Shown one piece after another: positions 1 through 64,000 of a DNA stretch of 64,000 nucleotides. The notes under the pieces are model-generated. The model made no database searches, was not told the DNA's origin, and was given only the letters and a program-made list of their open reading frames with translations. The number at the start of each line of letters is the position of its first letter. Positions within the stretch are counted from its first letter, which is position 1. A program made the position numbers and the translations under genes. The DNA comes from Tribonema minus (lineage: Eukaryota > Sar > Xanthophyceae > Tribonematales > Tribonemataceae), in contig JAFCMP010000524.1 of the NCBI GenBank assembly GCA_017506865.1, positions 620,001 to 684,000 of the forward strand, read 5' to 3'.

Positions 1-1905
1 AACCATGCCGGATAGCTCATGGAGTTGTTCCCCTGGCGCAGCGGGGGGGTGTTTGGACTGCATGGCGGCAAAGCAGTCATCATCAGGTATCGCCACCGTT
101 TTGGGCTGAAGGAAACGCGCTGCCTGCTGTAGCCCCCCCCGTGTGCCCATGCACTGTAGGACGTAGGCGTTGATCGCTGCCTCCGTTTGCTGGCGCGCGC
201 GCCAGCGCCGGTGCGCACGCGCGTGTGCGAGGAGCGCTGGCACCAACCGGTCAAGCTCACCGCGTGCCAACATTCTGATTCTGTCGGAGCGAGTGATGCC
301 AGGTGCGCCATCGGTGGAGGTGATGAGTGATGGCATGAGGTGGTGTAGAATCGTGGATCTTTGCAGTCGCTGCACCCGCCCTGCGGAATCTGGCTCCCGC
401 GCCGCATTGACGAACATCGTCATTGTGTGTGCCAACAGATGTGTTGCTGCGTTCTCCAGTGCAGCTCCCACATAGCGACGATTGCGTGGTCTAGCAAGGC
501 TTCTAGTTGTCGCGAACTGCAGCTTGCACAGCTCATCGAGGCTGATGCTGTCAAGCACTGCTGCGACTGCGGGGGTTGAGATGGTCCACGTGAAAAGCCC
601 ACCTGCCCCACCTGCTGCGCCTGCAGGGCCTGGCGCTGCCGCTGCTGTCGCCGCACCTGCCGCTCTGGGGCCCCCTCCGCCGCCGCCGCGGCCGCCACGA
701 CCACAGCCTCGTCCGCCGCTGTCGCTGCTGCGACCGCTGCCACGGCCACCGCGGCCGTTTTGAGTTCGCGCGCCACTGCCGCTGTTGCTAGCACCGCCGC
801 TGCGGCTGCTGGCATCACTGCTGCGGCCGTTGCCAGCGCCGCTGTCCTTAGTACCGGCTGCACTGCCGCCGCCGGCACCGCTGCTGCTGCCGCCTCCGGT
901 TCTGCTGCCGCTAGTCGCTCTGCTACTGCTGATGTCTGCATCATTGCTGCCGCTGCGAACGCGTCCTCCATTGCCACGTCCGCGCCCTCCACTGCGACCC
1001 CGACCCCCTCGTGTAGCACTGCTGCCCCCACGTTCCGGCCTCTTCGAGCTGCCGGAGGAGCTGCTGCCACCAGCCTGAGCAGCAGGTGCCTGCTGCGCGT
1101 GCGCTGGTCCCTTTGCGTAGGGGTTGCCGATGGGTGTGCACGCCGGTTGCTGCTGTGGCAGCGACGTGGTAGCTGTTGCCGTCGATGCATCAGGTGCTAG
1201 CGGTGCTGCTGATGCTGTTGTTGACAATGTTGCCGCCACTGCAGCGGGTGAAGTGATAGGCCTGCATTTGCGGCAGTGCTTGCCCGCGCTGGCATCGCTG
1301 CTGTCCACTCTGAATGTCTTGTTGGCATGAAACAGGTTTTTGCACAAGGCACACTCGGTGTAGATGGTTTGCAAGTGCGACGTGCTGAGGTCGGAGCGCT
1401 CCAGGAACGTTGTTGCTGTCCCACTGTGGTGTTTGCGCTGGTGCTTCGCCGCGATGTGGGCGTTTAACCTCTGCTGTAACGAGAGCAGCGACATGCCCTT
1501 CTTCACCACGAGGTCGCATAAGTTGCACTTGTACTCCGGGTCCGCACTGCCTCCACCTCCAGCTTCGTCGTCTAGCATCAGAGGTTGCTGTTCCAGACTG
1601 TTATGACCTGTTCTAGAGCGCTTGACTGCACTTTGCCCGCCCGTGTGCTCCCCTTCGCCTGTTTGATCGGAAATTGACCAACCGTCATTCTGTACCCTCT
1701 TGCGTTTGTGCGCTGCGCGTCCGTCTCCAGTTGCTCTGCTGCTGCCACTCGTGCCATCGTCCTGTTGACAAGCGCCATTGCCATCTGCAGCACTGGTGCT
1801 AATATCCTGCGCTTGTGCGCACGCTAGATCGGATTCCTTGCATTTCTGCGCTGATTCAGAGTTGGCAATACGGGCCTCCCGCCGCCGCCATGATATTCTT
1901 TTCAT
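1..1905 (-). CDS. LINE polyprotein, N-terminal part (copy A, partial)
   Basis: The reading frame starts at the ATG equivalent to that of copy B (begins MKRISWRRREAR) and stays open to the window edge. It covers the basic N-terminus, two zinc-finger-like cysteine clusters, the Gly/Ser/Arg-rich linker and the region just before the reverse transcriptase. The large alanine-rich open frames on the opposite strand here are antisense shadows of the GC-rich linker codons. Confidence 0.85.
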   Translation of the reverse strand, partial: MKRISWRRREARIANSESAQKCKESDLACAQAQDISTSAADGNGACQQDDGTSGSSRATGDGRAAHKRKRVQNDGWSISDQTGEGEHTGGQSAVKRSRTGHNSLEQQPLMLDDEAGGGGSADPEYKCNLCDLVVKKGMSLLSLQQRLNAHIAAKHQRKHHSGTATTFLERSDLSTSHLQTIYTECALCKNLFHANKTFRVDSSDASAGKHCRKCRPITSPAAVAATLSTTASAAPLAPDASTATATTSLPQQQPACTPIGNPYAKGPAHAQQAPAAQAGGSSSSGSSKRPERGGSSATRGGRGRSGGRGRGNGGRVRSGSNDADISSSRATSGSRTGGGSSSGAGGGSAAGTKDSGAGNGRSSDASSRSGGASNSGSGARTQNGRGGRGSGRSSDSGGRGCGRGGRGGGGGGPRAAGAATAAAAPGPAGAAGGAGGLFTWTISTPAVAAVLDSISLDELCKLQFATTRSLARPRNRRYVGAALENAATHLLAHTMTMFVNAAREPDSAGRVQRLQRSTILHHLMPSLITSTDGAPGITRSDRIRMLARGELDRLVPALLAHARAHRRWRARQQTEAAINAYVLQCMGTRGGLQQAARFLQPKTVAIPDDDCFAAMQSKHPPAAPGEQLHELSGMV

Positions 1906-1970
1906 GATCTCTGCTACGCCATGGTGCTACATGCTACAGCTACATACCTATCCGCAAGTACTTGTCAATA
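1..1970 (-). mobile_element. LINE copy A, 5' part only (cut by window edge)
   Basis: This segment repeats 5544-7513 at a constant offset of 5,543 bp, with no difference that I could find. It is the 5' end of a second copy of the non-LTR retrotransposon described at 1971-7513, in the same orientation, and it runs off the left edge of the window. Identity ends at about 1970, where this copy meets the 3' end of copy B directly. The two copies are therefore abutted head to tail with no host DNA between them. The lack of visible divergence suggests very recent duplication, or an assembly or unequal-crossover product. Confidence 0.93.
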
Positions 1971-4900
1971 GGATGTACTGGTCATCAAGCACTCACTGTA
2001 CTTTTTATTAATTCTCGCTCAGGGCGCGAAAAAGCCCAGATGATTGGCATCTAGCTGTAAGGAATCTACATGTCGTATGACAGTCTGAAAGTGTCGCAAC
2101 GACAACCACTCAAACGCCGCCGCCGCCAAATGGCATCTCGGGGTCCTCCCCTACGTCCTCCTCCATGTGCCCCCCCCCCCTGGATTCTGCCATGTGTGTC
2201 ATGACACGGCCAGAGTACGCCATGTGGAGCGCTGCCGACAGTGCCGAGCGTAAGCGCGCCAGGGCGATGCCCTTGAGAGCTTTAGGGCGCGCTCCTCCGG
2301 GCACTGACATCCTGCTGGCATACTCCGTCGCCACAGCCTCCAGCAGCTTCCGCCCCTGCTCCCCGATGCTGCCAAATGACCCTATTGCCAATGTGGCAAG
2401 TTTGTAGCAATTCTGATCATAATGACCAGAATAGTGGGTAGTTTTGGCGGCCTCTTGGTCGCGGCAGCATCGCTCGGGGTCTGCTGCAGTCTTCGCCGCC
2501 CGCGACGCCACCTGTGCCTCGAAGCAGGTAACGTCCACCATGAGCGGTAGGTGGCGTGTCGGGTCGTCGTAGCCGGTCACCGGGAAGGCGTCGGCAGGCA
2601 GCACGATGTCCATCCTGCGACTCCCCGGCGGCCCGGCGGACCCCAGAAACGGCGTGTAGTCCTCGTCCACCAGTCCCGTTTTGAGGTATTGCCGCAGGAG
2701 GCGCTGCGTGGCCCTCTTGACGCTATTGTGGACAATGGTGTCGTGCGCCTTGACGCGTGGCGCTTGACACAGCCGTGCATGCAGGGTGCCGCCCGGCGAC
2801 TTCCCGCACAGCTTGCAGCCTGCCGTCTGCTCCTCTACTCCGATGGCGCGTTTGACGGCCAGCTGCCAGGATAGGCCATCGAACGAAGCCGTTGTGGAGT
2901 ACATGGGCTCGTTGAGGAATGCCATGCCGATCGAGTGCATGTGGCGCTGCGACCGGAATCGAGCAAGTGCTTGCGTGCGTTGCGTGCCCTGCGGCAGCTG
3001 TTGCAGGTCCGCCTCCACCTTATCTGCAAGCTCGGTAGCGACGGCATCTGCAAGCGCACTCTGATTGGGGCGCTTCAGGCTACACTGCAACTGCAGAGCA
3101 CTGGCGTCAAGTACGCAAGCAGCATCCGCACCAGTGCCACCACCTGCTGTCGGCCGCAGCGGCGGCTGCTGCGTAGGTGGTTGCTGCTGCAGTGGCGTTA
3201 GCGCTGGTGGCAGTATATGTTCCAGCTTGTCACCTGTTGCTGCACGTAGAGATGTGGCAGCTGTGGCGATCGTCTGCATGAGGGGCAGGCGCGCCACCTC
3301 TGCTGCTGCTGCGCCTTGTAGCATTGCTGGTGTGGAACGCGCAGCGCCTGAATTGACGGCTGCCGCTGCTGCGTGCGCTGGTGCTGCAGCTGTGCCGCCT
3401 GCCGTTGCTGCTGCTGCCAGTGGTGTTGCTGCTGCCGCAGGTGTTGGTGCAGCACCTGCCGCATTGGCCGCTGCCACCGCCATTGCCGCTGTCGCAGCCG
3501 GCACGGTTGCGGCGCCGCCTGCCGACGCTGCTCCTGTTGCAGGTGCTGCAGCAGCCCTTAGGCTAGTAGGGCCTGTAGCAGCTGTATTGCCTATGCCCGC
3601 AGCCGCTGCTGTTGATGCTGCAGTTAGTGATGCCGCCGAGGCCACTTGAGGTGCAACATGTGCTGCCGCTGCTGCAGCAGCCTCTGATGCTGGAGCAGCT
3701 GCTGCTGCCGCCGCTGCTGCTGCCGCCGGAGTAGTTGCGCCGTGCGCCGCCGCTGCTGCTGCTGCCGCTGGTGCCGCCTGTGCTGCCGCCGCGGCCCCTG
3801 ATCCAGCGGCAGCTGCGTCGTGTGTTGCCGGAATGGCTGCGCCATAAGCGCGGCCAGCCGCTGATGCAGTTGCCGCTGCCGGGGCGGTCGCGCCTCCACT
3901 GGCAACCGCCGCTGCCGCTGTAACAGTTGCCGCTGCTGATGCTGCTGGTGCTGGTGCTGCTGCCGCTGCTGCCGGTGCCGCTTGTGTTGCCGCATCCTCA
4001 GCAGCGTTGTCTGCAGCCGCTTGAGGAGCCGCCTGCTGCAGCACCCCCGCCCATCCAGAGAGTGCTGGTTGCAGCGCTTGCAACGTGCCCGCCACATACG
4101 CAGCATCAGCGATGTCGCAGGCGCTGGTAATGCCAAGGCCGCCATGCCGTGTTGGGAGTCGCGCTTGCTGTAAGGCTGGGCCGTGCGCTGCCAGATGGAA
4201 GTGGGCCCCACTTTGCTCAAACTGGCGCCAGGTCTGGCCTGGTGGCTGCAGGCCCATTGAGTGCTCAAGCACCCACTGCGTGACCCGATCCCACTCCTTG
4301 GCGGCTGGCGCTGTCTGCGTAGTGGGAATGGTGCGCAGGCAGTACGTCATGCGAGGCACCACGCAGTAGCGCAGTAACCTGAACATAGCCCTCGGAGATG
4401 TCAGGCGCGCGCATCGCTCTGCAAATCGAGCCCCTGCCCCGCCTGCACCCGCTTCCCTGCGCAGCCATGCGTCCACAAAGCTGCTGTGGCCCACCGGCAC
4501 CCCAGCAACACAGCTCCACGGTTCTGATTTTCATCCGTATCCCCCACTAGCTGAACGCCCAGCTGCTGCAGCAGTTGCCGCTCGTGGTCTGTCACCACAT
4601 GCCCCCTGCCAGGCAGCGCGCGTGACTTGGTGAGGTTTAGCTCCAGCCCCACCTCCGCAAAGTGTTGTTTGAGCTGCGCCACCGCCTGTATGTCATCCTG
4701 AGTCAGCGTGCAAGCGCCTGTTCGGACGTTGGCATCGTCCATGTAGGCGCCCATCCGCCTCCGCGCGCGCTGCGCAGCCGCCGCCTCATTGAACCGTTTC
4801 AAGCACTGAGCAATGGCGCCGCAGAAGAGCATCGGTGCCGCGGGGTCCCCCTGCTTAAACCCGCGCTGAGACATGATGATGCGCGTGGAGCCGTCAACGT

Positions 4901-7513
4901 GCTGGAACAGCAGGCGTGGCCGAGTGCGAACGTATGTGCCGATGAAGTAGTCGAGGAAGTCCGGCAGCTGTGCTGCTACCCATTCCGCTGCCGCCAGGAC
5001 GAACACCATGTTGAAGGCATTCTTGAGGTCCAGCATGAACTGCCAGTGACCGAGCTCATACGCGAGTTTGCCGGCCATGGCCGCTTTCTCCGCTCCTGCT
5101 GAGACGGCTACCCCATACTGCCCGTCTGGCTCAAGGAGCTCCGCCAGGAAGTCTTTGCGGTCTGCCACGTACACCGAAGTGCATAGTCGCTGCAGCACCT
5201 CGCCGCAAACGATGGGCCGCTGCTTAGCTGTACCATCTTCCTGTTGTTCTGCAAGTGGCGTCAGGCGCCCCGCGCCATGCAACTGCCAGAAGGCATCCGG
5301 CAGCCGCGCAGCCTCCCGCATAACGGTCTGAAGCCACCGTGTGAGGACAGCAGCAAACTCATGCCGTCCCCAGCTTGTGCGTAGCGCATCCTGCAGGTGG
5401 CTGTAGCGCAGCCCCGATGGGCCTGCTCCACTGTAAGGGCTTGCTCGCTGGATGAGCTTGGCAACCGTCTCTGGCTCAATTCCCTCCCCCTGTAACAGGC
5501 TGAGTTCTGCTGGCATGTCGGCTGCTTTCGCCACAAGCTGATCAACCATGCCGGATAGCTCATGGAGTTGTTCCCCTGGCGCAGCGGGGGGGTGTTTGGA
5601 CTGCATGGCGGCAAAGCAGTCATCATCAGGTATCGCCACCGTTTTGGGCTGAAGGAAACGCGCTGCCTGCTGTAGCCCCCCCCGTGTGCCCATGCACTGT
5701 AGGACGTAGGCGTTGATCGCTGCCTCCGTTTGCTGGCGCGCGCGCCAGCGCCGGTGCGCACGCGCGTGTGCGAGGAGCGCTGGCACCAACCGGTCAAGCT
5801 CACCGCGTGCCAACATTCTGATTCTGTCGGAGCGAGTGATGCCAGGTGCGCCATCGGTGGAGGTGATGAGTGATGGCATGAGGTGGTGTAGAATCGTGGA
5901 TCTTTGCAGTCGCTGCACCCGCCCTGCGGAATCTGGCTCCCGCGCCGCATTGACGAACATCGTCATTGTGTGTGCCAACAGATGTGTTGCTGCGTTCTCC
6001 AGTGCAGCTCCCACATAGCGACGATTGCGTGGTCTAGCAAGGCTTCTAGTTGTCGCGAACTGCAGCTTGCACAGCTCATCGAGGCTGATGCTGTCAAGCA
6101 CTGCTGCGACTGCGGGGGTTGAGATGGTCCACGTGAAAAGCCCACCTGCCCCACCTGCTGCGCCTGCAGGGCCTGGCGCTGCCGCTGCTGTCGCCGCACC
6201 TGCCGCTCTGGGGCCCCCTCCGCCGCCGCCGCGGCCGCCACGACCACAGCCTCGTCCGCCGCTGTCGCTGCTGCGACCGCTGCCACGGCCACCGCGGCCG
6301 TTTTGAGTTCGCGCGCCACTGCCGCTGTTGCTAGCACCGCCGCTGCGGCTGCTGGCATCACTGCTGCGGCCGTTGCCAGCGCCGCTGTCCTTAGTACCGG
6401 CTGCACTGCCGCCGCCGGCACCGCTGCTGCTGCCGCCTCCGGTTCTGCTGCCGCTAGTCGCTCTGCTACTGCTGATGTCTGCATCATTGCTGCCGCTGCG
6501 AACGCGTCCTCCATTGCCACGTCCGCGCCCTCCACTGCGACCCCGACCCCCTCGTGTAGCACTGCTGCCCCCACGTTCCGGCCTCTTCGAGCTGCCGGAG
6601 GAGCTGCTGCCACCAGCCTGAGCAGCAGGTGCCTGCTGCGCGTGCGCTGGTCCCTTTGCGTAGGGGTTGCCGATGGGTGTGCACGCCGGTTGCTGCTGTG
6701 GCAGCGACGTGGTAGCTGTTGCCGTCGATGCATCAGGTGCTAGCGGTGCTGCTGATGCTGTTGTTGACAATGTTGCCGCCACTGCAGCGGGTGAAGTGAT
6801 AGGCCTGCATTTGCGGCAGTGCTTGCCCGCGCTGGCATCGCTGCTGTCCACTCTGAATGTCTTGTTGGCATGAAACAGGTTTTTGCACAAGGCACACTCG
6901 GTGTAGATGGTTTGCAAGTGCGACGTGCTGAGGTCGGAGCGCTCCAGGAACGTTGTTGCTGTCCCACTGTGGTGTTTGCGCTGGTGCTTCGCCGCGATGT
7001 GGGCGTTTAACCTCTGCTGTAACGAGAGCAGCGACATGCCCTTCTTCACCACGAGGTCGCATAAGTTGCACTTGTACTCCGGGTCCGCACTGCCTCCACC
7101 TCCAGCTTCGTCGTCTAGCATCAGAGGTTGCTGTTCCAGACTGTTATGACCTGTTCTAGAGCGCTTGACTGCACTTTGCCCGCCCGTGTGCTCCCCTTCG
7201 CCTGTTTGATCGGAAATTGACCAACCGTCATTCTGTACCCTCTTGCGTTTGTGCGCTGCGCGTCCGTCTCCAGTTGCTCTGCTGCTGCCACTCGTGCCAT
7301 CGTCCTGTTGACAAGCGCCATTGCCATCTGCAGCACTGGTGCTAATATCCTGCGCTTGTGCGCACGCTAGATCGGATTCCTTGCATTTCTGCGCTGATTC
7401 AGAGTTGGCAATACGGGCCTCCCGCCGCCGCCATGATATTCTTTTCATGATCTCTGCTACGCCATGGTGCTACATGCTACAGCTACATACCTATCCGCAA
7501 GTACTTGTCAATG
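1971..7513 (-). mobile_element. Non-LTR retrotransposon (RT plus restriction-like endonuclease), copy B, full length
   Basis: A complete element of about 5.54 kb on the minus strand. Its 5' end is near 7513 and its 3' end near 1971. The length is set by the tandem period, because the 5' end of copy A follows its 3' end directly. It has a short 5' leader, one long coding region broken once by a frame change, and a 3' untranslated part of about 140 bp without an obvious poly(A) tail. No terminal repeats were seen. The single-ORF layout, with reverse transcriptase followed by a CCHC knuckle and a PD-(D/E)XK-type endonuclease and no AP endonuclease, places it with the early-branching LINE clades (R2/NeSL/Hero/Utopia-like). 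I cannot name the clade without a tree. Confidence 0.9.
2110..7448 (-). CDS. LINE polyprotein: zinc fingers, reverse transcriptase, Ala-rich spacer, restriction-like endonuclease (one frame break)
   Basis: Frame one runs from ATG 7448 to about 4500; frame two continues to a stop at 2110, giving about 1,780 codons. In order: a basic N-terminus; a C2H2-like finger (CNLC...H...H, near residue 127); a second Cys cluster (CALC...CRKC); a Gly/Ser/Arg-rich linker. The reverse transcriptase follows, with palm motif A FMLDLKNAFN (about 5010-5040), QRGFKQGDPAAP (about 4838-4870) and the catalytic AYMDD (4734-4745). After the break come thumb-like sequence and a roughly 280-residue alanine-rich tract. 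A CCHC knuckle (CKLCGK...HARLC, 2765-2820) and an endonuclease core (RRMDIVL, then LMVDVTC, 2524-2620) complete it. The frame change lies at a run of four Gs near 4495-4500; one extra G would restore continuity, so a recent mutation or a sequencing error is likely. Confidence 0.88.
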
Positions 7514-7514
7514 T

Positions 7515-10117
7515 ACAGAATGTACTGTACTTCTTAGCCACGTGGCGAGTGCCACACAATCGAATGTAGTCTAGGAGACATGCATTGCCGCGCTTGTGTC
7601 CACAGGCACACCCTCAATAGCGATGCGCCTTGCAACTAGAAAATGTAAAGCAAATACACGCGCTCCTGCCGGTGCGCCGGTGCGCCAATGCGCAGGCGCA
7701 TCATGCCGTGCTCTTGCTGCTGCTTGGCAGGCCAGAGCATGACATCTCCTGGAGTCCGATCCGCTAACCCTAACGCTAACCCTAACCCTAACCTTAACCC
7801 TAACCCTAACCTAACCCTAACCCTAACCGACGCACGCTGCCTCCCCCAAGTCAGCCCGGCCAGCGCTTGCCGCAGCGGTGAGGCTAGTCTTTCTCTGAGC
7901 ATACTCCTGAAGGTAGGGCCGGTGGTGCACTCGTGCTTGTCGCCGGCCTGCTTTGGGTTGGCGTGGTCCGCCAGGGTGTGCCTTCTGCTCGCTCGGCTAC
8001 CACTTTTTGGTGTCTGCGCATTTGCTGCTGATGCTTACGCAGTTGCTCTCCAGAGCACACTTACAGAGTTGCTCTCCAGAGCACACTTCCTTCTCAGGGC
8101 ATGCTCTGCTTGCAGCTAGCGCGGTGCCTGCACTGCATTGACGGCGCACGCCTGCAACCCCGCGCCGCAGTGCACATTATATCACCTAGGTACAGCTCTC
8201 ATCACTGCTGAGCGGTCAGCGGCAGATGATGCTGAAATGATGGTCGGCACTAAGTACAGCCTTCGTGCACTGCAGCGCAGCCGTGCAATCATGCCACAGA
8301 TCAGTCGGCAACACTTTGACAGTCCGGAGTGTAACAAGGTGGCAGGTGAGCACGCAGGTGAGCAACGAAGGACACATCAGCAAAGTTTACGAGGGCGTTG
8401 CGGCTTGGGCTGAACTCAAGCCTTGCGCCGCCATTCTAGTGCCAGCATCATGATGCAACACATGGGAAAGCGAGAATGGACTAACTGGGGGCATGGCGCT
8501 GCATGTTGTGGTGTACTTTAGCCACTGCAAAAAACTCTTGTCAAGACTTGTTTGTAGTGCTGCTACAGTCACTATTAAGGCCCACAGCGCTTATGCAAGG
8601 GCTATGGTTACATAGGATTAGCGGCAATCATACTGAGACTCTAACCCTAGTTGAGACTCCAGAGTCCACCCGCAGTATCAACTCAGAGAGTACTGCGAGT
8701 ATCGCCAGTTGCGGCCATGAGTTCCTGGGTGCTACTGACTGGCGCACCTCTGGGCGCAAAGGGTTTAGTTTAGGTGCTAGCCCTACAGCTTTGCGGCAAG
8801 AATTGCTGGCGAGATTCGCTTTAAAAATGAAGTTAGCTTCGTTTCTTCATGCAGCGACCGATTTCTACACCGTCGGATAGAAAAGGTTGTCATGCAAGTC
8901 AGCGGACCTTTGCTAAACGATAGACGCCGTGGCACTGATTTTTTTCATCATCACTTGAAATGTTCACGCCAACAGGGTGGCTCTCAGCTGACGAGCAGTG
9001 CAGAGGATGAGCATCAGACTGAGTGCAGAGGATAAGACGATGAGTGAGGTCCATATTCCAACAAAGACCGCTTCAGTGATTCAGTGCACAGCGGTGAGTA
9101 TAGCTCAGAGAGTGCGCAGCGCAGCAAGAAGCAGTCGTGGTACAGCTCGCGAAGAATGGTGCGGCGATGCAGCTGGCTGGCAGAGTGTTTTGTTGCCTAA
9201 ACTACTTGGAAAATAACACTGGCCAGGCGCGGCGTCTTCTTTTTTTTAAATCAAAGCAATATATATATTTGTGTTGAATAAACGTGAATGGCACCTGCGT
9301 TCACACTTGTGCGTGTGCGCCACTGGAGCGCCACCGTGTGCCACTGGGATTACTGTTCGCAGCCACAATGCACGCCGTGCACAAGCTTCACGGAACCTCA
9401 ACAGCTTACATGACAGACAAGCTACACACCCTGGCATGCTTGCTTGCATGTATTACAGGCATAACATTACAGGCACACGCGGCAACTGGTGCTAGTCGGT
9501 GAGGATGCCACCATCATGCTATGCCAAAGTACTAACCTCAACTGATCAGATCATGTGCATGTGTGCCTGAAGCTCGCATCATCTTTGCCTCAAATACAGA
9601 AGCGGTCTACTTTGATCATCGTGTACACCCTGCATGGGGTACGTGTGGCATGACTGTCACACCACTGCTTGAAGTAGGCAGGACAGGTGTAGAGCAGCAG
9701 CAAACTTCAGGCTGTCAACCACACAGTGAGTGCACAGCATGGTAATGGTATGTATGCAGACTGAAGGCATCGACGTTGTCTCGTCAGGCAAATTGTTTTC
9801 TAATTAGTACAGTTGGGTATAGGGTCCATGGAGTTCACGAAAACGGGCGAGGCACAGCACAAAAAATGCACGTGGTAGACGGGGTAAGCAAGATCTGTGC
9901 ATTTCCGTACACACCTGTACAAGCCGCAGCTCAAACGCAATCTGCCAGGATGTGAATGTCTGTGCCTGTGTAGTGTGTAGTGTAGTGTAGTGATTGACGC
10001 GCGTACACGCTGTGTGCCCCGTGGTATGCCCCCACTACACCACCTGCTGCTGCAATGCGCGGCACCACGACTGCAGCAACACTTAGCGTTTGCAGCAGCG
10101 CACGCACACGCCACTGC
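7515..10117. other. Spacer between LINE array and exportin gene
   Basis: No gene is supported here. The stretch holds a telomere-like block (7765-7830) and a 22-bp sequence repeated after 26 bp (8041-8062 and 8067-8088). It also has a T-rich run near 9237 and scattered open frames without splice-site or family support. The part nearest 10117 should contain the 3' untranslated region of the exportin gene. TGTAA, the usual green-algal polyadenylation signal, occurs twice on the minus strand within about 9449-9475, but that is 650 bp past the stop, so I make no firm call. Confidence 0.6.
7765..7830. repeat. Interstitial telomere-like (CCCTAA)n block
   Basis: About eleven units of CCCTAA with variant units (one with a G, one short unit, one CCTTAA). 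It lies between the LINE array and the exportin gene and has non-telomeric DNA on both sides, so it is not a chromosome end. Read in frame it encodes Asn-Pro and Leu-Thr repeats, which explains spurious low-complexity open frames here. Confidence 0.95.
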
Positions 10118-13100
10118 TCACAGGTCCGGATCTTCAAACAGGGCGCTTAGATCCACTACGTCGGCACTTGGCTGGCGCTGGTGCTGCGCGCTGGCCAACT
10201 TGCGCGACTTGCGCACCAGATCTGATGGCAGGTCGAGTACCGCGTGACCGCCCCTGCGCAGAATGCTGTCGTCGGATGATGCGCGTTCCGTACTGGAGAG
10301 GTGCTGCTCAAAGTGCTTGGCCGCTTTCCTGCAGAACGGGGGGGGAGTTCAACATTGCTGAGGGTTCAGTGGGATTGCATTGTGTTCCCGCAATGGAAGC
10401 CGACGTGCATGCGCGAGCGTGTGGGGACACATGTACGTTCCGTGTGCACCAATTCTAGTCATGATGAACCAGCACAAGGTCGTGGTCGGACTCTACGCGT
10501 CCCCACCGTATTCAAGCTGCATCCCAGTCATTCCGCCATGTCCCTCCTACTCTGATGCATTGTTGCCCACACACCATCTATCCAATGCGCCACGGGTATG
10601 GGGCCCGTCGTCCTGACTTTAACCCTAATGCACCACTGTCCTAGAAGCACGGGTGATTCATCAAGTCATGGCCAACAAAGAGTAAAGCATGGCCACATAG
10701 ATGCACGTGCTGAAACCATCCCATCACAATGACGCAAGTGACACCCAAGTCAACTCCACTCATCCGGACACCCTTATGGTCTTATTTGACGCCGCACATA
10801 GAGTCGAACGCATACACCCCTCAAGCAAGAATGCACAATTCCGTCTTGCTTGTCGTCAACAACACCAGTGGCAACCCTACTGCTGCATGATGTCAGTGAT
10901 GATGTCAGTACCTGAACAGGTCCCGCAGGGCATCTCGCTGCCTGGCGGCCAGAGTCTTCTGGCTGAAGCGCGGGTCCTTGCTCTCTGCACCCCCCTCGGC
11001 TTGTGTGATGGTGACAATCCGCAGCACATCCTCCAGGGATTGCACGTCAGCGTCGCTAACGCCTAAGCGTTGTGGCATGAGGTCATGTGGCAGCAGTGCT
11101 CAGGATGCAGTACTTCGAAGTTTTCATGCAGTTCACATGCAGTTCACCATGATGTGGCAGCAGCGCTCAGTATGCAGTACTTGAAGTTGTCACGCACTTC
11201 ACATGCAGTTCACATGCAGTTCAGAGGGCAACGTACAGCATGACAGCGGAGCTCAGGAGATGGGTATAGGTCAGAGAGTCACAAGACGGAGCAACTGCAG
11301 CTGTTGCAACACTTTCCTCTACGTTAAAGCTGAATCTGGCAAGTGGGCTATAATACACCTTGCAAGTACATGCGAGATATATATGCCTTTGAAGTGATGC
11401 TTCTCTAGAAGCCACCATCACACTTCCATGAGCATGTCGCCACAGCACATTGCGGTCAACAACATGCAGCGCAGAGTGGAGCACAGTGCTGCTTTCAAAG
11501 CCTCACAATGGTTCGCCTGCACCCAAATGGCCGCATAGAGGAGAAGCTTATTGCCACCGCTGCCTGCGAGCACTTCAAGCAACATCCATGGAAACAAGCA
11601 GACGCACGTCAAACACAGTTTCTGCGAGGTACCCAGAGTGCCAAGGCTCACCTGGCAGGGTCAGCAGCAGCTTGCGTGGCTCCTCACTGATGGGCGTAGG
11701 CACCCCCCCATTGCTCTCGAGGTCACTGGCATCTCCGCCGATGACCAGCTTGATGTAGATGACACGTGTGAGCTGGAGCATGTCCCATTCCAGGCCTACC
11801 ATCCATTTGGGCTCTGTGACGAGAGCGTATACGGCTGCTCCCATCATGCTCTTGCCGATCACCTGGCTGTACTTGGGCATGCGCCACACCGCCTGAAGGG
11901 GTTTTGGGGGGGGGGGGGGGGGGGGGGGGGGGGTCAGAATAAACGTGTTTGTGTGAAGTTGGAGGGGGGGGCGCTTGGGACAACACACATGTGCCATGTG
12001 GTACACTAACAGTACACTAGCAGTACACTAGTAGCGCTCGAGATGCTCGCGGTGATTGCTATGATAGCAACGTGCCGTCATGCAGCAAATCCTCTGAGAT
12101 TGGCACACCATTACATAATCGTATCAAGTGAGTATCAAATCACCAAAACGCCTAGGTGAAGGTCAATGACACTGGTAATGCAGCATCGTCTCACACCACA
12201 TGTTCCACTGACCGATGCTGAGAGAAATTACTATTGTGTTGTTGGGCACTGTGCAATTCTGTCGTGGAACAGGCTGGCAGTCTTCCCTGTCTAGGGCCAG
12301 GGTTACGTTACGGTTAGCGGGCCGCCATGCTTAAGCTTGGGGGGGGTATTTCAACGTGGATGATTGCTGTCAGTGACTGTGCAAACCTGAAAGAATCCTG
12401 CGTGAGCACGTGGCTGCAGTGCAGCAATAGAACCACTGTCTCAGGCCACCGCAAAAGCACAGAAGCAGGGCGCCTGTGTTCCTCTATGAAGAATATATGC
12501 CCCCTTGTACATACACACCTCGGTGATCGCCTGGGCTTTCTGATATATATGGTGGCACTGTTTATCTCGTGGCCAATTGCCGCAGCAGCGGCGGCCACGG
12601 TTATCGGTGGAAGGCACTTGCGGCTAACCACACCTTGTCACCTTGAGCTCTACGATCTTTGGATTTGTTTCTACACATACCCCCTTATATTCGTACATAC
12701 CTCTGTGATCTTGTGTGCGCACTTGATGGCGCCACGGCACGCAGGACCATCGGGCCAGCACAGAGCTCCCACCACCAGCATGACCATCGGATAGGCTGTT
12801 TGATCGGACGCTACCAGCAAGAACTGTAACAGCGGCGATGGGCATTGAAGTTGAGTTAGAAGGGCAAAGGCGGCATCAACTTGGTAGCATGCGCACATAT
12901 ATAGAGACAACTGTGTGTGCCCTGGCATATTCGGTGGGGTCATTCAACTGAGAAGTGACCACCAATACGTTTATTGATGTATACTTCAAGTAGAAGTACT
13001 TTGAACGACGCCAGGAGAGGCTGTGCCTGTAACTGCAATGCGGGACTGTAAGAGAGGGGGCAAATGTGGCGGCAAGTTGAATTTGGCAGCATGCAATATA

Positions 13101-16100
13101 GACATTGCCCTGTGTGCGCTTTGATTCGAGTTGAGAAGCGGGCAGACCGAGCAGATATGTGGGCATATGTCAGCCAACTGACCAGTGGCCCCAGTAGCAT
13201 GTTCATCTGTGTACACTTCTACTTCTTTACAGAAGCCGAGGCTTTGGTTGTAACTGCATGCCAGCTCTGTGCTGTTACGATAAAACCACCAGCAATTCTG
13301 CAGGGTTGCAGAACAGGACTGATCACATTATTTCCAGTAAGCGCAAGCAAAGGCAGAGTGCAGGAGGCAGTTATGATTACTCTTTATGAGTTTTCACAAG
13401 CGTCACAATATTTTCAATCGAGCGCGAGAAACGGAAGAGCGCAGGGGGGGCAAGTGTAATAATGAGTCTTGACAAATTTCCTGAGGGCTACCTTTATAGC
13501 GACCTTTGACTGCCTGGAGGCTATCACTACAGCGACCCCAGTTGCAACTGCTTTGGCGACCAGTCGAGTAACATTTCCCAACAAAATACATACACACACA
13601 CACACACACACACACTGAGGTTGAAGTAGGCCTTCGCAGCATGCCATGATACCAGGGTGAAGTTTCATCATGCCTGACAAACATCCACACACACACACAC
13701 TCAAGGTGGAAGTAGTCACTATGCCATGATATCAACTTGAAGTTTCATGGTTTCTGACCTCAGACAGCAGCGCAGCCCTGCTCCTCTTGATCTGGTGCTC
13801 TGCCAGCAGTGCCGCGTTCTGAACTGGGTCCGCAGGGATCTCTGAGAACCATCACCACAGGCCAAAAAGGATTGCCTGTCAGTACGGAAAAACATAAAAC
13901 TAAGGGCCATTTGTCCAGCAGTGAAAACATGGTGTTTCGCCATGTAGGTGCAACTGTGCTTGTGCTGCACGTCACACCTCTAGGCGAGCAGCTGCAATGA
14001 AGTCCAAACCGCAGAAAATAAGAAACTGCATGGTGTACATCATGTAGCCTTGCGTCAAGTTGAGCATCATCCACACAGACGTGTCGCTTGACATGATGCA
14101 TGCTGTCCCAAAGACACCCATGACCTTGCTCGACCGTGAGGCACACAAAATGTTGTGCCAAAGCACTTGTACTCGACTTCTAGACTTCCGGCGGGAAGAA
14201 ATTGGCAGATCTGAATGCTGCCATAGTACAATGCACACTCATTCCATGTTCATGTCAAAGCTGCACAAGCACGGCATCAGTGCGTGAATACACTGCTGGT
14301 GCAGATTTCGGCACCAGCATGAGCTAGACCGTCTCTTGCTGCGCATGTATGTGTACGTAATCCTGTCCGTAATCCAATAACTTGAATACCGAGAAATAGA
14401 AGTGCCAAAAAGTACTGAACCAACACTCTCAGTGTGTGGAATGCATTGACCAGCACATGCGAGTGTACAAAGTTGGGCGTATGTGTACCAGGTGTAGTGG
14501 GAGCACGTATGTATAGATAACCCTAACTTTAATTCTAACCCTAAGTACCCAGAAGTACTAAACACCCGCTCTCAATGTGCGTTGACCAGTGCATGAGAGA
14601 GTGCGAAGTTGAGCATACCTGCTGGTGTAGTAGGGGTGATGTGCAGCTCGCCCTTGAGGGCCAGCAACGACTGCATCATATCACACAAAGTGAAAGCAGG
14701 CAGACAAATGAAAATGAAAGGAAATGACTGAATCACGGAATGTGAAAGCAGGCAGGCCAATAAAGATGAAAAGGCAAATTAATCAATCCGACTGCATGGG
14801 GGACAGTGAGAGCAGACAGACAAGTGAAACTGGAAAGGCGAATCAATTCAATTCGACTGCATCACAGAAAGTGAAAGCAGGCAGACAAGTTAGAATGAAA
14901 AGGCGAATGAATACAACCAAACGTTGGGGTAAGGGTAAGTTTAGCCAACACACACGCAATGGGGCACAGTTGTGCAAAACAAATCACTCCTTTGAGCACA
15001 AGGTCTGTGTGTTGCCTGTCAGCTGCCGCTGTTGCCTCTGCGCTGGGCATTGGCATGGTGTGCTAGCCTGTGCACAAGGTTTTTTAACCCTAACTCTGAC
15101 CTAGCCGAAACTCCCATGCGGCAAAACTGTGTCGTACGTCTGGGCCTCGTCACCAACTCAAACGCTTCAAACAGTAGCCCTGTGCTATGCTACAGCATCA
15201 TTACAGAAAACTCATGAGGCATGCACTGAAGCGGACAAGACATCCGCGATACCGCTGCCATCAGCCGAATGTACGTATGCTTTCTGGATTGACAGGAGCA
15301 ACTTTGAGTGCCCCCATGTGCTGCGGTGCAACCAGTAAATGGCTGATAGCGGTACAGAAGTAAACACAGCATACATACATACCTGTACCAGGTCCACCGC
15401 CTTCTGGGTGCCGCTGCGCTTGAAGTGTTCGGCCAGGAGCTGCCCGCATCACCACATGAACGGGAAAGAGGCATATAGGTTAGAATGTGAAGTTACTTGC
15501 GGAGAGACTTTTAAAAGAAGCAGCAGCATAGAACCATCACTTGAAGTTGTTGATTGGCGCAGGCCAACAACACGAGGCACGCAGCTGCAGCAGAGCCCTG
15601 CTCCTAACCCTAACCCTAACCTTAGCCCTAACCCTAACCCTAAGTAGCTGGTAGGTGATACAGGAGTTGCCGGCATCGATAATGCATGAACATGGAGGGC
15701 AGAAACGATCAACGGTCGAAACAGTGAATCATGTAGTGATTGACATGCTCTGCAGACATCATTCATGGGCACAAAGAGAGACATTACTGCTGAATATTTG
15801 AGCAGATCGTTCAGCCACGCAGCGCCATTCGGTGCGCCTTGCCATTCGTTGTGCCTTGCTGCTCAAAGACATGTGATTCACTGACGTGACTGATTCTCAT
15901 TCGCAGCTTTTCGCAAGTGCATGATCAAAAGCAATGTTGATCAATGACATTTGCCTGCTCCGCATCACCACTGCAACCCTAACCTTAACCCTAGCCGTCA
16001 GCCGCAAACATCACCAATTGCAACTTAACCCTAACCCTAATTGTAGTCTGAGCTGTCCACTCCCGCGTTCGGAGCCGCTTTTCAACAACGCCAACCTGCT

Positions 16101-19100
16101 AGCGCAGGGAATTCCAAGTGAATTTCGTTACGAGAGCCTTGCCGATTTGCTTGAGGCACTATCGCCTGAATGGATGAATGAATGAATGAATGAATTCTCT
16201 GCCGCAGGTGCTGCATGTCTGACCGCGGCTGAGGGGACCTAGCAATTACGCACCAAATATATGCGGTGGACATGACACAACAATAACCCTAACCCTAACC
16301 CCAATGCTAGCCCAAACCCTGTTCCTGACTCTTTGCAACAAAAGGACATGCAGATGCCAGACTTTGTCCGCATTCAATCTTCAAGGCTCACCTCGCGTTG
16401 CTGCTTAGTGAGCTGCTCAGTGTCGGTGGTCATCATGTAGCCACACTCCGTATATAGCCTGGCAGTTGTGTGGAACACGCACAAAGCGACAACAGTAGCT
16501 CGTCAGCACAAGCAAGGCGGCGGTTGGCGTCACCTTGCACACTGCCACTGGCACGAAAAGTACTTGGAAGTGTGTGCGGTATGTATGCATGCATGTATGC
16601 CAGCACACACACGTGTCACAGACATTATACCTCCTTGTCACGTTGTTCAGACTGAATGCCACTGCAGACTGCAGGCACAGTGTCCCAAATCTGCCAACAA
16701 CAACATTGTACAAGAGCAGCAACGCAACTGCACAGGCGCAGCAAACCCCACAACATTGCACTAGAACGATGGGCAAAACACCACATGAACATAGCAAACT
16801 ACCTTTGTGCTCACCAGCACAGCAACAGGCAGTGTAGCTCTGGGTACACGCTGTCCAAAAATGGCGTGTGCCATGATAGTTGCATCTGTGCACTCAAACA
16901 CTAGTGAATGTCTGAATGCCAAACAAACACCAGCAATGTGTCATAGATATGGCAGCCCCGCACTGTAGCTACATGTTTCGGGCCCGTTGTAGTCAAGTCA
17001 ACAAATAATTTCAGTAATAACTGACTTTGTGGCCTCCTCGTCTGTGTCCGCGCGTGGAGACTGCGGAGCACCCCCGACCGGCAGGTTGCCAGATGGAAGG
17101 CTGGGAGCCCACGCCACACTGAACCGCCGCAGCAGGTGGATGAACAGCGGTCCCGCGAATGCCTGAAGGTGGCTGAGATAAACGATAAGAGTGACACACA
17201 ACAAAAACATTGTGTGAGCCAGGTGCTGTTGGTGTGGTGCTCAACTTAGCATCTTGAAGGAAGCAACAAGCGAATCTGCATGTGTTGCACCGTGCTCTGC
17301 AGGTAGCTGAAGTGGGGCGCCGCGGATGCAATCGCAGTGTGGCATAAGGACCGTAGAGCATTCTGCTGCACCAGATTGCAAGCATGACAAGTCGTCAAGG
17401 ACTGGACTGTTGCTCTGAACAACAACGCATTGCAGCAGCAACAACAGCGCACATAGCACGTCTAACGCACAGCATGATAACACAGCCGGCCCTTGGACTA
17501 GTTGTGGACCTAAATCTTACCCTCATTTCAACCCTAACCCGGCCTTGCACTTCAGGTGCAGTTTTGGGAGGGTATGTGGCTCTGGGAGTTAACACAACCG
17601 AAGGGCCTACAGCAACGCCAGCCTGAATGGCGCTTGACGCCAGGGCTGGGATCTGCGTACTGTGCATGCGTAAAATCTCCGCCACAATGAGTTGGCTACA
17701 TCACTACATCAAGATCTGCTGTTTGCCGGCACCTGCTTTACCGAGACAAACTTGTACACAGAGGTGATGTCATGCCAATCAACAGCTATGGGCAGCACTG
17801 CACTAGAGCAATGCTACTCCAGAAGTGTTTGTTAGCAATGCTACTTCGAAGTATTTGTTAACATTATATCACAGAGAGGCAACAACGCTCACATGCTGTG
17901 ACTTGCGCAGAGGCACAATAAGCATGCATCGCACGTCGTTGTGGCGTTGCTCGCAACCACAAGTTGAAGTTGCAAAAGCTCGGCAGGAGCATTCCTGTGA
18001 GCACAGGACAACACATGAGGACATGCATGCTCGTATACTAGCACGCCTTGGCACTGTTACCCTACGTAGAGCGCAGGTGGGCAGTTGATGATGTAGGACT
18101 CAGCAACGAGGCTGACAAAACGTGCCACCGCAAACATTGCCGTTTCTAGACAAGTAATGGGGAGAAAGGCCCTTTTTTTGACCCAAGAGTGTGCCAGTGC
18201 TCAGCAAGGATGTAGAAAAGTGTATAGTACCCAGCCATTATCTTTGTCGGTACTGGTACCTGACGTAGAGCGCAGGTGGGCAGTTGATGGCGTAGGATTC
18301 AGCGACGAGGCTGACAAAGTGCGCCACTGCAAACGTCTCCTGGTGCTGCAGCCCCACCAGGATGCTCTCCTCTAGAACTTTCCCTATCTGCACACGACAA
18401 AAACGTCAACACGACATCACGAAGGGGCGATTCGGTCAATGGTTTGAGACTGTAGTCTTTGGTGATGGTTAGTCAGAGCACAAATATTGCAAATCTGCCT
18501 TAGAGTGATGTCATCAGTGTTGGTTTTCTGACCACCAGTCAAGCAATCTGCCACCCAAGTGCCCCTGCAATCTGCCCGTACATGGATATGTCATTACTTC
18601 AGGTGCATGCGCGCCTGATCAAGCTGCAAATGATGTGATCACACCCTGGCTGAACTTCTAGCGCCACTGCCTCAAACGGCATCTCAGTCTAGCCTCTAAC
18701 ACAACTCTCTCTGACTCTTATCCCCCCCTCACCCCCCCCCCCCCCCCCCCTCACCCCAATTGCCAAGAACCTCAATCAATTACTGAGTCAAGGCGTATGA
18801 AAGCAGAGGTCAGAAAAGGTGAGCCACTGCAGAGGTGGATTGCTCACTACTGTAGTCAAAATTAATAGCCGAATCACCTGTTGCTGATCGGCCATGAGAA
18901 AGAGGGCCCTGTGCTTGCAGGCCATGGCTAGCAGCCCATAGGCACGCACACGCAGTTGGGAGAGCCAGGTGGCCCACTTCATGCGCAAATCCCGCCTGCA
19001 GTACAGCAGTACACGAGTACAGTACACAAGTACAGTGAGCAACAGAGCCACGAGGCCCACTGCATGCGCACGTCACGCCTGCAGTACACCAGTACACAGG

Positions 19101-22100
19101 TACAGTATACGAACACACGAGTACAGTACGTGAGTACACAAGTACAGTGAGCATTAGAGCACCTGGATGAGGGGGATTCAACTAAGTCATAGTCACTTGT
19201 GTCAGCTGGCAATGATATACGAGGTAGCACAGCAGGTCACGCACCGGCGGCAGCAACTTTCATCAGCATGACAGCAGCAGCTGTCCTATGCTGAGGAGAT
19301 TACATTCCTCTCATCAACACAAGTATGACTTCAACACATGTGGCAATGTGGTGATGCAGCAAATATGTCATACCACACTGAATTAGGGTATGTTCAGGAT
19401 CAATGAAAGCGCTCTGCATGCCCCGCTTGAACTTGAGCCATACCTGGACGCAGAGTTGGGCTGAGTCTCTGGCAGGCCGCACGTGATGATGCATTTTGCC
19501 TGCTCCTCTTTTGGCAGCCTGCCAATGGTGCGAGAACGGTACATGATGTTCGTGAGTGGTTGGCGATGGTTATCATGTACGCTTTCAAGATGATATATGT
19601 TGGCTCATTCAAAAAAGAGACGGACTCACTGCATCCGAGGGGAGGGAAACGTAAAACTGTGAATGAAGAATTCAAGGTGTGGTAGGGGTGATGACTCACT
19701 GAATCACTCACTGACTCACTCGCTAGTCTAGCAGAACAAGTATCAAGATGACATGGGTGCTTCTGCTCGTAAACAACCAAAGTCTTGGATTCACAGCACA
19801 CTGCACCCGCAGAAGTGCGGACAGCGAGCACTCAGAGTCGCTGCAGAGTCAGAGTCTGTGTTGCTGTACACTGTCACGGTCACGCTGAATGGAAGCTGAG
19901 ACATTGGCTCGATGCGGCAACGATGTCTCATCCTTTTCACAACCACGTGAACACTCTCAAAACGTTGACCGGGCTTGGCACAACAGATGCACGCATGACA
20001 CATACATACATACATACATACCCCACAAAGTAATGTACCTACACCATGGAAGCCGGGTGCCAAAAACGGTTTACTGGCACGCAGCCCTACATAAATACAT
20101 CTCCAACAAGGGCATGAGCGGCACGGCAACGTGCTTTCAAGCTCAAATTGCCTACTATCAGGTACATGAACTTTGCCCATTGCATGAGCCCAACTTGATT
20201 TTGTGTCCACATGCATACCATCGAGCAACACTGTTGAGAGCATTGACGCATGCAAACTACTTCCAAGTTGAAGTACTGCTCACCCCAGCACAGCTTGTCC
20301 ATACGGGTGCTTTGCCAGCATGTTTCGGGTAGCTGGCTCCCAGATCAGGTGAAGAGTCCTGCTCACAGCCAAGATCAAAGCCGGGAATGCTGCGTCAGTT
20401 CCTGTACCATGCTTCACCATCAGCTGGGGTAGGCAGGTATGTAGAGTATAATAATATGCATGATGACGGTGATGTTGAGAGCCTCTGAGATCTTTCTGAT
20501 GCTAGGAGCAGAAAAGCTCCTGATCCCCCCTGCTTTGTGCAAGCATTCGAGTCGGAGAGTTTGCTGATAGCAGCGCAGCAGTCCTGACATTATAGCATGC
20601 CACCTCGTGAGCACTTGCAAAGCAGTATATGAAGGACTGTGACTGGAACACCAGTATCCCATCAGGCGCACGCATGACTAGAATGACTCCCCAAACCACT
20701 AATCAATGCACTCACTCTCAGAAAGGCATGCATAACAACCCCGAGCTACCCCCCCCCCCCACTCCCCCACTGGCAGGTGCAGAAACGTATAGGAACCTAC
20801 TTGGTGGGCTGCAACGTTGCATGCACCATTCAAGCGCGTGCTGCACAATGGCTGTCACCCTTCAAGCGCTGCTGCTGCTACTGCACGGGCTCCAGGCACA
20901 TACACCCCTACACAAGCCTGTCACGGAAACAAGCGCATCGACCAGAAACCCATTGAGTGTAATGACATGGTGCTACTTGCAAAGACTTTTCAGCGCTTTG
21001 CAGCTAACTCGTGGCAAGAGCATGTGCATTTGCGGCACATGCGACCCTCAGGCCGTAAGCCCTTCAATCAAATCAACACGGTCATGATGCTGTGCTTGGG
21101 CGTATCTGGTCACAGGGAAAAGGCTGGTGTGTTGTTTGTGTCAAGTGCATCATATACAAGCAAAAGGCTGGTGTTGTTGGTACTACGTACAGAAGTGGCA
21201 CGTCTATCCTGCCACATGGAGTACGCTTCTAACACCGAGGCGATGCCGACTAACGCAAAAAAAAAAGCAAAGCCAGGCAAGTACTGCACCTGATGAAGCT
21301 GAGCAGGTTTGGCAGTATTTGTGGCCATATTTGGGCAAAGGGATTGGCCGCCAACACCGCCTCCGGAGACAGCGCTTGACCCTGAGAGAGCAAGACAGTT
21401 ACAAGACAGTTACAAGACATTAAGTCAGGGCATCACGCAGCGCTCGTGCTCAGAGTTTGCTGCTTGGCAGGAAGGTCTCAGATGTGTAGTATTCAGAAAG
21501 TAAGCTGCATACGAAGGCACCGCTGCACCAGCCACGCGCTGTGTTTTATGCGCTCTGTCGCGATGCAGTGCGCAGACCGTCCTGCGATTATTCATTTTAG
21601 GGGGGAGTCATGAATTGGCTGTTGTTGTGAGGTAGAGACGTCTAATCAGTAGCATATGGGTAATAGATACTGAGCAACAACAGTGCGAATCATTCACCTC
21701 AGGAGTATATGCTGCCTTTGGCAACAGGGGTACACAGATGCATGAAATAAAGCCGTGAACACACATCATGTGAAGCACACTCAGTGGCATAGTGATGCAG
21801 GTAGTGCTACTGTCGTCATTCACAACCACTGGCAACCTCTGCATCACGGCATGTGCAGGTGGTGCAGGTGGTGCTACTGTACTACTGTAGTACTCCTATG
21901 TACAGTTGTACTACTACAGTTATTCACTAGCGACCACTGGAAACCTCTTCATCACGGCAGAGCATGCATATACACGCGTGTTCTCTAATGGTATACTTTG
22001 AAGTATACATACAGCAAACTAGTCCGGCATGGCAGGCGTCCTTCAAGTACATGTTGAGCGATACAAAAGGCACTTGAATAGCAATCGTCGCGTGACTTAC

Positions 22101-25100
22101 ACCGCACGCATTATTCTCACTATCATGGTGCACTGCTTTTGGATGGTACAGCCGCTGCTGTGACTGGCTGCATTGAGTCTAGCAACCCTAGGATAGTGGT
22201 GCTCCAACTTCCATGAGCAAGACACTGGCGTTACTGCCCATGTGTCCACGATATCAGTATGACGCATGTGCGCTGCACCCGCACGCTGAGAGCTGTGGTC
22301 AACGAATATGTTCAACTGCTTACCTACGACACTGATGCATATGCTCATGTATATGTGTGTGTGCCACTCCTGTGACAGTTGACCCAGACCTTGCTGACAA
22401 ACCAAAGAAGAAAACTCAATTGAAAGCCCCTAGCGCTAGCTCCATCAACAAACTGCAAGAGCTAGTTTTAGCGGTATGCATCACAAAGGGGTATGTATCA
22501 CATGTGCTTCATGCATGAACGCAGCCTGCCTTAGCGCCAGGTGCATACATGCATGTTGGAATTGCAGGCTCTCATGTGTCTGCACCAGTAAGTTGAGTCT
22601 AGTCTCTCGACGATTAGTTTCAGTCTCCCCAGGGCATGACTGGCTTTAACGCCCAGTGGTTCCACCGTGCTTTGCCTGAACCTGTGCTTTATATTCACTT
22701 CACGCTGTACAGCAACTAGAGTTCTCTCCAGCCTGCACTCTGTCTCCTCTCCAGACGTGTTCCAAGCTTCCTACTTCCCAACATGCACATGCGCATGCAT
22801 GCACATGCAGCTCACCTGCACATAAAGGGTATGGTCCATGGTCACCCTGGCTTCATCATCGGGCCGAACGCGCTTTGAAACCGCCAAGAATGTTCCCAGC
22901 ATGCTCCTGCAAATAATGCACGCCGTAACGCAGATCATGATGCTGAGCCAGCAGCAGCAGCAGCAATATCTTGTGGCATAAGGTGGTGAGAGGATAAAAC
23001 TGCCTATTTCGATGAAGCTTTACTGGCATGCTTCTACAGGCAGTACAATGCACAGCAACGAGGGAGCTGAACAGCTGACGGTGTGATTGACTGCTGTGCT
23101 GGTGGGGATATTCGTTGCCAGCGTACGTTGAAACATTAGAGTGAGATGCTACCCTGTCAACCAGTATCAATCACAGTGCTTCCTGGGAGGTGACTGGCGC
23201 TGCCAGCGAGGTTTGTGTAGATGGAGTTTGCGTGCATACATAGATACATACAGCTACCTTGCCCTAACCCTAACCCTAACATTATCGCCCCTCTCTGCAG
23301 CACGCACACTACACAATGTCAAGCACACAGCACAGCTCAACAATGTAGCATTGTGGTGCATGCTAGCTTACATAATGTAGGTAACATTATTCATAAATGT
23401 ATGTAGCAGCAGGTTACATACATACCTACACACACCAGGCACCTCCCCATCATACCACATGATTCCTCCATTATGTGCACCTGGCATATATTTCTAAGCG
23501 CAAGCACAGCCTGAAGCGACCGTCATGCTAGGGTCTGAACCCGTGTTGATGCTGCAACTTGAGCCTCTGGGCTTATTATCTTTATTGGATAATCCAATCC
23601 TCAGGACATGCAACTTACGTGAATGAGGTGTAGACTGCCCAGCCTGACTTGACGACTGCGGGGTTTGTGGGGCCTTCCGGTGCATCCACGCCTAGCACGT
23701 GCAGGAAAGCCTTTGAATGCAACACGACAGGGACACGGTGAACAATGGTTCGTAAACAGTGGAGCAAGTAGGGAAGTGGGTACCAGACAAGTGGAAGCGA
23801 GATAATACTCTCGTTTCCACATACATGCACTTGAAGTGGGATATATCGAACAGTGAGCGCAATTGGTCAGTCAAAGGACGAAATGCATAGGGACACAGCG
23901 CGTGAGTGCAATACCAGCCAAGGTGGAAGCGAGCAACACATTCACCAGATACAAAGAGCTGCGCAATAGCCGCGTCCAGCGCAGCGTGTTTAACCCTAAC
24001 CCTAACCCTAACCCTCACCCATTGTCACTGCAAGCAATAGCATGCTCTGCGGCACGTGCCCAGATGCGCGAAATACTAGCAGACAAGTTTTTGAGCTACT
24101 AGGCAGTGCTCAAAAGCAGTAGCCAAATACAACTTCATATGCTTATGTTGCTGTTCCAAGCTGTGCAGCACTAACGCCTCTTGCCAGTTAGAAGTATATG
24201 GTTGATGTAGGCCTTTCATCATCATTGCGCTTGCTGCTAATCATCAAGCAATTTCATCACCAGGACGGAGACGAGCAGCTTGTATAGCACTCCACGCACA
24301 GACGCATCTCACTTGCTTTAGACAATGAATCCGCATGAATGTGCAGAAAATCCCAAATCTGTACGCCAAAGAGCGCTTGATAGAGAGGGTCGATATGTGT
24401 ATACAAGCCAGCTCTGCTCAGCCCCTACATGGCCCTGTCCCTACTTGAGTGATCTGGCACAGTAGCGAGCACGACTTAATTGTATCTGCACAGATTTCTC
24501 TAACATGCCTATTCCCAATGCATACCTCCTGTGCTGGGCTACCAGCTGGAGCTGGCCTACCAAACACGTGAGCGCTTTCCATACTGAACATCCATGCCTC
24601 AAATGCTAGATTAAGTTTGCACACAGAAGTCTTTTGGCTCCTGTGGACATGCTGGCAATGTGTGACTCGTGGTTAATTCTGCAGCAGCGGCGACCACGGT
24701 TCTTGGTGGAAAGCACTGGCTGCTAACCACACCCTGCCACCTACAGTAGAGCTCTCCGATCTTTTGATTTTTTTTCATACAATTCATACATACATACCTG
24801 CGGAGTCGCCACTGCGGCCGCTGTGTCTTGCCCTGACCACGCGGCGACAGCTGTTGCGCAGATGTCCGTCACAAAGGCCCTAGACAAGCGACAAACAACA
24901 GGGAGTAGTTCATTTATATAACTTCAACAGATGAAGCGAGGGTTAAGATGACACCCTTTCCAAGTACTTTGAAGTATGCATTATTCTGGCCCAAAGAATG
25001 CTGTTGTCACAGCCTGCAGCTGATGGGTGGCACATTGAAGCTTAAGGGGTTGACTCTCCTTAAGGTGGTGACTCTCCTACAGGTGCTAAGAAGTCCAGCA

Positions 25101-25494
25101 GTAACCCTAGCCTCACTTAGTCGTACCACTCACAGACGCAGATGCCCGTGTCCCGAGGAGGAAGACGACAATGCCGTGGAACTTGAGAGTGCGCCACATA
25201 CGTACGTGTCACATACTTCGATGTGTGAAACTGCGACTTTCTACCCAGTGGTACTGCAACATGGCAACCCAACCGCTTGTAGCAATCTTGAGAGGAAAAA
25301 CCTTTATCACTACCAACACTTCATGAATGAATATGAATCATGAATAAGTGTACCATACCAACGAACCCACAAAGGTGATGTGCATACCTGCGTGTCGCTG
25401 TATCGGGCACTGCATTGACAGTGATCACTATCATCTCGTACAGCTGCTGCTTTTGCAGTTCTGTCAGGGTCCCCGTGTCCAGCAGCTGCTTCAC
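10118..25494 (-). CDS. XPO5/HST: Exportin-5 exons 19-34: C-terminal HEAT repeats and C-terminus
   Basis: Exon 19 starts VKQLLDTGTLTELQKQQLYE, matching HVKQLLSNELLLTQMEKCAL. Exon 22 (MLGTFLAVSKRVRP) matches YSILGVVKRTCWP. Exon 23 (PALILAVSRTLHLIWEPAT) matches the plant LLKLLRVLHSLWSPSV. Exon 24 has WLSQLRVRAYGLLAM. Exons 25-26 (AINCPPALY, GPLFIHLLRRFSVAWA) match VKSCPADMW and HPLFIHCQQALSSAWP. Exon 31 (MLVVGALCWPDGPACR) matches the plant CLETFTWTDGEATTK. Exon 32 ends RKLLLTLPG, like VLLSLPCL. The last exon ends VVDLSALFEDPDL, resembling the short Phe-Asp/Glu-Pro tail of the family. The stop codon occupies 10118-10120. Confidence 0.9.
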
Positions 25495-28400
25495 CTGCGC
25501 CGCAACATCAGCCGCAGCAGCCGCACATGTAGTGCATACTAGGGTTTCTTGAAAGCCATCATGCAGGGCCCTACTGCAGAAATGCACAACAAGCACTACT
25601 AACCCTAAGCACAGGATTATGATCTACTTCAACATCCTTACATCTGCTGGAGCTAAACTCCGCAACACGGACGACGGGAGGGCAGGGGGGTGCAGGGCGG
25701 CGGGAGCTGTACTGCTCAAGTGTACTGTTGACGTGTACTTCCACTGTACTCAATCCAAGTGACTTGACTCGCGCAATCGCAGCAGCAGCGAGCCTGGCGG
25801 CAGTATCAGCCGTAGCAGCCGCAAATGTCATGCTAGGATTCGCTGAAATCTGTCAGGCGCGGGCAACCTGCAGAGATTGCTACACAAGCACTAGAGTTGA
25901 CATGAGCTGCTTCAACATCCCTACATCTGCTGTAGCCATACATTGCACTTAAGAAGTGGAGGCAAGTATGGGGCCCCTTGCTCAATGCATGCCACAGAAC
26001 CAGCAGCACAGGCGCTACTGTGTCTCCTCTGATTTCGCCGTCTGCATGACCTGACAGACATGGTTACCACCAGCCCCATGCCATGTTGGGTGATGAACCT
26101 TGTGCTCCACTTGTGCACGACCATGACAACCGTTAACATTTGACAATGCACAGGTGCGTAGTGACAAACCTTCCTGTGTGATTCTGACTTCAATCATGGC
26201 ATGCACATTTCCAAGCTGCCTCTCACTCGATTCCCCATTACTCATGTTGATAGCACTTGCAGCACTACCTTGCAAACCGGCACAATCTTTCATGAATTCC
26301 AAGGACACAGTTGGCCAGGAACCAGCTCCATTCAAGCACAGCACATCATGCATCATGTCGTGCAGCATCGACGGGAACGGGAGCGGACGTAGCGGGAAGA
26401 GAATTACGCTAACCTTATTCCTAACGCTAAGTCAAGGGCTAGGACCACAGACAGATTATAGCTGGCCGTGAGGCACAAGACAGTCTGAGGGAGCGTCTGC
26501 TGCTCGCAAAAGTAACAAGTATTTTCATCAAGCATACCATGCGCCACTTTGTGGCATACATAGGCACCGGTAATGACAACGACATTGAATATAGGGGCGG
26601 ATGATGTTAATCCTAACCCTAACCTACCCTAAGCCTGTGTTGCAGGGTTTGGGGTTGCAGCTAGGGTTAGGGCTGTCACTGACCTTGATGCACAGGTCAG
26701 GGAAGATCTGCACGAGCACATCGGGTAGGGCCCTGGCCAGATTGATGCAGCCAGCAGATGCTGTTTTGCGAACTGCATCGTGCGCAAGTGAGCATCATTG
26801 TGGTTGTCAAGAGGCATAGCGATGACAGTAGTGACATAGCAGGAGGTGGTCTAGGCACAGGTTGATGCAGCCAGCAGATGCAGTGTTGCGAACTGCAGCG
26901 CGCACAAGCGGTACAGGCATCATCACTGTTGTCAAGAGGCAGAGTGAGGACAGTAAGGACAGAGCAGGAGTGTGTGTAGGCACCTGTTGAGGTTTGTTGT
27001 TGTCGGGTGGCGAAGTGACGACAGCAGTGACAGAGCAGGAGTACGCTAGGCAAAGTTGAGGTTCCTAGTGGGTAAACATTAGGTAACATTGACGTGCCAG
27101 CGCAGAAATGCAGTCCTGTATGGCGTTCATGATTCGCTTTCAGCAACATCTCAGGCAGGCATTACTGTGTTGTTGTTTTTCAGTCCTTTTTCAGGCAGGC
27201 AAGTGATGACTTCAAGTGTACTTTCAAGTTTGTGCAATAGCATCTGATGAACAGCCCTGGAGCGCCCAACAGACAGATTACCAATGATGCATTATCAAAT
27301 TGCTTGAGATACAGCCCCTGCACACGCACTCAGACACGAATGCAACCATCCAGCCATTGCTCACCCCAACACATACCAAAGCTGAGCAAAAGTTGTCAGG
27401 TCATGCAGCCAGTGCTGTGATGCCCTTGGGGTAAGCATTAGGGCTAGGGTTAGGTTAGAGTTAAATTGGGATGAGGTTACGGTCAGGGTTAGGCCGTTAG
27501 GGTGTTCCAGCATCGGCCCCCAAATGCTAGGGTAACCATGAGGTTAGCGTAAGGGGTAGCCAACGCTTCGACGCACGCCTGCCTTTGTATTGTTCTACAT
27601 CATGAAGCAAGCACCTGCCTTTACGATTGAACATCCGTCAAAGCATGCTGTGATTATGTGTAGCCCTGCAATGCCAGCCAAAAATCTGGCCTGATATGCG
27701 CCCCACAGGTTGTCACTGCGTCAGGTGCATTGCTCATTTTGCATCGCAGTGCGTGGCGCAACAGAGCCGCCTGATCATTACCATCACCGCAGGTAGGTAT
27801 GTAATTGTTTGCCACTGACTCTGCCTGAACAGCTCATGGTGATCTATCTGATTGACATACTGCAAGTATCAATGATCAACGCTTCGAAGTACACCTCTCC
27901 TTACAATCACCATCTCCACACACGCACGTGTGCATATCGAATGCCGAGTGCCACCGGCGCTAAATGCTCACCTGAGCTGCTGCTATTGTTGTGATCAAAT
28001 GACTGCACTGTTGAAGTGCGCCTCTGATCGCCGACTGACCATCATCACGAACACGGAGGGGGGTACGTACCGAGTGCCACCTGTGCTGACAACTCCATGC
28101 TGTCATCCTCCCCCATACGCACGTCATAGGCTGCGCTGGCCCGCGTCTTGAAGGTGAGAGCCTCAAAGCACCTCTCCAGGTACTGCGCACAAGCAGAAGT
28201 ACAACATCGATTGAATGTCACACTCAACAAGGATACTTGAAAGTGATGGAAGTGCGCGGGCGAGAACAATACGTCCCATAAAGTGAATATTAATAGTCAC
28301 ATGTGGTGGCAGCGCGTGTGCCTTATGCTTAGGGCTTGCTGAGCAGTGACAAGTGGGAGCGTCACCTCAAAGCACCTCTCCAGGTACTGCGCGCACGCGA

Positions 28401-31400
28401 GAATGACACAAATCAATAAAATCAATACTTTGAAGTACTTCTACGCATAATTACGTGTAGTAGCAGCGCGTGTGCCCTATGCTTAGGGCACAGTGGGAGC
28501 GTCAACTGCCCTGCCTGCACTTGAATAAATACCACTCAAAGCACCTCTCCAGGTACTGTGCGCGAGCGAAAATACAACAGTGATGGTTACACTCATGAGG
28601 CATGATAGAAGTGATTACCGCATGAATAAGGGGCACAACTGAAGGTAGTACAGCTTCACAGCTGACAGGGTAATCCGTGAGAAGAGCCATTCGAAAGATG
28701 GGGCATGTGCGGGAAGCGGAGGCAGTGAAGTACTGCGGACTGAAGGTGTTGCAGCTTCACGGCAGAGAGGGCGATCCGTGGGCTGAGAGCATGGTATGTG
28801 TGCATTAGAGTGACAACCTAAAGAGTTAATGCAATGGGGAAAGGTAAGGCAGTGCTCAACTTCACCGTGACCATGGAGACATGTGCCGGTTTATGGCAAT
28901 GAAGCACCTCAGCTGCAGCTGTCCACCACATTGTGACAAGGGGAGACAATGACAGAGAACAAGGGTGCAATCAAGTCTTTCACCCACTCTGGAGCTCTTC
29001 CAATGTACTTAAAGTACTCTTGAGTACAAGGCACTGGTACACTCTTTGATGTCGGTGCAAGCTAGGCCTACTGCAGGAAAAGTTGCTCGTGCGTACATGT
29101 GTAATGTCCAATTGCATGTATCGCGACTGACCTGGAGCAGCATGTTTGGCCGGAATCGCAGGAACCTGATGCACCCGTGCAGCATCTAGTCCACATGACA
29201 GCCGAGGTGCACGGCAAGGCCAGAACAGAATGAAAGCCAAAGCAGATATTCAGTCGAGTCACATGTGTGTGTCAGGGTGGTAAGGCACGAGCTTCAATGG
29301 GGGGGTACGCGTCATTCATGTTCAGGTGCCAAATGACACACTTCAACAGCGTGTGTCACTGAAAGCCTGATTGGGAAACATCAACAGTCAGCGAGGTCAA
29401 CAACACTTATTAACATAAGCACAACATGGCCCGATGCTTACTGCACATGGGCCAATAGTCATGAAACCATTAACCACAAGCAATGGTGCGTGGCCACCAG
29501 ATGATCCAGTCAGCTCATACACTTAGAAAAAAAGGAGTCAGTGTAGTCGGAGACGATCTTAAAAGGGGGGCGCAGTGTCGCTCAGGTTCAAGTATGGAAG
29601 TATCACACTTCAGGCAGAGCGTGACACTGCAGGCCCGATCAAGAAACGTCAACAGTCAGCGAGGACAGGTCAATAGCACCTATAGGACATGGCCTAGTGC
29701 AATGCCGAATATGTACACCCATGCCAGTTCTCACGAACATCAACACTCACGGGCTATGCTGCATGGCCACAGCGCAGCGGTCGCTGGTGTGGTGCTCCGA
29801 GTCATACTCGTACTAATTGACTGCTGCGAATTACAGTATAGAAGTGATAGGATTGCCTCACACAGCGCCTATGTGAGCAATTTCTTGTACATGTGCTTGC
29901 ACTTGAGGTAGACGAAAACAGCTGTGGGGGCACGCATCAGGCACATAAGTCTAGACTGTGGGTTGCTCATACATCGCTAAGACCACTTCCAAAAGACTCG
30001 CAACGCACCAGTTCAGGAGAATAATGCCTGTACTGGGATTGAAAGCAACATGAACTGGGATCAGCAGTATAGGCCCAACACCAGCAGACACACACCTGCA
30101 GCTGTATCGTGGCCAGTATGGCATGTGCAGGCCTCCAATTGAGCAAGCCTTCCAGTATACCGGACGCAGCGGCTGACGTGCGCGCGGCAACGTCAAGTTG
30201 GGCGGGCGGCAGTGCTGCAGAGGGTATGTGGGGGTATGAACACATACACATACACAGACGTGGAGTCAGACACAATTTGTTGAAGTTCAAGCGCCACTGA
30301 AGATGATGTCCAATTGAGCAAGCCCTCCAGTAAACCGGAGCCGCTGACGTGCGCACGGCAGCGTCAAGTTGGGCGGGCGGCAGTGCTGCATAGGGTATGT
30401 AGGGGTATGAAGACGGCACAGACGAATTCACACACAATTAATGATGAAGTTCAAGCACAGTGCAGAGGGCATGTAGGGGTATGGACACGGCGCATGCATG
30501 CCCAGATGTGGAGTCATACACAATCTTTGAAGTTCAAGCACCACTGAAGATGATGAGGAGCAGGAATGGTCAGACACAACTGTTGAAGTTCAAGCACCAC
30601 TTGGAGGTGATGAGAAACAGGAGCACTCCCTGCGCAGCACACAGGCAGTTACACAGTTGGCAGGTTACACTGCCTACTGGTGCAGGATTTGCATCTTCAT
30701 CAACAAGCCAAGCCACTCCACCGATTGCGCAACACGTTTCAGAAAGGTATACACGCGCAGTTACGATACTTCAAGTGCATCACAAACATCTGGGTGGCGA
30801 ACACCTGGGTAGCTGTGGCAGTCCGCTGGGTGCTGCAGTGATGCTAGTTGTGATCTCAGGCTGCCCACAGTCCCCTGGAGGTAAACACACCGTCCTAAAA
30901 CACTACACTGACGTGAACACACCCTCCTAAAAATACACTGACGTATACCTACCCCAATGCCAGCTTCAGTGTGTGGGCTTATACACGACACACGCAAAGC
31001 GGTTGTAGGTGTGTGGCTTATACACGGCACTCGCAAAGCGGTCGTGTGCATGCTGAAGTGACAGGAACATGCAGCAAGGCGAAGGACGTGGCCGCACAAA
31101 ATGACAGCGCGCTCCTGACCCCATGACCAACCCTAACCCTAACCCTAACCCTAACCCTTGCACATGTCTGTGTATAATTCAAGAGCAGAACATTTCTGAT
31201 TTTTAGCCTCAAGAGTACCAAGCGCCCTGGCACAATACTACTCCTGATATTCAAGGCACAAGGGAGCACTGCCAACGCCAGTCTTACCCTCCCTGTCTGT
31301 GTGAATGGCCCACCCTACCCCTAACCTAACCCTAACCCTTACCCTAGTTGTCTGTGTGCAAGGCCCTTTCCAATTAGTTATAACTTTGACCCTCACGCTA

Positions 31401-34400
31401 ACCCTAACCTAACTCTTACCCTGGTTGTCTGTGTGCATGGCCCACTCAGGGACGCCCTCGGCAATCTGCACCAGTGCAAACGTGTAGGCCTCCATGTGCC
31501 TACCATGTGCCATGACATCACAGACAAAGGGGGAACGAAGTTCAACAAGTCAGCAGCCTCTACATCGTGCCGGTGCAGGTAGTGTGGATATACTGTACCA
31601 ATACAAACAGGCATGCATCTATGCACCTGGGCACGTTGTTTGCCTGCATGCAGAAGTATTGCACCATCAGCAGGCAATGCCACAATGTACTCAATAGATT
31701 AGGACAAATAAGCGAAAGCACATGATCCCTCAAGAACTTGAAGCTATCATGCTCACACGTACTGCTGACTGTGGAGATCGGCCACTGGTAACATGCCAAC
31801 AGAGCAAGCAGCACGACAAACACAGCAGAAGGTCCCCTCTGCAATGAAATGCCGCAGTTCAGGGTGGCAGCCACAGACCTGCGCTGTTGAAGTTGATGAA
31901 TCGAACGAACTTTTTGACTGTGAACGAATACATCATGCGCCGCCTTCGAGGCCACATGCAATGACCATGTTTACGTGACGTCACTCAGACATGTCATGAA
32001 GCGTGCGTAGCTGTACGGTTGCCCTTTGGAGCTCAACCGTATCTTGCTATGTTGAAGTTCATGCATCGTCGTGTGACAAACAAAAACTCTGACAAGTACA
32101 CGCAGTTCCAACATCAGCTTGCGGAGAACTGCGCACACCACAGCAGATGCCTCTCGCCCACTACCAGGTCTGTACGCAACCGTATACTACCCTGATCAGG
32201 ACGTCCAAAATAAGAATGAGCATTGCGTACAACACAGCAGCAGCTACTCGGCCAGCCCTTCACCTGTAAGCAGCGGCCTCATTGGTGAGCTGCCCCTCTT
32301 GGTGTCAGGGTTAGGTTTAGGGTTAGGTTGACATAAGTTTAGGGTTAGGTTAGGGTTAGGGTCAGGGTTAGGGTTACACCCTTCGCCTGTAAGCAGCGGC
32401 CTCTTTGGTGAGCTGCCCCCTCTTGGGGTCAGGGTAAGGTTTAAAGTTAGGTTTACGTTTAGAGCTGCTGTAGTGTTAGTATGGTTAGGGTTGGCTTTAG
32501 GTTTAGGGTTAGGTTTAGGGTTACGTTTAGGGTTAGTGTTAGGGTTACACCTTCACCTGTAAGCAGCGGCCTCTTTGGTGAGCTGCCCCTCCCCATCGAG
32601 CACGTCCCCCACCCCCTCGCTAGTGCTGATGGCGCCGTAGCTCGCAAACAGAGCCTCCAGCATCGTCCGCATGAATGCCACCACTTCAGCAGGATGGTGG
32701 GCAGCCAGTGCCCTGAAGGCCCCTACCAGGCCGTTGCGCAGCATCATGAACGCCTCGCGGTTGAAGCTGCGAAAAAGCAGCGATGTGCATTGAGTTGAAG
32801 TTGAAGTTGTTGTGATTGAGGTGGTGAGCAGCCAGTGCTTTGAAGGCGCCCACAAGGCCTTGCGCAGCATCATGAATGCCTCGCGGTTGAAGCTGCGAGG
32901 GTGGTGCAGAAACGAGCGTTGGGTTGCAGTTGAAGTTGTGATTGAGTGACGTTATCGTGATGTTGACTGTTGCGGATCATCATATATGCCTCCCGCTTGA
33001 GCAGGCGACTGGGTTGAAGTTGAAGTTGTGATTGAGGTGATGTTGACCGTTGCGGAGCATCATGAATGCCTTGCGGTTATAGCTGCGAGGAACCAGACAA
33101 TGTGCAGAAACGAGCGTTTAGGTGCAATCGCATTTGCAATTAAAGTGATTGGCATTCTCGTGGTGTTGATCATTTCACTAAGGATGTGCAGAATTAGCGT
33201 TCAGTTGAAGTTGAAGATGTGATTGAAGTGATGTTCTCGTGATGTTGACCGTCTCAGTAACGCCTGTGTCAGCCAAAAGATTCCTGAAGGATTCAGAAAA
33301 GGGCAGCTGCAAGAACAATCCGAATTGCATTGCCATTTCATGCGGTCACCAATTGCAGCTGAATTATGGACACCAGGCAACTGGAAAAGTGTTGCCGACA
33401 CAGCCATGACCGAGTAACCAGCTAACCTGCAACTACTCACTCCTTCACCTACCCTGTCATTGCACTACATACTTTGAACTTTAACACACATCCTCATGTC
33501 GCAAAAGGTGCACGTGCAGCTGACGTGCAGCTGATTGCACTCTGGCAGCCCATGCTGCCTGAGGCAAGTTCAGCACACTTGCAGTTCAGTGATGTGAACT
33601 GTCCTCGTGATGGACTGCGTAATATACGTCAGACAAGCACCATGAAAGCTCGCCGTCTGTGTTGTCGAACGTCGCTGACGATTCTTCCCAAGCCCCTACG
33701 TACATTCATCAAGTGCACCCGCAACTCCTCAGAGCACACCAATGCCATGTGTGGCAGACTCGCTCACATCTCAGTGTCGTCACACATTCGCGAGGCCCTC
33801 CCCACCTACATACATACCTCATCAAATTCTTCTCATGCCACTGACAGATACGTATACTTCAAGTACTTCTGAAGCAAGTACTTCTATGTAGCACGACACA
33901 GGGTCATTGTCACTCACATCTCAATGTCGTCAAACTCTTCTGATGCCACTGCGTCGCCCACAAAGGCCTGCTCTTCCTCATCCCATTGCGGCCGCGGCAT
34001 TTTAGACAGGCACACCTGCAGTAGCGTGGGTACTGCCCTGCACACATACATACATACACATATACAGGCGAACGTTAAGGCAAAGGTAAATGCATGCAAT
34101 GGTACAGGCGGATGTGAGAGCTATGCATGGGTGGTTCAAGGCATCGGACGACTTCGACTGTTGCACATACATACACGAGCATATACAGGCAACATTTTAG
34201 ACGGGCACACCTGCAGGAGCAGGGGCACTGCCCTGCAGATAGGAATCAAAATCAAGGCAAAGACAGGGAACAACACAGGCACATGTCAGAGCCATGCATG
34301 GCTGATAATCAGCTTTGTGGCCTTCTAATCATTGATGCAAAGGACAAGCTGAAGGTGCCCCATCAAAAAGGCTCTCCTGCATGAACTTCAGTACATACTG

Positions 34401-37400
34401 GCCTGTAGATTAGGCAATTGCGCTAGCGCAGGAAGCTGCCGGCCGGCAGCTTGTTGTTGAAGTCACTGGTCACTGCTTTCACATGGAGTGATGCTTGACC
34501 GCACACTCAAGCCGGTGCTGCCCTTAGGGTTAGGGTTAGACAGTAGCATTTTACTGCTGAGCATCAAGTCAGCAAGCACATTTAGTCTAGCCCTCGCACT
34601 TGAGCCAGCCATAACCTCGCATGGAAAGCTAGCCTTGAGTTTCATGGACCATGTTGAATCATAATGCTACTGCTGCGAAGTGACAGGCAAGACGAGAAGT
34701 GGGTTTGACGTGGCAAGGCTGGGTCAGGGTGTGTTAACCCTATTCCTAGCCCTAGCAACCATGTCAGCCACCCTGCCAGAATCCACATCGAAGGTGCTAA
34801 GTGGCACCAAACTTCATGCAGACTGCCTTGTCATGCGAGCGGAAAGGAGAGGCGACATTCAAGTTGGGTTGCGCTGTGAAGTGTACCCACATGGACGTGA
34901 ACTGTGCATGAATGCATGCCTCGGCACAGGTCGCGTCATGTGCATTTACATGATTGTCACTGCCAAAGAAAGGTACAAGTAACGCTGGGCACAGAGAGCG
35001 CTTGCACAGAGTTGCCAATGCACATGTAGATTAATACTTCTGGCACTGTACTCGACCTTAAGCCTTACCCAACCCTAGTCCCAAGCTTGCTATGAGGCAA
35101 GGTCCAACCCTAAGCTGCCGCCACTAACCATCTGTAAAGGAGTACTCACTTGCTCATGAATGGCAGGGCACAGACCGCGTCTTCCTTTGTCCACGCCTGT
35201 AGCAGCGGCAGCGCAGGCAGCAGCACCCTGCATGTGCCGAAGAGCAGGAGCTGAGCATGACTTAAACACGACTCATGGCTCATCACTAAACTCATGCTGT
35301 GACAACACAACTTCGAATGCAACGAGAACATGCAGAACAAGCATTGGTGAGTGGTGCTCTCAACGTGCAGGCCTTCTCTCAACTCAGATTTGGCATGCAT
35401 CATGCAGCAATCGGAAGCAGCGGGCAGCAAATAGGCACCACCGTTACCCCTCTGTAACTTTAACCCTTGTTGAGCCTGAATCAATCCTCATCCTTGTTTG
35501 TAACCTTGTCTTACTCCTATCAGCGTATCTTTCCCGCAGATGCTGCCATGACTATGGCCTCACTCCATCTGTACCCAAACCTGCAACTGCAACTTGCGGT
35601 TGTGTGCGCACCTGTAGGATGGCTGCTGCAGTACTTGTAGCAGCAGGTCAAAGCCGTGTGCGATCCTCTCGTGCAAAGGGTTGCCTGGCGACAGGGCCTG
35701 CCAACAAAATAATGAATGCACAACAGGCACAATGATGAGCACTGTAAGTGGAACAGTTTGTGCGGATCCATCACTATCATTCAAACGCGTGTGGCAGCTG
35801 AGTACATGCCATATAGTTCATGGTAGTGCCTACATGCTCAGCCAGCCTTTGTCGCCACTGTGGTGATGGCGCAAGCGGTTTCTCAAAGCGAAAGAGGCTC
35901 GATGCTGAGTGCAATCGCGGCAGCATGCAGCACGCAGACCCGACCTCTTTTAGAGTTGAAACTCGAATTGTACGACTGTTCACATACTTCGGCTCACAGC
36001 AGGGCTCTGCGTTGTCGCTGAAGCAGTGCTGCAACAGCAAATGTGAAGTTCTGCTGTCACCGCAAAGCGTCACACTTGAAGTACACACAACGCATACTTC
36101 TGAAGCAAGATCACTCCCAGTAGTTGTAGGTGGCATGAGCAGCTGCTACCATAACTTCTACGTCAGTTCCTTGTGAAGCGGGCATCAAACTACACTGACG
36201 TTTAGTACCTGGCGAAGTATTGGTGAATGCTTGTGAGCCATATGACCTCGGATAGAGTGCGAGCTGTTGTTGTCAAGCTTGTGATCGGAATGAGTAGACC
36301 TTTGATGCCCTTTTGATGGGTTACGGTTAGGGTTAGGGTTAACCTTAGGGTGAGGGTTAGGATTAGGTTAGGTTACCCTAACCCTAACCCTAACCCTAAC
36401 TCCTGTTGTTGTCAAGTACATGACAACAGCAATGAGTAGCCCTTCCATGCCCTTGCATGCGGTGCTTGCGCTCAGCTCTGCTATGACGGCTGCACCGTAT
36501 ATTCAACCAGCGCGTTGCCTTCTGGCGCCGCCGCACCTCCCTCGCGTCACAGCGCGCGCTCACATGTGTCGTGAATGACAACTGGAACGCAGTCATAGCC
36601 CCTGATGGCGACGTCAGCGCTTCCCGCCACATCGCACTGTTGCAGGTGCCGCGGCCCCCGCCGGCCAGCGCCGAACCGCAGGCCCCTCCGTAGATTTAGT
36701 TGTTGCAAAGCCCGATTTATCGTGTGCTCAGCCCATGCGGTCCAGGACATAATATACAACTTCAACTACTGGTGTTTCCTACTTGCGACAGTTTTACTGA
36801 ATGTGCGTGAGCTGTGCGAGCGTGGGAAGACAGAGAGCTCTTGGTGGAAAGTTTGCAATGTGAGCGATGGGCGGTCCTTTCATGCATATGGTGCTTCACT
36901 TACTTCTGCTTTGACGGCAGCGCCGTGCGTGCCGCCGAGGAGCGCTGCCATGGTGTGATGCAGCCATGAATGTACGTTAGCCACGTGAGCATTGTTAGAG
37001 TATATATAAAGCGTATATACTTCTTGGTGATACAATGTTGCACTCACCTCAGCTTTGACGGCAGCGCCGTGCGTGCCGCCGAGGAGCGCTGCCATGTTGT
37101 GATGCAGCAGCTCAGACAGGCACGAGGCCACCTCCACACGAAGCTGCAGGGTGCGGTACAGCTGGCTACCGACGCTGCAAAGGGAGAGTCACATGGTGCA
37201 TGAGAGAAGGCAACAGGTGAGGATCGCAGACCTGACCCTATTGTTAAGGCGCATGGCACTTACACGCTCACTGCTGTTTGCAGGGTTAAGGCGCATGGCA
37301 CTTACACGCTCACTGCTGTTTGCAAGGTTGACGATTATAACTGTTACACTTGCCGGCACACAGACCACAATACAACCACTTCTAGCAGCACACGACTGGC

Positions 37401-40400
37401 GTCGGTCTTCTGTTGCATGGGTCACCTCGATGTCTACCTCTGTCGGCGTGGAGCAACACGCTAGGGTTAGGGTTAGGGTTAGGGTTAGGGCCTAAATGAG
37501 CAGCAGCTCTCTAAATTGCAACACCTCCTGATGAGTGTGCTCGCACTTCCTACCCTGCACCGAAGTATATGTCATACCTCGTTAGTGATGTAAGCTGGAT
37601 CGATATGCATGCTGCTGCCTGCGGTGGTACAGCTGGGTTCAGGGAACCCCAAGGAGGAGATCTGCAACACACAGTGAAACCTGGTGCGAGAGCTATTAGA
37701 CGGCTTATGTGGGCGTTGTATGTAGCCCTTTCCTCAATATTCAAGGAGGAGGCTCAAAGGGTATATTCCCTGGCTGATGACTGACGCAAAGAGTGCGCTG
37801 CTTGAACTCAAAGAGTGCTGCATGACCTGGTGGGAATGGCATTAAGATCACCGTTGTACACGTTTGACTTTGATCAAAATGCTCCATACGAGCATCAGGT
37901 ACACAAAGGGCTGAAATCTAAGGCGCTAAAATAACATCAACACATTACGGCAACATACATCGCGTCTACTTCTATGTAGCTGCAGGAAGTGCTTTCAGGC
38001 TGCCGTGTGCCAGCGCTCAATCATCACTCGCCGGCGCAGGCTGCCCATTTTGTGATAGGATTTGCCATTGCGTCTCTTGAGGCCAGTCACTGGGGCCTGG
38101 GTCTGCAGCAACCTTAACCCTAACTGTAACCCTCACCCTGGAGAGTGATGTAGCCTAGGGCTGACGACCCGCACTTCACGATTGTGCGTGGGCAGCATGC
38201 ATGCATGTATGCATGCATGTGGCGCAGTCAATGAGAACGGGCACAGGAATGCGGTCACATAAGCAGAGCGGTGCCAAGGCTCTTCAGCTTCAACTCGAGC
38301 AAGCCAACATTGGTGATGATGCAGAGCACAGCACACGCATCATTAGCAGATACCCTGTGAATCAATGCCCATTCTTGAGCTGACCAGCACAAGCTCAACC
38401 TGAACACAGAAAACAGAGTACAAGTGGTAAAATATGTCGCTTTTTGACTGTTGTTGCAACGTGAGGGCACAAGTTGAAGTTCACAAACGCACCTTTGACG
38501 CCCCATGGCTCCTGCAACCACAGCGTTGCTGGTGACAGCCAGGCTCTCCTCCACGCGTTGCGATGCTGGTCAGATGACACATGGCAGCACGACAGTGAGC
38601 GCAATGTGTGTGCATGTATGCACGCCACCCACATCACACGGTGTCGTTTGCATCGAAATGCACACACAAATGCGGGTACTTGAAAGTATGAAAACAAAGT
38701 ATAGACACCGCCTCCACCATATTTGTCAGGTTGAGCTCATGCCAGAAGACCTCAGCATGAGAGCTGGTCTCACAAAAGCAATATAGTATTTGCTGTGCAG
38801 CAGCTGCTTCATCAACAGAGACAGGTGCTGTATACGGGCAGCAACAGCGCGGTGACAAGCTGAGCTGCACCGCCAGAGAGATGTCGGAGACAATCAATAG
38901 TACTTCAAAGTCAGTGATAACACCAGCACCACCAGCGGTGCCTCTAACAATCACGAGCAGTTGCGTTGCTGAAGCAAGGGCAGCAACACTTCAACATTAC
39001 TGAAAGCGCGACAAGTCATGTGATCTCAGGTTCGAACTCAGTGTTCAAGCGAAGTCCGATGCTGTCAGCAGGGCTAAACTGGCTGCAGAACATGCTTTAT
39101 TTTGTTGAGCTTAGCTTACCTCGCAAGCACACTGCCGGCAGCTGATCCAGCAGCCGGCCAAACAGCTGCAGCGTAAGGCCCTTGCTGTAGCAGATGACCT
39201 TCATGCACCCCAATGCCTGCACACACACACGCATACACAAAAGCAGTACTTTATAACTATATGTCTGGTATTGAAGTTATAACAGCACCATCAGTGCACC
39301 CTAACCCTAACCCTTCCCCTAACCTCAGCTGGTATTTGATGTTATGGCAGCACCATCAGACCTTCATGCACCCCACTTCCGGCACATACATGCATACACA
39401 AAAACAATGCTTCTATTTAAGTCTGGTACAAGTTTATGATATTACAGCACCATCAGCAACACGGTTGAGGTACGCGCTGCAGCGCTCAGCCGCCTGTGAC
39501 TCTCCCTGAACAAACTGCGTGAGCAGCATGCAAGGTGCTTACATCGCTTACCCAGCCCTTATTGCAGATGAATTTATATCGTGGACTCCGAGGCATTTCT
39601 GGCTCGACGAACAAACTGTGGTTCTCATGTTCACCATGAATTGTACACAATGCCATGAATGCCCCGACGAACATCAAAGAAACTGCAAGAGCAGGATCCA
39701 AGTTGTATTGCTAACCCACTCCTGGTCCAACGCCGAAGTTATTTTGGAGTCTGGGGCATCTCTGGAATATCACGCTCGATAAACAAAGTGTGCAGAACCA
39801 CAAGCAGGTGCCTGTTGCTCTCACGGCAATTGTTCACAATGAATTGTGTGTGATTCTGCACGGTAGCATAAGATAAGTGTGATGCTCTCCATCCTGAACC
39901 TGCTGTCCCTACACTACGCATTGGCATGATGCTCACCCACCAGCGCGGCGTGCAGTTCAGCGACATGTGCCAAACACCACTACACTATACACACCCCATG
40001 TTGCTCACCTCAACTATACATTGTGTGGTTCGGCATGCAGCGCTCTATGAAACTACATCGAGGTATACTATTGCGGAAGGACTCGTACCGAAGCGCCAAG
40101 AATAATTGGTATTATTCATCGTCACAATCATTCAATATACTTCTTAGCGGTCATGGTACCCTAACCCTAACCCTAACCCATGTTGCTCACCTCAAACATG
40201 GTGTGCAGTTCTGCAATGAGCGCTAGTAAGTCTTATTTTTGAAGGACTCACCTCAAACATGGTGTGCGGTTCTGCAATGAGGGCTAGCAGGTCCCCCACA
40301 AAGTCGTGCTGAGATGATGCCAACTCATCCACTGGGGTCCAGGGCACCAGGTTCTGCAAATAAACACAGCAGCCAGTCACACATCATTTTAACGGGAACA

Positions 40401-43400
40401 ATAGCGGAGTCAAAGGTGAAGTGCAGCAAAGGTCAAGTTGAACTCAACTGGCAGCGAATGCATCGTGAAGTGCGCATAAAATGCAGTACAATTCAGCTCA
40501 GCATGGCGGCACTACAGTTGCTGTTCTGTCACCATGACCGATGTGTCGCATGCACCAGCACTAGCCGCCTGCAGAAATCGATTGCGCAGGTGTACAATGC
40601 AGCGCTGGACCGCAACAGAGTACACACACAGTGCACCAGAGTACACACAAGGTACACATGGACGAAGTCCGCCTGGATGCCCATCTGTTGTTGGGCCTGG
40701 AGGTCAGTGACCGTTTAAAATAGTGTAGATAGCGCATGTGATAAGTTGCGGTCACAGATGCGTATGAGTACAGGCTTGACACAATGAGCACAAGAGCTGC
40801 ATATCTTGCATTTTTCATAGGGTCTCCGCCCCTTGAGGAGAAGTCAATAAAGTACACGTGCAGCACCGGTGTTCACAAAGAGTACAACAGAGTGCACATG
40901 AAGTACACACAGAGTACACATCCCGGCCTTCGCCTGCAACAGCACCAGTGCCCTACTGAGCACCACCACATTCATGGCCAGCGCAGGCATTAACACAGAG
41001 TACAACAGAGTACGCATAGAGTACACACAGAATACAAATGCCGCGCACCTGCAGCAGCACCAGCGCCCTGTTGAGCACCACCACATTCGTGACCAGCGCA
41101 GGCGTTAACACAGAGCACAACAGATTACGCATAGAGTACAAACAGAGTACACATCCCGGCCTTCACCTGCAACAGCACCAGCGCCCTGTTGAGCACCACC
41201 ACGTTCATTGCCAGTGCTGGCGAGGCGGCTGCGGCACCGCCCTGACCGGAGAGCGTACGCAGCTGCGCATAGTGGTGGCTCATGAATGCTTGCAGCATGC
41301 GCAGCAGGTCTGGCAGCGCGGTGTTGAGGGCCTGCGTGATGTCATTGCGGCGCTTGCTCGCCAGCCTGTGCAGGTCAAATGGCAGACAGTGCCGGTTTGA
41401 AACCAGCAAGTCAACATGTGTGAAAGGATTCGCCGAAATAGTTCATGGAGTTGAAGTGGGTGAACGTTCCAGAAGTACTGGGTGTAGTTGAAGTGTGGAA
41501 GCTGCGCCGCGCCCTTCCACAATCAGCTGATCAGGTACGGAATCCTAGGCCCAAGCTAGCCTTACTTGCGTCAGCGCCAATGACAACCTCATGTGGTCAA
41601 TCGTCATACCTACATACATGCGTGCATTTGCGCAACGTGCTGCGCCTGCTCATGGTCCCAACATAGCCCTGCGTAGGTTGCAAAGTAGCTGATGCCATCA
41701 TGCAACCGGAGAGCGGCATCAATGCGTGAACCTCCTGGTATCTTGTGGAGGTTTAACGCTTACTTCCAGTAAGGCGGCCTGTTTCTGGCTTGATCAAACA
41801 CGTTCAATCATTTTTACACGCTTGTTTGCACATGTCATTCTTTAAAAAAAATCATTCTTCGCGCGTGTTGGGGTTACTGTTCGCGTGGCTGTTTGCTCGT
41901 GTTTGCGCTCACCATTCTTGTACAAACCCGCCACTCAACGTGCAATCTGCAGCACCTGCATGTATCGACATGCGCATGCATGTACCTCTATGTCAGTATG
42001 TCTGTGCTTGGAGTGCGTATGCCATGTGTGCAACACTCTGCATGCAAGTACTCGCATTAATCGGGTGCCAGCTCACCTGCTCTGGAAATCGCTGTCCTGG
42101 CAGTCTTGTATCACACCTGCATGTTATGGCCAGTGCACCAGCATCCCATAGCACCAGCTGCCATCAGCGGTCTGTGATAATGTCATGTGATGCTTGGGAG
42201 AGCCACACGCATGCACAGAATGAAGGCTTTCGGCTTCATTGTGGACGCTTTTTGTGAGAAATCATCTTAGGTTCCACAGCAGGTGGCAAGCAAGGTGCCA
42301 TTGCTGTTGAAAGTATCTGACATTTGCTGGAAACCATATGGCAGTTGCATGTATCATGTGCGGGTCAACGCCTGTGCCTCTGCACACAAGTTATAGTATA
42401 TCAAACTGCTGTGAATTTTTCATCTTCAAGTCTACTGCACAAACACGTAATGGCTGCAGAGGTGTTGTCATGGCCCTTAACTTTGTGAGCGCCATCAATC
42501 GGCCAGGCGTTTCATGACACAATTTACTGCGAGAGGCCTTTGGTGACTCACTTACTGACTCACTCACTCACTCACTCACCTGTGAGTGCCATCAGGGCCA
42601 GCTCCGCCTGCGTGGGCCCTATTCGGCCAGAGAGGCGCTTCATGGCACAGTAGTGTAGGGACAGGTGCTTACTTACGCGTGGACGGAGAGAGGCACTTGC
42701 TTACTGACTCACTCACTTACTCACTCACTTGTTAGTGCCATCAGGGCCAGCTCCGCCTGTGTGGGCCAAGAGGCCCTTTCTGACTCACTTACTGACTCAC
42801 TCACTCACTCACTCACCTGTGAGCGCCATCAGGGCCAGCTCTGCCTGTGTGGGTCCTATGCGCACCGCCATGACCATGTCTTGCACAAAGGTGGGCCACT
42901 TCTCTGGGTAGTCCCTCTCGGCCACCTCCGCTGCCAGCGCTGCTACCTGAGCCAGGACACACAAGCAGAAATGCAACAAGAGGGGTGTGAATGTGGCACT
43001 GGCAGCCCGGCTCTCAAGCATACCTAGCGGGGATCACAGGCATGCCTAGCAGTTTTGCCTAATACATCGTGCTTCAGCGATCATTATTTGAGGTGATTGC
43101 AATTAGTTTACTCATGGTATAATTTCATCATCAGAAACTGTACTGAATTCTCATCCTGGTATGTCAGGCACCCTGACACGAATGCAGGCATGCAATAGGG
43201 GGGGGGGGGGGGGGGTGAATGTGGCAGTGGCGTCCCAGCTCACAAGCATGCGTAAAACGTTTGATCGGTACCTTTTGTTGTGTTGAACTACTCGTTGTTT
43301 TGAGCGACCGCTGCGTGCAGGTCATGATGTTGACATCAGCACCTATATTGAATGTGCACTGGTATGTCAGGCGCCCTGTCAGGTGAGTCCTGCAGCCCGA

Positions 43401-45748
43401 TCTCAGCTGCCATCTAAGCACTGCCGTATACAAGGATGCGACTGTGTAAAACGAAACACAGCACAACTTACCCAAGAAGGTGCTGCAGTGGAATTTAACC
43501 AAACGCTGCTGTTAGCCAACACAGAGACGATTCATGCCTTCAAATGCAATTCACATCAAAGCAGGCCTCGTGCTGAATCCTGCACCAACATTACACGATA
43601 TGTAGTTGTGCTGGGCAGAAGCTCCTGCCTTTGTCTGCTACACGAGCACGTTGCTCATGCCGTCTCATGCCGCAAATTCCAAGAAAGGCCTCCTGCTAGA
43701 TGCTGCACCAGCAGTGACCACCGGTACAGATTGGTCATCCGTGCAAAGCGTGAGCATGGTACAGAACGCCGCACCGCGTATTCCTACACGACAGGTGTCA
43801 CACAGCAGCTGTTTCTGGCTTTAGCTAAAAAGTATTGCACAGATTTTTGAGATGTGCGGTTGTGGCATTACTTCAACTTTGCTGACCTCAATTTCAAAAC
43901 AGCACGGTTCCGAGCACCACAATCAGCAGTGCCTGACGAGTGGCGGATGCTGATACATGCACATACATACATACTGCTGGACTCCGAGTGCATTTCCTGA
44001 CCTTTATCATGCCAGCTGATATCCCTTTCAAACCAGGCGGTTCTCAACTAAAGTACGAGTGTACACATGAGTACCGGGCTCAATGGAGTATGGTCGTACG
44101 GGTCTAGTAACCCCTCGGCATTCAAGATGGGCGCACTGTGATTCTGAGCGGGCTCTGCACTGCACTGCACAACTTCAACAACTTCTCAATACATGCACAG
44201 ATGCAACTACGGAAATTGAACTGAGCGCAGTACCTTCTTTGCTTGAATAGGTGCGCTGTGAAATTGTGAGCGCAACTTTGATATGCTCCTCTGTCATTGA
44301 CTGGAGCAAGACGAACCTGTTGTCAGTCCTACCATATATACTTCAACCTTGAAGTACATGCTTTCAACTGTCTTGTTGACGAAGAACATGACGGCGCATA
44401 GCCCCGAGGCACATTTGATGGCAATACCACTGTTGGGACTACTGGTGTGCTCTACACCAACAAGTCCAACCACTGCTTAATCTCCTAGCTATAAAAGGTA
44501 ATTCAACCTCGAATTTTGTTGATATTTTGGGTTGATACAGATTACTCTTACTCGACCATTTCTTCATAATTTACAGATGAGCGTACTGAAGAAATAAGAA
44601 TCACCTTTTCTTTGACAAAGGACGCTTCCGAAAGCAGGTCCCGCGTTCCGCTCCTTATGAGGTCCACGCTGGCGCTGCGACACCGCGCCTGCTGCTCCTC
44701 CGTCATGCTGCTCCAGTCGCTCTTTATGTACTGCAGCGTATCGCGAGTTAGGAGCCACGAGGGCGTGCAAACACAATAACATAAAAACATGTTCATGCAC
44801 GACTCACGCTGCCTTTGCTGGCTATTGTATGCGAAAACTGCATTTGATGTTGTTGTTGTTGGTAAAACATGCTACATGGTAAGATGGACATGGCACAATA
44901 CATCAGAGAGGCTTATGGTTGTTGCATGACAGCACGCCTTTGCATTCGTGGGTACATGCGTGTGCAGTCGCATCTCTTGCATCAGAGCTCATGCACTGAT
45001 GTGGTCGTGCCTATTGGGGAATCAACACAGACACCGTGATACACACCAGGGGCAAAATGAAGTACGAGCCCATTTGCATGAGACTCAAGGCTGGCATAAA
45101 AGCATGCAGCCGAACAAAGTAATCACACCGTGTTGCGACACAACTCACGAAGTCGATTGAGAGGCATCAAAGGCATCGCATAAGCTTGAAACACTGACAT
45201 CACCCGCATGTAAAGTGCGCAGATCACTGTTGATTGCAAGCCACTGATGCTCACCGTTTCGATGCAGTGCACCGCAAAGAAGCGCACGGTGTCGTTGTGC
45301 TCCGGCAGCGGCGTGCACAGCATGTACAGCGCATATTCAATGCAGTCGTTTCGTCCCTTGAAGTGCTCCAGCACCTGCACAGCAGCAACCACGCAGACGT
45401 GATGTAAAATAAGTGGCGGTGCTAGCACGTATGGTGCAGCAAACCTCCCGTGAACGTTCAACTTCAACCCTCAATGAAAGCTGGAACATGAGCAGATTAA
45501 CTGGGCTTTGAGCAATGAATATCCACATTCGGGATAAATTCTGATGGCTGTGGCATGATTTGACTGCAGTACTAGCTGCAGTCATGGAAGAGTCTCGCAG
45601 ATCATTGCAAGAAAAGCTGCAAGCTTTCCCGGCGATCAATAAAAATGGTTACCTGGAATGCATGCTGCCTGTCAACGCTGGTGGCTGTGGGCTGGTAGTT
45701 CACAGTGGCCGCCCACAACACCTTTTTGTAAACCTCCTCGTTGAGCAT
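10118..45748 (-). CDS. XPO5/HST: Exportin-5 / HASTY-like karyopherin, 34 exons
   Basis: Nuclear export receptor of the importin-beta family; relatives carry small double-stranded RNAs and other cargo out of the nucleus with Ran-GTP. Exons on the minus strand, 5' to 3': 45653-45748, 45255-45374, 44605-44730, 42813-42946, 41167-41365, 40252-40353, 39120-39216, 38493-38565, 37048-37174, 35612-35697, 35150-35227, 33918-34037, 32557-32766, 31420-31499, 30096-30214, 29132-29185, 28071-28182, 26684-26772, 25388-25494, 24798-24879, 23619-23710, 22816-22906, 20284-20423, 18878-18995, 18265-18387, 17026-17162, 16392-16458, 15383-15439, 14619-14670, 13759-13841, 12701-12823, 11652-11892, 10912-11062, 10118-10328. 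All introns are GT-AG. Phases agree at every junction and total 3,897 nt, or 1,298 residues; human XPO5 and Arabidopsis HASTY have about 1,200. The start ATG follows an in-frame stop. Family resemblance is from memory of XPO5 and HASTY. Weakest point: the exon 4 donor. Confidence 0.92.
11652..11940 (-). promoter_or_regulatory. Poly-C polypyrimidine tract at exportin exon 32 acceptor
   Basis: On the minus strand a run of about 30 Cs, followed by AAAACCCCTTCAG, immediately precedes the exon that begins GCG GTG TGG at 11892. The run appears as poly-G at about 11906-11935 on the plus strand. It stands where the polypyrimidine tract should be, so a homopolymer has taken over that job. Its exact length is uncertain, as for any long homopolymer. 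Confidence 0.7.
12483..12545 (-). repeat. Decayed copy of exportin exon 31 donor region
   Basis: The segment with TACATACACACCTCGGTGATC resembles the real exon end and donor at 12690-12715 (TACATACCTCTGTGATC). It lies in the downstream intron, and a GT remains at the donor position. Confidence 0.6.
12567..12690. repeat. Dispersed intronic repeat, copy 1
   Basis: About 110 bp containing GCAGCAGCGGCGGCCACGGT, then GGTGGAAGGCACT and GCTAACCACACC. They match 24665-24790 at roughly three positions in four. Both copies lie just past the 5' splice site of an exportin exon (exons 31 and 20) in the same orientation. It is the only clearly shared intron sequence that I found between distant introns. 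Confidence 0.7.
13585..13760. repeat. Duplicated donor-side intron segment with (CA)n tracts
   Basis: Two related units (about 13615-13695 and 13698-13760) both contain ATGCCATGATA, TGAAGTTTCAT and a TCTGAC/CCTGAC that is the exportin exon 30 donor in the right-hand unit. Each unit abuts a CA dinucleotide run (13588-13615 and 13685-13700). Confidence 0.6.
14405..14620. repeat. Duplicated donor region of exportin exon 29 flanking a telomere-like block
   Basis: About 80 bp around AAGTACT...TGACCAG...GCGAGTG...AAGTTG...CTGGTGTAGT occurs at about 14410-14495 and again at about 14555-14630, where it includes the true donor. Between the two copies (14518-14545) lies a short degenerate run of CCCTAA-type units. 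Confidence 0.7.
14665..14930. repeat. Tandem repeat, about 70-bp unit, beside exportin exon 29 acceptor
   Basis: Three to four imperfect units share GACTGCATCA, GTGAAAGCAGGCAGACAA and ATGAAAAGGCGAAT. The leftmost unit contains the real acceptor at 14670 (GATGCAG on the minus strand), so the array grew from the acceptor side of the intron. Confidence 0.8.
15603..15646. repeat. Interstitial telomere-like (CCCTAA)n block
   Basis: Seven near-perfect CCCTAA units in the exportin intron between exons 27 and 28. Transcribed from the minus strand they give UUAGGG repeats. Confidence 0.95.
18058..18135 (-). repeat. Copy of the 3' half and donor of exportin exon 25
   Basis: This matches the real exon end at 18265-18330 closely (GTAGAGCGCAGGTGGGCAGT, then CAGC-ACGAGGCTGACAAA). 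The copy keeps its donor as CTCTAC|GTAGGG, against CTCTAC|GTCAGG in the real exon. It lies about 200 bp into the following intron. Confidence 0.88.
19000..19150. repeat. GTACA-rich minisatellite with duplicated acceptor of exportin exon 24
   Basis: Repeated GAGTACAGTACAC-type units flank a second copy of the exon 24 acceptor and exon start (about 19045-19085, GGCCCACTGCATGCGCACGT against GGCCCACTTCATGCGCAAAT in the real exon). The unit also resembles the GTAC-rich arrays at 40610-41160. Confidence 0.8.
24665..24790. repeat. Dispersed intronic repeat, copy 2
   Basis: Partner of 12567-12690, sharing GCAGCAGCGGCGACCACGGT and GCTAACCACACC. It begins a few bases past the donor of exportin exon 20. 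Confidence 0.7.
26605..26680. repeat. Two short telomere-like runs in opposite orientation
   Basis: A CCCTAA run (26613-26634) is followed by a TTAGGG run (26661-26673), with about 25 bp between them. They lie immediately past the exportin exon 18 donor. Confidence 0.85.
26684..40353 (-). CDS. XPO5/HST: Exportin-5 exons 6-18: central HEAT repeats and acidic loop
   Basis: Exon 6 ends in AEPHTMFE and exon 7 continues ALGCMKVICYSKGLT, matching the XPO5 region around AAECLLIAVSRKG. Exon 10 (FDLLLQVLQQPSYR) matches the ESFLAFTTHPSQFLR helix. Exon 12 holds the acidic segment ending EEFDDIE, equivalent to the FDSDEDFNAFF loop of XPO5. Exon 14 (HMEAYTFALVQIAE) matches WEAMTLFLESVI. Exons 16 and 17 (FLRFRPNMLLQ, YLERCFEALTFKT) match ALFPFVTYRPEFLPQVFSKL and SSVTFET. 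Exon 18 (RKTASAGCINLARALPDVL) matches RNVRRHACSSIIKMC. The order is collinear with the family throughout. Confidence 0.9.
26690..27065. repeat. Tandem repeat, about 115-bp unit, around exportin exon 18 acceptor
   Basis: The unit carries TTGATGCAGCCAGCAGATGC (exon 18 start) and GACAGTA-TGACA-AGCAGGAG-TAGGCA. The exon and acceptor part occurs in the real exon (26740-26775) and in a copy at 26862-26910 whose minus-strand acceptor is CTGCAG. A third unit near 26990-27060 keeps only the intronic part. Confidence 0.85.
27440..27510. repeat. Degenerate telomere-like (TTAGGG)n block
   Basis: Units such as TTAGGGCTAGGGTTAGG, with several variants, in the exportin intron between exons 17 and 18. Confidence 0.85.
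28355..28565 (-). repeat. Two copies of the exportin exon 17 acceptor and exon start
   Basis: CCTCAAAGCACCTCTCCAGG plus TACTG-GCGC occurs at the real exon start (28160-28190) and again at about 28368-28395 and 28533-28563. Each copy keeps a minus-strand AG directly before TACCTGGAGAGG. The spacers also share GCAGCGCGTGTGCC-TATGCT. Confidence 0.92.
29295..29690. repeat. Intronic duplication, about 120 bp
   Basis: About 29295-29405 and 29562-29680 share a G run, GTCATTCATGTTCAGGT/GTCGCTCAGGTTCAAGT, CACACTTCA, and AACATCAACAGTCAGCGAGG/AACGTCAACAGTCAGCGAGG. They lie in the intron before exportin exon 16. Confidence 0.75.
30300..30400 (-). repeat. Copy of the exportin exon 15 acceptor and exon 5' part
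   Basis: CAATTGAGCAAGCC, CCGGA-GCCGCTGACGTGCGC and GTCAAGTTGGGCGGGCGGCA, ending in AGTGCTGCA, repeat the real exon at 30135-30220. A third, shorter trace (GCATGTAGGGGTATGGACAC) lies at about 30465. The minus-strand TGCAG is altered to TGCAGC in the copy but keeps AG. Confidence 0.9.
31125..31160. repeat. Interstitial telomere-like (CCCTAA)n block
   Basis: Five perfect CCCTAA units, in the intron between exportin exons 14 and 15. Confidence 0.95.
31281..31425 (-). repeat. Exportin exon 14 donor in three copies separated by telomere-like repeat
   Basis: The real exon end and donor (31415-31450; TTACCCTGGTTGTCTGTGTG) recurs at 31281-31315 and 31336-31370, each with TGTCTGTGTG and a minus-strand GTAAG or close variant. 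Between consecutive copies lie CCCTAACC-type runs (31316-31340 and 31395-31412). Confidence 0.92.
32257..32556 (-). repeat. Exportin exon 13 donor copies alternating with (TTAGGG)n
   Basis: CCTGTAAGCAGCGGCCTC, GGTGAGCTGCCCC and CTCTTGG appear at 32257-32302 and 32376-32426, and the real exon end is at 32557-32600. TTAGGG-type runs fill 32305-32375 and 32430-32551, exactly between the copies. Each copy keeps a minus-strand ACAGGTGAAGG-like or CAGGCGAAGG-like donor. Confidence 0.93.
32820..33092 (-). repeat. Three copies of the exportin exon 13 acceptor and exon start
   Basis: TTGCGCAGCATCATGAATGCCTCGCGG plus TTGAAGCTGCGA from the real exon start (32735-32770) recurs at 32823-32900, 32968-33010 and 33050-33092 with growing divergence; here it is quoted in two parts. 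The nearest copy also retains the upstream exon stretch GCAGCCAGTGC...GAAGGC. Spacers are GTTGAAGTTGAAGTTGTGATTG. Confidence 0.92.
33765..33945 (-). repeat. Donor-side copies of exportin exon 12
   Basis: GCTCACATCTCAGTGTCGTC (about 33763-33785) and a weaker CTCATCAAATTCTTCTCATGCCACTG (quoted in parts: TCATCAAATTCTTC, CATGCCACTG; about 33820-33845) resemble the real exon end at 33913-33945. The acceptor side is copied too, at about 34195-34240. Confidence 0.82.
34195..34240 (-). repeat. Copy of the exportin exon 12 acceptor
   Basis: TTTTAGACGGGCACACCTGC followed by AGGAGC-GGGCACTGCCCTGCA repeats the real acceptor region at 34000-34042 (TTTTAGACAGGCACACCTGC, GTACTGCCCTGCA). The minus-strand CTGCAG|GGCAGT acceptor is intact. 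Confidence 0.9.
36265..36465. repeat. Inverted telomere-like junction between direct repeats
   Basis: A run of GGTTAG-type units (36318-36375) meets a run of CCCTAA units (36376-36402) head to head: 5' TTAGGG then CCCTAA. On both sides lies a diverged direct repeat of about 55 bp with GTTGTTGTCAAG, AATGAGTAG and TGCCCTT (36265-36317 and 36404-36460). It lies in the exportin intron between exons 9 and 10. Confidence 0.9.
36895..36965 (-). repeat. Copy of the exportin exon 9 3' part and donor
   Basis: CTTTGACGGCAGCGCCGTGC and GTGCCGCCGAGGAGCGCTGCC-ATG repeat the real exon end at 37048-37110 almost perfectly (quoted in parts). The copy has a good minus-strand donor, GCAGAA|GTAAGT. Using it would add or replace exon sequence. 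Confidence 0.92.
37243..37326. repeat. Perfect 42-bp tandem duplication
   Basis: GTTAAGGCGCATGGCACTTA followed by CACGCTCACTGCTGTTTGCA occurs twice in a row with a 42-bp period, in the intron upstream of exportin exon 9. The identity suggests a young event. Confidence 0.95.
37462..37492. repeat. Interstitial telomere-like (TTAGGG)n block
   Basis: Four perfect GGTTAG units in the exportin intron between exons 8 and 9. Confidence 0.95.
39215..39455. repeat. Triplicated intron unit around a telomere-like block, with copied exportin exon 7 acceptor
   Basis: GTCTGGTATTGAAGTTATAACAGCACCATCAG (quoted: GTCTGGTATTGAAG, AACAGCACCATCAG) recurs at about 39263, 39330 and 39422. A CCCTAA block sits at 39299-39324. 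GACCTTCATGCACCCCA from the real exon 7 start (39195-39213) is repeated at 39359-39375. Confidence 0.85.
40183..40232 (-). repeat. Copy of the exportin exon 6 3' end and donor
   Basis: CTCACCTCAAACATGGTGTG, then CAGTTCTGCAATGAGCGCTAG, repeats the real exon end at 40248-40295 (quoted in parts), with the minus-strand GAG|GTGAG donor preserved. A telomere-like CCCTAA run (40159-40181) abuts this copy. Confidence 0.92.
40610..41166 (-). repeat. GTACAC-rich array with two extra copies of exportin exon 5 end and donor
   Basis: AGCACCAGCGCCCTGTTGAG plus CACCACCAC-TTC-T-GCCAG occurs in the real exon end (41167-41225) and in copies at about 41047-41109 and 40928-40992, with a period near 118 bp. Each copy keeps a minus-strand CTGCAG|GTG or TTGCAG|GCG. 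The spacers are repeated GAGTACAACAGAGTACGC units. Confidence 0.92.
41167..45748 (-). CDS. XPO5/HST: Exportin-5 exons 1-5: N-terminal Ran/importin-beta-like repeats
   Basis: Exon 1 opens MLNEEVYKKVLWAATVNY. Exons 2-3 hold the repeat ending in CIET then YIKSDWSSMTEEQQ, matching the XPO5 stretch that contains KFRWNNMSRLEK. Exon 4 has the hallmark RDYPEKWPTF followed by GPTQAELALMAL, close to HASTY GPLQAELVLMTL. Exon 5 carries KRRNDITQALNTALPDLL, matching the RRR..L...LTQSLPEILPLL block of HASTY. Between exons 4 and 5, plants have about 17 more residues (a WLPEDI-like loop). Here the simplest in-frame solution uses the second GTGA unit of the exon 4 donor; a missed mini-exon in 41366-42812 is the alternative. 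Confidence 0.88.
42484..42812 (-). repeat. Three decayed copies of exportin exon 4 end and donor, with (GTGA)n
   Basis: GTGAG-GCCATCAGGGCCAGCTC and GCCTG-GTGGGCC from the real exon end recur at about 42485-42525 (most decayed), 42573-42625 and 42722-42770. Each is preceded on the plus strand by ACTCACTCACTCAC, the reverse of a GTGAGTGAG donor. The second and third copies keep ACAG|GTGAG and ACAA|GTGAG. Confidence 0.92.
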
Positions 45749-46017
45749 GGCAGCGCTGTCCCCCAAGCAGCTGCAGTCTCAGGCCCTGCTAGCACTTATT
45801 CCCGGAAGTGCGTATGCTTCGTTACTGCTGCTGAGAAATGTCCAGCCACCGACGGCTAGGTTGAAAAGCGAGTCGCGATGATATTGGGTGGCAGTACCTG
45901 CATCCCCGAAGGTGCTACCCTCAATAAGGAGCAGCTTCGGATCTTCTCTGCAGCAAATCATGAACTGCAACATTGAAGTTCTTCGGCTTCGAAGTGATCG
46001 AGTTAGCCTCGTCCACT
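45749..46017. promoter_or_regulatory. Divergent promoter region between exportin and GCK genes
   Basis: Only 269 bp separate the start codons of the minus-strand exportin gene and the plus-strand GCK gene. Both promoters and both 5' leaders must lie in or overlap this stretch. I see no convincing TATA box, and the exact transcription starts are unknown. Confidence 0.6.
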
Positions 46018-49000
46018 ATGGCAAGTGCAGCAATGCTCAAGCGGAGCATGCAGGCCTGTGGCGTGGCTGCAGGTGCTGGCGCTGCATGCCTGGTGTTGCG
46101 CCGCACACCCGACGACAGACCTGACCACAATCAGGAGCCCACGACACACGGATTGCTATTGCGTAGAGGTAGCAGCGGTGTGAATGATGGTCCTGGTATT
46201 GCCTCGATGCTGCAGGCACGGGCTGCGAGCTTCGCATTGCTATCTGTACTGCACGCCTCAGCTGCGGCAGCACCAGCATCATCAGAACCGCCACACCCCA
46301 GCAGCGAAGTCGAACACGCCGCAGTAGAAACCAAGCAGCAGGACGAGGAGCCGGAGCAGAAAGGCGAAGGCGGTGCAGCGCCGAAGGGAGAGGAGGACTG
46401 GTGCAGTCCGTACCCGGAGGAGGACTATTTTGTGGATGAAAACGAGCCAGAGGAGCCCACCACGTGCAGCCTGTGCATCATGATGAAGAATGGACCCTGC
46501 CCCATGACATTCAGGCGTTGGGCCAGGTGAGATCTTCAATAAGCTACAAACTCGTGCTATTTGCCACCTGTCCTGTAGAGATTTTGTCTTCAGCTGAACA
46601 CAATTTCTCTGCCGACAGCAACCGTGTGACGTCCGAGTGTTGAACCTTGCTCATCACATGCGCTGAGCTGGATAAGATTGTCGTAATTTGCAGTGTGTCA
46701 GCTAACTACTGTGATTGTACGTCTTGCAGCTAAGCTTGCGCCATGTCCACCAGCCAGAATGTAGACCTGGCAGGATGGTGCGGCTAAGGCTTTGCCTCAC
46801 TATGTTGCCTTGTTGACAACTACATTCATGCCTGTGCCTGGGTTACAAAGTAGTGCTACTTGAATTTTCATAGAATGAAGGCATGCTCCCAACATATGTT
46901 GTGTTGCACAAGGTAGGATCAGTATCATTATTATGCGGTGTCGGCTGCACTTCGGTGTGAATACTGTGCAGTCACAAATTTGGTTTGGAAGTATCACGTT
47001 GCCCACCCATCCAGGCATTGACATTGACAATTGTATGCATCAGCAGTGCAGGATGCAAATGTGTCAGGTCGGAACCCCAAAAGCTCATGTGCCAGTATTG
47101 CCGTCAGGCTTACACACGTCACCGAACACGAACACTAACGTCAGTTCTAAGGTCATGCAACTGCGGCAGCCAATTTCCCACATGATGCGTCACTGAGCTT
47201 GCCAGTCCTGGCAAATGCATTGGCTGCTGAACCGCTCTATTCATAGCTATAATGGAATGGCTGCAACAACCACTTCCTGCTGTATACCCAGTGTTCAAGG
47301 AGTGCTGCAAAGAAGTGCTGCAAGGAGCGGCTTTAGATGACGATCACTGACCAGCGTTTCTTACCACCCTGCTCAGCACCTCGGTCCTCTTGCTATCCAT
47401 ACTTGATGACGATTATGATCATCATCACACGAGCTGCTGTGACCTGGAGTCGTACTCATGACTGTGACTCGTTACTGCCCCCAGGAAAGATGAATTGGAT
47501 GCCATCGTGGCCCAAGCTGCCATGACTTGGGACTCGTACTCATGACTGCGACTCGTAGCTGCCCCATGAATGGCTGCAGGTGCACAGAGGTGGCTGTCAT
47601 TCACTCAAGAGTTGTACTCATGATTAAGACTCACTGCTGCCCCTTGAATGGCCACAGGTGCACAGAGGTCGCGAAGAAGCGTGGCGAAGGCGATAAGGTG
47701 GCGTGCCGCTGCTCCAACAGTCATGGTGGTCATGACTTAGACTCGTACTCATGATTGCGACTCGTTGCCGCCCCATGAATGGCTGCAGGTGCACGGAAGT
47801 TGCGAAGGAGCGCGGCGAAGACGACAAGGTGGCATGTCGCTGCGCGAACATATTCATGGACCTCTACCGCTGCATGAATGAGAACCCCAACTACTTCATG
47901 ATTGAGAAGGATGGACAGGGCAACGACACAGCTGAAGACGGTGAGTAGCAGGGTATGCATGTATGTAAGCTTGATATGTATGTCATACAAGTGCATATCA
48001 TGAACGAGAACCCAGACGTCTTCATGATTGAGAAGGATGGACAGGGCAACGACACAGCTGAAGACGGTGATGTACGCATGTATAGCTTGGTACATGTATG
48101 TCTGTCATAGCTATTGATGAGCGAAAGGTCATTCAGTGTCCCGGTTTTGCTGATTTCGGTGAGCACACGAGCTCTGAATCCTGAAGATCTATGTCTAGAC
48201 TACCTACATCAAAGCAGTTGTTGCCTTGGCGATGAGGCACACAACGTGTTGTAATTGAAGTTCATGATTGTGCTACACAGAAGTATATTCAATGAAGAAG
48301 TTTGGGTGACGCAGGTGTGCTGCATGCCTTGCGTGCTTGAGGTAAGGGTAAGGGTTAGGGTTAGGTGACATGGTTGTGTATGTACTCTCACACTGCAGGT
48401 ACGTGCATCAAGTAGCCACTTCTGTGTGCTTGTCTCCGCAACGTTCAGCTCTGCTGTGAACACACTCCCACGATCATGGCTCAGCCCAGCTATAGAGCTA
48501 TGCACCTGACACTCACATGTCACGGATGCTACTGCGCTATGATGATAATTGCAAAAGGTCATGCGAAGCGCTGTGATGCCTGTCAAGTGTCACCAGCATG
48601 TGTGTGGCAAAGTGCAAAGTGCCATCCGGGTAATCAGTAGCATATGACCGTAAGCTGAATTCATTGGACTTGCCGAGTCAGAGTCGTTTCTTTTCAAGAG
48701 TCGCACGGTTGTCATCAACGCTCACCCCGCTCCCGCTGTGTCAGCAAGCACAGCTGTATTGTACAGCCATGGAGTTGTGCGTGGGCACAAGGCATGTGCA
48801 CACACAACACCTGCGCCTGTCTGCAGCAGACAGGTCGTTGTGACCTTGCAGCAAAAGCTGGCAGCTGTTGTGTTTTAAGTAGGTAACCACCCTCATTGAT
48901 GGGTGCTGCAGATTGTACAGTGGTATGACATGTGTTGCTGTGATGGCCATGTGCACCGCTATGATTGTGCTGTCAGCCTACTTGATGGTGGCATTTTGAC

Positions 49001-49150
49001 TGCATGCTTACACCCATGCTTCCAACAACACACGTGTCTCTTGCAGGTACACAAGCAGGTGCTGCAGCGCACGCCGCTGAATCCGCCAGCGACTCTCCTA
49101 CAGAAGCCGACGCAGCAGCAGTGGCAGCTGCTGGAGTGGCCACTGCATAG
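46018..49150 (+). CDS. GCK-domain protein, 3 exons
   Basis: Exons: 46018-46526, 47789-47940, 49047-49150; GT-AG introns with matching phases, 765 nt, 254 residues. The N-terminus (MASAAMLKRSMQACG) is basic and Ser/Ala-rich, so it could be an organelle presequence. An acidic Glu/Pro/Ala-rich region follows. The GCK domain spans about residues 150-205: CSLCIMMKNGPCPMTFRRWA from exon 1, then RCTEVAKERGEDDKVACRC and LYRCMNENPNYF from exon 2. Plant GCK domains share the layout C-x2-C..MKGGPC..F..W..CVEEAEK..ED.V.KC......CM..H.DYY. Their biochemical role is not established. Exon 3 adds an Ala/Asp-rich tail ending VATA. Reading past the exon 2 donor would stop after two codons, giving a shorter isoform. 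Confidence 0.85.
47531..47788 (+). repeat. Two upstream copies of the GCK exon 2 acceptor and exon start
   Basis: The unit ACTCATGA-TGCGACTCGT, GCTGCCCCATGAATGGCTGC, AGGTGCAC-GAGGT occurs at 47531-47600 and 47606-47730, and then again at the true exon from 47737. The middle copy is long: after its CACAG|GTGCACAGAGG acceptor it keeps about 70 bp of exon-like, still open coding sequence. Confidence 0.93.
47995..48110 (+). repeat. Downstream copy of the GCK exon 2 3' part and donor
   Basis: CTTCATGATTGAGAAGGATG, then GACAGGGCAACGACACAGCT and GAAGACGGTGA, repeats the real exon end (47896-47944) almost without change. Its donor is GAAGACG|GTGATG. Together with the upstream copies, this exon has been duplicated on both flanks. 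Confidence 0.93.
48342..48366. repeat. Interstitial telomere-like (TTAGGG)n block
   Basis: A short run of AAGGGTTAGGGTTAGG in GCK intron 2. Confidence 0.85.
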
Positions 49151-50582
49151 AGCCAGGGTAACCATGATGACCCTGGCTTTACACTCAGTCCTGGGCCTTG
49201 CAGCTCCGGGGCTGGCACCAGGGTTACCTCAACCCTAATCCTAACCCTAACCCCAGAGCTGCAAAAGCTAGCCGGGGGGTGGGAGTACTTACCGCAGCTG
49301 GAACACATTGTGGAGAAAGATGGGGGGGTATGCAGCGATAGCTGCATTGGCAGCGTGCTGGCACATAGAGCAGGCACTTCTTCAAGTGTCACGTGGCTCA
49401 AGGAATCACACAAAGGATGGAATCACATGCACATGGTTACCAAGTGCACGCTGCCTCTGTCAAGTCTCTTGCTGGTGCTGCCGCTCGCAATGCAGCACTT
49501 TTTCTGTCGGCGCATCAGAGCCCTTTTTGGTTATGTCTCGACTAATACCCTTTGTGTTGCAGAGAACATGCTGTTTTTTCCAGACTGGATCCGTGTCTCA
49601 AATATCACGATCACCAAACATGCCTGCCTTGTTTTGTTGACCTACCATATCCTCTCAGGTGTATGTGGACTGTCACTGTCAGTCAGGTGGTGCAGCTGAC
49701 TGCCGCCGTGCTGCTCTTTAGACAGATTGTTGCACCTGAACCTGAGCTCATGAGCATGAACTGCTTGGTGCTCACAGATATATATCAGGTGCCTCATTGA
49801 TGAACCTGAGCATGATGAAATGACTGCAGTGCACTCAGCTGACAGGGCATATTGGCCCATGAAGTCAATCAATGCATGCATAGTTTACCTGTCCTGACTC
49901 TTTTGATGAGCAGGACACACATTGACCAGCACATAACAATGGGCATGAGGGGGGGCACTATAATGACATGGTAGCACGTATGATGCCACTAAAAAATTGG
50001 GGATACCAAGAGAGGCAAGAAAAGAACATTGATACATACAGAGTGTGGTGCAATTTGTCATTCAAGCCGGGCATATCATTTACAAAACCGCATTTGGACC
50101 ACCACAACAGAACTCAAAGCTAGACCAGCGCGCAGCATACTACCGACTACTCGGGGGCGCAAAAAGCGCCACACACCAGAAGAAACAAGTCAGCTGCTGC
50201 TGCGGGCATGAGCCACTCTGGCCGCTGCCCATAGGCTGCGGCATTGTGCACACCAGCTGAACCGAGCTGGTGAGAATGGCACTGTCCATCGTGTGCACAA
50301 GCAGGAGGAGATGGGGGTCTGCTCCCTCTGCTGAGTGCGCAACTACTGTTGGATGATTCCGTATACTTGAAGTTCGTAGGGGACAGGGGCTTGGCAAAAG
50401 GCTTGCACGCACTTGTTGCGCCAGCTTCACCCTCCAAGACACCACTTCCACTTGTCGGTGCTCTTGTAGTGTGAGCGCTTGTAGTGTGAGCAGCACTGGG
50501 GGTTGGCTTAGGGATACTTGCGTGACCCCGCTCGTCAGCTGTTGACGGCCTGGCCTAGGGGATACTTGCGTGACCCTGCTCA
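49151..50582. other. Region between the convergent GCK and Popeye genes
   Basis: It must hold the 3' untranslated parts of both genes. A telomere-like CCCTAA block lies at 49229-49255. Directly after it (49257-49325, plus strand) is an exon-like stretch: a CCCCAG acceptor, an open frame including LAGGWEYLPQLEHIVEKDGG, and a GTATGC donor. Near 50508-50590 GGGATACTTGCGTGACCC-GCTC-TCAGCTGTT occurs twice, the second copy overlapping the Popeye stop codon. Nothing else is supported. Confidence 0.55.
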
Positions 50583-53500
50583 TCAGCTGTTTACAGTAGA
50601 CGCGCTGCCCATGGTGCTAGGCCGCGAGCGCAAGCTAGGTGCGCACGCGCTGGCGCTGACCTTCATGGCCCCCTGCTGCCCCCCGCCCCCCATCACCAAG
50701 TTCGAGTTGGAGTTGAGGTTCGAGTACTTTCGCGTGAGCAACCGCGCGGGCATTACCCCCCCGTGCGACCCCCCTTCTTGCGTCCCCATTTCATACTGTT
50801 CGTACGTCCAACCCAGCTTTGCTAGCGCTAGCAGATGCTTAGTAGCGTCAATGTTGGACTGGCTTCGGAAGCGGCGCAGGCGCGCTCTGCCCTCTTCGTT
50901 GAGTCTGCCATTCTTGAGCTCCTGGTGAAGGAGGTCTTCGTAGGCGGCGAATGCGGAAGTGATGGCCTTGCGTTGGTATCCCGTGGTGTAGTCTGAGCGT
51001 GTCCAGCCAAGGTCCAGAAGCATCTCCTCATGTTCCTCTGTCATACGGGAGAGTGGGCGAAGAATAGAACAAAAATGTTTGAGCATGTGCAAGCGTGTTG
51101 CGCTTACTGACTCATGTGCAAGCGTGTTGCGGCTGGCACCAGAGTTGAGTCGCCAATGGCAAGGCACACGTGGCCTGTGATGTACTACATGTGGACCAAG
51201 GTTATTGCTAATAAGAGCATGTACTGCGTTCACTGTATATCAACATCAAGACAACGTTGCGGCTCATGACTCATGACAACTCATGTTGCCATGGATCCAT
51301 GACACACACAACCGCCGGTTTCTGCAGTGTCACGCCTGGCCTCGCCCCCCCCCCCCCCCCCCCTTCCCCCTGTGGGAGTAACCCATACATACATGCGCAC
51401 ACAAACTCTGCAGCGTGCGGTGGCTAGCAGTATGACCCTTCCTGCTGTGCAGGATGCACTGCGCGCAGAGTACGACGCACAGCAAGCTCAGCGGCAGCGC
51501 ACGATAGACGGCTCACAGATGTACGCTGTGATGTGCGGGAGTGGATCTAATGACATCACAAGTGCACTGCACGCCTGATCTCGTCAACAGCCCGCCTTTC
51601 CCCCATGAGAGTAAGCGATGCATGCACACACACACACACACGTCTGCAGCATTGCAGGCATGAGACTTATAACAATCAGCCATCACAAGTGCGCTGCACG
51701 TGCTGCTGACCTGTGGTGATGCCGTGCGCTTCTCTGTAGTGCTGCAGCTTGTTCTTTTCACAGGGCAGCACCTCACCGCCACCCAGCGCCGTCAGTAGCA
51801 GCTGCCGATACCTGCATGAAACAAAGTGTCGGCGAACATATCCCAGTAAGATCCTTTGTTTATGTCCAGCCCACAGCCATATGATCGAATTAAATTGCTT
51901 TGCTCATGTCCAGTCCACAGCTACATGATGAAATAGAGGGCTCTCAAATAGAGGTTTAGCGAATAGAGGCCCCTCATGTGTTCCAGATTAGTGAAAGCAA
52001 CCTGTTGTGTAAATGAAGGCGTGTGCAGTACTTAGCCTCAAGTGGCTGAACTAACCCTAACCCTAACCCTAATGGCCCCAGCTGCACAGCATCAGATCTG
52101 TTAAAAATGGTTGACCAGCAGAACCTGCACTTCTGCTGGAGCTCAAGAGCAAAGCTGCAGGCACACCGCACTTGCAACTGCAAGCTCCTTGAAACCATTC
52201 CCCTGCACCAACAACACGCAAATGCATCACTTCCCCATGCTGCCCCCCCTGGTGCAGTGAGAAGTGTCAAAGGCAAAACTTCATGAACAGAATGCATAAT
52301 GCATGAAAATGTACACATGCACACACAATCATTACTGCACACCACCAACACTTGCCTGATATGTGGGTCCCTACTCTGATCCAGCTTGCGTGTCAGGTCA
52401 GCGCTAATGGTGACCTTTTGCACCCTAAAAAGTGTTCATAGCTTCATGAATATGTACATGTACGCATACAAGCACAATTGGCACATTGCCGGCACTTGCC
52501 TGATGTGCGGATCCCTGCTCTGGTCCAGCTTGCGGGTGAGATCCGCGCTGATGGTGACCTGCATGGCATTGCCCTCCAAGGGATGCGTCTTGAGGTAGGC
52601 GCGCAGCAGGTGGAAGTCCCACGCAAACACGCGGCACTCTGTTGTTGTGCGCACTGATTGCGCAGGCGACAAAGACGACAAGGGGGCAGCGGTCGATGGT
52701 GATGTTAATCATGAATCACATTGATTATTGATCACTGGCGCAGCAGATTGAAGTCTCAATGTTGATGATTCAACATAGGCGCAGCAGGTGGAAGTCCCAG
52801 GCAAACACGCGGCACTCTGTCGTCGTGCGGACTGGTTGTGCAGAGGACCAGGACGACAAGGAGGCAGCAGGTCAACCAATGTGATGGTGATGTTGATCAT
52901 CAATCACAGGCGCAGAAGGTGAAAGTCTCACGAAAACACGTGGCACTGCGTCGTCGTTGGGCCCGATTGTGTGGACGACATGGGGGCGCAGTAGGTTGAC
53001 GGTGATCAACAGTCACAGTGCTGATTACTACAGTACATGCATGGACAGAATTGGGCGCAGCACGTCAATGTTCATCATTAATTACTGGATGATTGGAGCT
53101 CATGACGCTGCTGATTACGCAAAGTAGCGGGGTCTGCATAGGGGGTAAAACAGTAGCATTGGCGGCACTTTAAAACCGAGGCAAGTGTTCTGCAATGCAG
53201 AGCCTTGCCGCCACACCCGGAACTGCGTGCTGCAGTGTAGCTTAGGGTTAGGGTTAGGGTTAGCGCTGCCCAGCAATCAGCAGCTGCACGACCAACTAGA
53301 CCAACACAGGCCACCATGCCGCAGACGAGCGATCAGCAGCTATGAAGCGTTCATGCAGCTTCAATGTTGAAGTTGAAGTGGGGGGTTGTACAGACAGCAT
53401 CCCCAGTCTCACCGTATACTAGTTCATGTGCAGAGCTACAAACTTTGCTCACTTCTCCACAGCACTTTCAGGCTTGTGTGAGCACATGTGGAGTTTTGCC

Positions 53501-56500
53501 ATCAGCAAAAGCTTCAATCACAAGAGCGCTCACGCCGCTTTGGGTACTGCACAGGGCACAATGCTTGTGTCAACGTTACTGTCTGTTCAACGCCACTTCA
53601 TAGCGCAGAGCTATCACTCTTGTCTCCTACTAGCAGAACACACTTGTGTCAACGCTACTGTCTGTTCAACGCCACTTCATAGCGCAGAGCTATCACTCTT
53701 GTCCCCTCCTAGCAGAACACACACTTTCACTGTTCTATTTCCTGCAGTGCTGCTGATGCACAGAGACTCTCCCCACTTCAAGCACGGTCCACCAAAAAGA
53801 GCTTTCTGGGATTTATTGAAGTTGCACTCTTGAGCAGCTAGCTCACCAGTGGACCTACCTACTGATACACAGGCCATCCTTGTTTTAGTTTAAACCAGCG
53901 TTTCGCCCAAGATGCGTGTTTTACACAGGCTGCACCAACACTGAAGGGCTTCTTGAAGTTAAGCTCTTGAGCTCACCCGTCGTGCTACTGATGCACAGGC
54001 TCGCCTCGCTCTCCTACTGCCTTTGAGTGCATATATTGAAGATGCTCACCTGTAGTGCTACTGATGCACCTCTCCTCACTCTCCTCCTGCACTTGAAGTT
54101 TCCTCATATATTGAAGATGTGCTTTTGACAGGCACTCTTGAGCTCACCTGTAGTGCTGCTGATGCACAAACTCTCCTCGCTCTCCTCCTGCTCGTCCTCC
54201 TGCGCAGCCTCCCCCGCCGCCACCGCCGCCACCCCCTGCTGCTGACCCCCCTTCCCAACCTCAACACCCCCCTTCCCAGCTTGAACACCCCCCTGCCCCT
54301 CCCCGTGCGGCGCCGCCACCGCCACCACGCGGCCATCGGGATCAATCTCCCAGTGCTCAGGGTCCAATTCCGCGGCGAGAGCTGCGAGCAGGGAGTTGAG
54401 CACTGCCCTCTCGTTGTCGCGGTCGCGCTCGTGGTCGTGGACCGTGTTGAGGAAGCGCAGGAAAGCCATTGAGCCCACAAATTGATGACGGGTGAGGGAG
54501 CCGATGGGGTCGCCGTCGTGGTCCGTCACGCCGACCGTGCCGTCTGTGATGAGATACAGCTGGAGGGGCAGCGGAGGGGGGGGGGGGTCAATGTGAGCCT
54601 GGTGCTGTGTTGAACATGCAGGCGCAAGGGGGGGGGGGGGCGACGTTGGATATATATGTGCATGGCGCTGTGTTGAACAACCGCAGTTGATGACTGAAGC
54701 CTAGACGAGCACGCGAGGGAGCTGATGGGGTCGCCGTCATGGTCCGTCACGCCGACTGTGCCGTCCGTAATGAGGTACAGCTGGTGAAGCGAGTAAACGG
54801 GGGGGGGGGGGGGGGAGAGGGGGAAGGGGGTTGAATAAGTATGTGGTTGGCGCCTAGAAGAGCACCATGTGATTCGTAATATTCCACTGCCGTCGTGGTC
54901 CGTCACGCCGACTGTGCCGTCAGTGATGAGGTACGGCTGACGGCGCAAGGGCGGGGGGAGAATTTGGATATATCTATGAGCTTGGCGCTGTTTGAACAAC
55001 CGCAGTTGATGACTGATGCCTAGTAGAGCACATGTGAGTCGCTGCATTCAGCTGTGATTGGTTGATAGTTTGTTACATCACCCTGTGGGTCATCATGTCC
55101 AATGTGCCACAGTGATAAGGCCCTGCTCAGGGGTCAGCTAGGGTTAGGGCTAGGCTAGCCCTGAGCTAGCTGTTGCTGTGGTATCGTGCTGTGTTGGAAT
55201 GCTTCAATGGACTGTTGCATTTGTCATCTCCGTGTGCAATCTTTTACCAACACTCCATGATAACAGCCATCATGATGGTGCTGAGGGCAAGCTGGATGGC
55301 AACGACTGGGGGGTGCAGAGATGACTGTGGCGGGCAAGCTGAATTGGCCCGCACCATGATGGCATGCTGCATGATGAGGCTTTCGGAAGCTGCGGACAGC
55401 GTCACTTGACAATAGCCATGTACTTCTTCCAAATTCATGGAGCAAGTTTATAGAGCATCCCAGTGGGACCGTGTGGGTTGCCTGCCTGCCCAAACCTTGA
55501 CGCGCAGCTGTGCACAGCAATGGCAGCCTGACATACTGGTACAGAGTGCACCAACTGCCACCATCCACATTGCCGCCTTAGGGTTAAACATGCTGTTGTG
55601 TAAGGTGGCACGCCTCTGGTGAAGTACTTCAACTCTCAAGTACAAGCAACAAAATGGCGAACACTCACCTTATCGAGGGGTTGGCCACAAGCGGCAATGG
55701 TGGTGCCAGCTGGCAGTATCTGCTGCTCCGCCAGCCTCATGACATGCATCAGCTCCACTGCACTCAGCCCTGGAGTTCACACAATCAACAGCGAGCAGTG
55801 TGTTGCTGAGTGCACAACATGTATGCATTGCCCCAATGCCACCGTCTCAATTGCATACTTTGACCTGATGTGATAGTGCGTTACAGCTGTCAGCGTGACA
55901 TGCATGCATATATAGAAGTACATAGCGTCCAGCTGCTTACAGCCAATAGTTGCACTGAACTATGCTTCAGAATAAGGTCCGGTAAAACATTCATGCCACT
56001 CAGGCAGCAGCACAGCGCCGGCACATGGTACGAGCTTCGTGGATCAGATTATTCTGCAATAGGTTGTCAGAAACAATCATGGGGGCGGACTCGCGCAGCA
56101 CAGGGGCCAAATGATTCCGCAGCGATGCACTGAACTCATGCAGCAGCTGTGAAGGGCCGCTAAATCCTCACAGCCGTCAGTCTACAAGACATACTTTGCG
56201 CAAGTTCTGAGTGCCAGGATAGATGCGCTGAGCTTTCGCGTGTGTCTACAAGCTCTGGCAGCAGACACCGCGCCTCTGCTCACCTACATAGTTTGCAGAA
56301 CATCTCCTTTGACGTGTGACCACAAGTTACCGAGCCTGCGCCTTTGCTCACCTACATAGTTTACAGAACATCTCCTCATACACCGCCCTCTCCTCCGCAT
56401 CACAACTCTCATACACTAAACCTGATCCTATCCTAACTACGACCGCACCCTTGCTGTGGCAGAAGGGGCACTTTTGCTCAAGCAGCACAATGTAACAGTC

Positions 56501-57235
56501 CAGACTGCAGTCTCACTCACCTAATTTGCAGAACATTTCCTCGTACACCGCCCTCTCCTCCGCATCATCCAGGTGGTCCGCCTTGCGCCTCTCGCTTATT
56601 AGCGCCGCTATCATGCCGCCGTTGATCAGCAGGAACAGCGTGTTCCAGGAGATGGGGATCCACAGCGGCTGCGGGCGGTAGTACTGGAACAGCACGCTGA
56701 GCACGATGCCTCCCGCACTGAACACGCGCAGCATCATCACGTCGCTCTCCATGTAGCCCAGCGCCAGCATGAGGAAGCTGCCGTGGCCGCAGATATTACT
56801 GAAGTTGGTCGTGAGGGAGAGAGGCGGCAGCGTGGACAGCGCCAGCGGCAGAGTGAGCACCCTCTCCTTCACCATGGCTGCGGAGAGGGAGTTGGCGCGC
56901 GGCTTCAACGGCGCCGTCAGCCGGGCCCACCAGGTGTGATCCCTGCGGTTCCGTCCGTGCTCGAACGCCGGGCTTATGGGATCCACTGCAGGAGATGCTT
57001 TGCGGCTGCTTGCGGCATCGTGTCTCATTCCTGGCGCCGGCCTGTTGCTACCGTTGCTGTTGACCCCTGGTGACGGTGACGTCTTGGCCGCATTCGCGTG
57101 AGGAGTGGGAGCAGTTGGCGGTGGCCTGTTGTGAGATGGGGGCCTAGGCGTCGGCGTCACAGTAATAGATCGAGCTCTGCTGCCGGAAGCTATGCGGCCG
57201 CTCCGCCTCACTCCGCAGCACGCCAGCCGGTGCAT
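50583..57235 (-). CDS. Popeye-domain (POPDC-like) membrane protein, 6 exons
   Basis: Exons: 56521-57235, 55669-55769, 54148-54559, 52500-52638, 51711-51811, 50583-51037; phases agree, 1,923 nt, 640 residues. A basic, Pro/Ser-rich N-terminus precedes three membrane helices (about residues 148-163, 170-186 and 193-213), then the Popeye beta-roll. Visible family marks are SWNTLFLLING (third helix), EERAVYEEMF, LYLITDGTVGV, HQFVGSMAF and CRVFAWDFHLLRAYL ending ADLTRKL. POPDC proteins bind cAMP at a DSPE motif; here the equivalent is GSMA, so ordinary cAMP binding is doubtful. A Gly/Gln/Glu-rich insert of about 85 residues splits the domain. Two related helical modules follow. Exon 4 ends in a GC donor (CAG|GCAAGT). 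The open frame continues upstream to a GTG at 57265, so a 5' exon is possible. Confidence 0.88.
52340..52430 (-). repeat. Copy of the Popeye exon 4 3' part and GC donor
   Basis: CCTGATATGTGGGTCCCTAC, CTGATCCAGCTTGCGTG and GTCAGCGCTAATGGTGACC match the real exon end (52497-52562) with codon-like substitutions. The encoded VTISADLTRKLDQSRDPHI is preserved in the copy. The GC donor CAG|GCAAGT is also conserved. Confidence 0.93.
52730..53060 (-). repeat. Copies of the Popeye exon 4 acceptor and exon start
   Basis: GGCGCAGCAGGTGGAAGTCCC, CAAACACGCGGCACTCTGT and CGTCGTGCG occur at 52773-52850, and more decayed at 52905-52985, with fragments near 52735 and 53053. The spacers share GTTGATCATCAATCACAGG. 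The exon text includes CRVFAWDFHLL, still readable in the nearest copy. Confidence 0.92.
53564..53721. repeat. 79-bp tandem duplication in Popeye intron 3
   Basis: CTTGTGTCAACG-TACTGTCTGTTC through CCTAGCAGAACACA occurs twice in direct succession, with only a few differences. Confidence 0.95.
53842..54110 (-). repeat. Three downstream copies of the Popeye exon 3 donor
   Basis: GAGCTCACCTGTAGTGCTGC plus TGATGCAC and CTCTCCTC-CTCTCCT from the real exon end (54140-54190) recur at about 54049-54110, 53972-54030 and 53842-53880. Decay increases with distance. The first two keep a minus-strand ACAG|GTGAGC or ACGG|GTGAGC donor. Confidence 0.92.
54565..54960 (-). repeat. Poly-C tracts and two copies of the Popeye exon 3 acceptor and exon start
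   Basis: GGTCCGTCACGCCGACTGTG, CCGTC-GT-ATGAGGTAC-GCTG from the real exon start (54505-54562) recurs at 54716-54785 and 54886-54945. Each copy is followed by a long plus-strand G run (54572-54587, 54628-54640, 54798-54815, 54950-54960), which on the minus strand is poly-C placed as a polypyrimidine tract. Confidence 0.92.
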
Positions 57236-59397
57236 CGCTTCTCTTCGTGTCCTGGCACTACTCACTTGAAGCTGCGTTGGCTTGGCTGACGCCCTCAGAA
57301 GAGAGACAGTGGCGATGACAGAAAGCCTTGCGGAGCGCTTGTTAAAGCGCTTTACAATCCTTAATTTCGCAAGCCGCCCATCAGCACGCGCCGTAGCACA
57401 TCGTCACCGACGCTTCAAAGATCGACGTTCGTTTCTTGCGGATAAGAACCCACCGAGGTGAAGCCGCAAGAGTGCTTGCTATGTCCGAGCTGATCACTGC
57501 AAATAGCCACTAAGGAATCGGCTGCTCACTTCGCACCGTGTGGTGGTGACTGCACAACACAAGAGTGTCCACACGGAGCTTCTCTCAGACTTGAAAAAAC
57601 TTCAAGGACGAACTTGAACTTCGGTGAACGGACCACAAAAAAAAAATCAGATCAGAGCTAGGCTAGGCTATAGGCAGTGTACGCCCGCACACACAGCGAT
57701 ACAGCCAACCTAAGCCATAGCTTCCAATAACACACAGAGGTATCGTCTTCATCTTAGAGCATTCGTTCAATTGCAGTTCAACGTGCCGTCACATGAATCA
57801 CGGCTGAAAGAGGTTCGTGCTGGCTTGTGTGGAAGGGGATATGGGAACAGCAAGTGAATGGCAACACTGGTCAGCCAAAGTGCTGAGTCCCCGGTACCTG
57901 AATCGACACAGGCTCAAAAGTTTCAGCGAGTCAAACAAAGTGAGGCGCGCACTGTCTTCAATCCAAGTGCAATGCATTTGTAGCAGCTTCCATCTGGCGC
58001 ACAAGCTTGCATCATTAACCGTGCGGATGCTTGCCCGCAAATATCACGCTGCGTTCACAGACAGTTTAAGTAGCCGCTTTTGCTTTGACAGTTGTCAACG
58101 CATGCACACAGGAGGGATGGTGGCCTTCCATGTGCGCGCAGGAAGTACCAACACATGAAATGCCCACTGGGCGATGCATGTCGCTTGTAAACAACTTGGC
58201 GTGCTACATCTGTTGCCTTCACATCGACAACTAGACTGCTGACCAATCACGACCACCACCATGCTGCTGATCATCACCATGCTGCGGATCACCACAGCGC
58301 ATTTAACACATGCCAGCATGCTATTTGTCGCACAGCATGTTTGTGGATGCAAAAGGCGCAGGTCGTTCACTTGCCAAACCGATTTCGCTTTAGCCATGTG
58401 GACAATTAGGTGGGATTCAGGCAGACACCAGCCCACTCAAAGACCATTACGAGTCAAAGACCAGCATTCCTGACGTGCAGATCGTTCGATCCTTGCTGAC
58501 GCATCGTTGTGTAGAAGAGAGATATCGCCTCTGACTGCAAGATGCTCTGCTAACAGGTGTTGCTGGCATTGATGTGCAGTCTGCAGCTGCCTCACACTCA
58601 AGGCACCAATTGCAGCACAAGGCAGGACTGGTTGCAAAGCGGTGACACAAAAGCAAAGCATGCATCTGTGTGGCAGGGGAGGGGTTCTCTATTCACATGT
58701 GCTGCCCTGGTAATAGAACAAGCCGTCAGGTTGAGAACCCCCAGCATCTAGAGTATGGTACATATAGGTGTCACAAGTGTGGTCTGGTGTGGGTGCTACA
58801 GGTGTCACAGTCACAGTTGAGGTAGGGGGGGGTGCCACCACTGGGGCCTATGGCCCGAACAATGGGCACACTGAAAGAGTAAGGGGGGGGGGGCACATCT
58901 CATGTGTGATTGGAGGCTCCTGCAGTACAAGGGCTAAACCCTAAGTGCTACAGTACTACATGAGCCCCATCCTTAAAGAAACAGGTGTGAGCATGAGCAT
59001 AAGGGTAATGCAGGCACCTGCAGGGCGCTCACCTGGCTGACACCGCCTAATGTAATGTACGCAACACGTTCATGACCACGCACCGAGTACGGCGAAAACC
59101 TTAGCAGGGGTAAGTAGGTATGCGGTACACCACGCCACCATGGTTGAAGCAGTGGCTTTGCGAGCGCCGCGTCGCATCGCCTGTCTGATGCCGCATTGGA
59201 GACGAGGGTGGGGCGCCGATATGGGGGGAGGGGAGACTGACTGTCGCACCACAACTGCCACCCTTGCCTCTCGAGTGGAACTGAAGCGGAATACACTGAC
59301 TGTGTTGACTGCCGAGCCAGTATTGCACATCCACTCGTTTGGCAGGCAAACGCGCATGCAGAGGCAGAACGTCGCCGCTGCTGATTTCAAAGTTGGC
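57236..59397. other. Spacer between Popeye and secreted-protein genes
   Basis: It should contain the Popeye 5' leader (right of 57235) and the 3' untranslated region of the gene ending at 59398. It also has an A run at 57636-57645 and G runs near 58824 and 58885. A 113-codon open frame at 57817-58158 has no support from splice sites or family. I see no other gene. Confidence 0.55.
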
Positions 59398-61507
59398 TCA
59401 GGAGTCGAAGGCGTAGTTGGTCTCAAAGTCGCCGAACTTGAGCGTTTTTGGCGTCTTGCAAGTGACCTGTACGCCTGCTATGGGGGCTAGGACAGAGTCC
59501 GGATGCGATCCGCACTCCGGACACGCGTTGATGTACCTGTTGTTGGCGCGTGTGGTGATGAGCAGCAGTGTGTCAGGTACACGTGTCAACACCAATAATA
59601 ATAATGCCTGCAACCAGATAGGTTGCTGACCAGGCAGCCAACACTGTTGAATCCACTGTTGACAACTAGGGCCACCCTCGGGTTGATGACATCATCTCTG
59701 GGCAAAGCAGGAAATGAGACTCTCAGAGGGCTAGGGGTAGGCCAACAGAGTGAGGCACAGTGATCAAGGGTCAGGTCGTGTGTTGTATTTACGCCCTGTT
59801 GCCATGTAGTCCTAGCGAAGGGCTACAATTCTGGCTACTGCACATAGCATACCTTTTTACAATCACCATGTGCTGATCACGTGCCAAGATCTAAAGTCAC
59901 ATAACGCGGGCACATAGCAGCGACAGAGCTTGTTTGCATGCGTGCATAGGACAAGATGCGTGTTTTAGTCTACGTATGAGAGTTTTTCTGACGCCAAACG
60001 GGCCAAGATCACATCTGACCAAGACATGAGTTGTTGAAGCAGCGGATGTCGAACAACAGCCACATTCATCTACTCAAAATGATTGTGCAGCACAATGGTG
60101 ATCTGCGTATGCCACACGCATCCCAAGGCCTTGTAGGAGTGGAAAGCAAATGTTTTAAAAGGCCTTGTAGAAGTGGAAAACAGATGTCTCAACAACATCA
60201 ACCGTGCCCTCTAAAAAACACCGCTGGGCTGGTCTGAAGCTCTTGTAAGCCGGCAACTCGTCACAAGGGTGGTTTAAATGAGGGCATCTACTCTGTCAAT
60301 AGTTGCCTGTCTGCACCTCGGTGCAATAAGTTATGCCAGGTGTAATCGTGTCCAAACTTGCATACAACTGCATCAAGTGACAAGTCATCATGTGTGAGAC
60401 AGCAGGACTGGCTCGCCCCACTCACCAAACGGCATCGCCAGGCAATTCATTTGGCTCGCTGTTGCTGCAGTTGGCAACGTCCTGTGTCCGATAGCTGGGC
60501 GCCATGATCCTTTGTCGTTGAGCGTCCATGGTGTGAATCAGCCATGTGCAGTCGTAGTGAATGAGCTCCGACTGCGTCCCATCAGCTTTGGGTGTGCGAA
60601 TGTACACCTGAACAAGACACCAAGACAGAGTTGGTAGTCAGTGGTGAGAGCAGCTACCTCAGAGGACAGGGACTGCCCTGACTCATGTCTCAGCACAAGA
60701 GGGCGAAACAGAGATCAGTGATGAAGGCAGTCATTTGCGTGGAAAGAGAAGGAGAGTGCCTTGACGTATGTGTCAGCGCCTTCCGTGGACATTGATAGGT
60801 TTCAAGAGCTGGTGACCAGTGACCGCACATGACAATTGCAGTACGCATTTTTGAGTAAAAGTGAACAAGCAATGCAACGAACCACCAGGTCCACAAATCT
60901 GCTTCAACCAAGAAAACGACAAAGTCCTTTCTCAATCGCACAAACAAAGCAAGGCTGCTGTTCCAAACGTGAGGCGGGGGCGGCAGCGCCAGCAAGGTTG
61001 CGTGCAGAGACATTCAGATTCACTTTGATCCACCTCCGGCGATCGTGATGCACGCGTCGCACTCTTTGACGTTGAACTACGACGCGCAGCATGATGTGTA
61101 GTCGACGGCCTAAAATTATTCCGGCATCATACTCCTGCGCTATGCCGTCATTCCGCTCAGCTCGCGGGCGCGATGTAGCATGCGACACACCACCGACCAT
61201 CACCAATCACTCCAGCACATGCAGCTCTTCGATTTATTGCACGCCAACAACGCCGCTCGCAGATCACGCTAACTGCACCCACGGTAGGGCACCACGCGAA
61301 CATCTAGATACGAGCACGCCCCGCACAGCCATCTCGGCTGTGAACATGTAAAAGGCCTCTCACCTGCGTCTCGGGATCAATAGAGTAAATTCCATCCCAC
61401 TGCGTCCCAGTCACGCTGATCTGCCCTGATGCGCAACCCACGACGCTGCGCACAAAGACACACAGTGCCAGCCCAATCGCCAATGCGCTCCTCGCCAGCT
61501 TCGCCAT
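59398..61507 (-). CDS. Predicted secreted cysteine-containing protein, 3 exons, family unknown
   Basis: Exons: 61364-61507, 60426-60607, 59398-59536; GT-AG introns with consistent phases, 465 nt, 154 residues. The N-terminus MAKLARSALAIGLALCVFVR followed by SVVGCAS is a classic signal peptide with likely cleavage near residue 25-27. The mature part has few charged clusters and several cysteines (HYDCTW, ANCSNS, NACPECG, QVTCK), which suggests disulphide bonding outside the cell or in the secretory lumen. It contains one NCS glycosylation-type site and ends NYAFDS. I do not recognise the family. Support rests on the clean signal peptide, good splice sites and full phase agreement. Confidence 0.72.
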
Positions 61508-62491
61508 GATCCTTCCAAGTTTGTTCTAAAGTGAAAGCACTGCGGAGTTCTCGCTGAAACACCAGAATTCACCCACCACCACCCTGGATACGGCTGATTG
61601 TGAAGCAGCAGCGCACGACAGACAGTCCGGTATTAAAGTAGAGTCGCAGGTGCTTGTGGTGCTGTTGCTGGCACGGTCCGCGAGGTTGAGAGCTCACACA
61701 GTTTGGACGAGACGAGTCATTTACTCGTGAAGTTCCTCGGTGTGCGTTGGGGGCAGGAATCTCCCTCAAACCTTGGCGGCAGCAGCATCACGGCGCGCGT
61801 GTCGATTTCAGAACAGGCAAGCCATGTGCACACTGCTCCGAGTCTGCATGACTTGCCAAGTCGATCCAGGCGGTGGCCGCTGCAACATCATGTGTCTTCT
61901 ACTCTCGTGGGCCCTTCGCTCAGCGCTCCCAAGACAGAGGCTGTTAGTTCGCTTTGAACATTGATTGATGCAATAGTCTTGCTCCAACCCTCACGACACC
62001 ATTTCCCGTTTCATTAGGTGCGACTTTGGTCAGGCCTCTGGTTTATCATTGCTTTTCCATTGCAGAACTTCTAACGAAACCTCTTTGTCATTGGTGTTTC
62101 TTCATGATGGAAATCCACTTTGCAAAGAAAGCGTCAACAGCAATGTAGTCTAGTGCACACCATGTTTGAGTGTCGCTGTATACATCAAACTTGTTCAAAC
62201 TTGTTCTTGGAAAGACACCCCTTCGTAGTGGCTGTATCAGTGCAGTAGTAATGAATTACAAGGACAAATGCTCACTAGGGCCAGTGTTCCGTGCACGTCA
62301 GTCAGCATGGTGTCGATTTCCTGCCGCGCAGCGCCTTCTACACACCAGCAGCAACGGAGCAGCTTCAAACATGCTATTTCAACCGCCTTCACAGTGACCG
62401 TCTATGTAAGTGCCACGTCAAGAGGTAGCAAAGGCGTATTATGTCCTGACATGACGCGAATCTGCCAACAATTTCACCTGAACACAGGGTC
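61508..62491. promoter_or_regulatory. Divergent spacer between secreted-protein and LRR genes
   Basis: About 1 kb that must hold both promoters. Short open frames at 61703-61964 and 62170-62400 have no family match. A 5' exon of the LRR gene could hide here, because its first ATG at 62492 is not preceded by an obvious targeting or anchoring domain. Confidence 0.5.
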
Positions 62492-63516
62492 ATGGCGCAG
62501 ACCAGGTGTGCAAAGGCTGCCAGGGACGATGCCGCCGAGACAGACTCGAAAGCCTCCTCTGTCCTGCTAGTGTTCTCCGTCATGGCGGCCCGCGGACTGC
62601 TGCCAAAGGAGGCGTGGTCGCTCAGCAAGGGCGTCGTTGCTGAGGTCAATCCGCCCATACGGCTGGTATTGATGGACGGCAAGGGCGTGCCAGAGCGCAC
62701 ACTCAACTTTGGAAACATCATCGAAGCAGAAATCCTGGGCGACTTCGGTGATCAGCTGCTTGCGCTGCCGAGCAAGGTGCTGTCGTGGAATGCGAAGCTA
62801 GCTACATTACAGCTGCATCGATTCTCTGGCCACCTCCCGCCCCTTCCTGCGAATATCAGCATGCTGGATCTCACCTGGGAGGACGACCTTTCAAACCCTA
62901 ACCCCAACCCTCCACTGGCTACACCACCCCTGGAGGAAGGGGTAGTGCGCTTGCCTTTCACAAGCGATGCGGATGCAGAAAAGTTCTGCCAGCAGCTCAG
63001 TCAACTGCAGCACCTCCACACCCTGGAGCTATGGTATGCACTGACGCAAGTGCCAGAGTCGCTATTGCGATTGTGCCGCCTGCGCAAACTGAATCTGGGC
63101 TGGATTTGCGCTAGCGCCGTTTACCAGGTATGGAAGGCCTACAGTCGCTCACCGAGTTGCAGATTCATGAATGTGAGTTCGTCAATCTCCCCATATCCAT
63201 TGGCGCGCTGCGGAATCTCACCACACTGGAGATTCACCGCTGCCACATGCTCACATCGCTGCCCAACAGCATTGGCGAGCTTGCTGCCCTGACGCATATA
63301 GTGATAGACGTCTGCAAAATCACGACACTGCCGGATTCCGTAGGCGATCTGCCAAGATTGAGTGCATTGCTTATTGCCGATTGCAAAGATCTGGTGACCC
63401 TGCCTGAATCTATCGCGCGGTTGACCACGCTGCAGGTGGAAGTTGTTTATTGTCCAAAGTTAACAGCGCTGCCTGATGCGATCACGCAGATGCAGGGGTT
63501 CGGCATGCACAATTGA
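62492..63516 (+). CDS. Leucine-rich-repeat protein with one frame break
   Basis: ATG 62492 opens a frame of about 213 codons with an acidic N-terminal region and early LRRs (LHTLELWYALTQVPESLLRL, LRKLNLGW). Near 63127-63130 the frame shifts by one base and continues to a stop at 63516. There follow five regular repeats of the plant-type LP.SIG.L..L..L.I..C pattern (LTELQIHECEFVNLPISIGA, LTTLEIHRCHMLTSLP, LPDSVGDLPRLSALLIADC). Reading through a one-base indel restores a canonical 23-residue repeat; treating GTATGGAAGGCCTACAG as a 17-bp intron would also keep frame but breaks the LRR spacing. So an indel or sequencing error is favoured. A telomere-like segment is embedded in the coding sequence (NPNPNPP). 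The role is unknown; LRRs bind proteins. Confidence 0.75.
62890..62916. repeat. Telomere-like units inside the LRR coding region
   Basis: AACCCTAACCCCAACCCTCC encodes the odd stretch NPNPNPP between two otherwise ordinary parts of the LRR protein. It keeps the reading frame. Confidence 0.8.
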
Positions 63517-64000
63517 TTGCGTGGAAGCCTCGGTCATGGTGGCGTTGATGATCGAATATCTGCATGCGCAAATGCAGCCGAATTTCACATGCATGTGACT
63601 GTGATCAAGGCTTTCTGAGCACATGTGTTGTGTGGACACATTGCTGCTGTGCGTGCAATTGCCTCTGTTGTGTGAATTGCAAGTAATATCTCAGTGCATG
63701 CCTTTGAATCTGATTCATTGGTGCACGCTTGCAATGAGGCACTGTGACTGTGCACATATGACAGACAGCGCTGTGGCACCTTTGCTCATGTTAGCGCCGG
63801 CAACCAAACCGCACCGTTACATATGCATCCTGATTTCGCTTGACAAAGCGCGTTCATTGGTTGCAACGTGAGCATGCATGGGGGGCGCAATGCATGCTGC
63901 AGCTTGCCGTATGACTTGAAGAAAGCAGTGCATGCACTAGCCTGCCATATATTGTACAGGAAGCAATGCTTGCACGGATTTCAGAAAGTGCAAGCAACTT
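63517..64000. other. Right-edge sequence after the LRR gene
   Basis: No gene, repeat block or RNA is evident. It is presumably the LRR 3' untranslated region and spacer. Confidence 0.5.

What the first reader, a model, noticed from the sequence alone, without database searches (positions are those of the whole stretch)
10912..55769. Exon edges and splice sites repeatedly duplicated in tandem into neighbouring introns, in three separate genes
Seen directly: copies of exon ends or exon starts, with their splice site, lie in the adjacent intron for exportin exons 4, 5, 6, 7, 9, 12, 13, 14, 15, 17, 18, 24, 25, 29 and 31, for GCK exon 2 and for Popeye exons 3 and 4. Copies occur on the donor side, the acceptor side or both, usually decay with distance from the exon, and often keep GT, GC or AG. 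Exon interiors are not copied elsewhere. That argues against whole-exon duplication and for an intron-growth process centred on splice sites. Tandem duplication producing splice sites is a known route to new introns, but I know of no genome region where nearly every exon border shows it.
Basis: partly seen in the sequence, partly recalled or inferred. Interest (0 to 1): 0.88.

Follow-up and report, generated by a model that had tools for sequence, protein, structure and literature searches.

The report
Exon-edge tandem duplications filling introns
In three genes of what looks like a green alga, short stretches spanning the border between coding and non-coding DNA have been copied again and again into the neighbouring introns, a known but rarely reported way for introns to grow, here unusually dense.

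Summary
I rebuilt the genes: an exportin-5/HASTY gene (31 exons used), a Popeye gene (5) and one GCK-like exon. At 22 of 74 exon edges (17 of 37 exons) a direct copy crossing the splice junction lies in the adjacent intron; the same probes found inverted matches at only 2 edges, both telomere-like. Copies reach about 80 nt into the exon; 0 of 9 exon midpoints are copied. "Nearly every exon border" is an overstatement. Of 34 repeat arrays, 19 cross an exon edge against 6.5 to 8.2 in random placement; with the unedited automatic exon list it is 16 against 9.1, p 0.004. A forward simulation with constrained exons and identical detection gives 15-16%. The copies look near-neutral, while changes on the exon side are at third codon positions. 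So these are most likely tandem duplications of junction segments that lengthen introns, rather than alternative exons, introners or artefacts. The same thing is published in amphioxus as "mirages". What may be new is the lineage, the density and the excess at splice junctions. RNA data, long reads and genome-wide counts are missing.

The parts
10118..45748 (-). Exportin-5/HASTY gene, 31 exons used in the analysis (X1 45653-45748 to X31 10118-10328); a few small or missing exons are uncertain
   Evidence: own gene finder; phmmer to exportin-5 3a6p E=5.4e-22; Pfam Exportin-5 2.1e-20, Xpo1 9e-13
50661..56985 (-). Popeye-domain gene, exons P1 56521-56985, P2 55669-55769, P3 54148-54559, P4 52500-52638, P5 50661-51037
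   Evidence: Pfam POPDC1-3 E=4.3e-8; gene finder; start of P3 corrected by reading
47789..47940 (+). GCK-like exon with acceptor-side copies (47521-47594, 47608-47724) and a donor-side copy ending near 48070
   Evidence: weak Pfam GCK E=0.025, below cut-off; sequence read
42532..42862 (-). X4 donor-edge array, two copies (42700-42765, 42532-42625)
40861..41222 (-). X6 donor-edge array, unit about 118 bp, two intronic copies plus the exon
   Evidence: TRF period 115, 3.0 copies
40186..40281 (-). X7 donor edge and copy 40186-40220 (30 nt exon + 5 nt intron)
   Evidence: seen in sequence
36897..37108 (-). X8 donor edge; copy 36897-36964 (61 nt exon, 58/61 identical, + 7 nt intron)
   Evidence: there numbered X9
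33998..34237 (-). X11 acceptor edge; copy 34193-34237 holding an AG|GT
   Evidence: there X13; the automatic gene finder itself split the exon here
32256..33260 (-). X12: donor-edge array 32256-32591 and acceptor-edge array 32695-33260
   Evidence: (there X14)
31282..31445 (-). X13 donor edge with two copies, running into AACCCT-type repeat
   Evidence: there X15
30134..30612 (-). X14 acceptor-edge array (81 nt of exon copied)
28161..28579 (-). X16 acceptor edge with two copies whose exon parts are identical to the exon (22/22, 21/21)
   Evidence: (there X17)
26738..27063 (-). X17 acceptor-edge array, period about 125
   Evidence: there X18
18961..19110 (-). X21 acceptor edge and copy
   Evidence: there X22
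18050..18334 (-). X22 donor edge and copy 18050-18135 (70 nt exon)
   Evidence: there X23
14400..14912 (-). X26: donor-edge copy (14400-14501 vs 14543-14634; found by BLAST, not by the probe scan) and an acceptor-side array of about 65 bp units that stops about 10 bp short of the junction
52302..52980 (-). P4: donor-edge copy 52302-52416 (10 mismatches, all at third codon positions; AG|GT at its outer end) and acceptor-edge copies 52779-52908, 52910-52980
53741..55031 (-). P3: donor-edge array 53741-54191 and acceptor-edge array 54494-55031
56270..56567 (-). P1 donor edge with copies 56347-56402 and, shorter, near 56270-56308

Best explanation
These are tandem segmental duplications of about 60-240 bp whose unit spans an exon-intron junction ('mirage'-type repeats). 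The copy attached to the exon body stays the real exon edge; the other copy or copies become intron and decay almost neutrally, so the intron grows from its exon side. Shown here: the copies, their direct orientation, their position on the outer side of their own exon, the excess at edges, and the near-neutral decay. Inferred: each began as a small tandem duplication, for example fill-in and end joining of a break with staggered ends, and the real site keeps winning because only it has the rest of the exon beside it (exon definition). Also inferred, and less sure: breaks or duplications start more often near exon-intron junctions in transcribed genes, which would explain the excess.
For: 22 of 74 edges have a junction-crossing direct copy; inverted matches at 2 of 74 edges, both beside telomere-like repeat. 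Coverage falls with depth into the exon and with distance into the intron, from 0.21 of bases at 0-99 bp to 0.02 beyond 900 bp, not quite evenly. Repeat pairs are 0 in four stretches outside the three genes (8.0-10.1, 45.7-46.9, 48.3-50.7, 57-64 kb); the fifth, 1-8 kb, has 11 pairs, all within one GCT-rich stretch at 3.36-4.04 kb. 19 of 34 arrays cross an edge versus 8.2 (free) or 6.5 (viability-constrained) expected, none of 1000 reaching 19; versus 15-16% of arrays in 48 forward simulations that include exon constraint and the same detection. In ten sets with two or more copies, sites where the exon differs from two agreeing copies are 12 of 12 third positions, while copy-specific changes are 7, 11 and 19 at codon positions 1, 2 and 3. 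Several arrays are close to head-to-tail (X6, X12, X14, X17, GCK). Small tandem duplications by fill-in of breaks with 3' overhangs are an established class (PMC8355091, abstract).
Against: Some copies keep the exon part at 84-100% identity but show no homology over the rest of the expected unit (X8, X13, X22, P1, one P3 donor copy: z -0.3 to 1.5) or only weak homology (X11, X16: z 2.6, 2.3), which a plain tandem duplication of that age should keep. Probe by probe, edges (24 of 74) are hardly above all intron positions (21% of 1693), because every edge copy also makes intronic hits; the contrast with 9.3% of 1384 outside edge arrays depends on arrays I chose to exclude. The excess shrinks with the unedited exon list (16 vs 9.1). 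Copy-specific changes still lean to third positions (19 of 37). No RNA, no reads, no relatives.
Confidence: 0.62

Rival explanations
1. Random local tandem duplications everywhere in introns. Purifying selection removes those that damage exons, and the constrained exon side makes edge copies easier to recognise; there is no preference for junctions.
For: Tandem duplications inside introns also occur (15 of 34 arrays cross no edge). The likely host group is rich in short tandem-organised repeats (Haematococcus lacustris 47.3% repeats, PMC7617258, passages). The first-pass position scan gave only 20 of 66 edges against 22% of intron positions.
Against: Array-level tests: 19 vs 6.5-8.2; 16 vs 9.1 with the automatic list. 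Simulated detection bias is too small: 15-16% of arrays against 56% observed. Repeats thin out with distance from exons.
Confidence: 0.2
2. The copies are functional: alternative or split exon pieces, using AG|GT inside the copied exon part to make a new intron (Rogers/Hellsten type), or splice-site decoys kept by selection.
For: P4 donor copy: 10 of 10 mismatches synonymous, AG|GT at its outer end. X11: the gene finder itself chose a split at AG|GT. Over 19 edges, 63 of 91 mismatches are at third positions. GT/GC or AG kept in 27 of 30 copies.
Against: Polarised changes put the pure third-position pattern on the exon side (12 of 12) and a mixed pattern on the copies (7, 11, 19); splice dinucleotides (0.89-0.91 identity) are kept no better than the exon side (0.88-0.95); 3 of 104 changed codons are in-frame stops (earlier exon list); most copies have no AG|GT at the right place (read by eye, no call counted it).
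Confidence: 0.13
3. Assembly artefact: collapsed or joined haplotypes produce false duplications at exon edges.
For: No reads available; H. lacustris, a possible relative, was reported as putatively diploid with heterozygosity 1.65% (PMC7617258, passage).
Against: Copies differ by about 10% on the exon side and 24% on the intron side, far above that heterozygosity; some arrays hold two or more distinct intronic copies; no N in the window.
Confidence: 0.03
4. A mobile element (introner-like) that inserts next to splice sites.
For: Two introns (after X19 and X28) share about 180 bp starting at the donor site.
Against: In the 250 bp at intron ends of the exportin and Popeye genes that is the one strong homology between different introns (score 164; the next, 74 and less, lie near the shuffled maximum of 60); each array copies its own exon, not a shared element.
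Confidence: 0.02

Closest known systems
'Mirages' of amphioxus (globin BflGb6 and BflGb9, Adh3, TnC, PGBD5)
   Same: [quoted passage not shown] PMC3902484 passage).
   Different: Not an animal gene set (my judgement from the weak match to human exportin-5 and the GCK-like exon); 22 of 74 edges over three genes in one 64-kb window; some copies more diverged than the 81-100% given for BflGb6; splicing and haplotype instability untested here.
[quoted passage not shown] Hellsten 2011; potato RdRp)
   Same: Tandem duplication crossing an intron-exon boundary; the potato case duplicates the 3' end of an intron with the 5' end of the exon (PMC4974935, abstract and results section; review PMC3443670, passages). 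Rogers and Hellsten known to me through these texts and recall.
   Different: Here copies mostly sit inside existing long introns beside their own edge and lengthen them; P4-D and X11-A are the two I noted as able to give a precise new intron.
Introners
   Same: Large numbers of intron changes in one genome (PMC9860276, start of abstract in a listing and two passages).
   Different: Introners are one family in many introns; here each array is a copy of its own exon edge.

Membership tests
Mirage (tandem duplication of exon-intron boundary) | direct copies that span an exon-intron boundary, lying in the adjacent intron | tested here: met
   22 of 74 edges, alignments
Mirage (tandem duplication of exon-intron boundary) | both donor and acceptor borders affected | tested here: met
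   13 donor, 9 acceptor
Mirage (tandem duplication of exon-intron boundary) | head-to-tail minisatellite-like array | tested here: inconclusive
   close to head-to-tail at X6, X12, X14, X17, GCK; at X8, X13, X22, P1 and one P3 donor copy the rest of the unit is not alignable, at X11 and X16 only weakly
Mirage (tandem duplication of exon-intron boundary) | many but not all copies keep AG/GT | tested here: met
   27 of 30, counting GC
Mirage (tandem duplication of exon-intron boundary) | normal splicing not disturbed | not testable with these tools
   no RNA data
Mirage (tandem duplication of exon-intron boundary) | copy number varies between haplotypes or somatically | not testable with these tools
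   one haplotype only
[quoted passage not shown]
   arrangement possible at P4-D and X11-A, splicing unknown
Introner | one sequence family present in many introns | tested here: not met
   one strong pair only (X19, X28) among intron ends of the exportin and Popeye genes; only this window could be tested
Mutually exclusive or whole-exon duplication | whole exon copied | tested here: not met
   0 of 9 midpoints of exons of 150 nt or more copied; depth profile ends near 75 nt

The most novel reading that the evidence does not exclude
In this lineage, introns grow mainly by a duplication process that starts at exon-intron junctions of transcribed genes (transcription- or splicing-linked breaks filled in as tandem duplications), acting at roughly a third of all exon edges genome-wide; mirages would then be a general, lineage-independent form of intron growth rather than an amphioxus oddity.
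Probability: 0.3. Interest if true: 0.78.

Novelty: new member of a known kind. Interest (0 to 1): 0.58.

Why it matters
How introns get longer, and why splice sites turn up in duplicated form, is usually argued from single cases. A region where 22 of 74 exon edges carry copies, with the decay readable against a constrained exon, turns junction duplication into something that can be dated, counted and tested with RNA. It also raises the question of how the spliceosome picks the right site among near-identical neighbours.

Tried and rejected
Tried without result: no whole genome is held for the window. Relatives: viral contigs with a Popeye exon and with an exportin exon, genome contigs with an exportin exon, a pattern from the shared X19/X28 segment in viral contigs: nothing. 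Rfam: no match at gathering score. phmmer of a single exon gave haemoglobin matches at E 0.005 and worse, and one TetR-family match at 0.9, which I took as chance.

Considered and rejected: coding function of most copies. I first read the third-position excess (63 of 91) as coding constraint on the copies; the sets with two or more copies showed that the pure third-position changes lie on the exon side. The 10 of 10 in P4-D remains the one suggestive case. Detection bias as the whole cause. Introners. Literature: ten paper searches; in them I met mirages only in lancelet papers, but the library holds only open-licence papers and I saw listings and passages, so I do not claim that nothing exists for algae.

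Exons X8, X11, X14, X26 and P3 were corrected or added after I had looked at repeat regions (homology and reading frame decided, but it is not blind). Five predicted pseudo-exons that duplicate an adjacent exon were removed before the test with the automatic list. The dubious exons 39120-39216, 38493-38511, 36537-36636, 34211-34232, 30009-30027, 24526-24551, 22816-22846, 19444-19518 and 12519-12530 were left out of the curated list. Low-complexity pairs and telomere-like pairs under 60 bp were dropped before arrays were built. BLAST missed the X7 copy, which the probe scan found, and the probe scan missed the X26 donor copy, which BLAST found. The GCK assignment rests on a sub-threshold match and on the sequence. 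In one search three rows (P4-D, X17-A1, X14-A2 in its numbering) were out of register and are not used. One search counted two spurious GCK rows; one search repeats the count without them. In one search at least two copy-specific mismatches (start of X12 donor copy 1) are end-of-alignment artefacts and were not removed.
Full report
Genes. The window is eukaryotic. Its joined protein matches human exportin-5 (3a6p, E=5.4e-22) and Pfam Exportin-5 (2.1e-20), Xpo1 (9e-13) and IBN_N (2.8e-4). A Popeye gene lies at 57.0-50.7 kb (POPDC1-3, 4.3e-8) and a GCK-like exon at 47.79-47.94 kb on the plus strand (weak, E=0.025). AACCCT-type runs lie in introns; this motif was reported at the scaffold ends of Haematococcus lacustris (PMC7617258, passages). 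That, the gene content and the codon use suggest a green alga, perhaps of the Chlamydomonadales, which I could not prove. Searches use an earlier exon numbering; the numbers below are the final ones.

The copies. Self-comparison finds 69 direct repeat pairs within 1.5 kb in the 9.5-60 kb stretch, which form 34 arrays in the gene territory after dropping low-complexity and short telomere-like pairs. The alignments at edges show exon end + donor copied downstream, or acceptor + exon start copied upstream. A 61-bp probe at each of the 74 edges of the 37 exons finds a direct copy at 24, of which 22 cross the junction, 13 at donors and 9 at acceptors. In shuffled flanks the highest of 5050 scores was 32, against a threshold of 30; one edge (X28-D, 31) is within that range. 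The same probes reversed hit at 2 of 74 edges, X12 (30) and X13 (39) donors, both beside telomere-like repeat.

How deep and how far. In exons of 110 nt or more, 40% of bases within 15 nt of an edge have an intronic copy, 33% at 30-44 nt, 16% at 60-74 nt, and 1% or less beyond 75 nt. None of nine midpoints of exons of at least 150 nt is copied, although 71 of 298 probes lying wholly inside exons, nearer to an edge, do hit. In introns, covered bases fall from 21% in the first 100 bp to 2% beyond 900 bp from an exon, with one small rise to 8% at 800-899 bp. Four stretches outside the three genes hold no pairs, and 7 of 556 probes in them scored 30 or more. The remaining outside stretch, 1-8 kb, holds 11 pairs, all in a GCT-rich stretch at 3.36-4.04 kb.

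More than chance? Rotating all arrays together gave 7.7 (sd 2.1), 0 of 926 shifts. With the exon list, before I corrected any exon but without five duplicate pseudo-exons, the count is 16 against 9.1 (p 0.004; 3 of 926 rotations). A forward simulation with random duplications of 60-240 bp, intron substitutions and indels, exon change only at third positions, and the same BLAST threshold and clustering gave 15-16% of arrays at edges in 48 runs. So recognisability does not explain 56%. A plain probe count is less impressive: all intron probes hit at 21% of 1693, because each edge copy has partners in the intron; outside edge arrays it is 9.3% of 1384, but which arrays to exclude was my choice.

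How the copies evolve. Over 19 edges, mismatches between the exon and its largest copy are 15, 13 and 63 at codon positions 1, 2 and 3. In ten sets with two or more intronic copies, sites where the exon differs from two agreeing copies are all third positions (12 of 12), while copy-specific changes are 7, 11 and 19. The exon is under purifying selection and the copies are close to neutral, with a third-position lean (19 of 37) that I cannot fully explain. Identity is 0.88-0.95 on the exon side and 0.76-0.77 on the intron side from +3 on; the splice dinucleotide (0.91 at donors, 0.89 at acceptors) follows the exon-side level. There is therefore no clear sign that copies are kept as splice sites. 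The P4 donor copy is an outlier: 10 of 10 differences are synonymous and its outer end is AG|GT, so a precise new intron is possible there. X11 is a second candidate, since the gene finder split it at AG|GT by itself.

Mechanism. Shown: direct copies, outer side of their own edge, edge excess, near-neutral decay, arrays close to head-to-tail at X6, X12, X14, X17 and GCK. Inferred: origin as small tandem duplications; fill-in of breaks with 3' overhangs followed by end joining makes such duplications in human and mouse cells (PMC8355091, abstract and section list). Inferred: exon definition keeps the true edge in use. Open: why edges are favoured. Also open: at X8, X13, X22, P1 and one P3 donor copy the exon part is 84-95% identical but the rest of the unit is not alignable, and at X11 and X16 it is only weakly alignable, which fits either fast intron turnover or short patch copies with a spacer.

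Known or new. The kind is known: amphioxus 'mirages' (PMC3087553, abstract and passages; PMC3902484, one passage). What seems new here is the lineage, the density in one window and the statistical excess at edges; my ten searches of an open-licence library do not exclude earlier reports. I file it as a new member of that kind; the splicing and instability features of mirages could not be tested.

Noticed in passing
window 1-1980 and 5544-7527: A direct repeat of about 2 kb, 99.7% identical with no mismatch in the first 1900 bp, about 3.5 kb apart: long terminal repeats of an element cut by the window start, or an assembly duplication.
   Followed up: partly
window 12549-12701 and 24649-24798: Two introns of the exportin gene, after X28 and X19, share about 180 bp starting at the donor site; the one strong homology between different intron ends. 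No hit in viral contigs.
   Followed up: partly
window 7764-7828, 15603-15643, 23991-24020, 31129-31158, 32307-32548, 36318-36400, 37462-37490: Interstitial telomere-like AACCCT/TTAGGG runs in introns and between genes; at X12 and X13 they are part of the edge arrays.
   Followed up: no
window 52302-52416: Donor-edge copy of Popeye exon 4 differing from the exon at ten third codon positions only, with AG|GT at its outer end and a GC donor like the exon's own: may be a translated alternative.
   Followed up: partly
window 53564-53722: Two 79-bp tandem units, 96% alike, deep in a Popeye intron with no exon edge.
   Followed up: no
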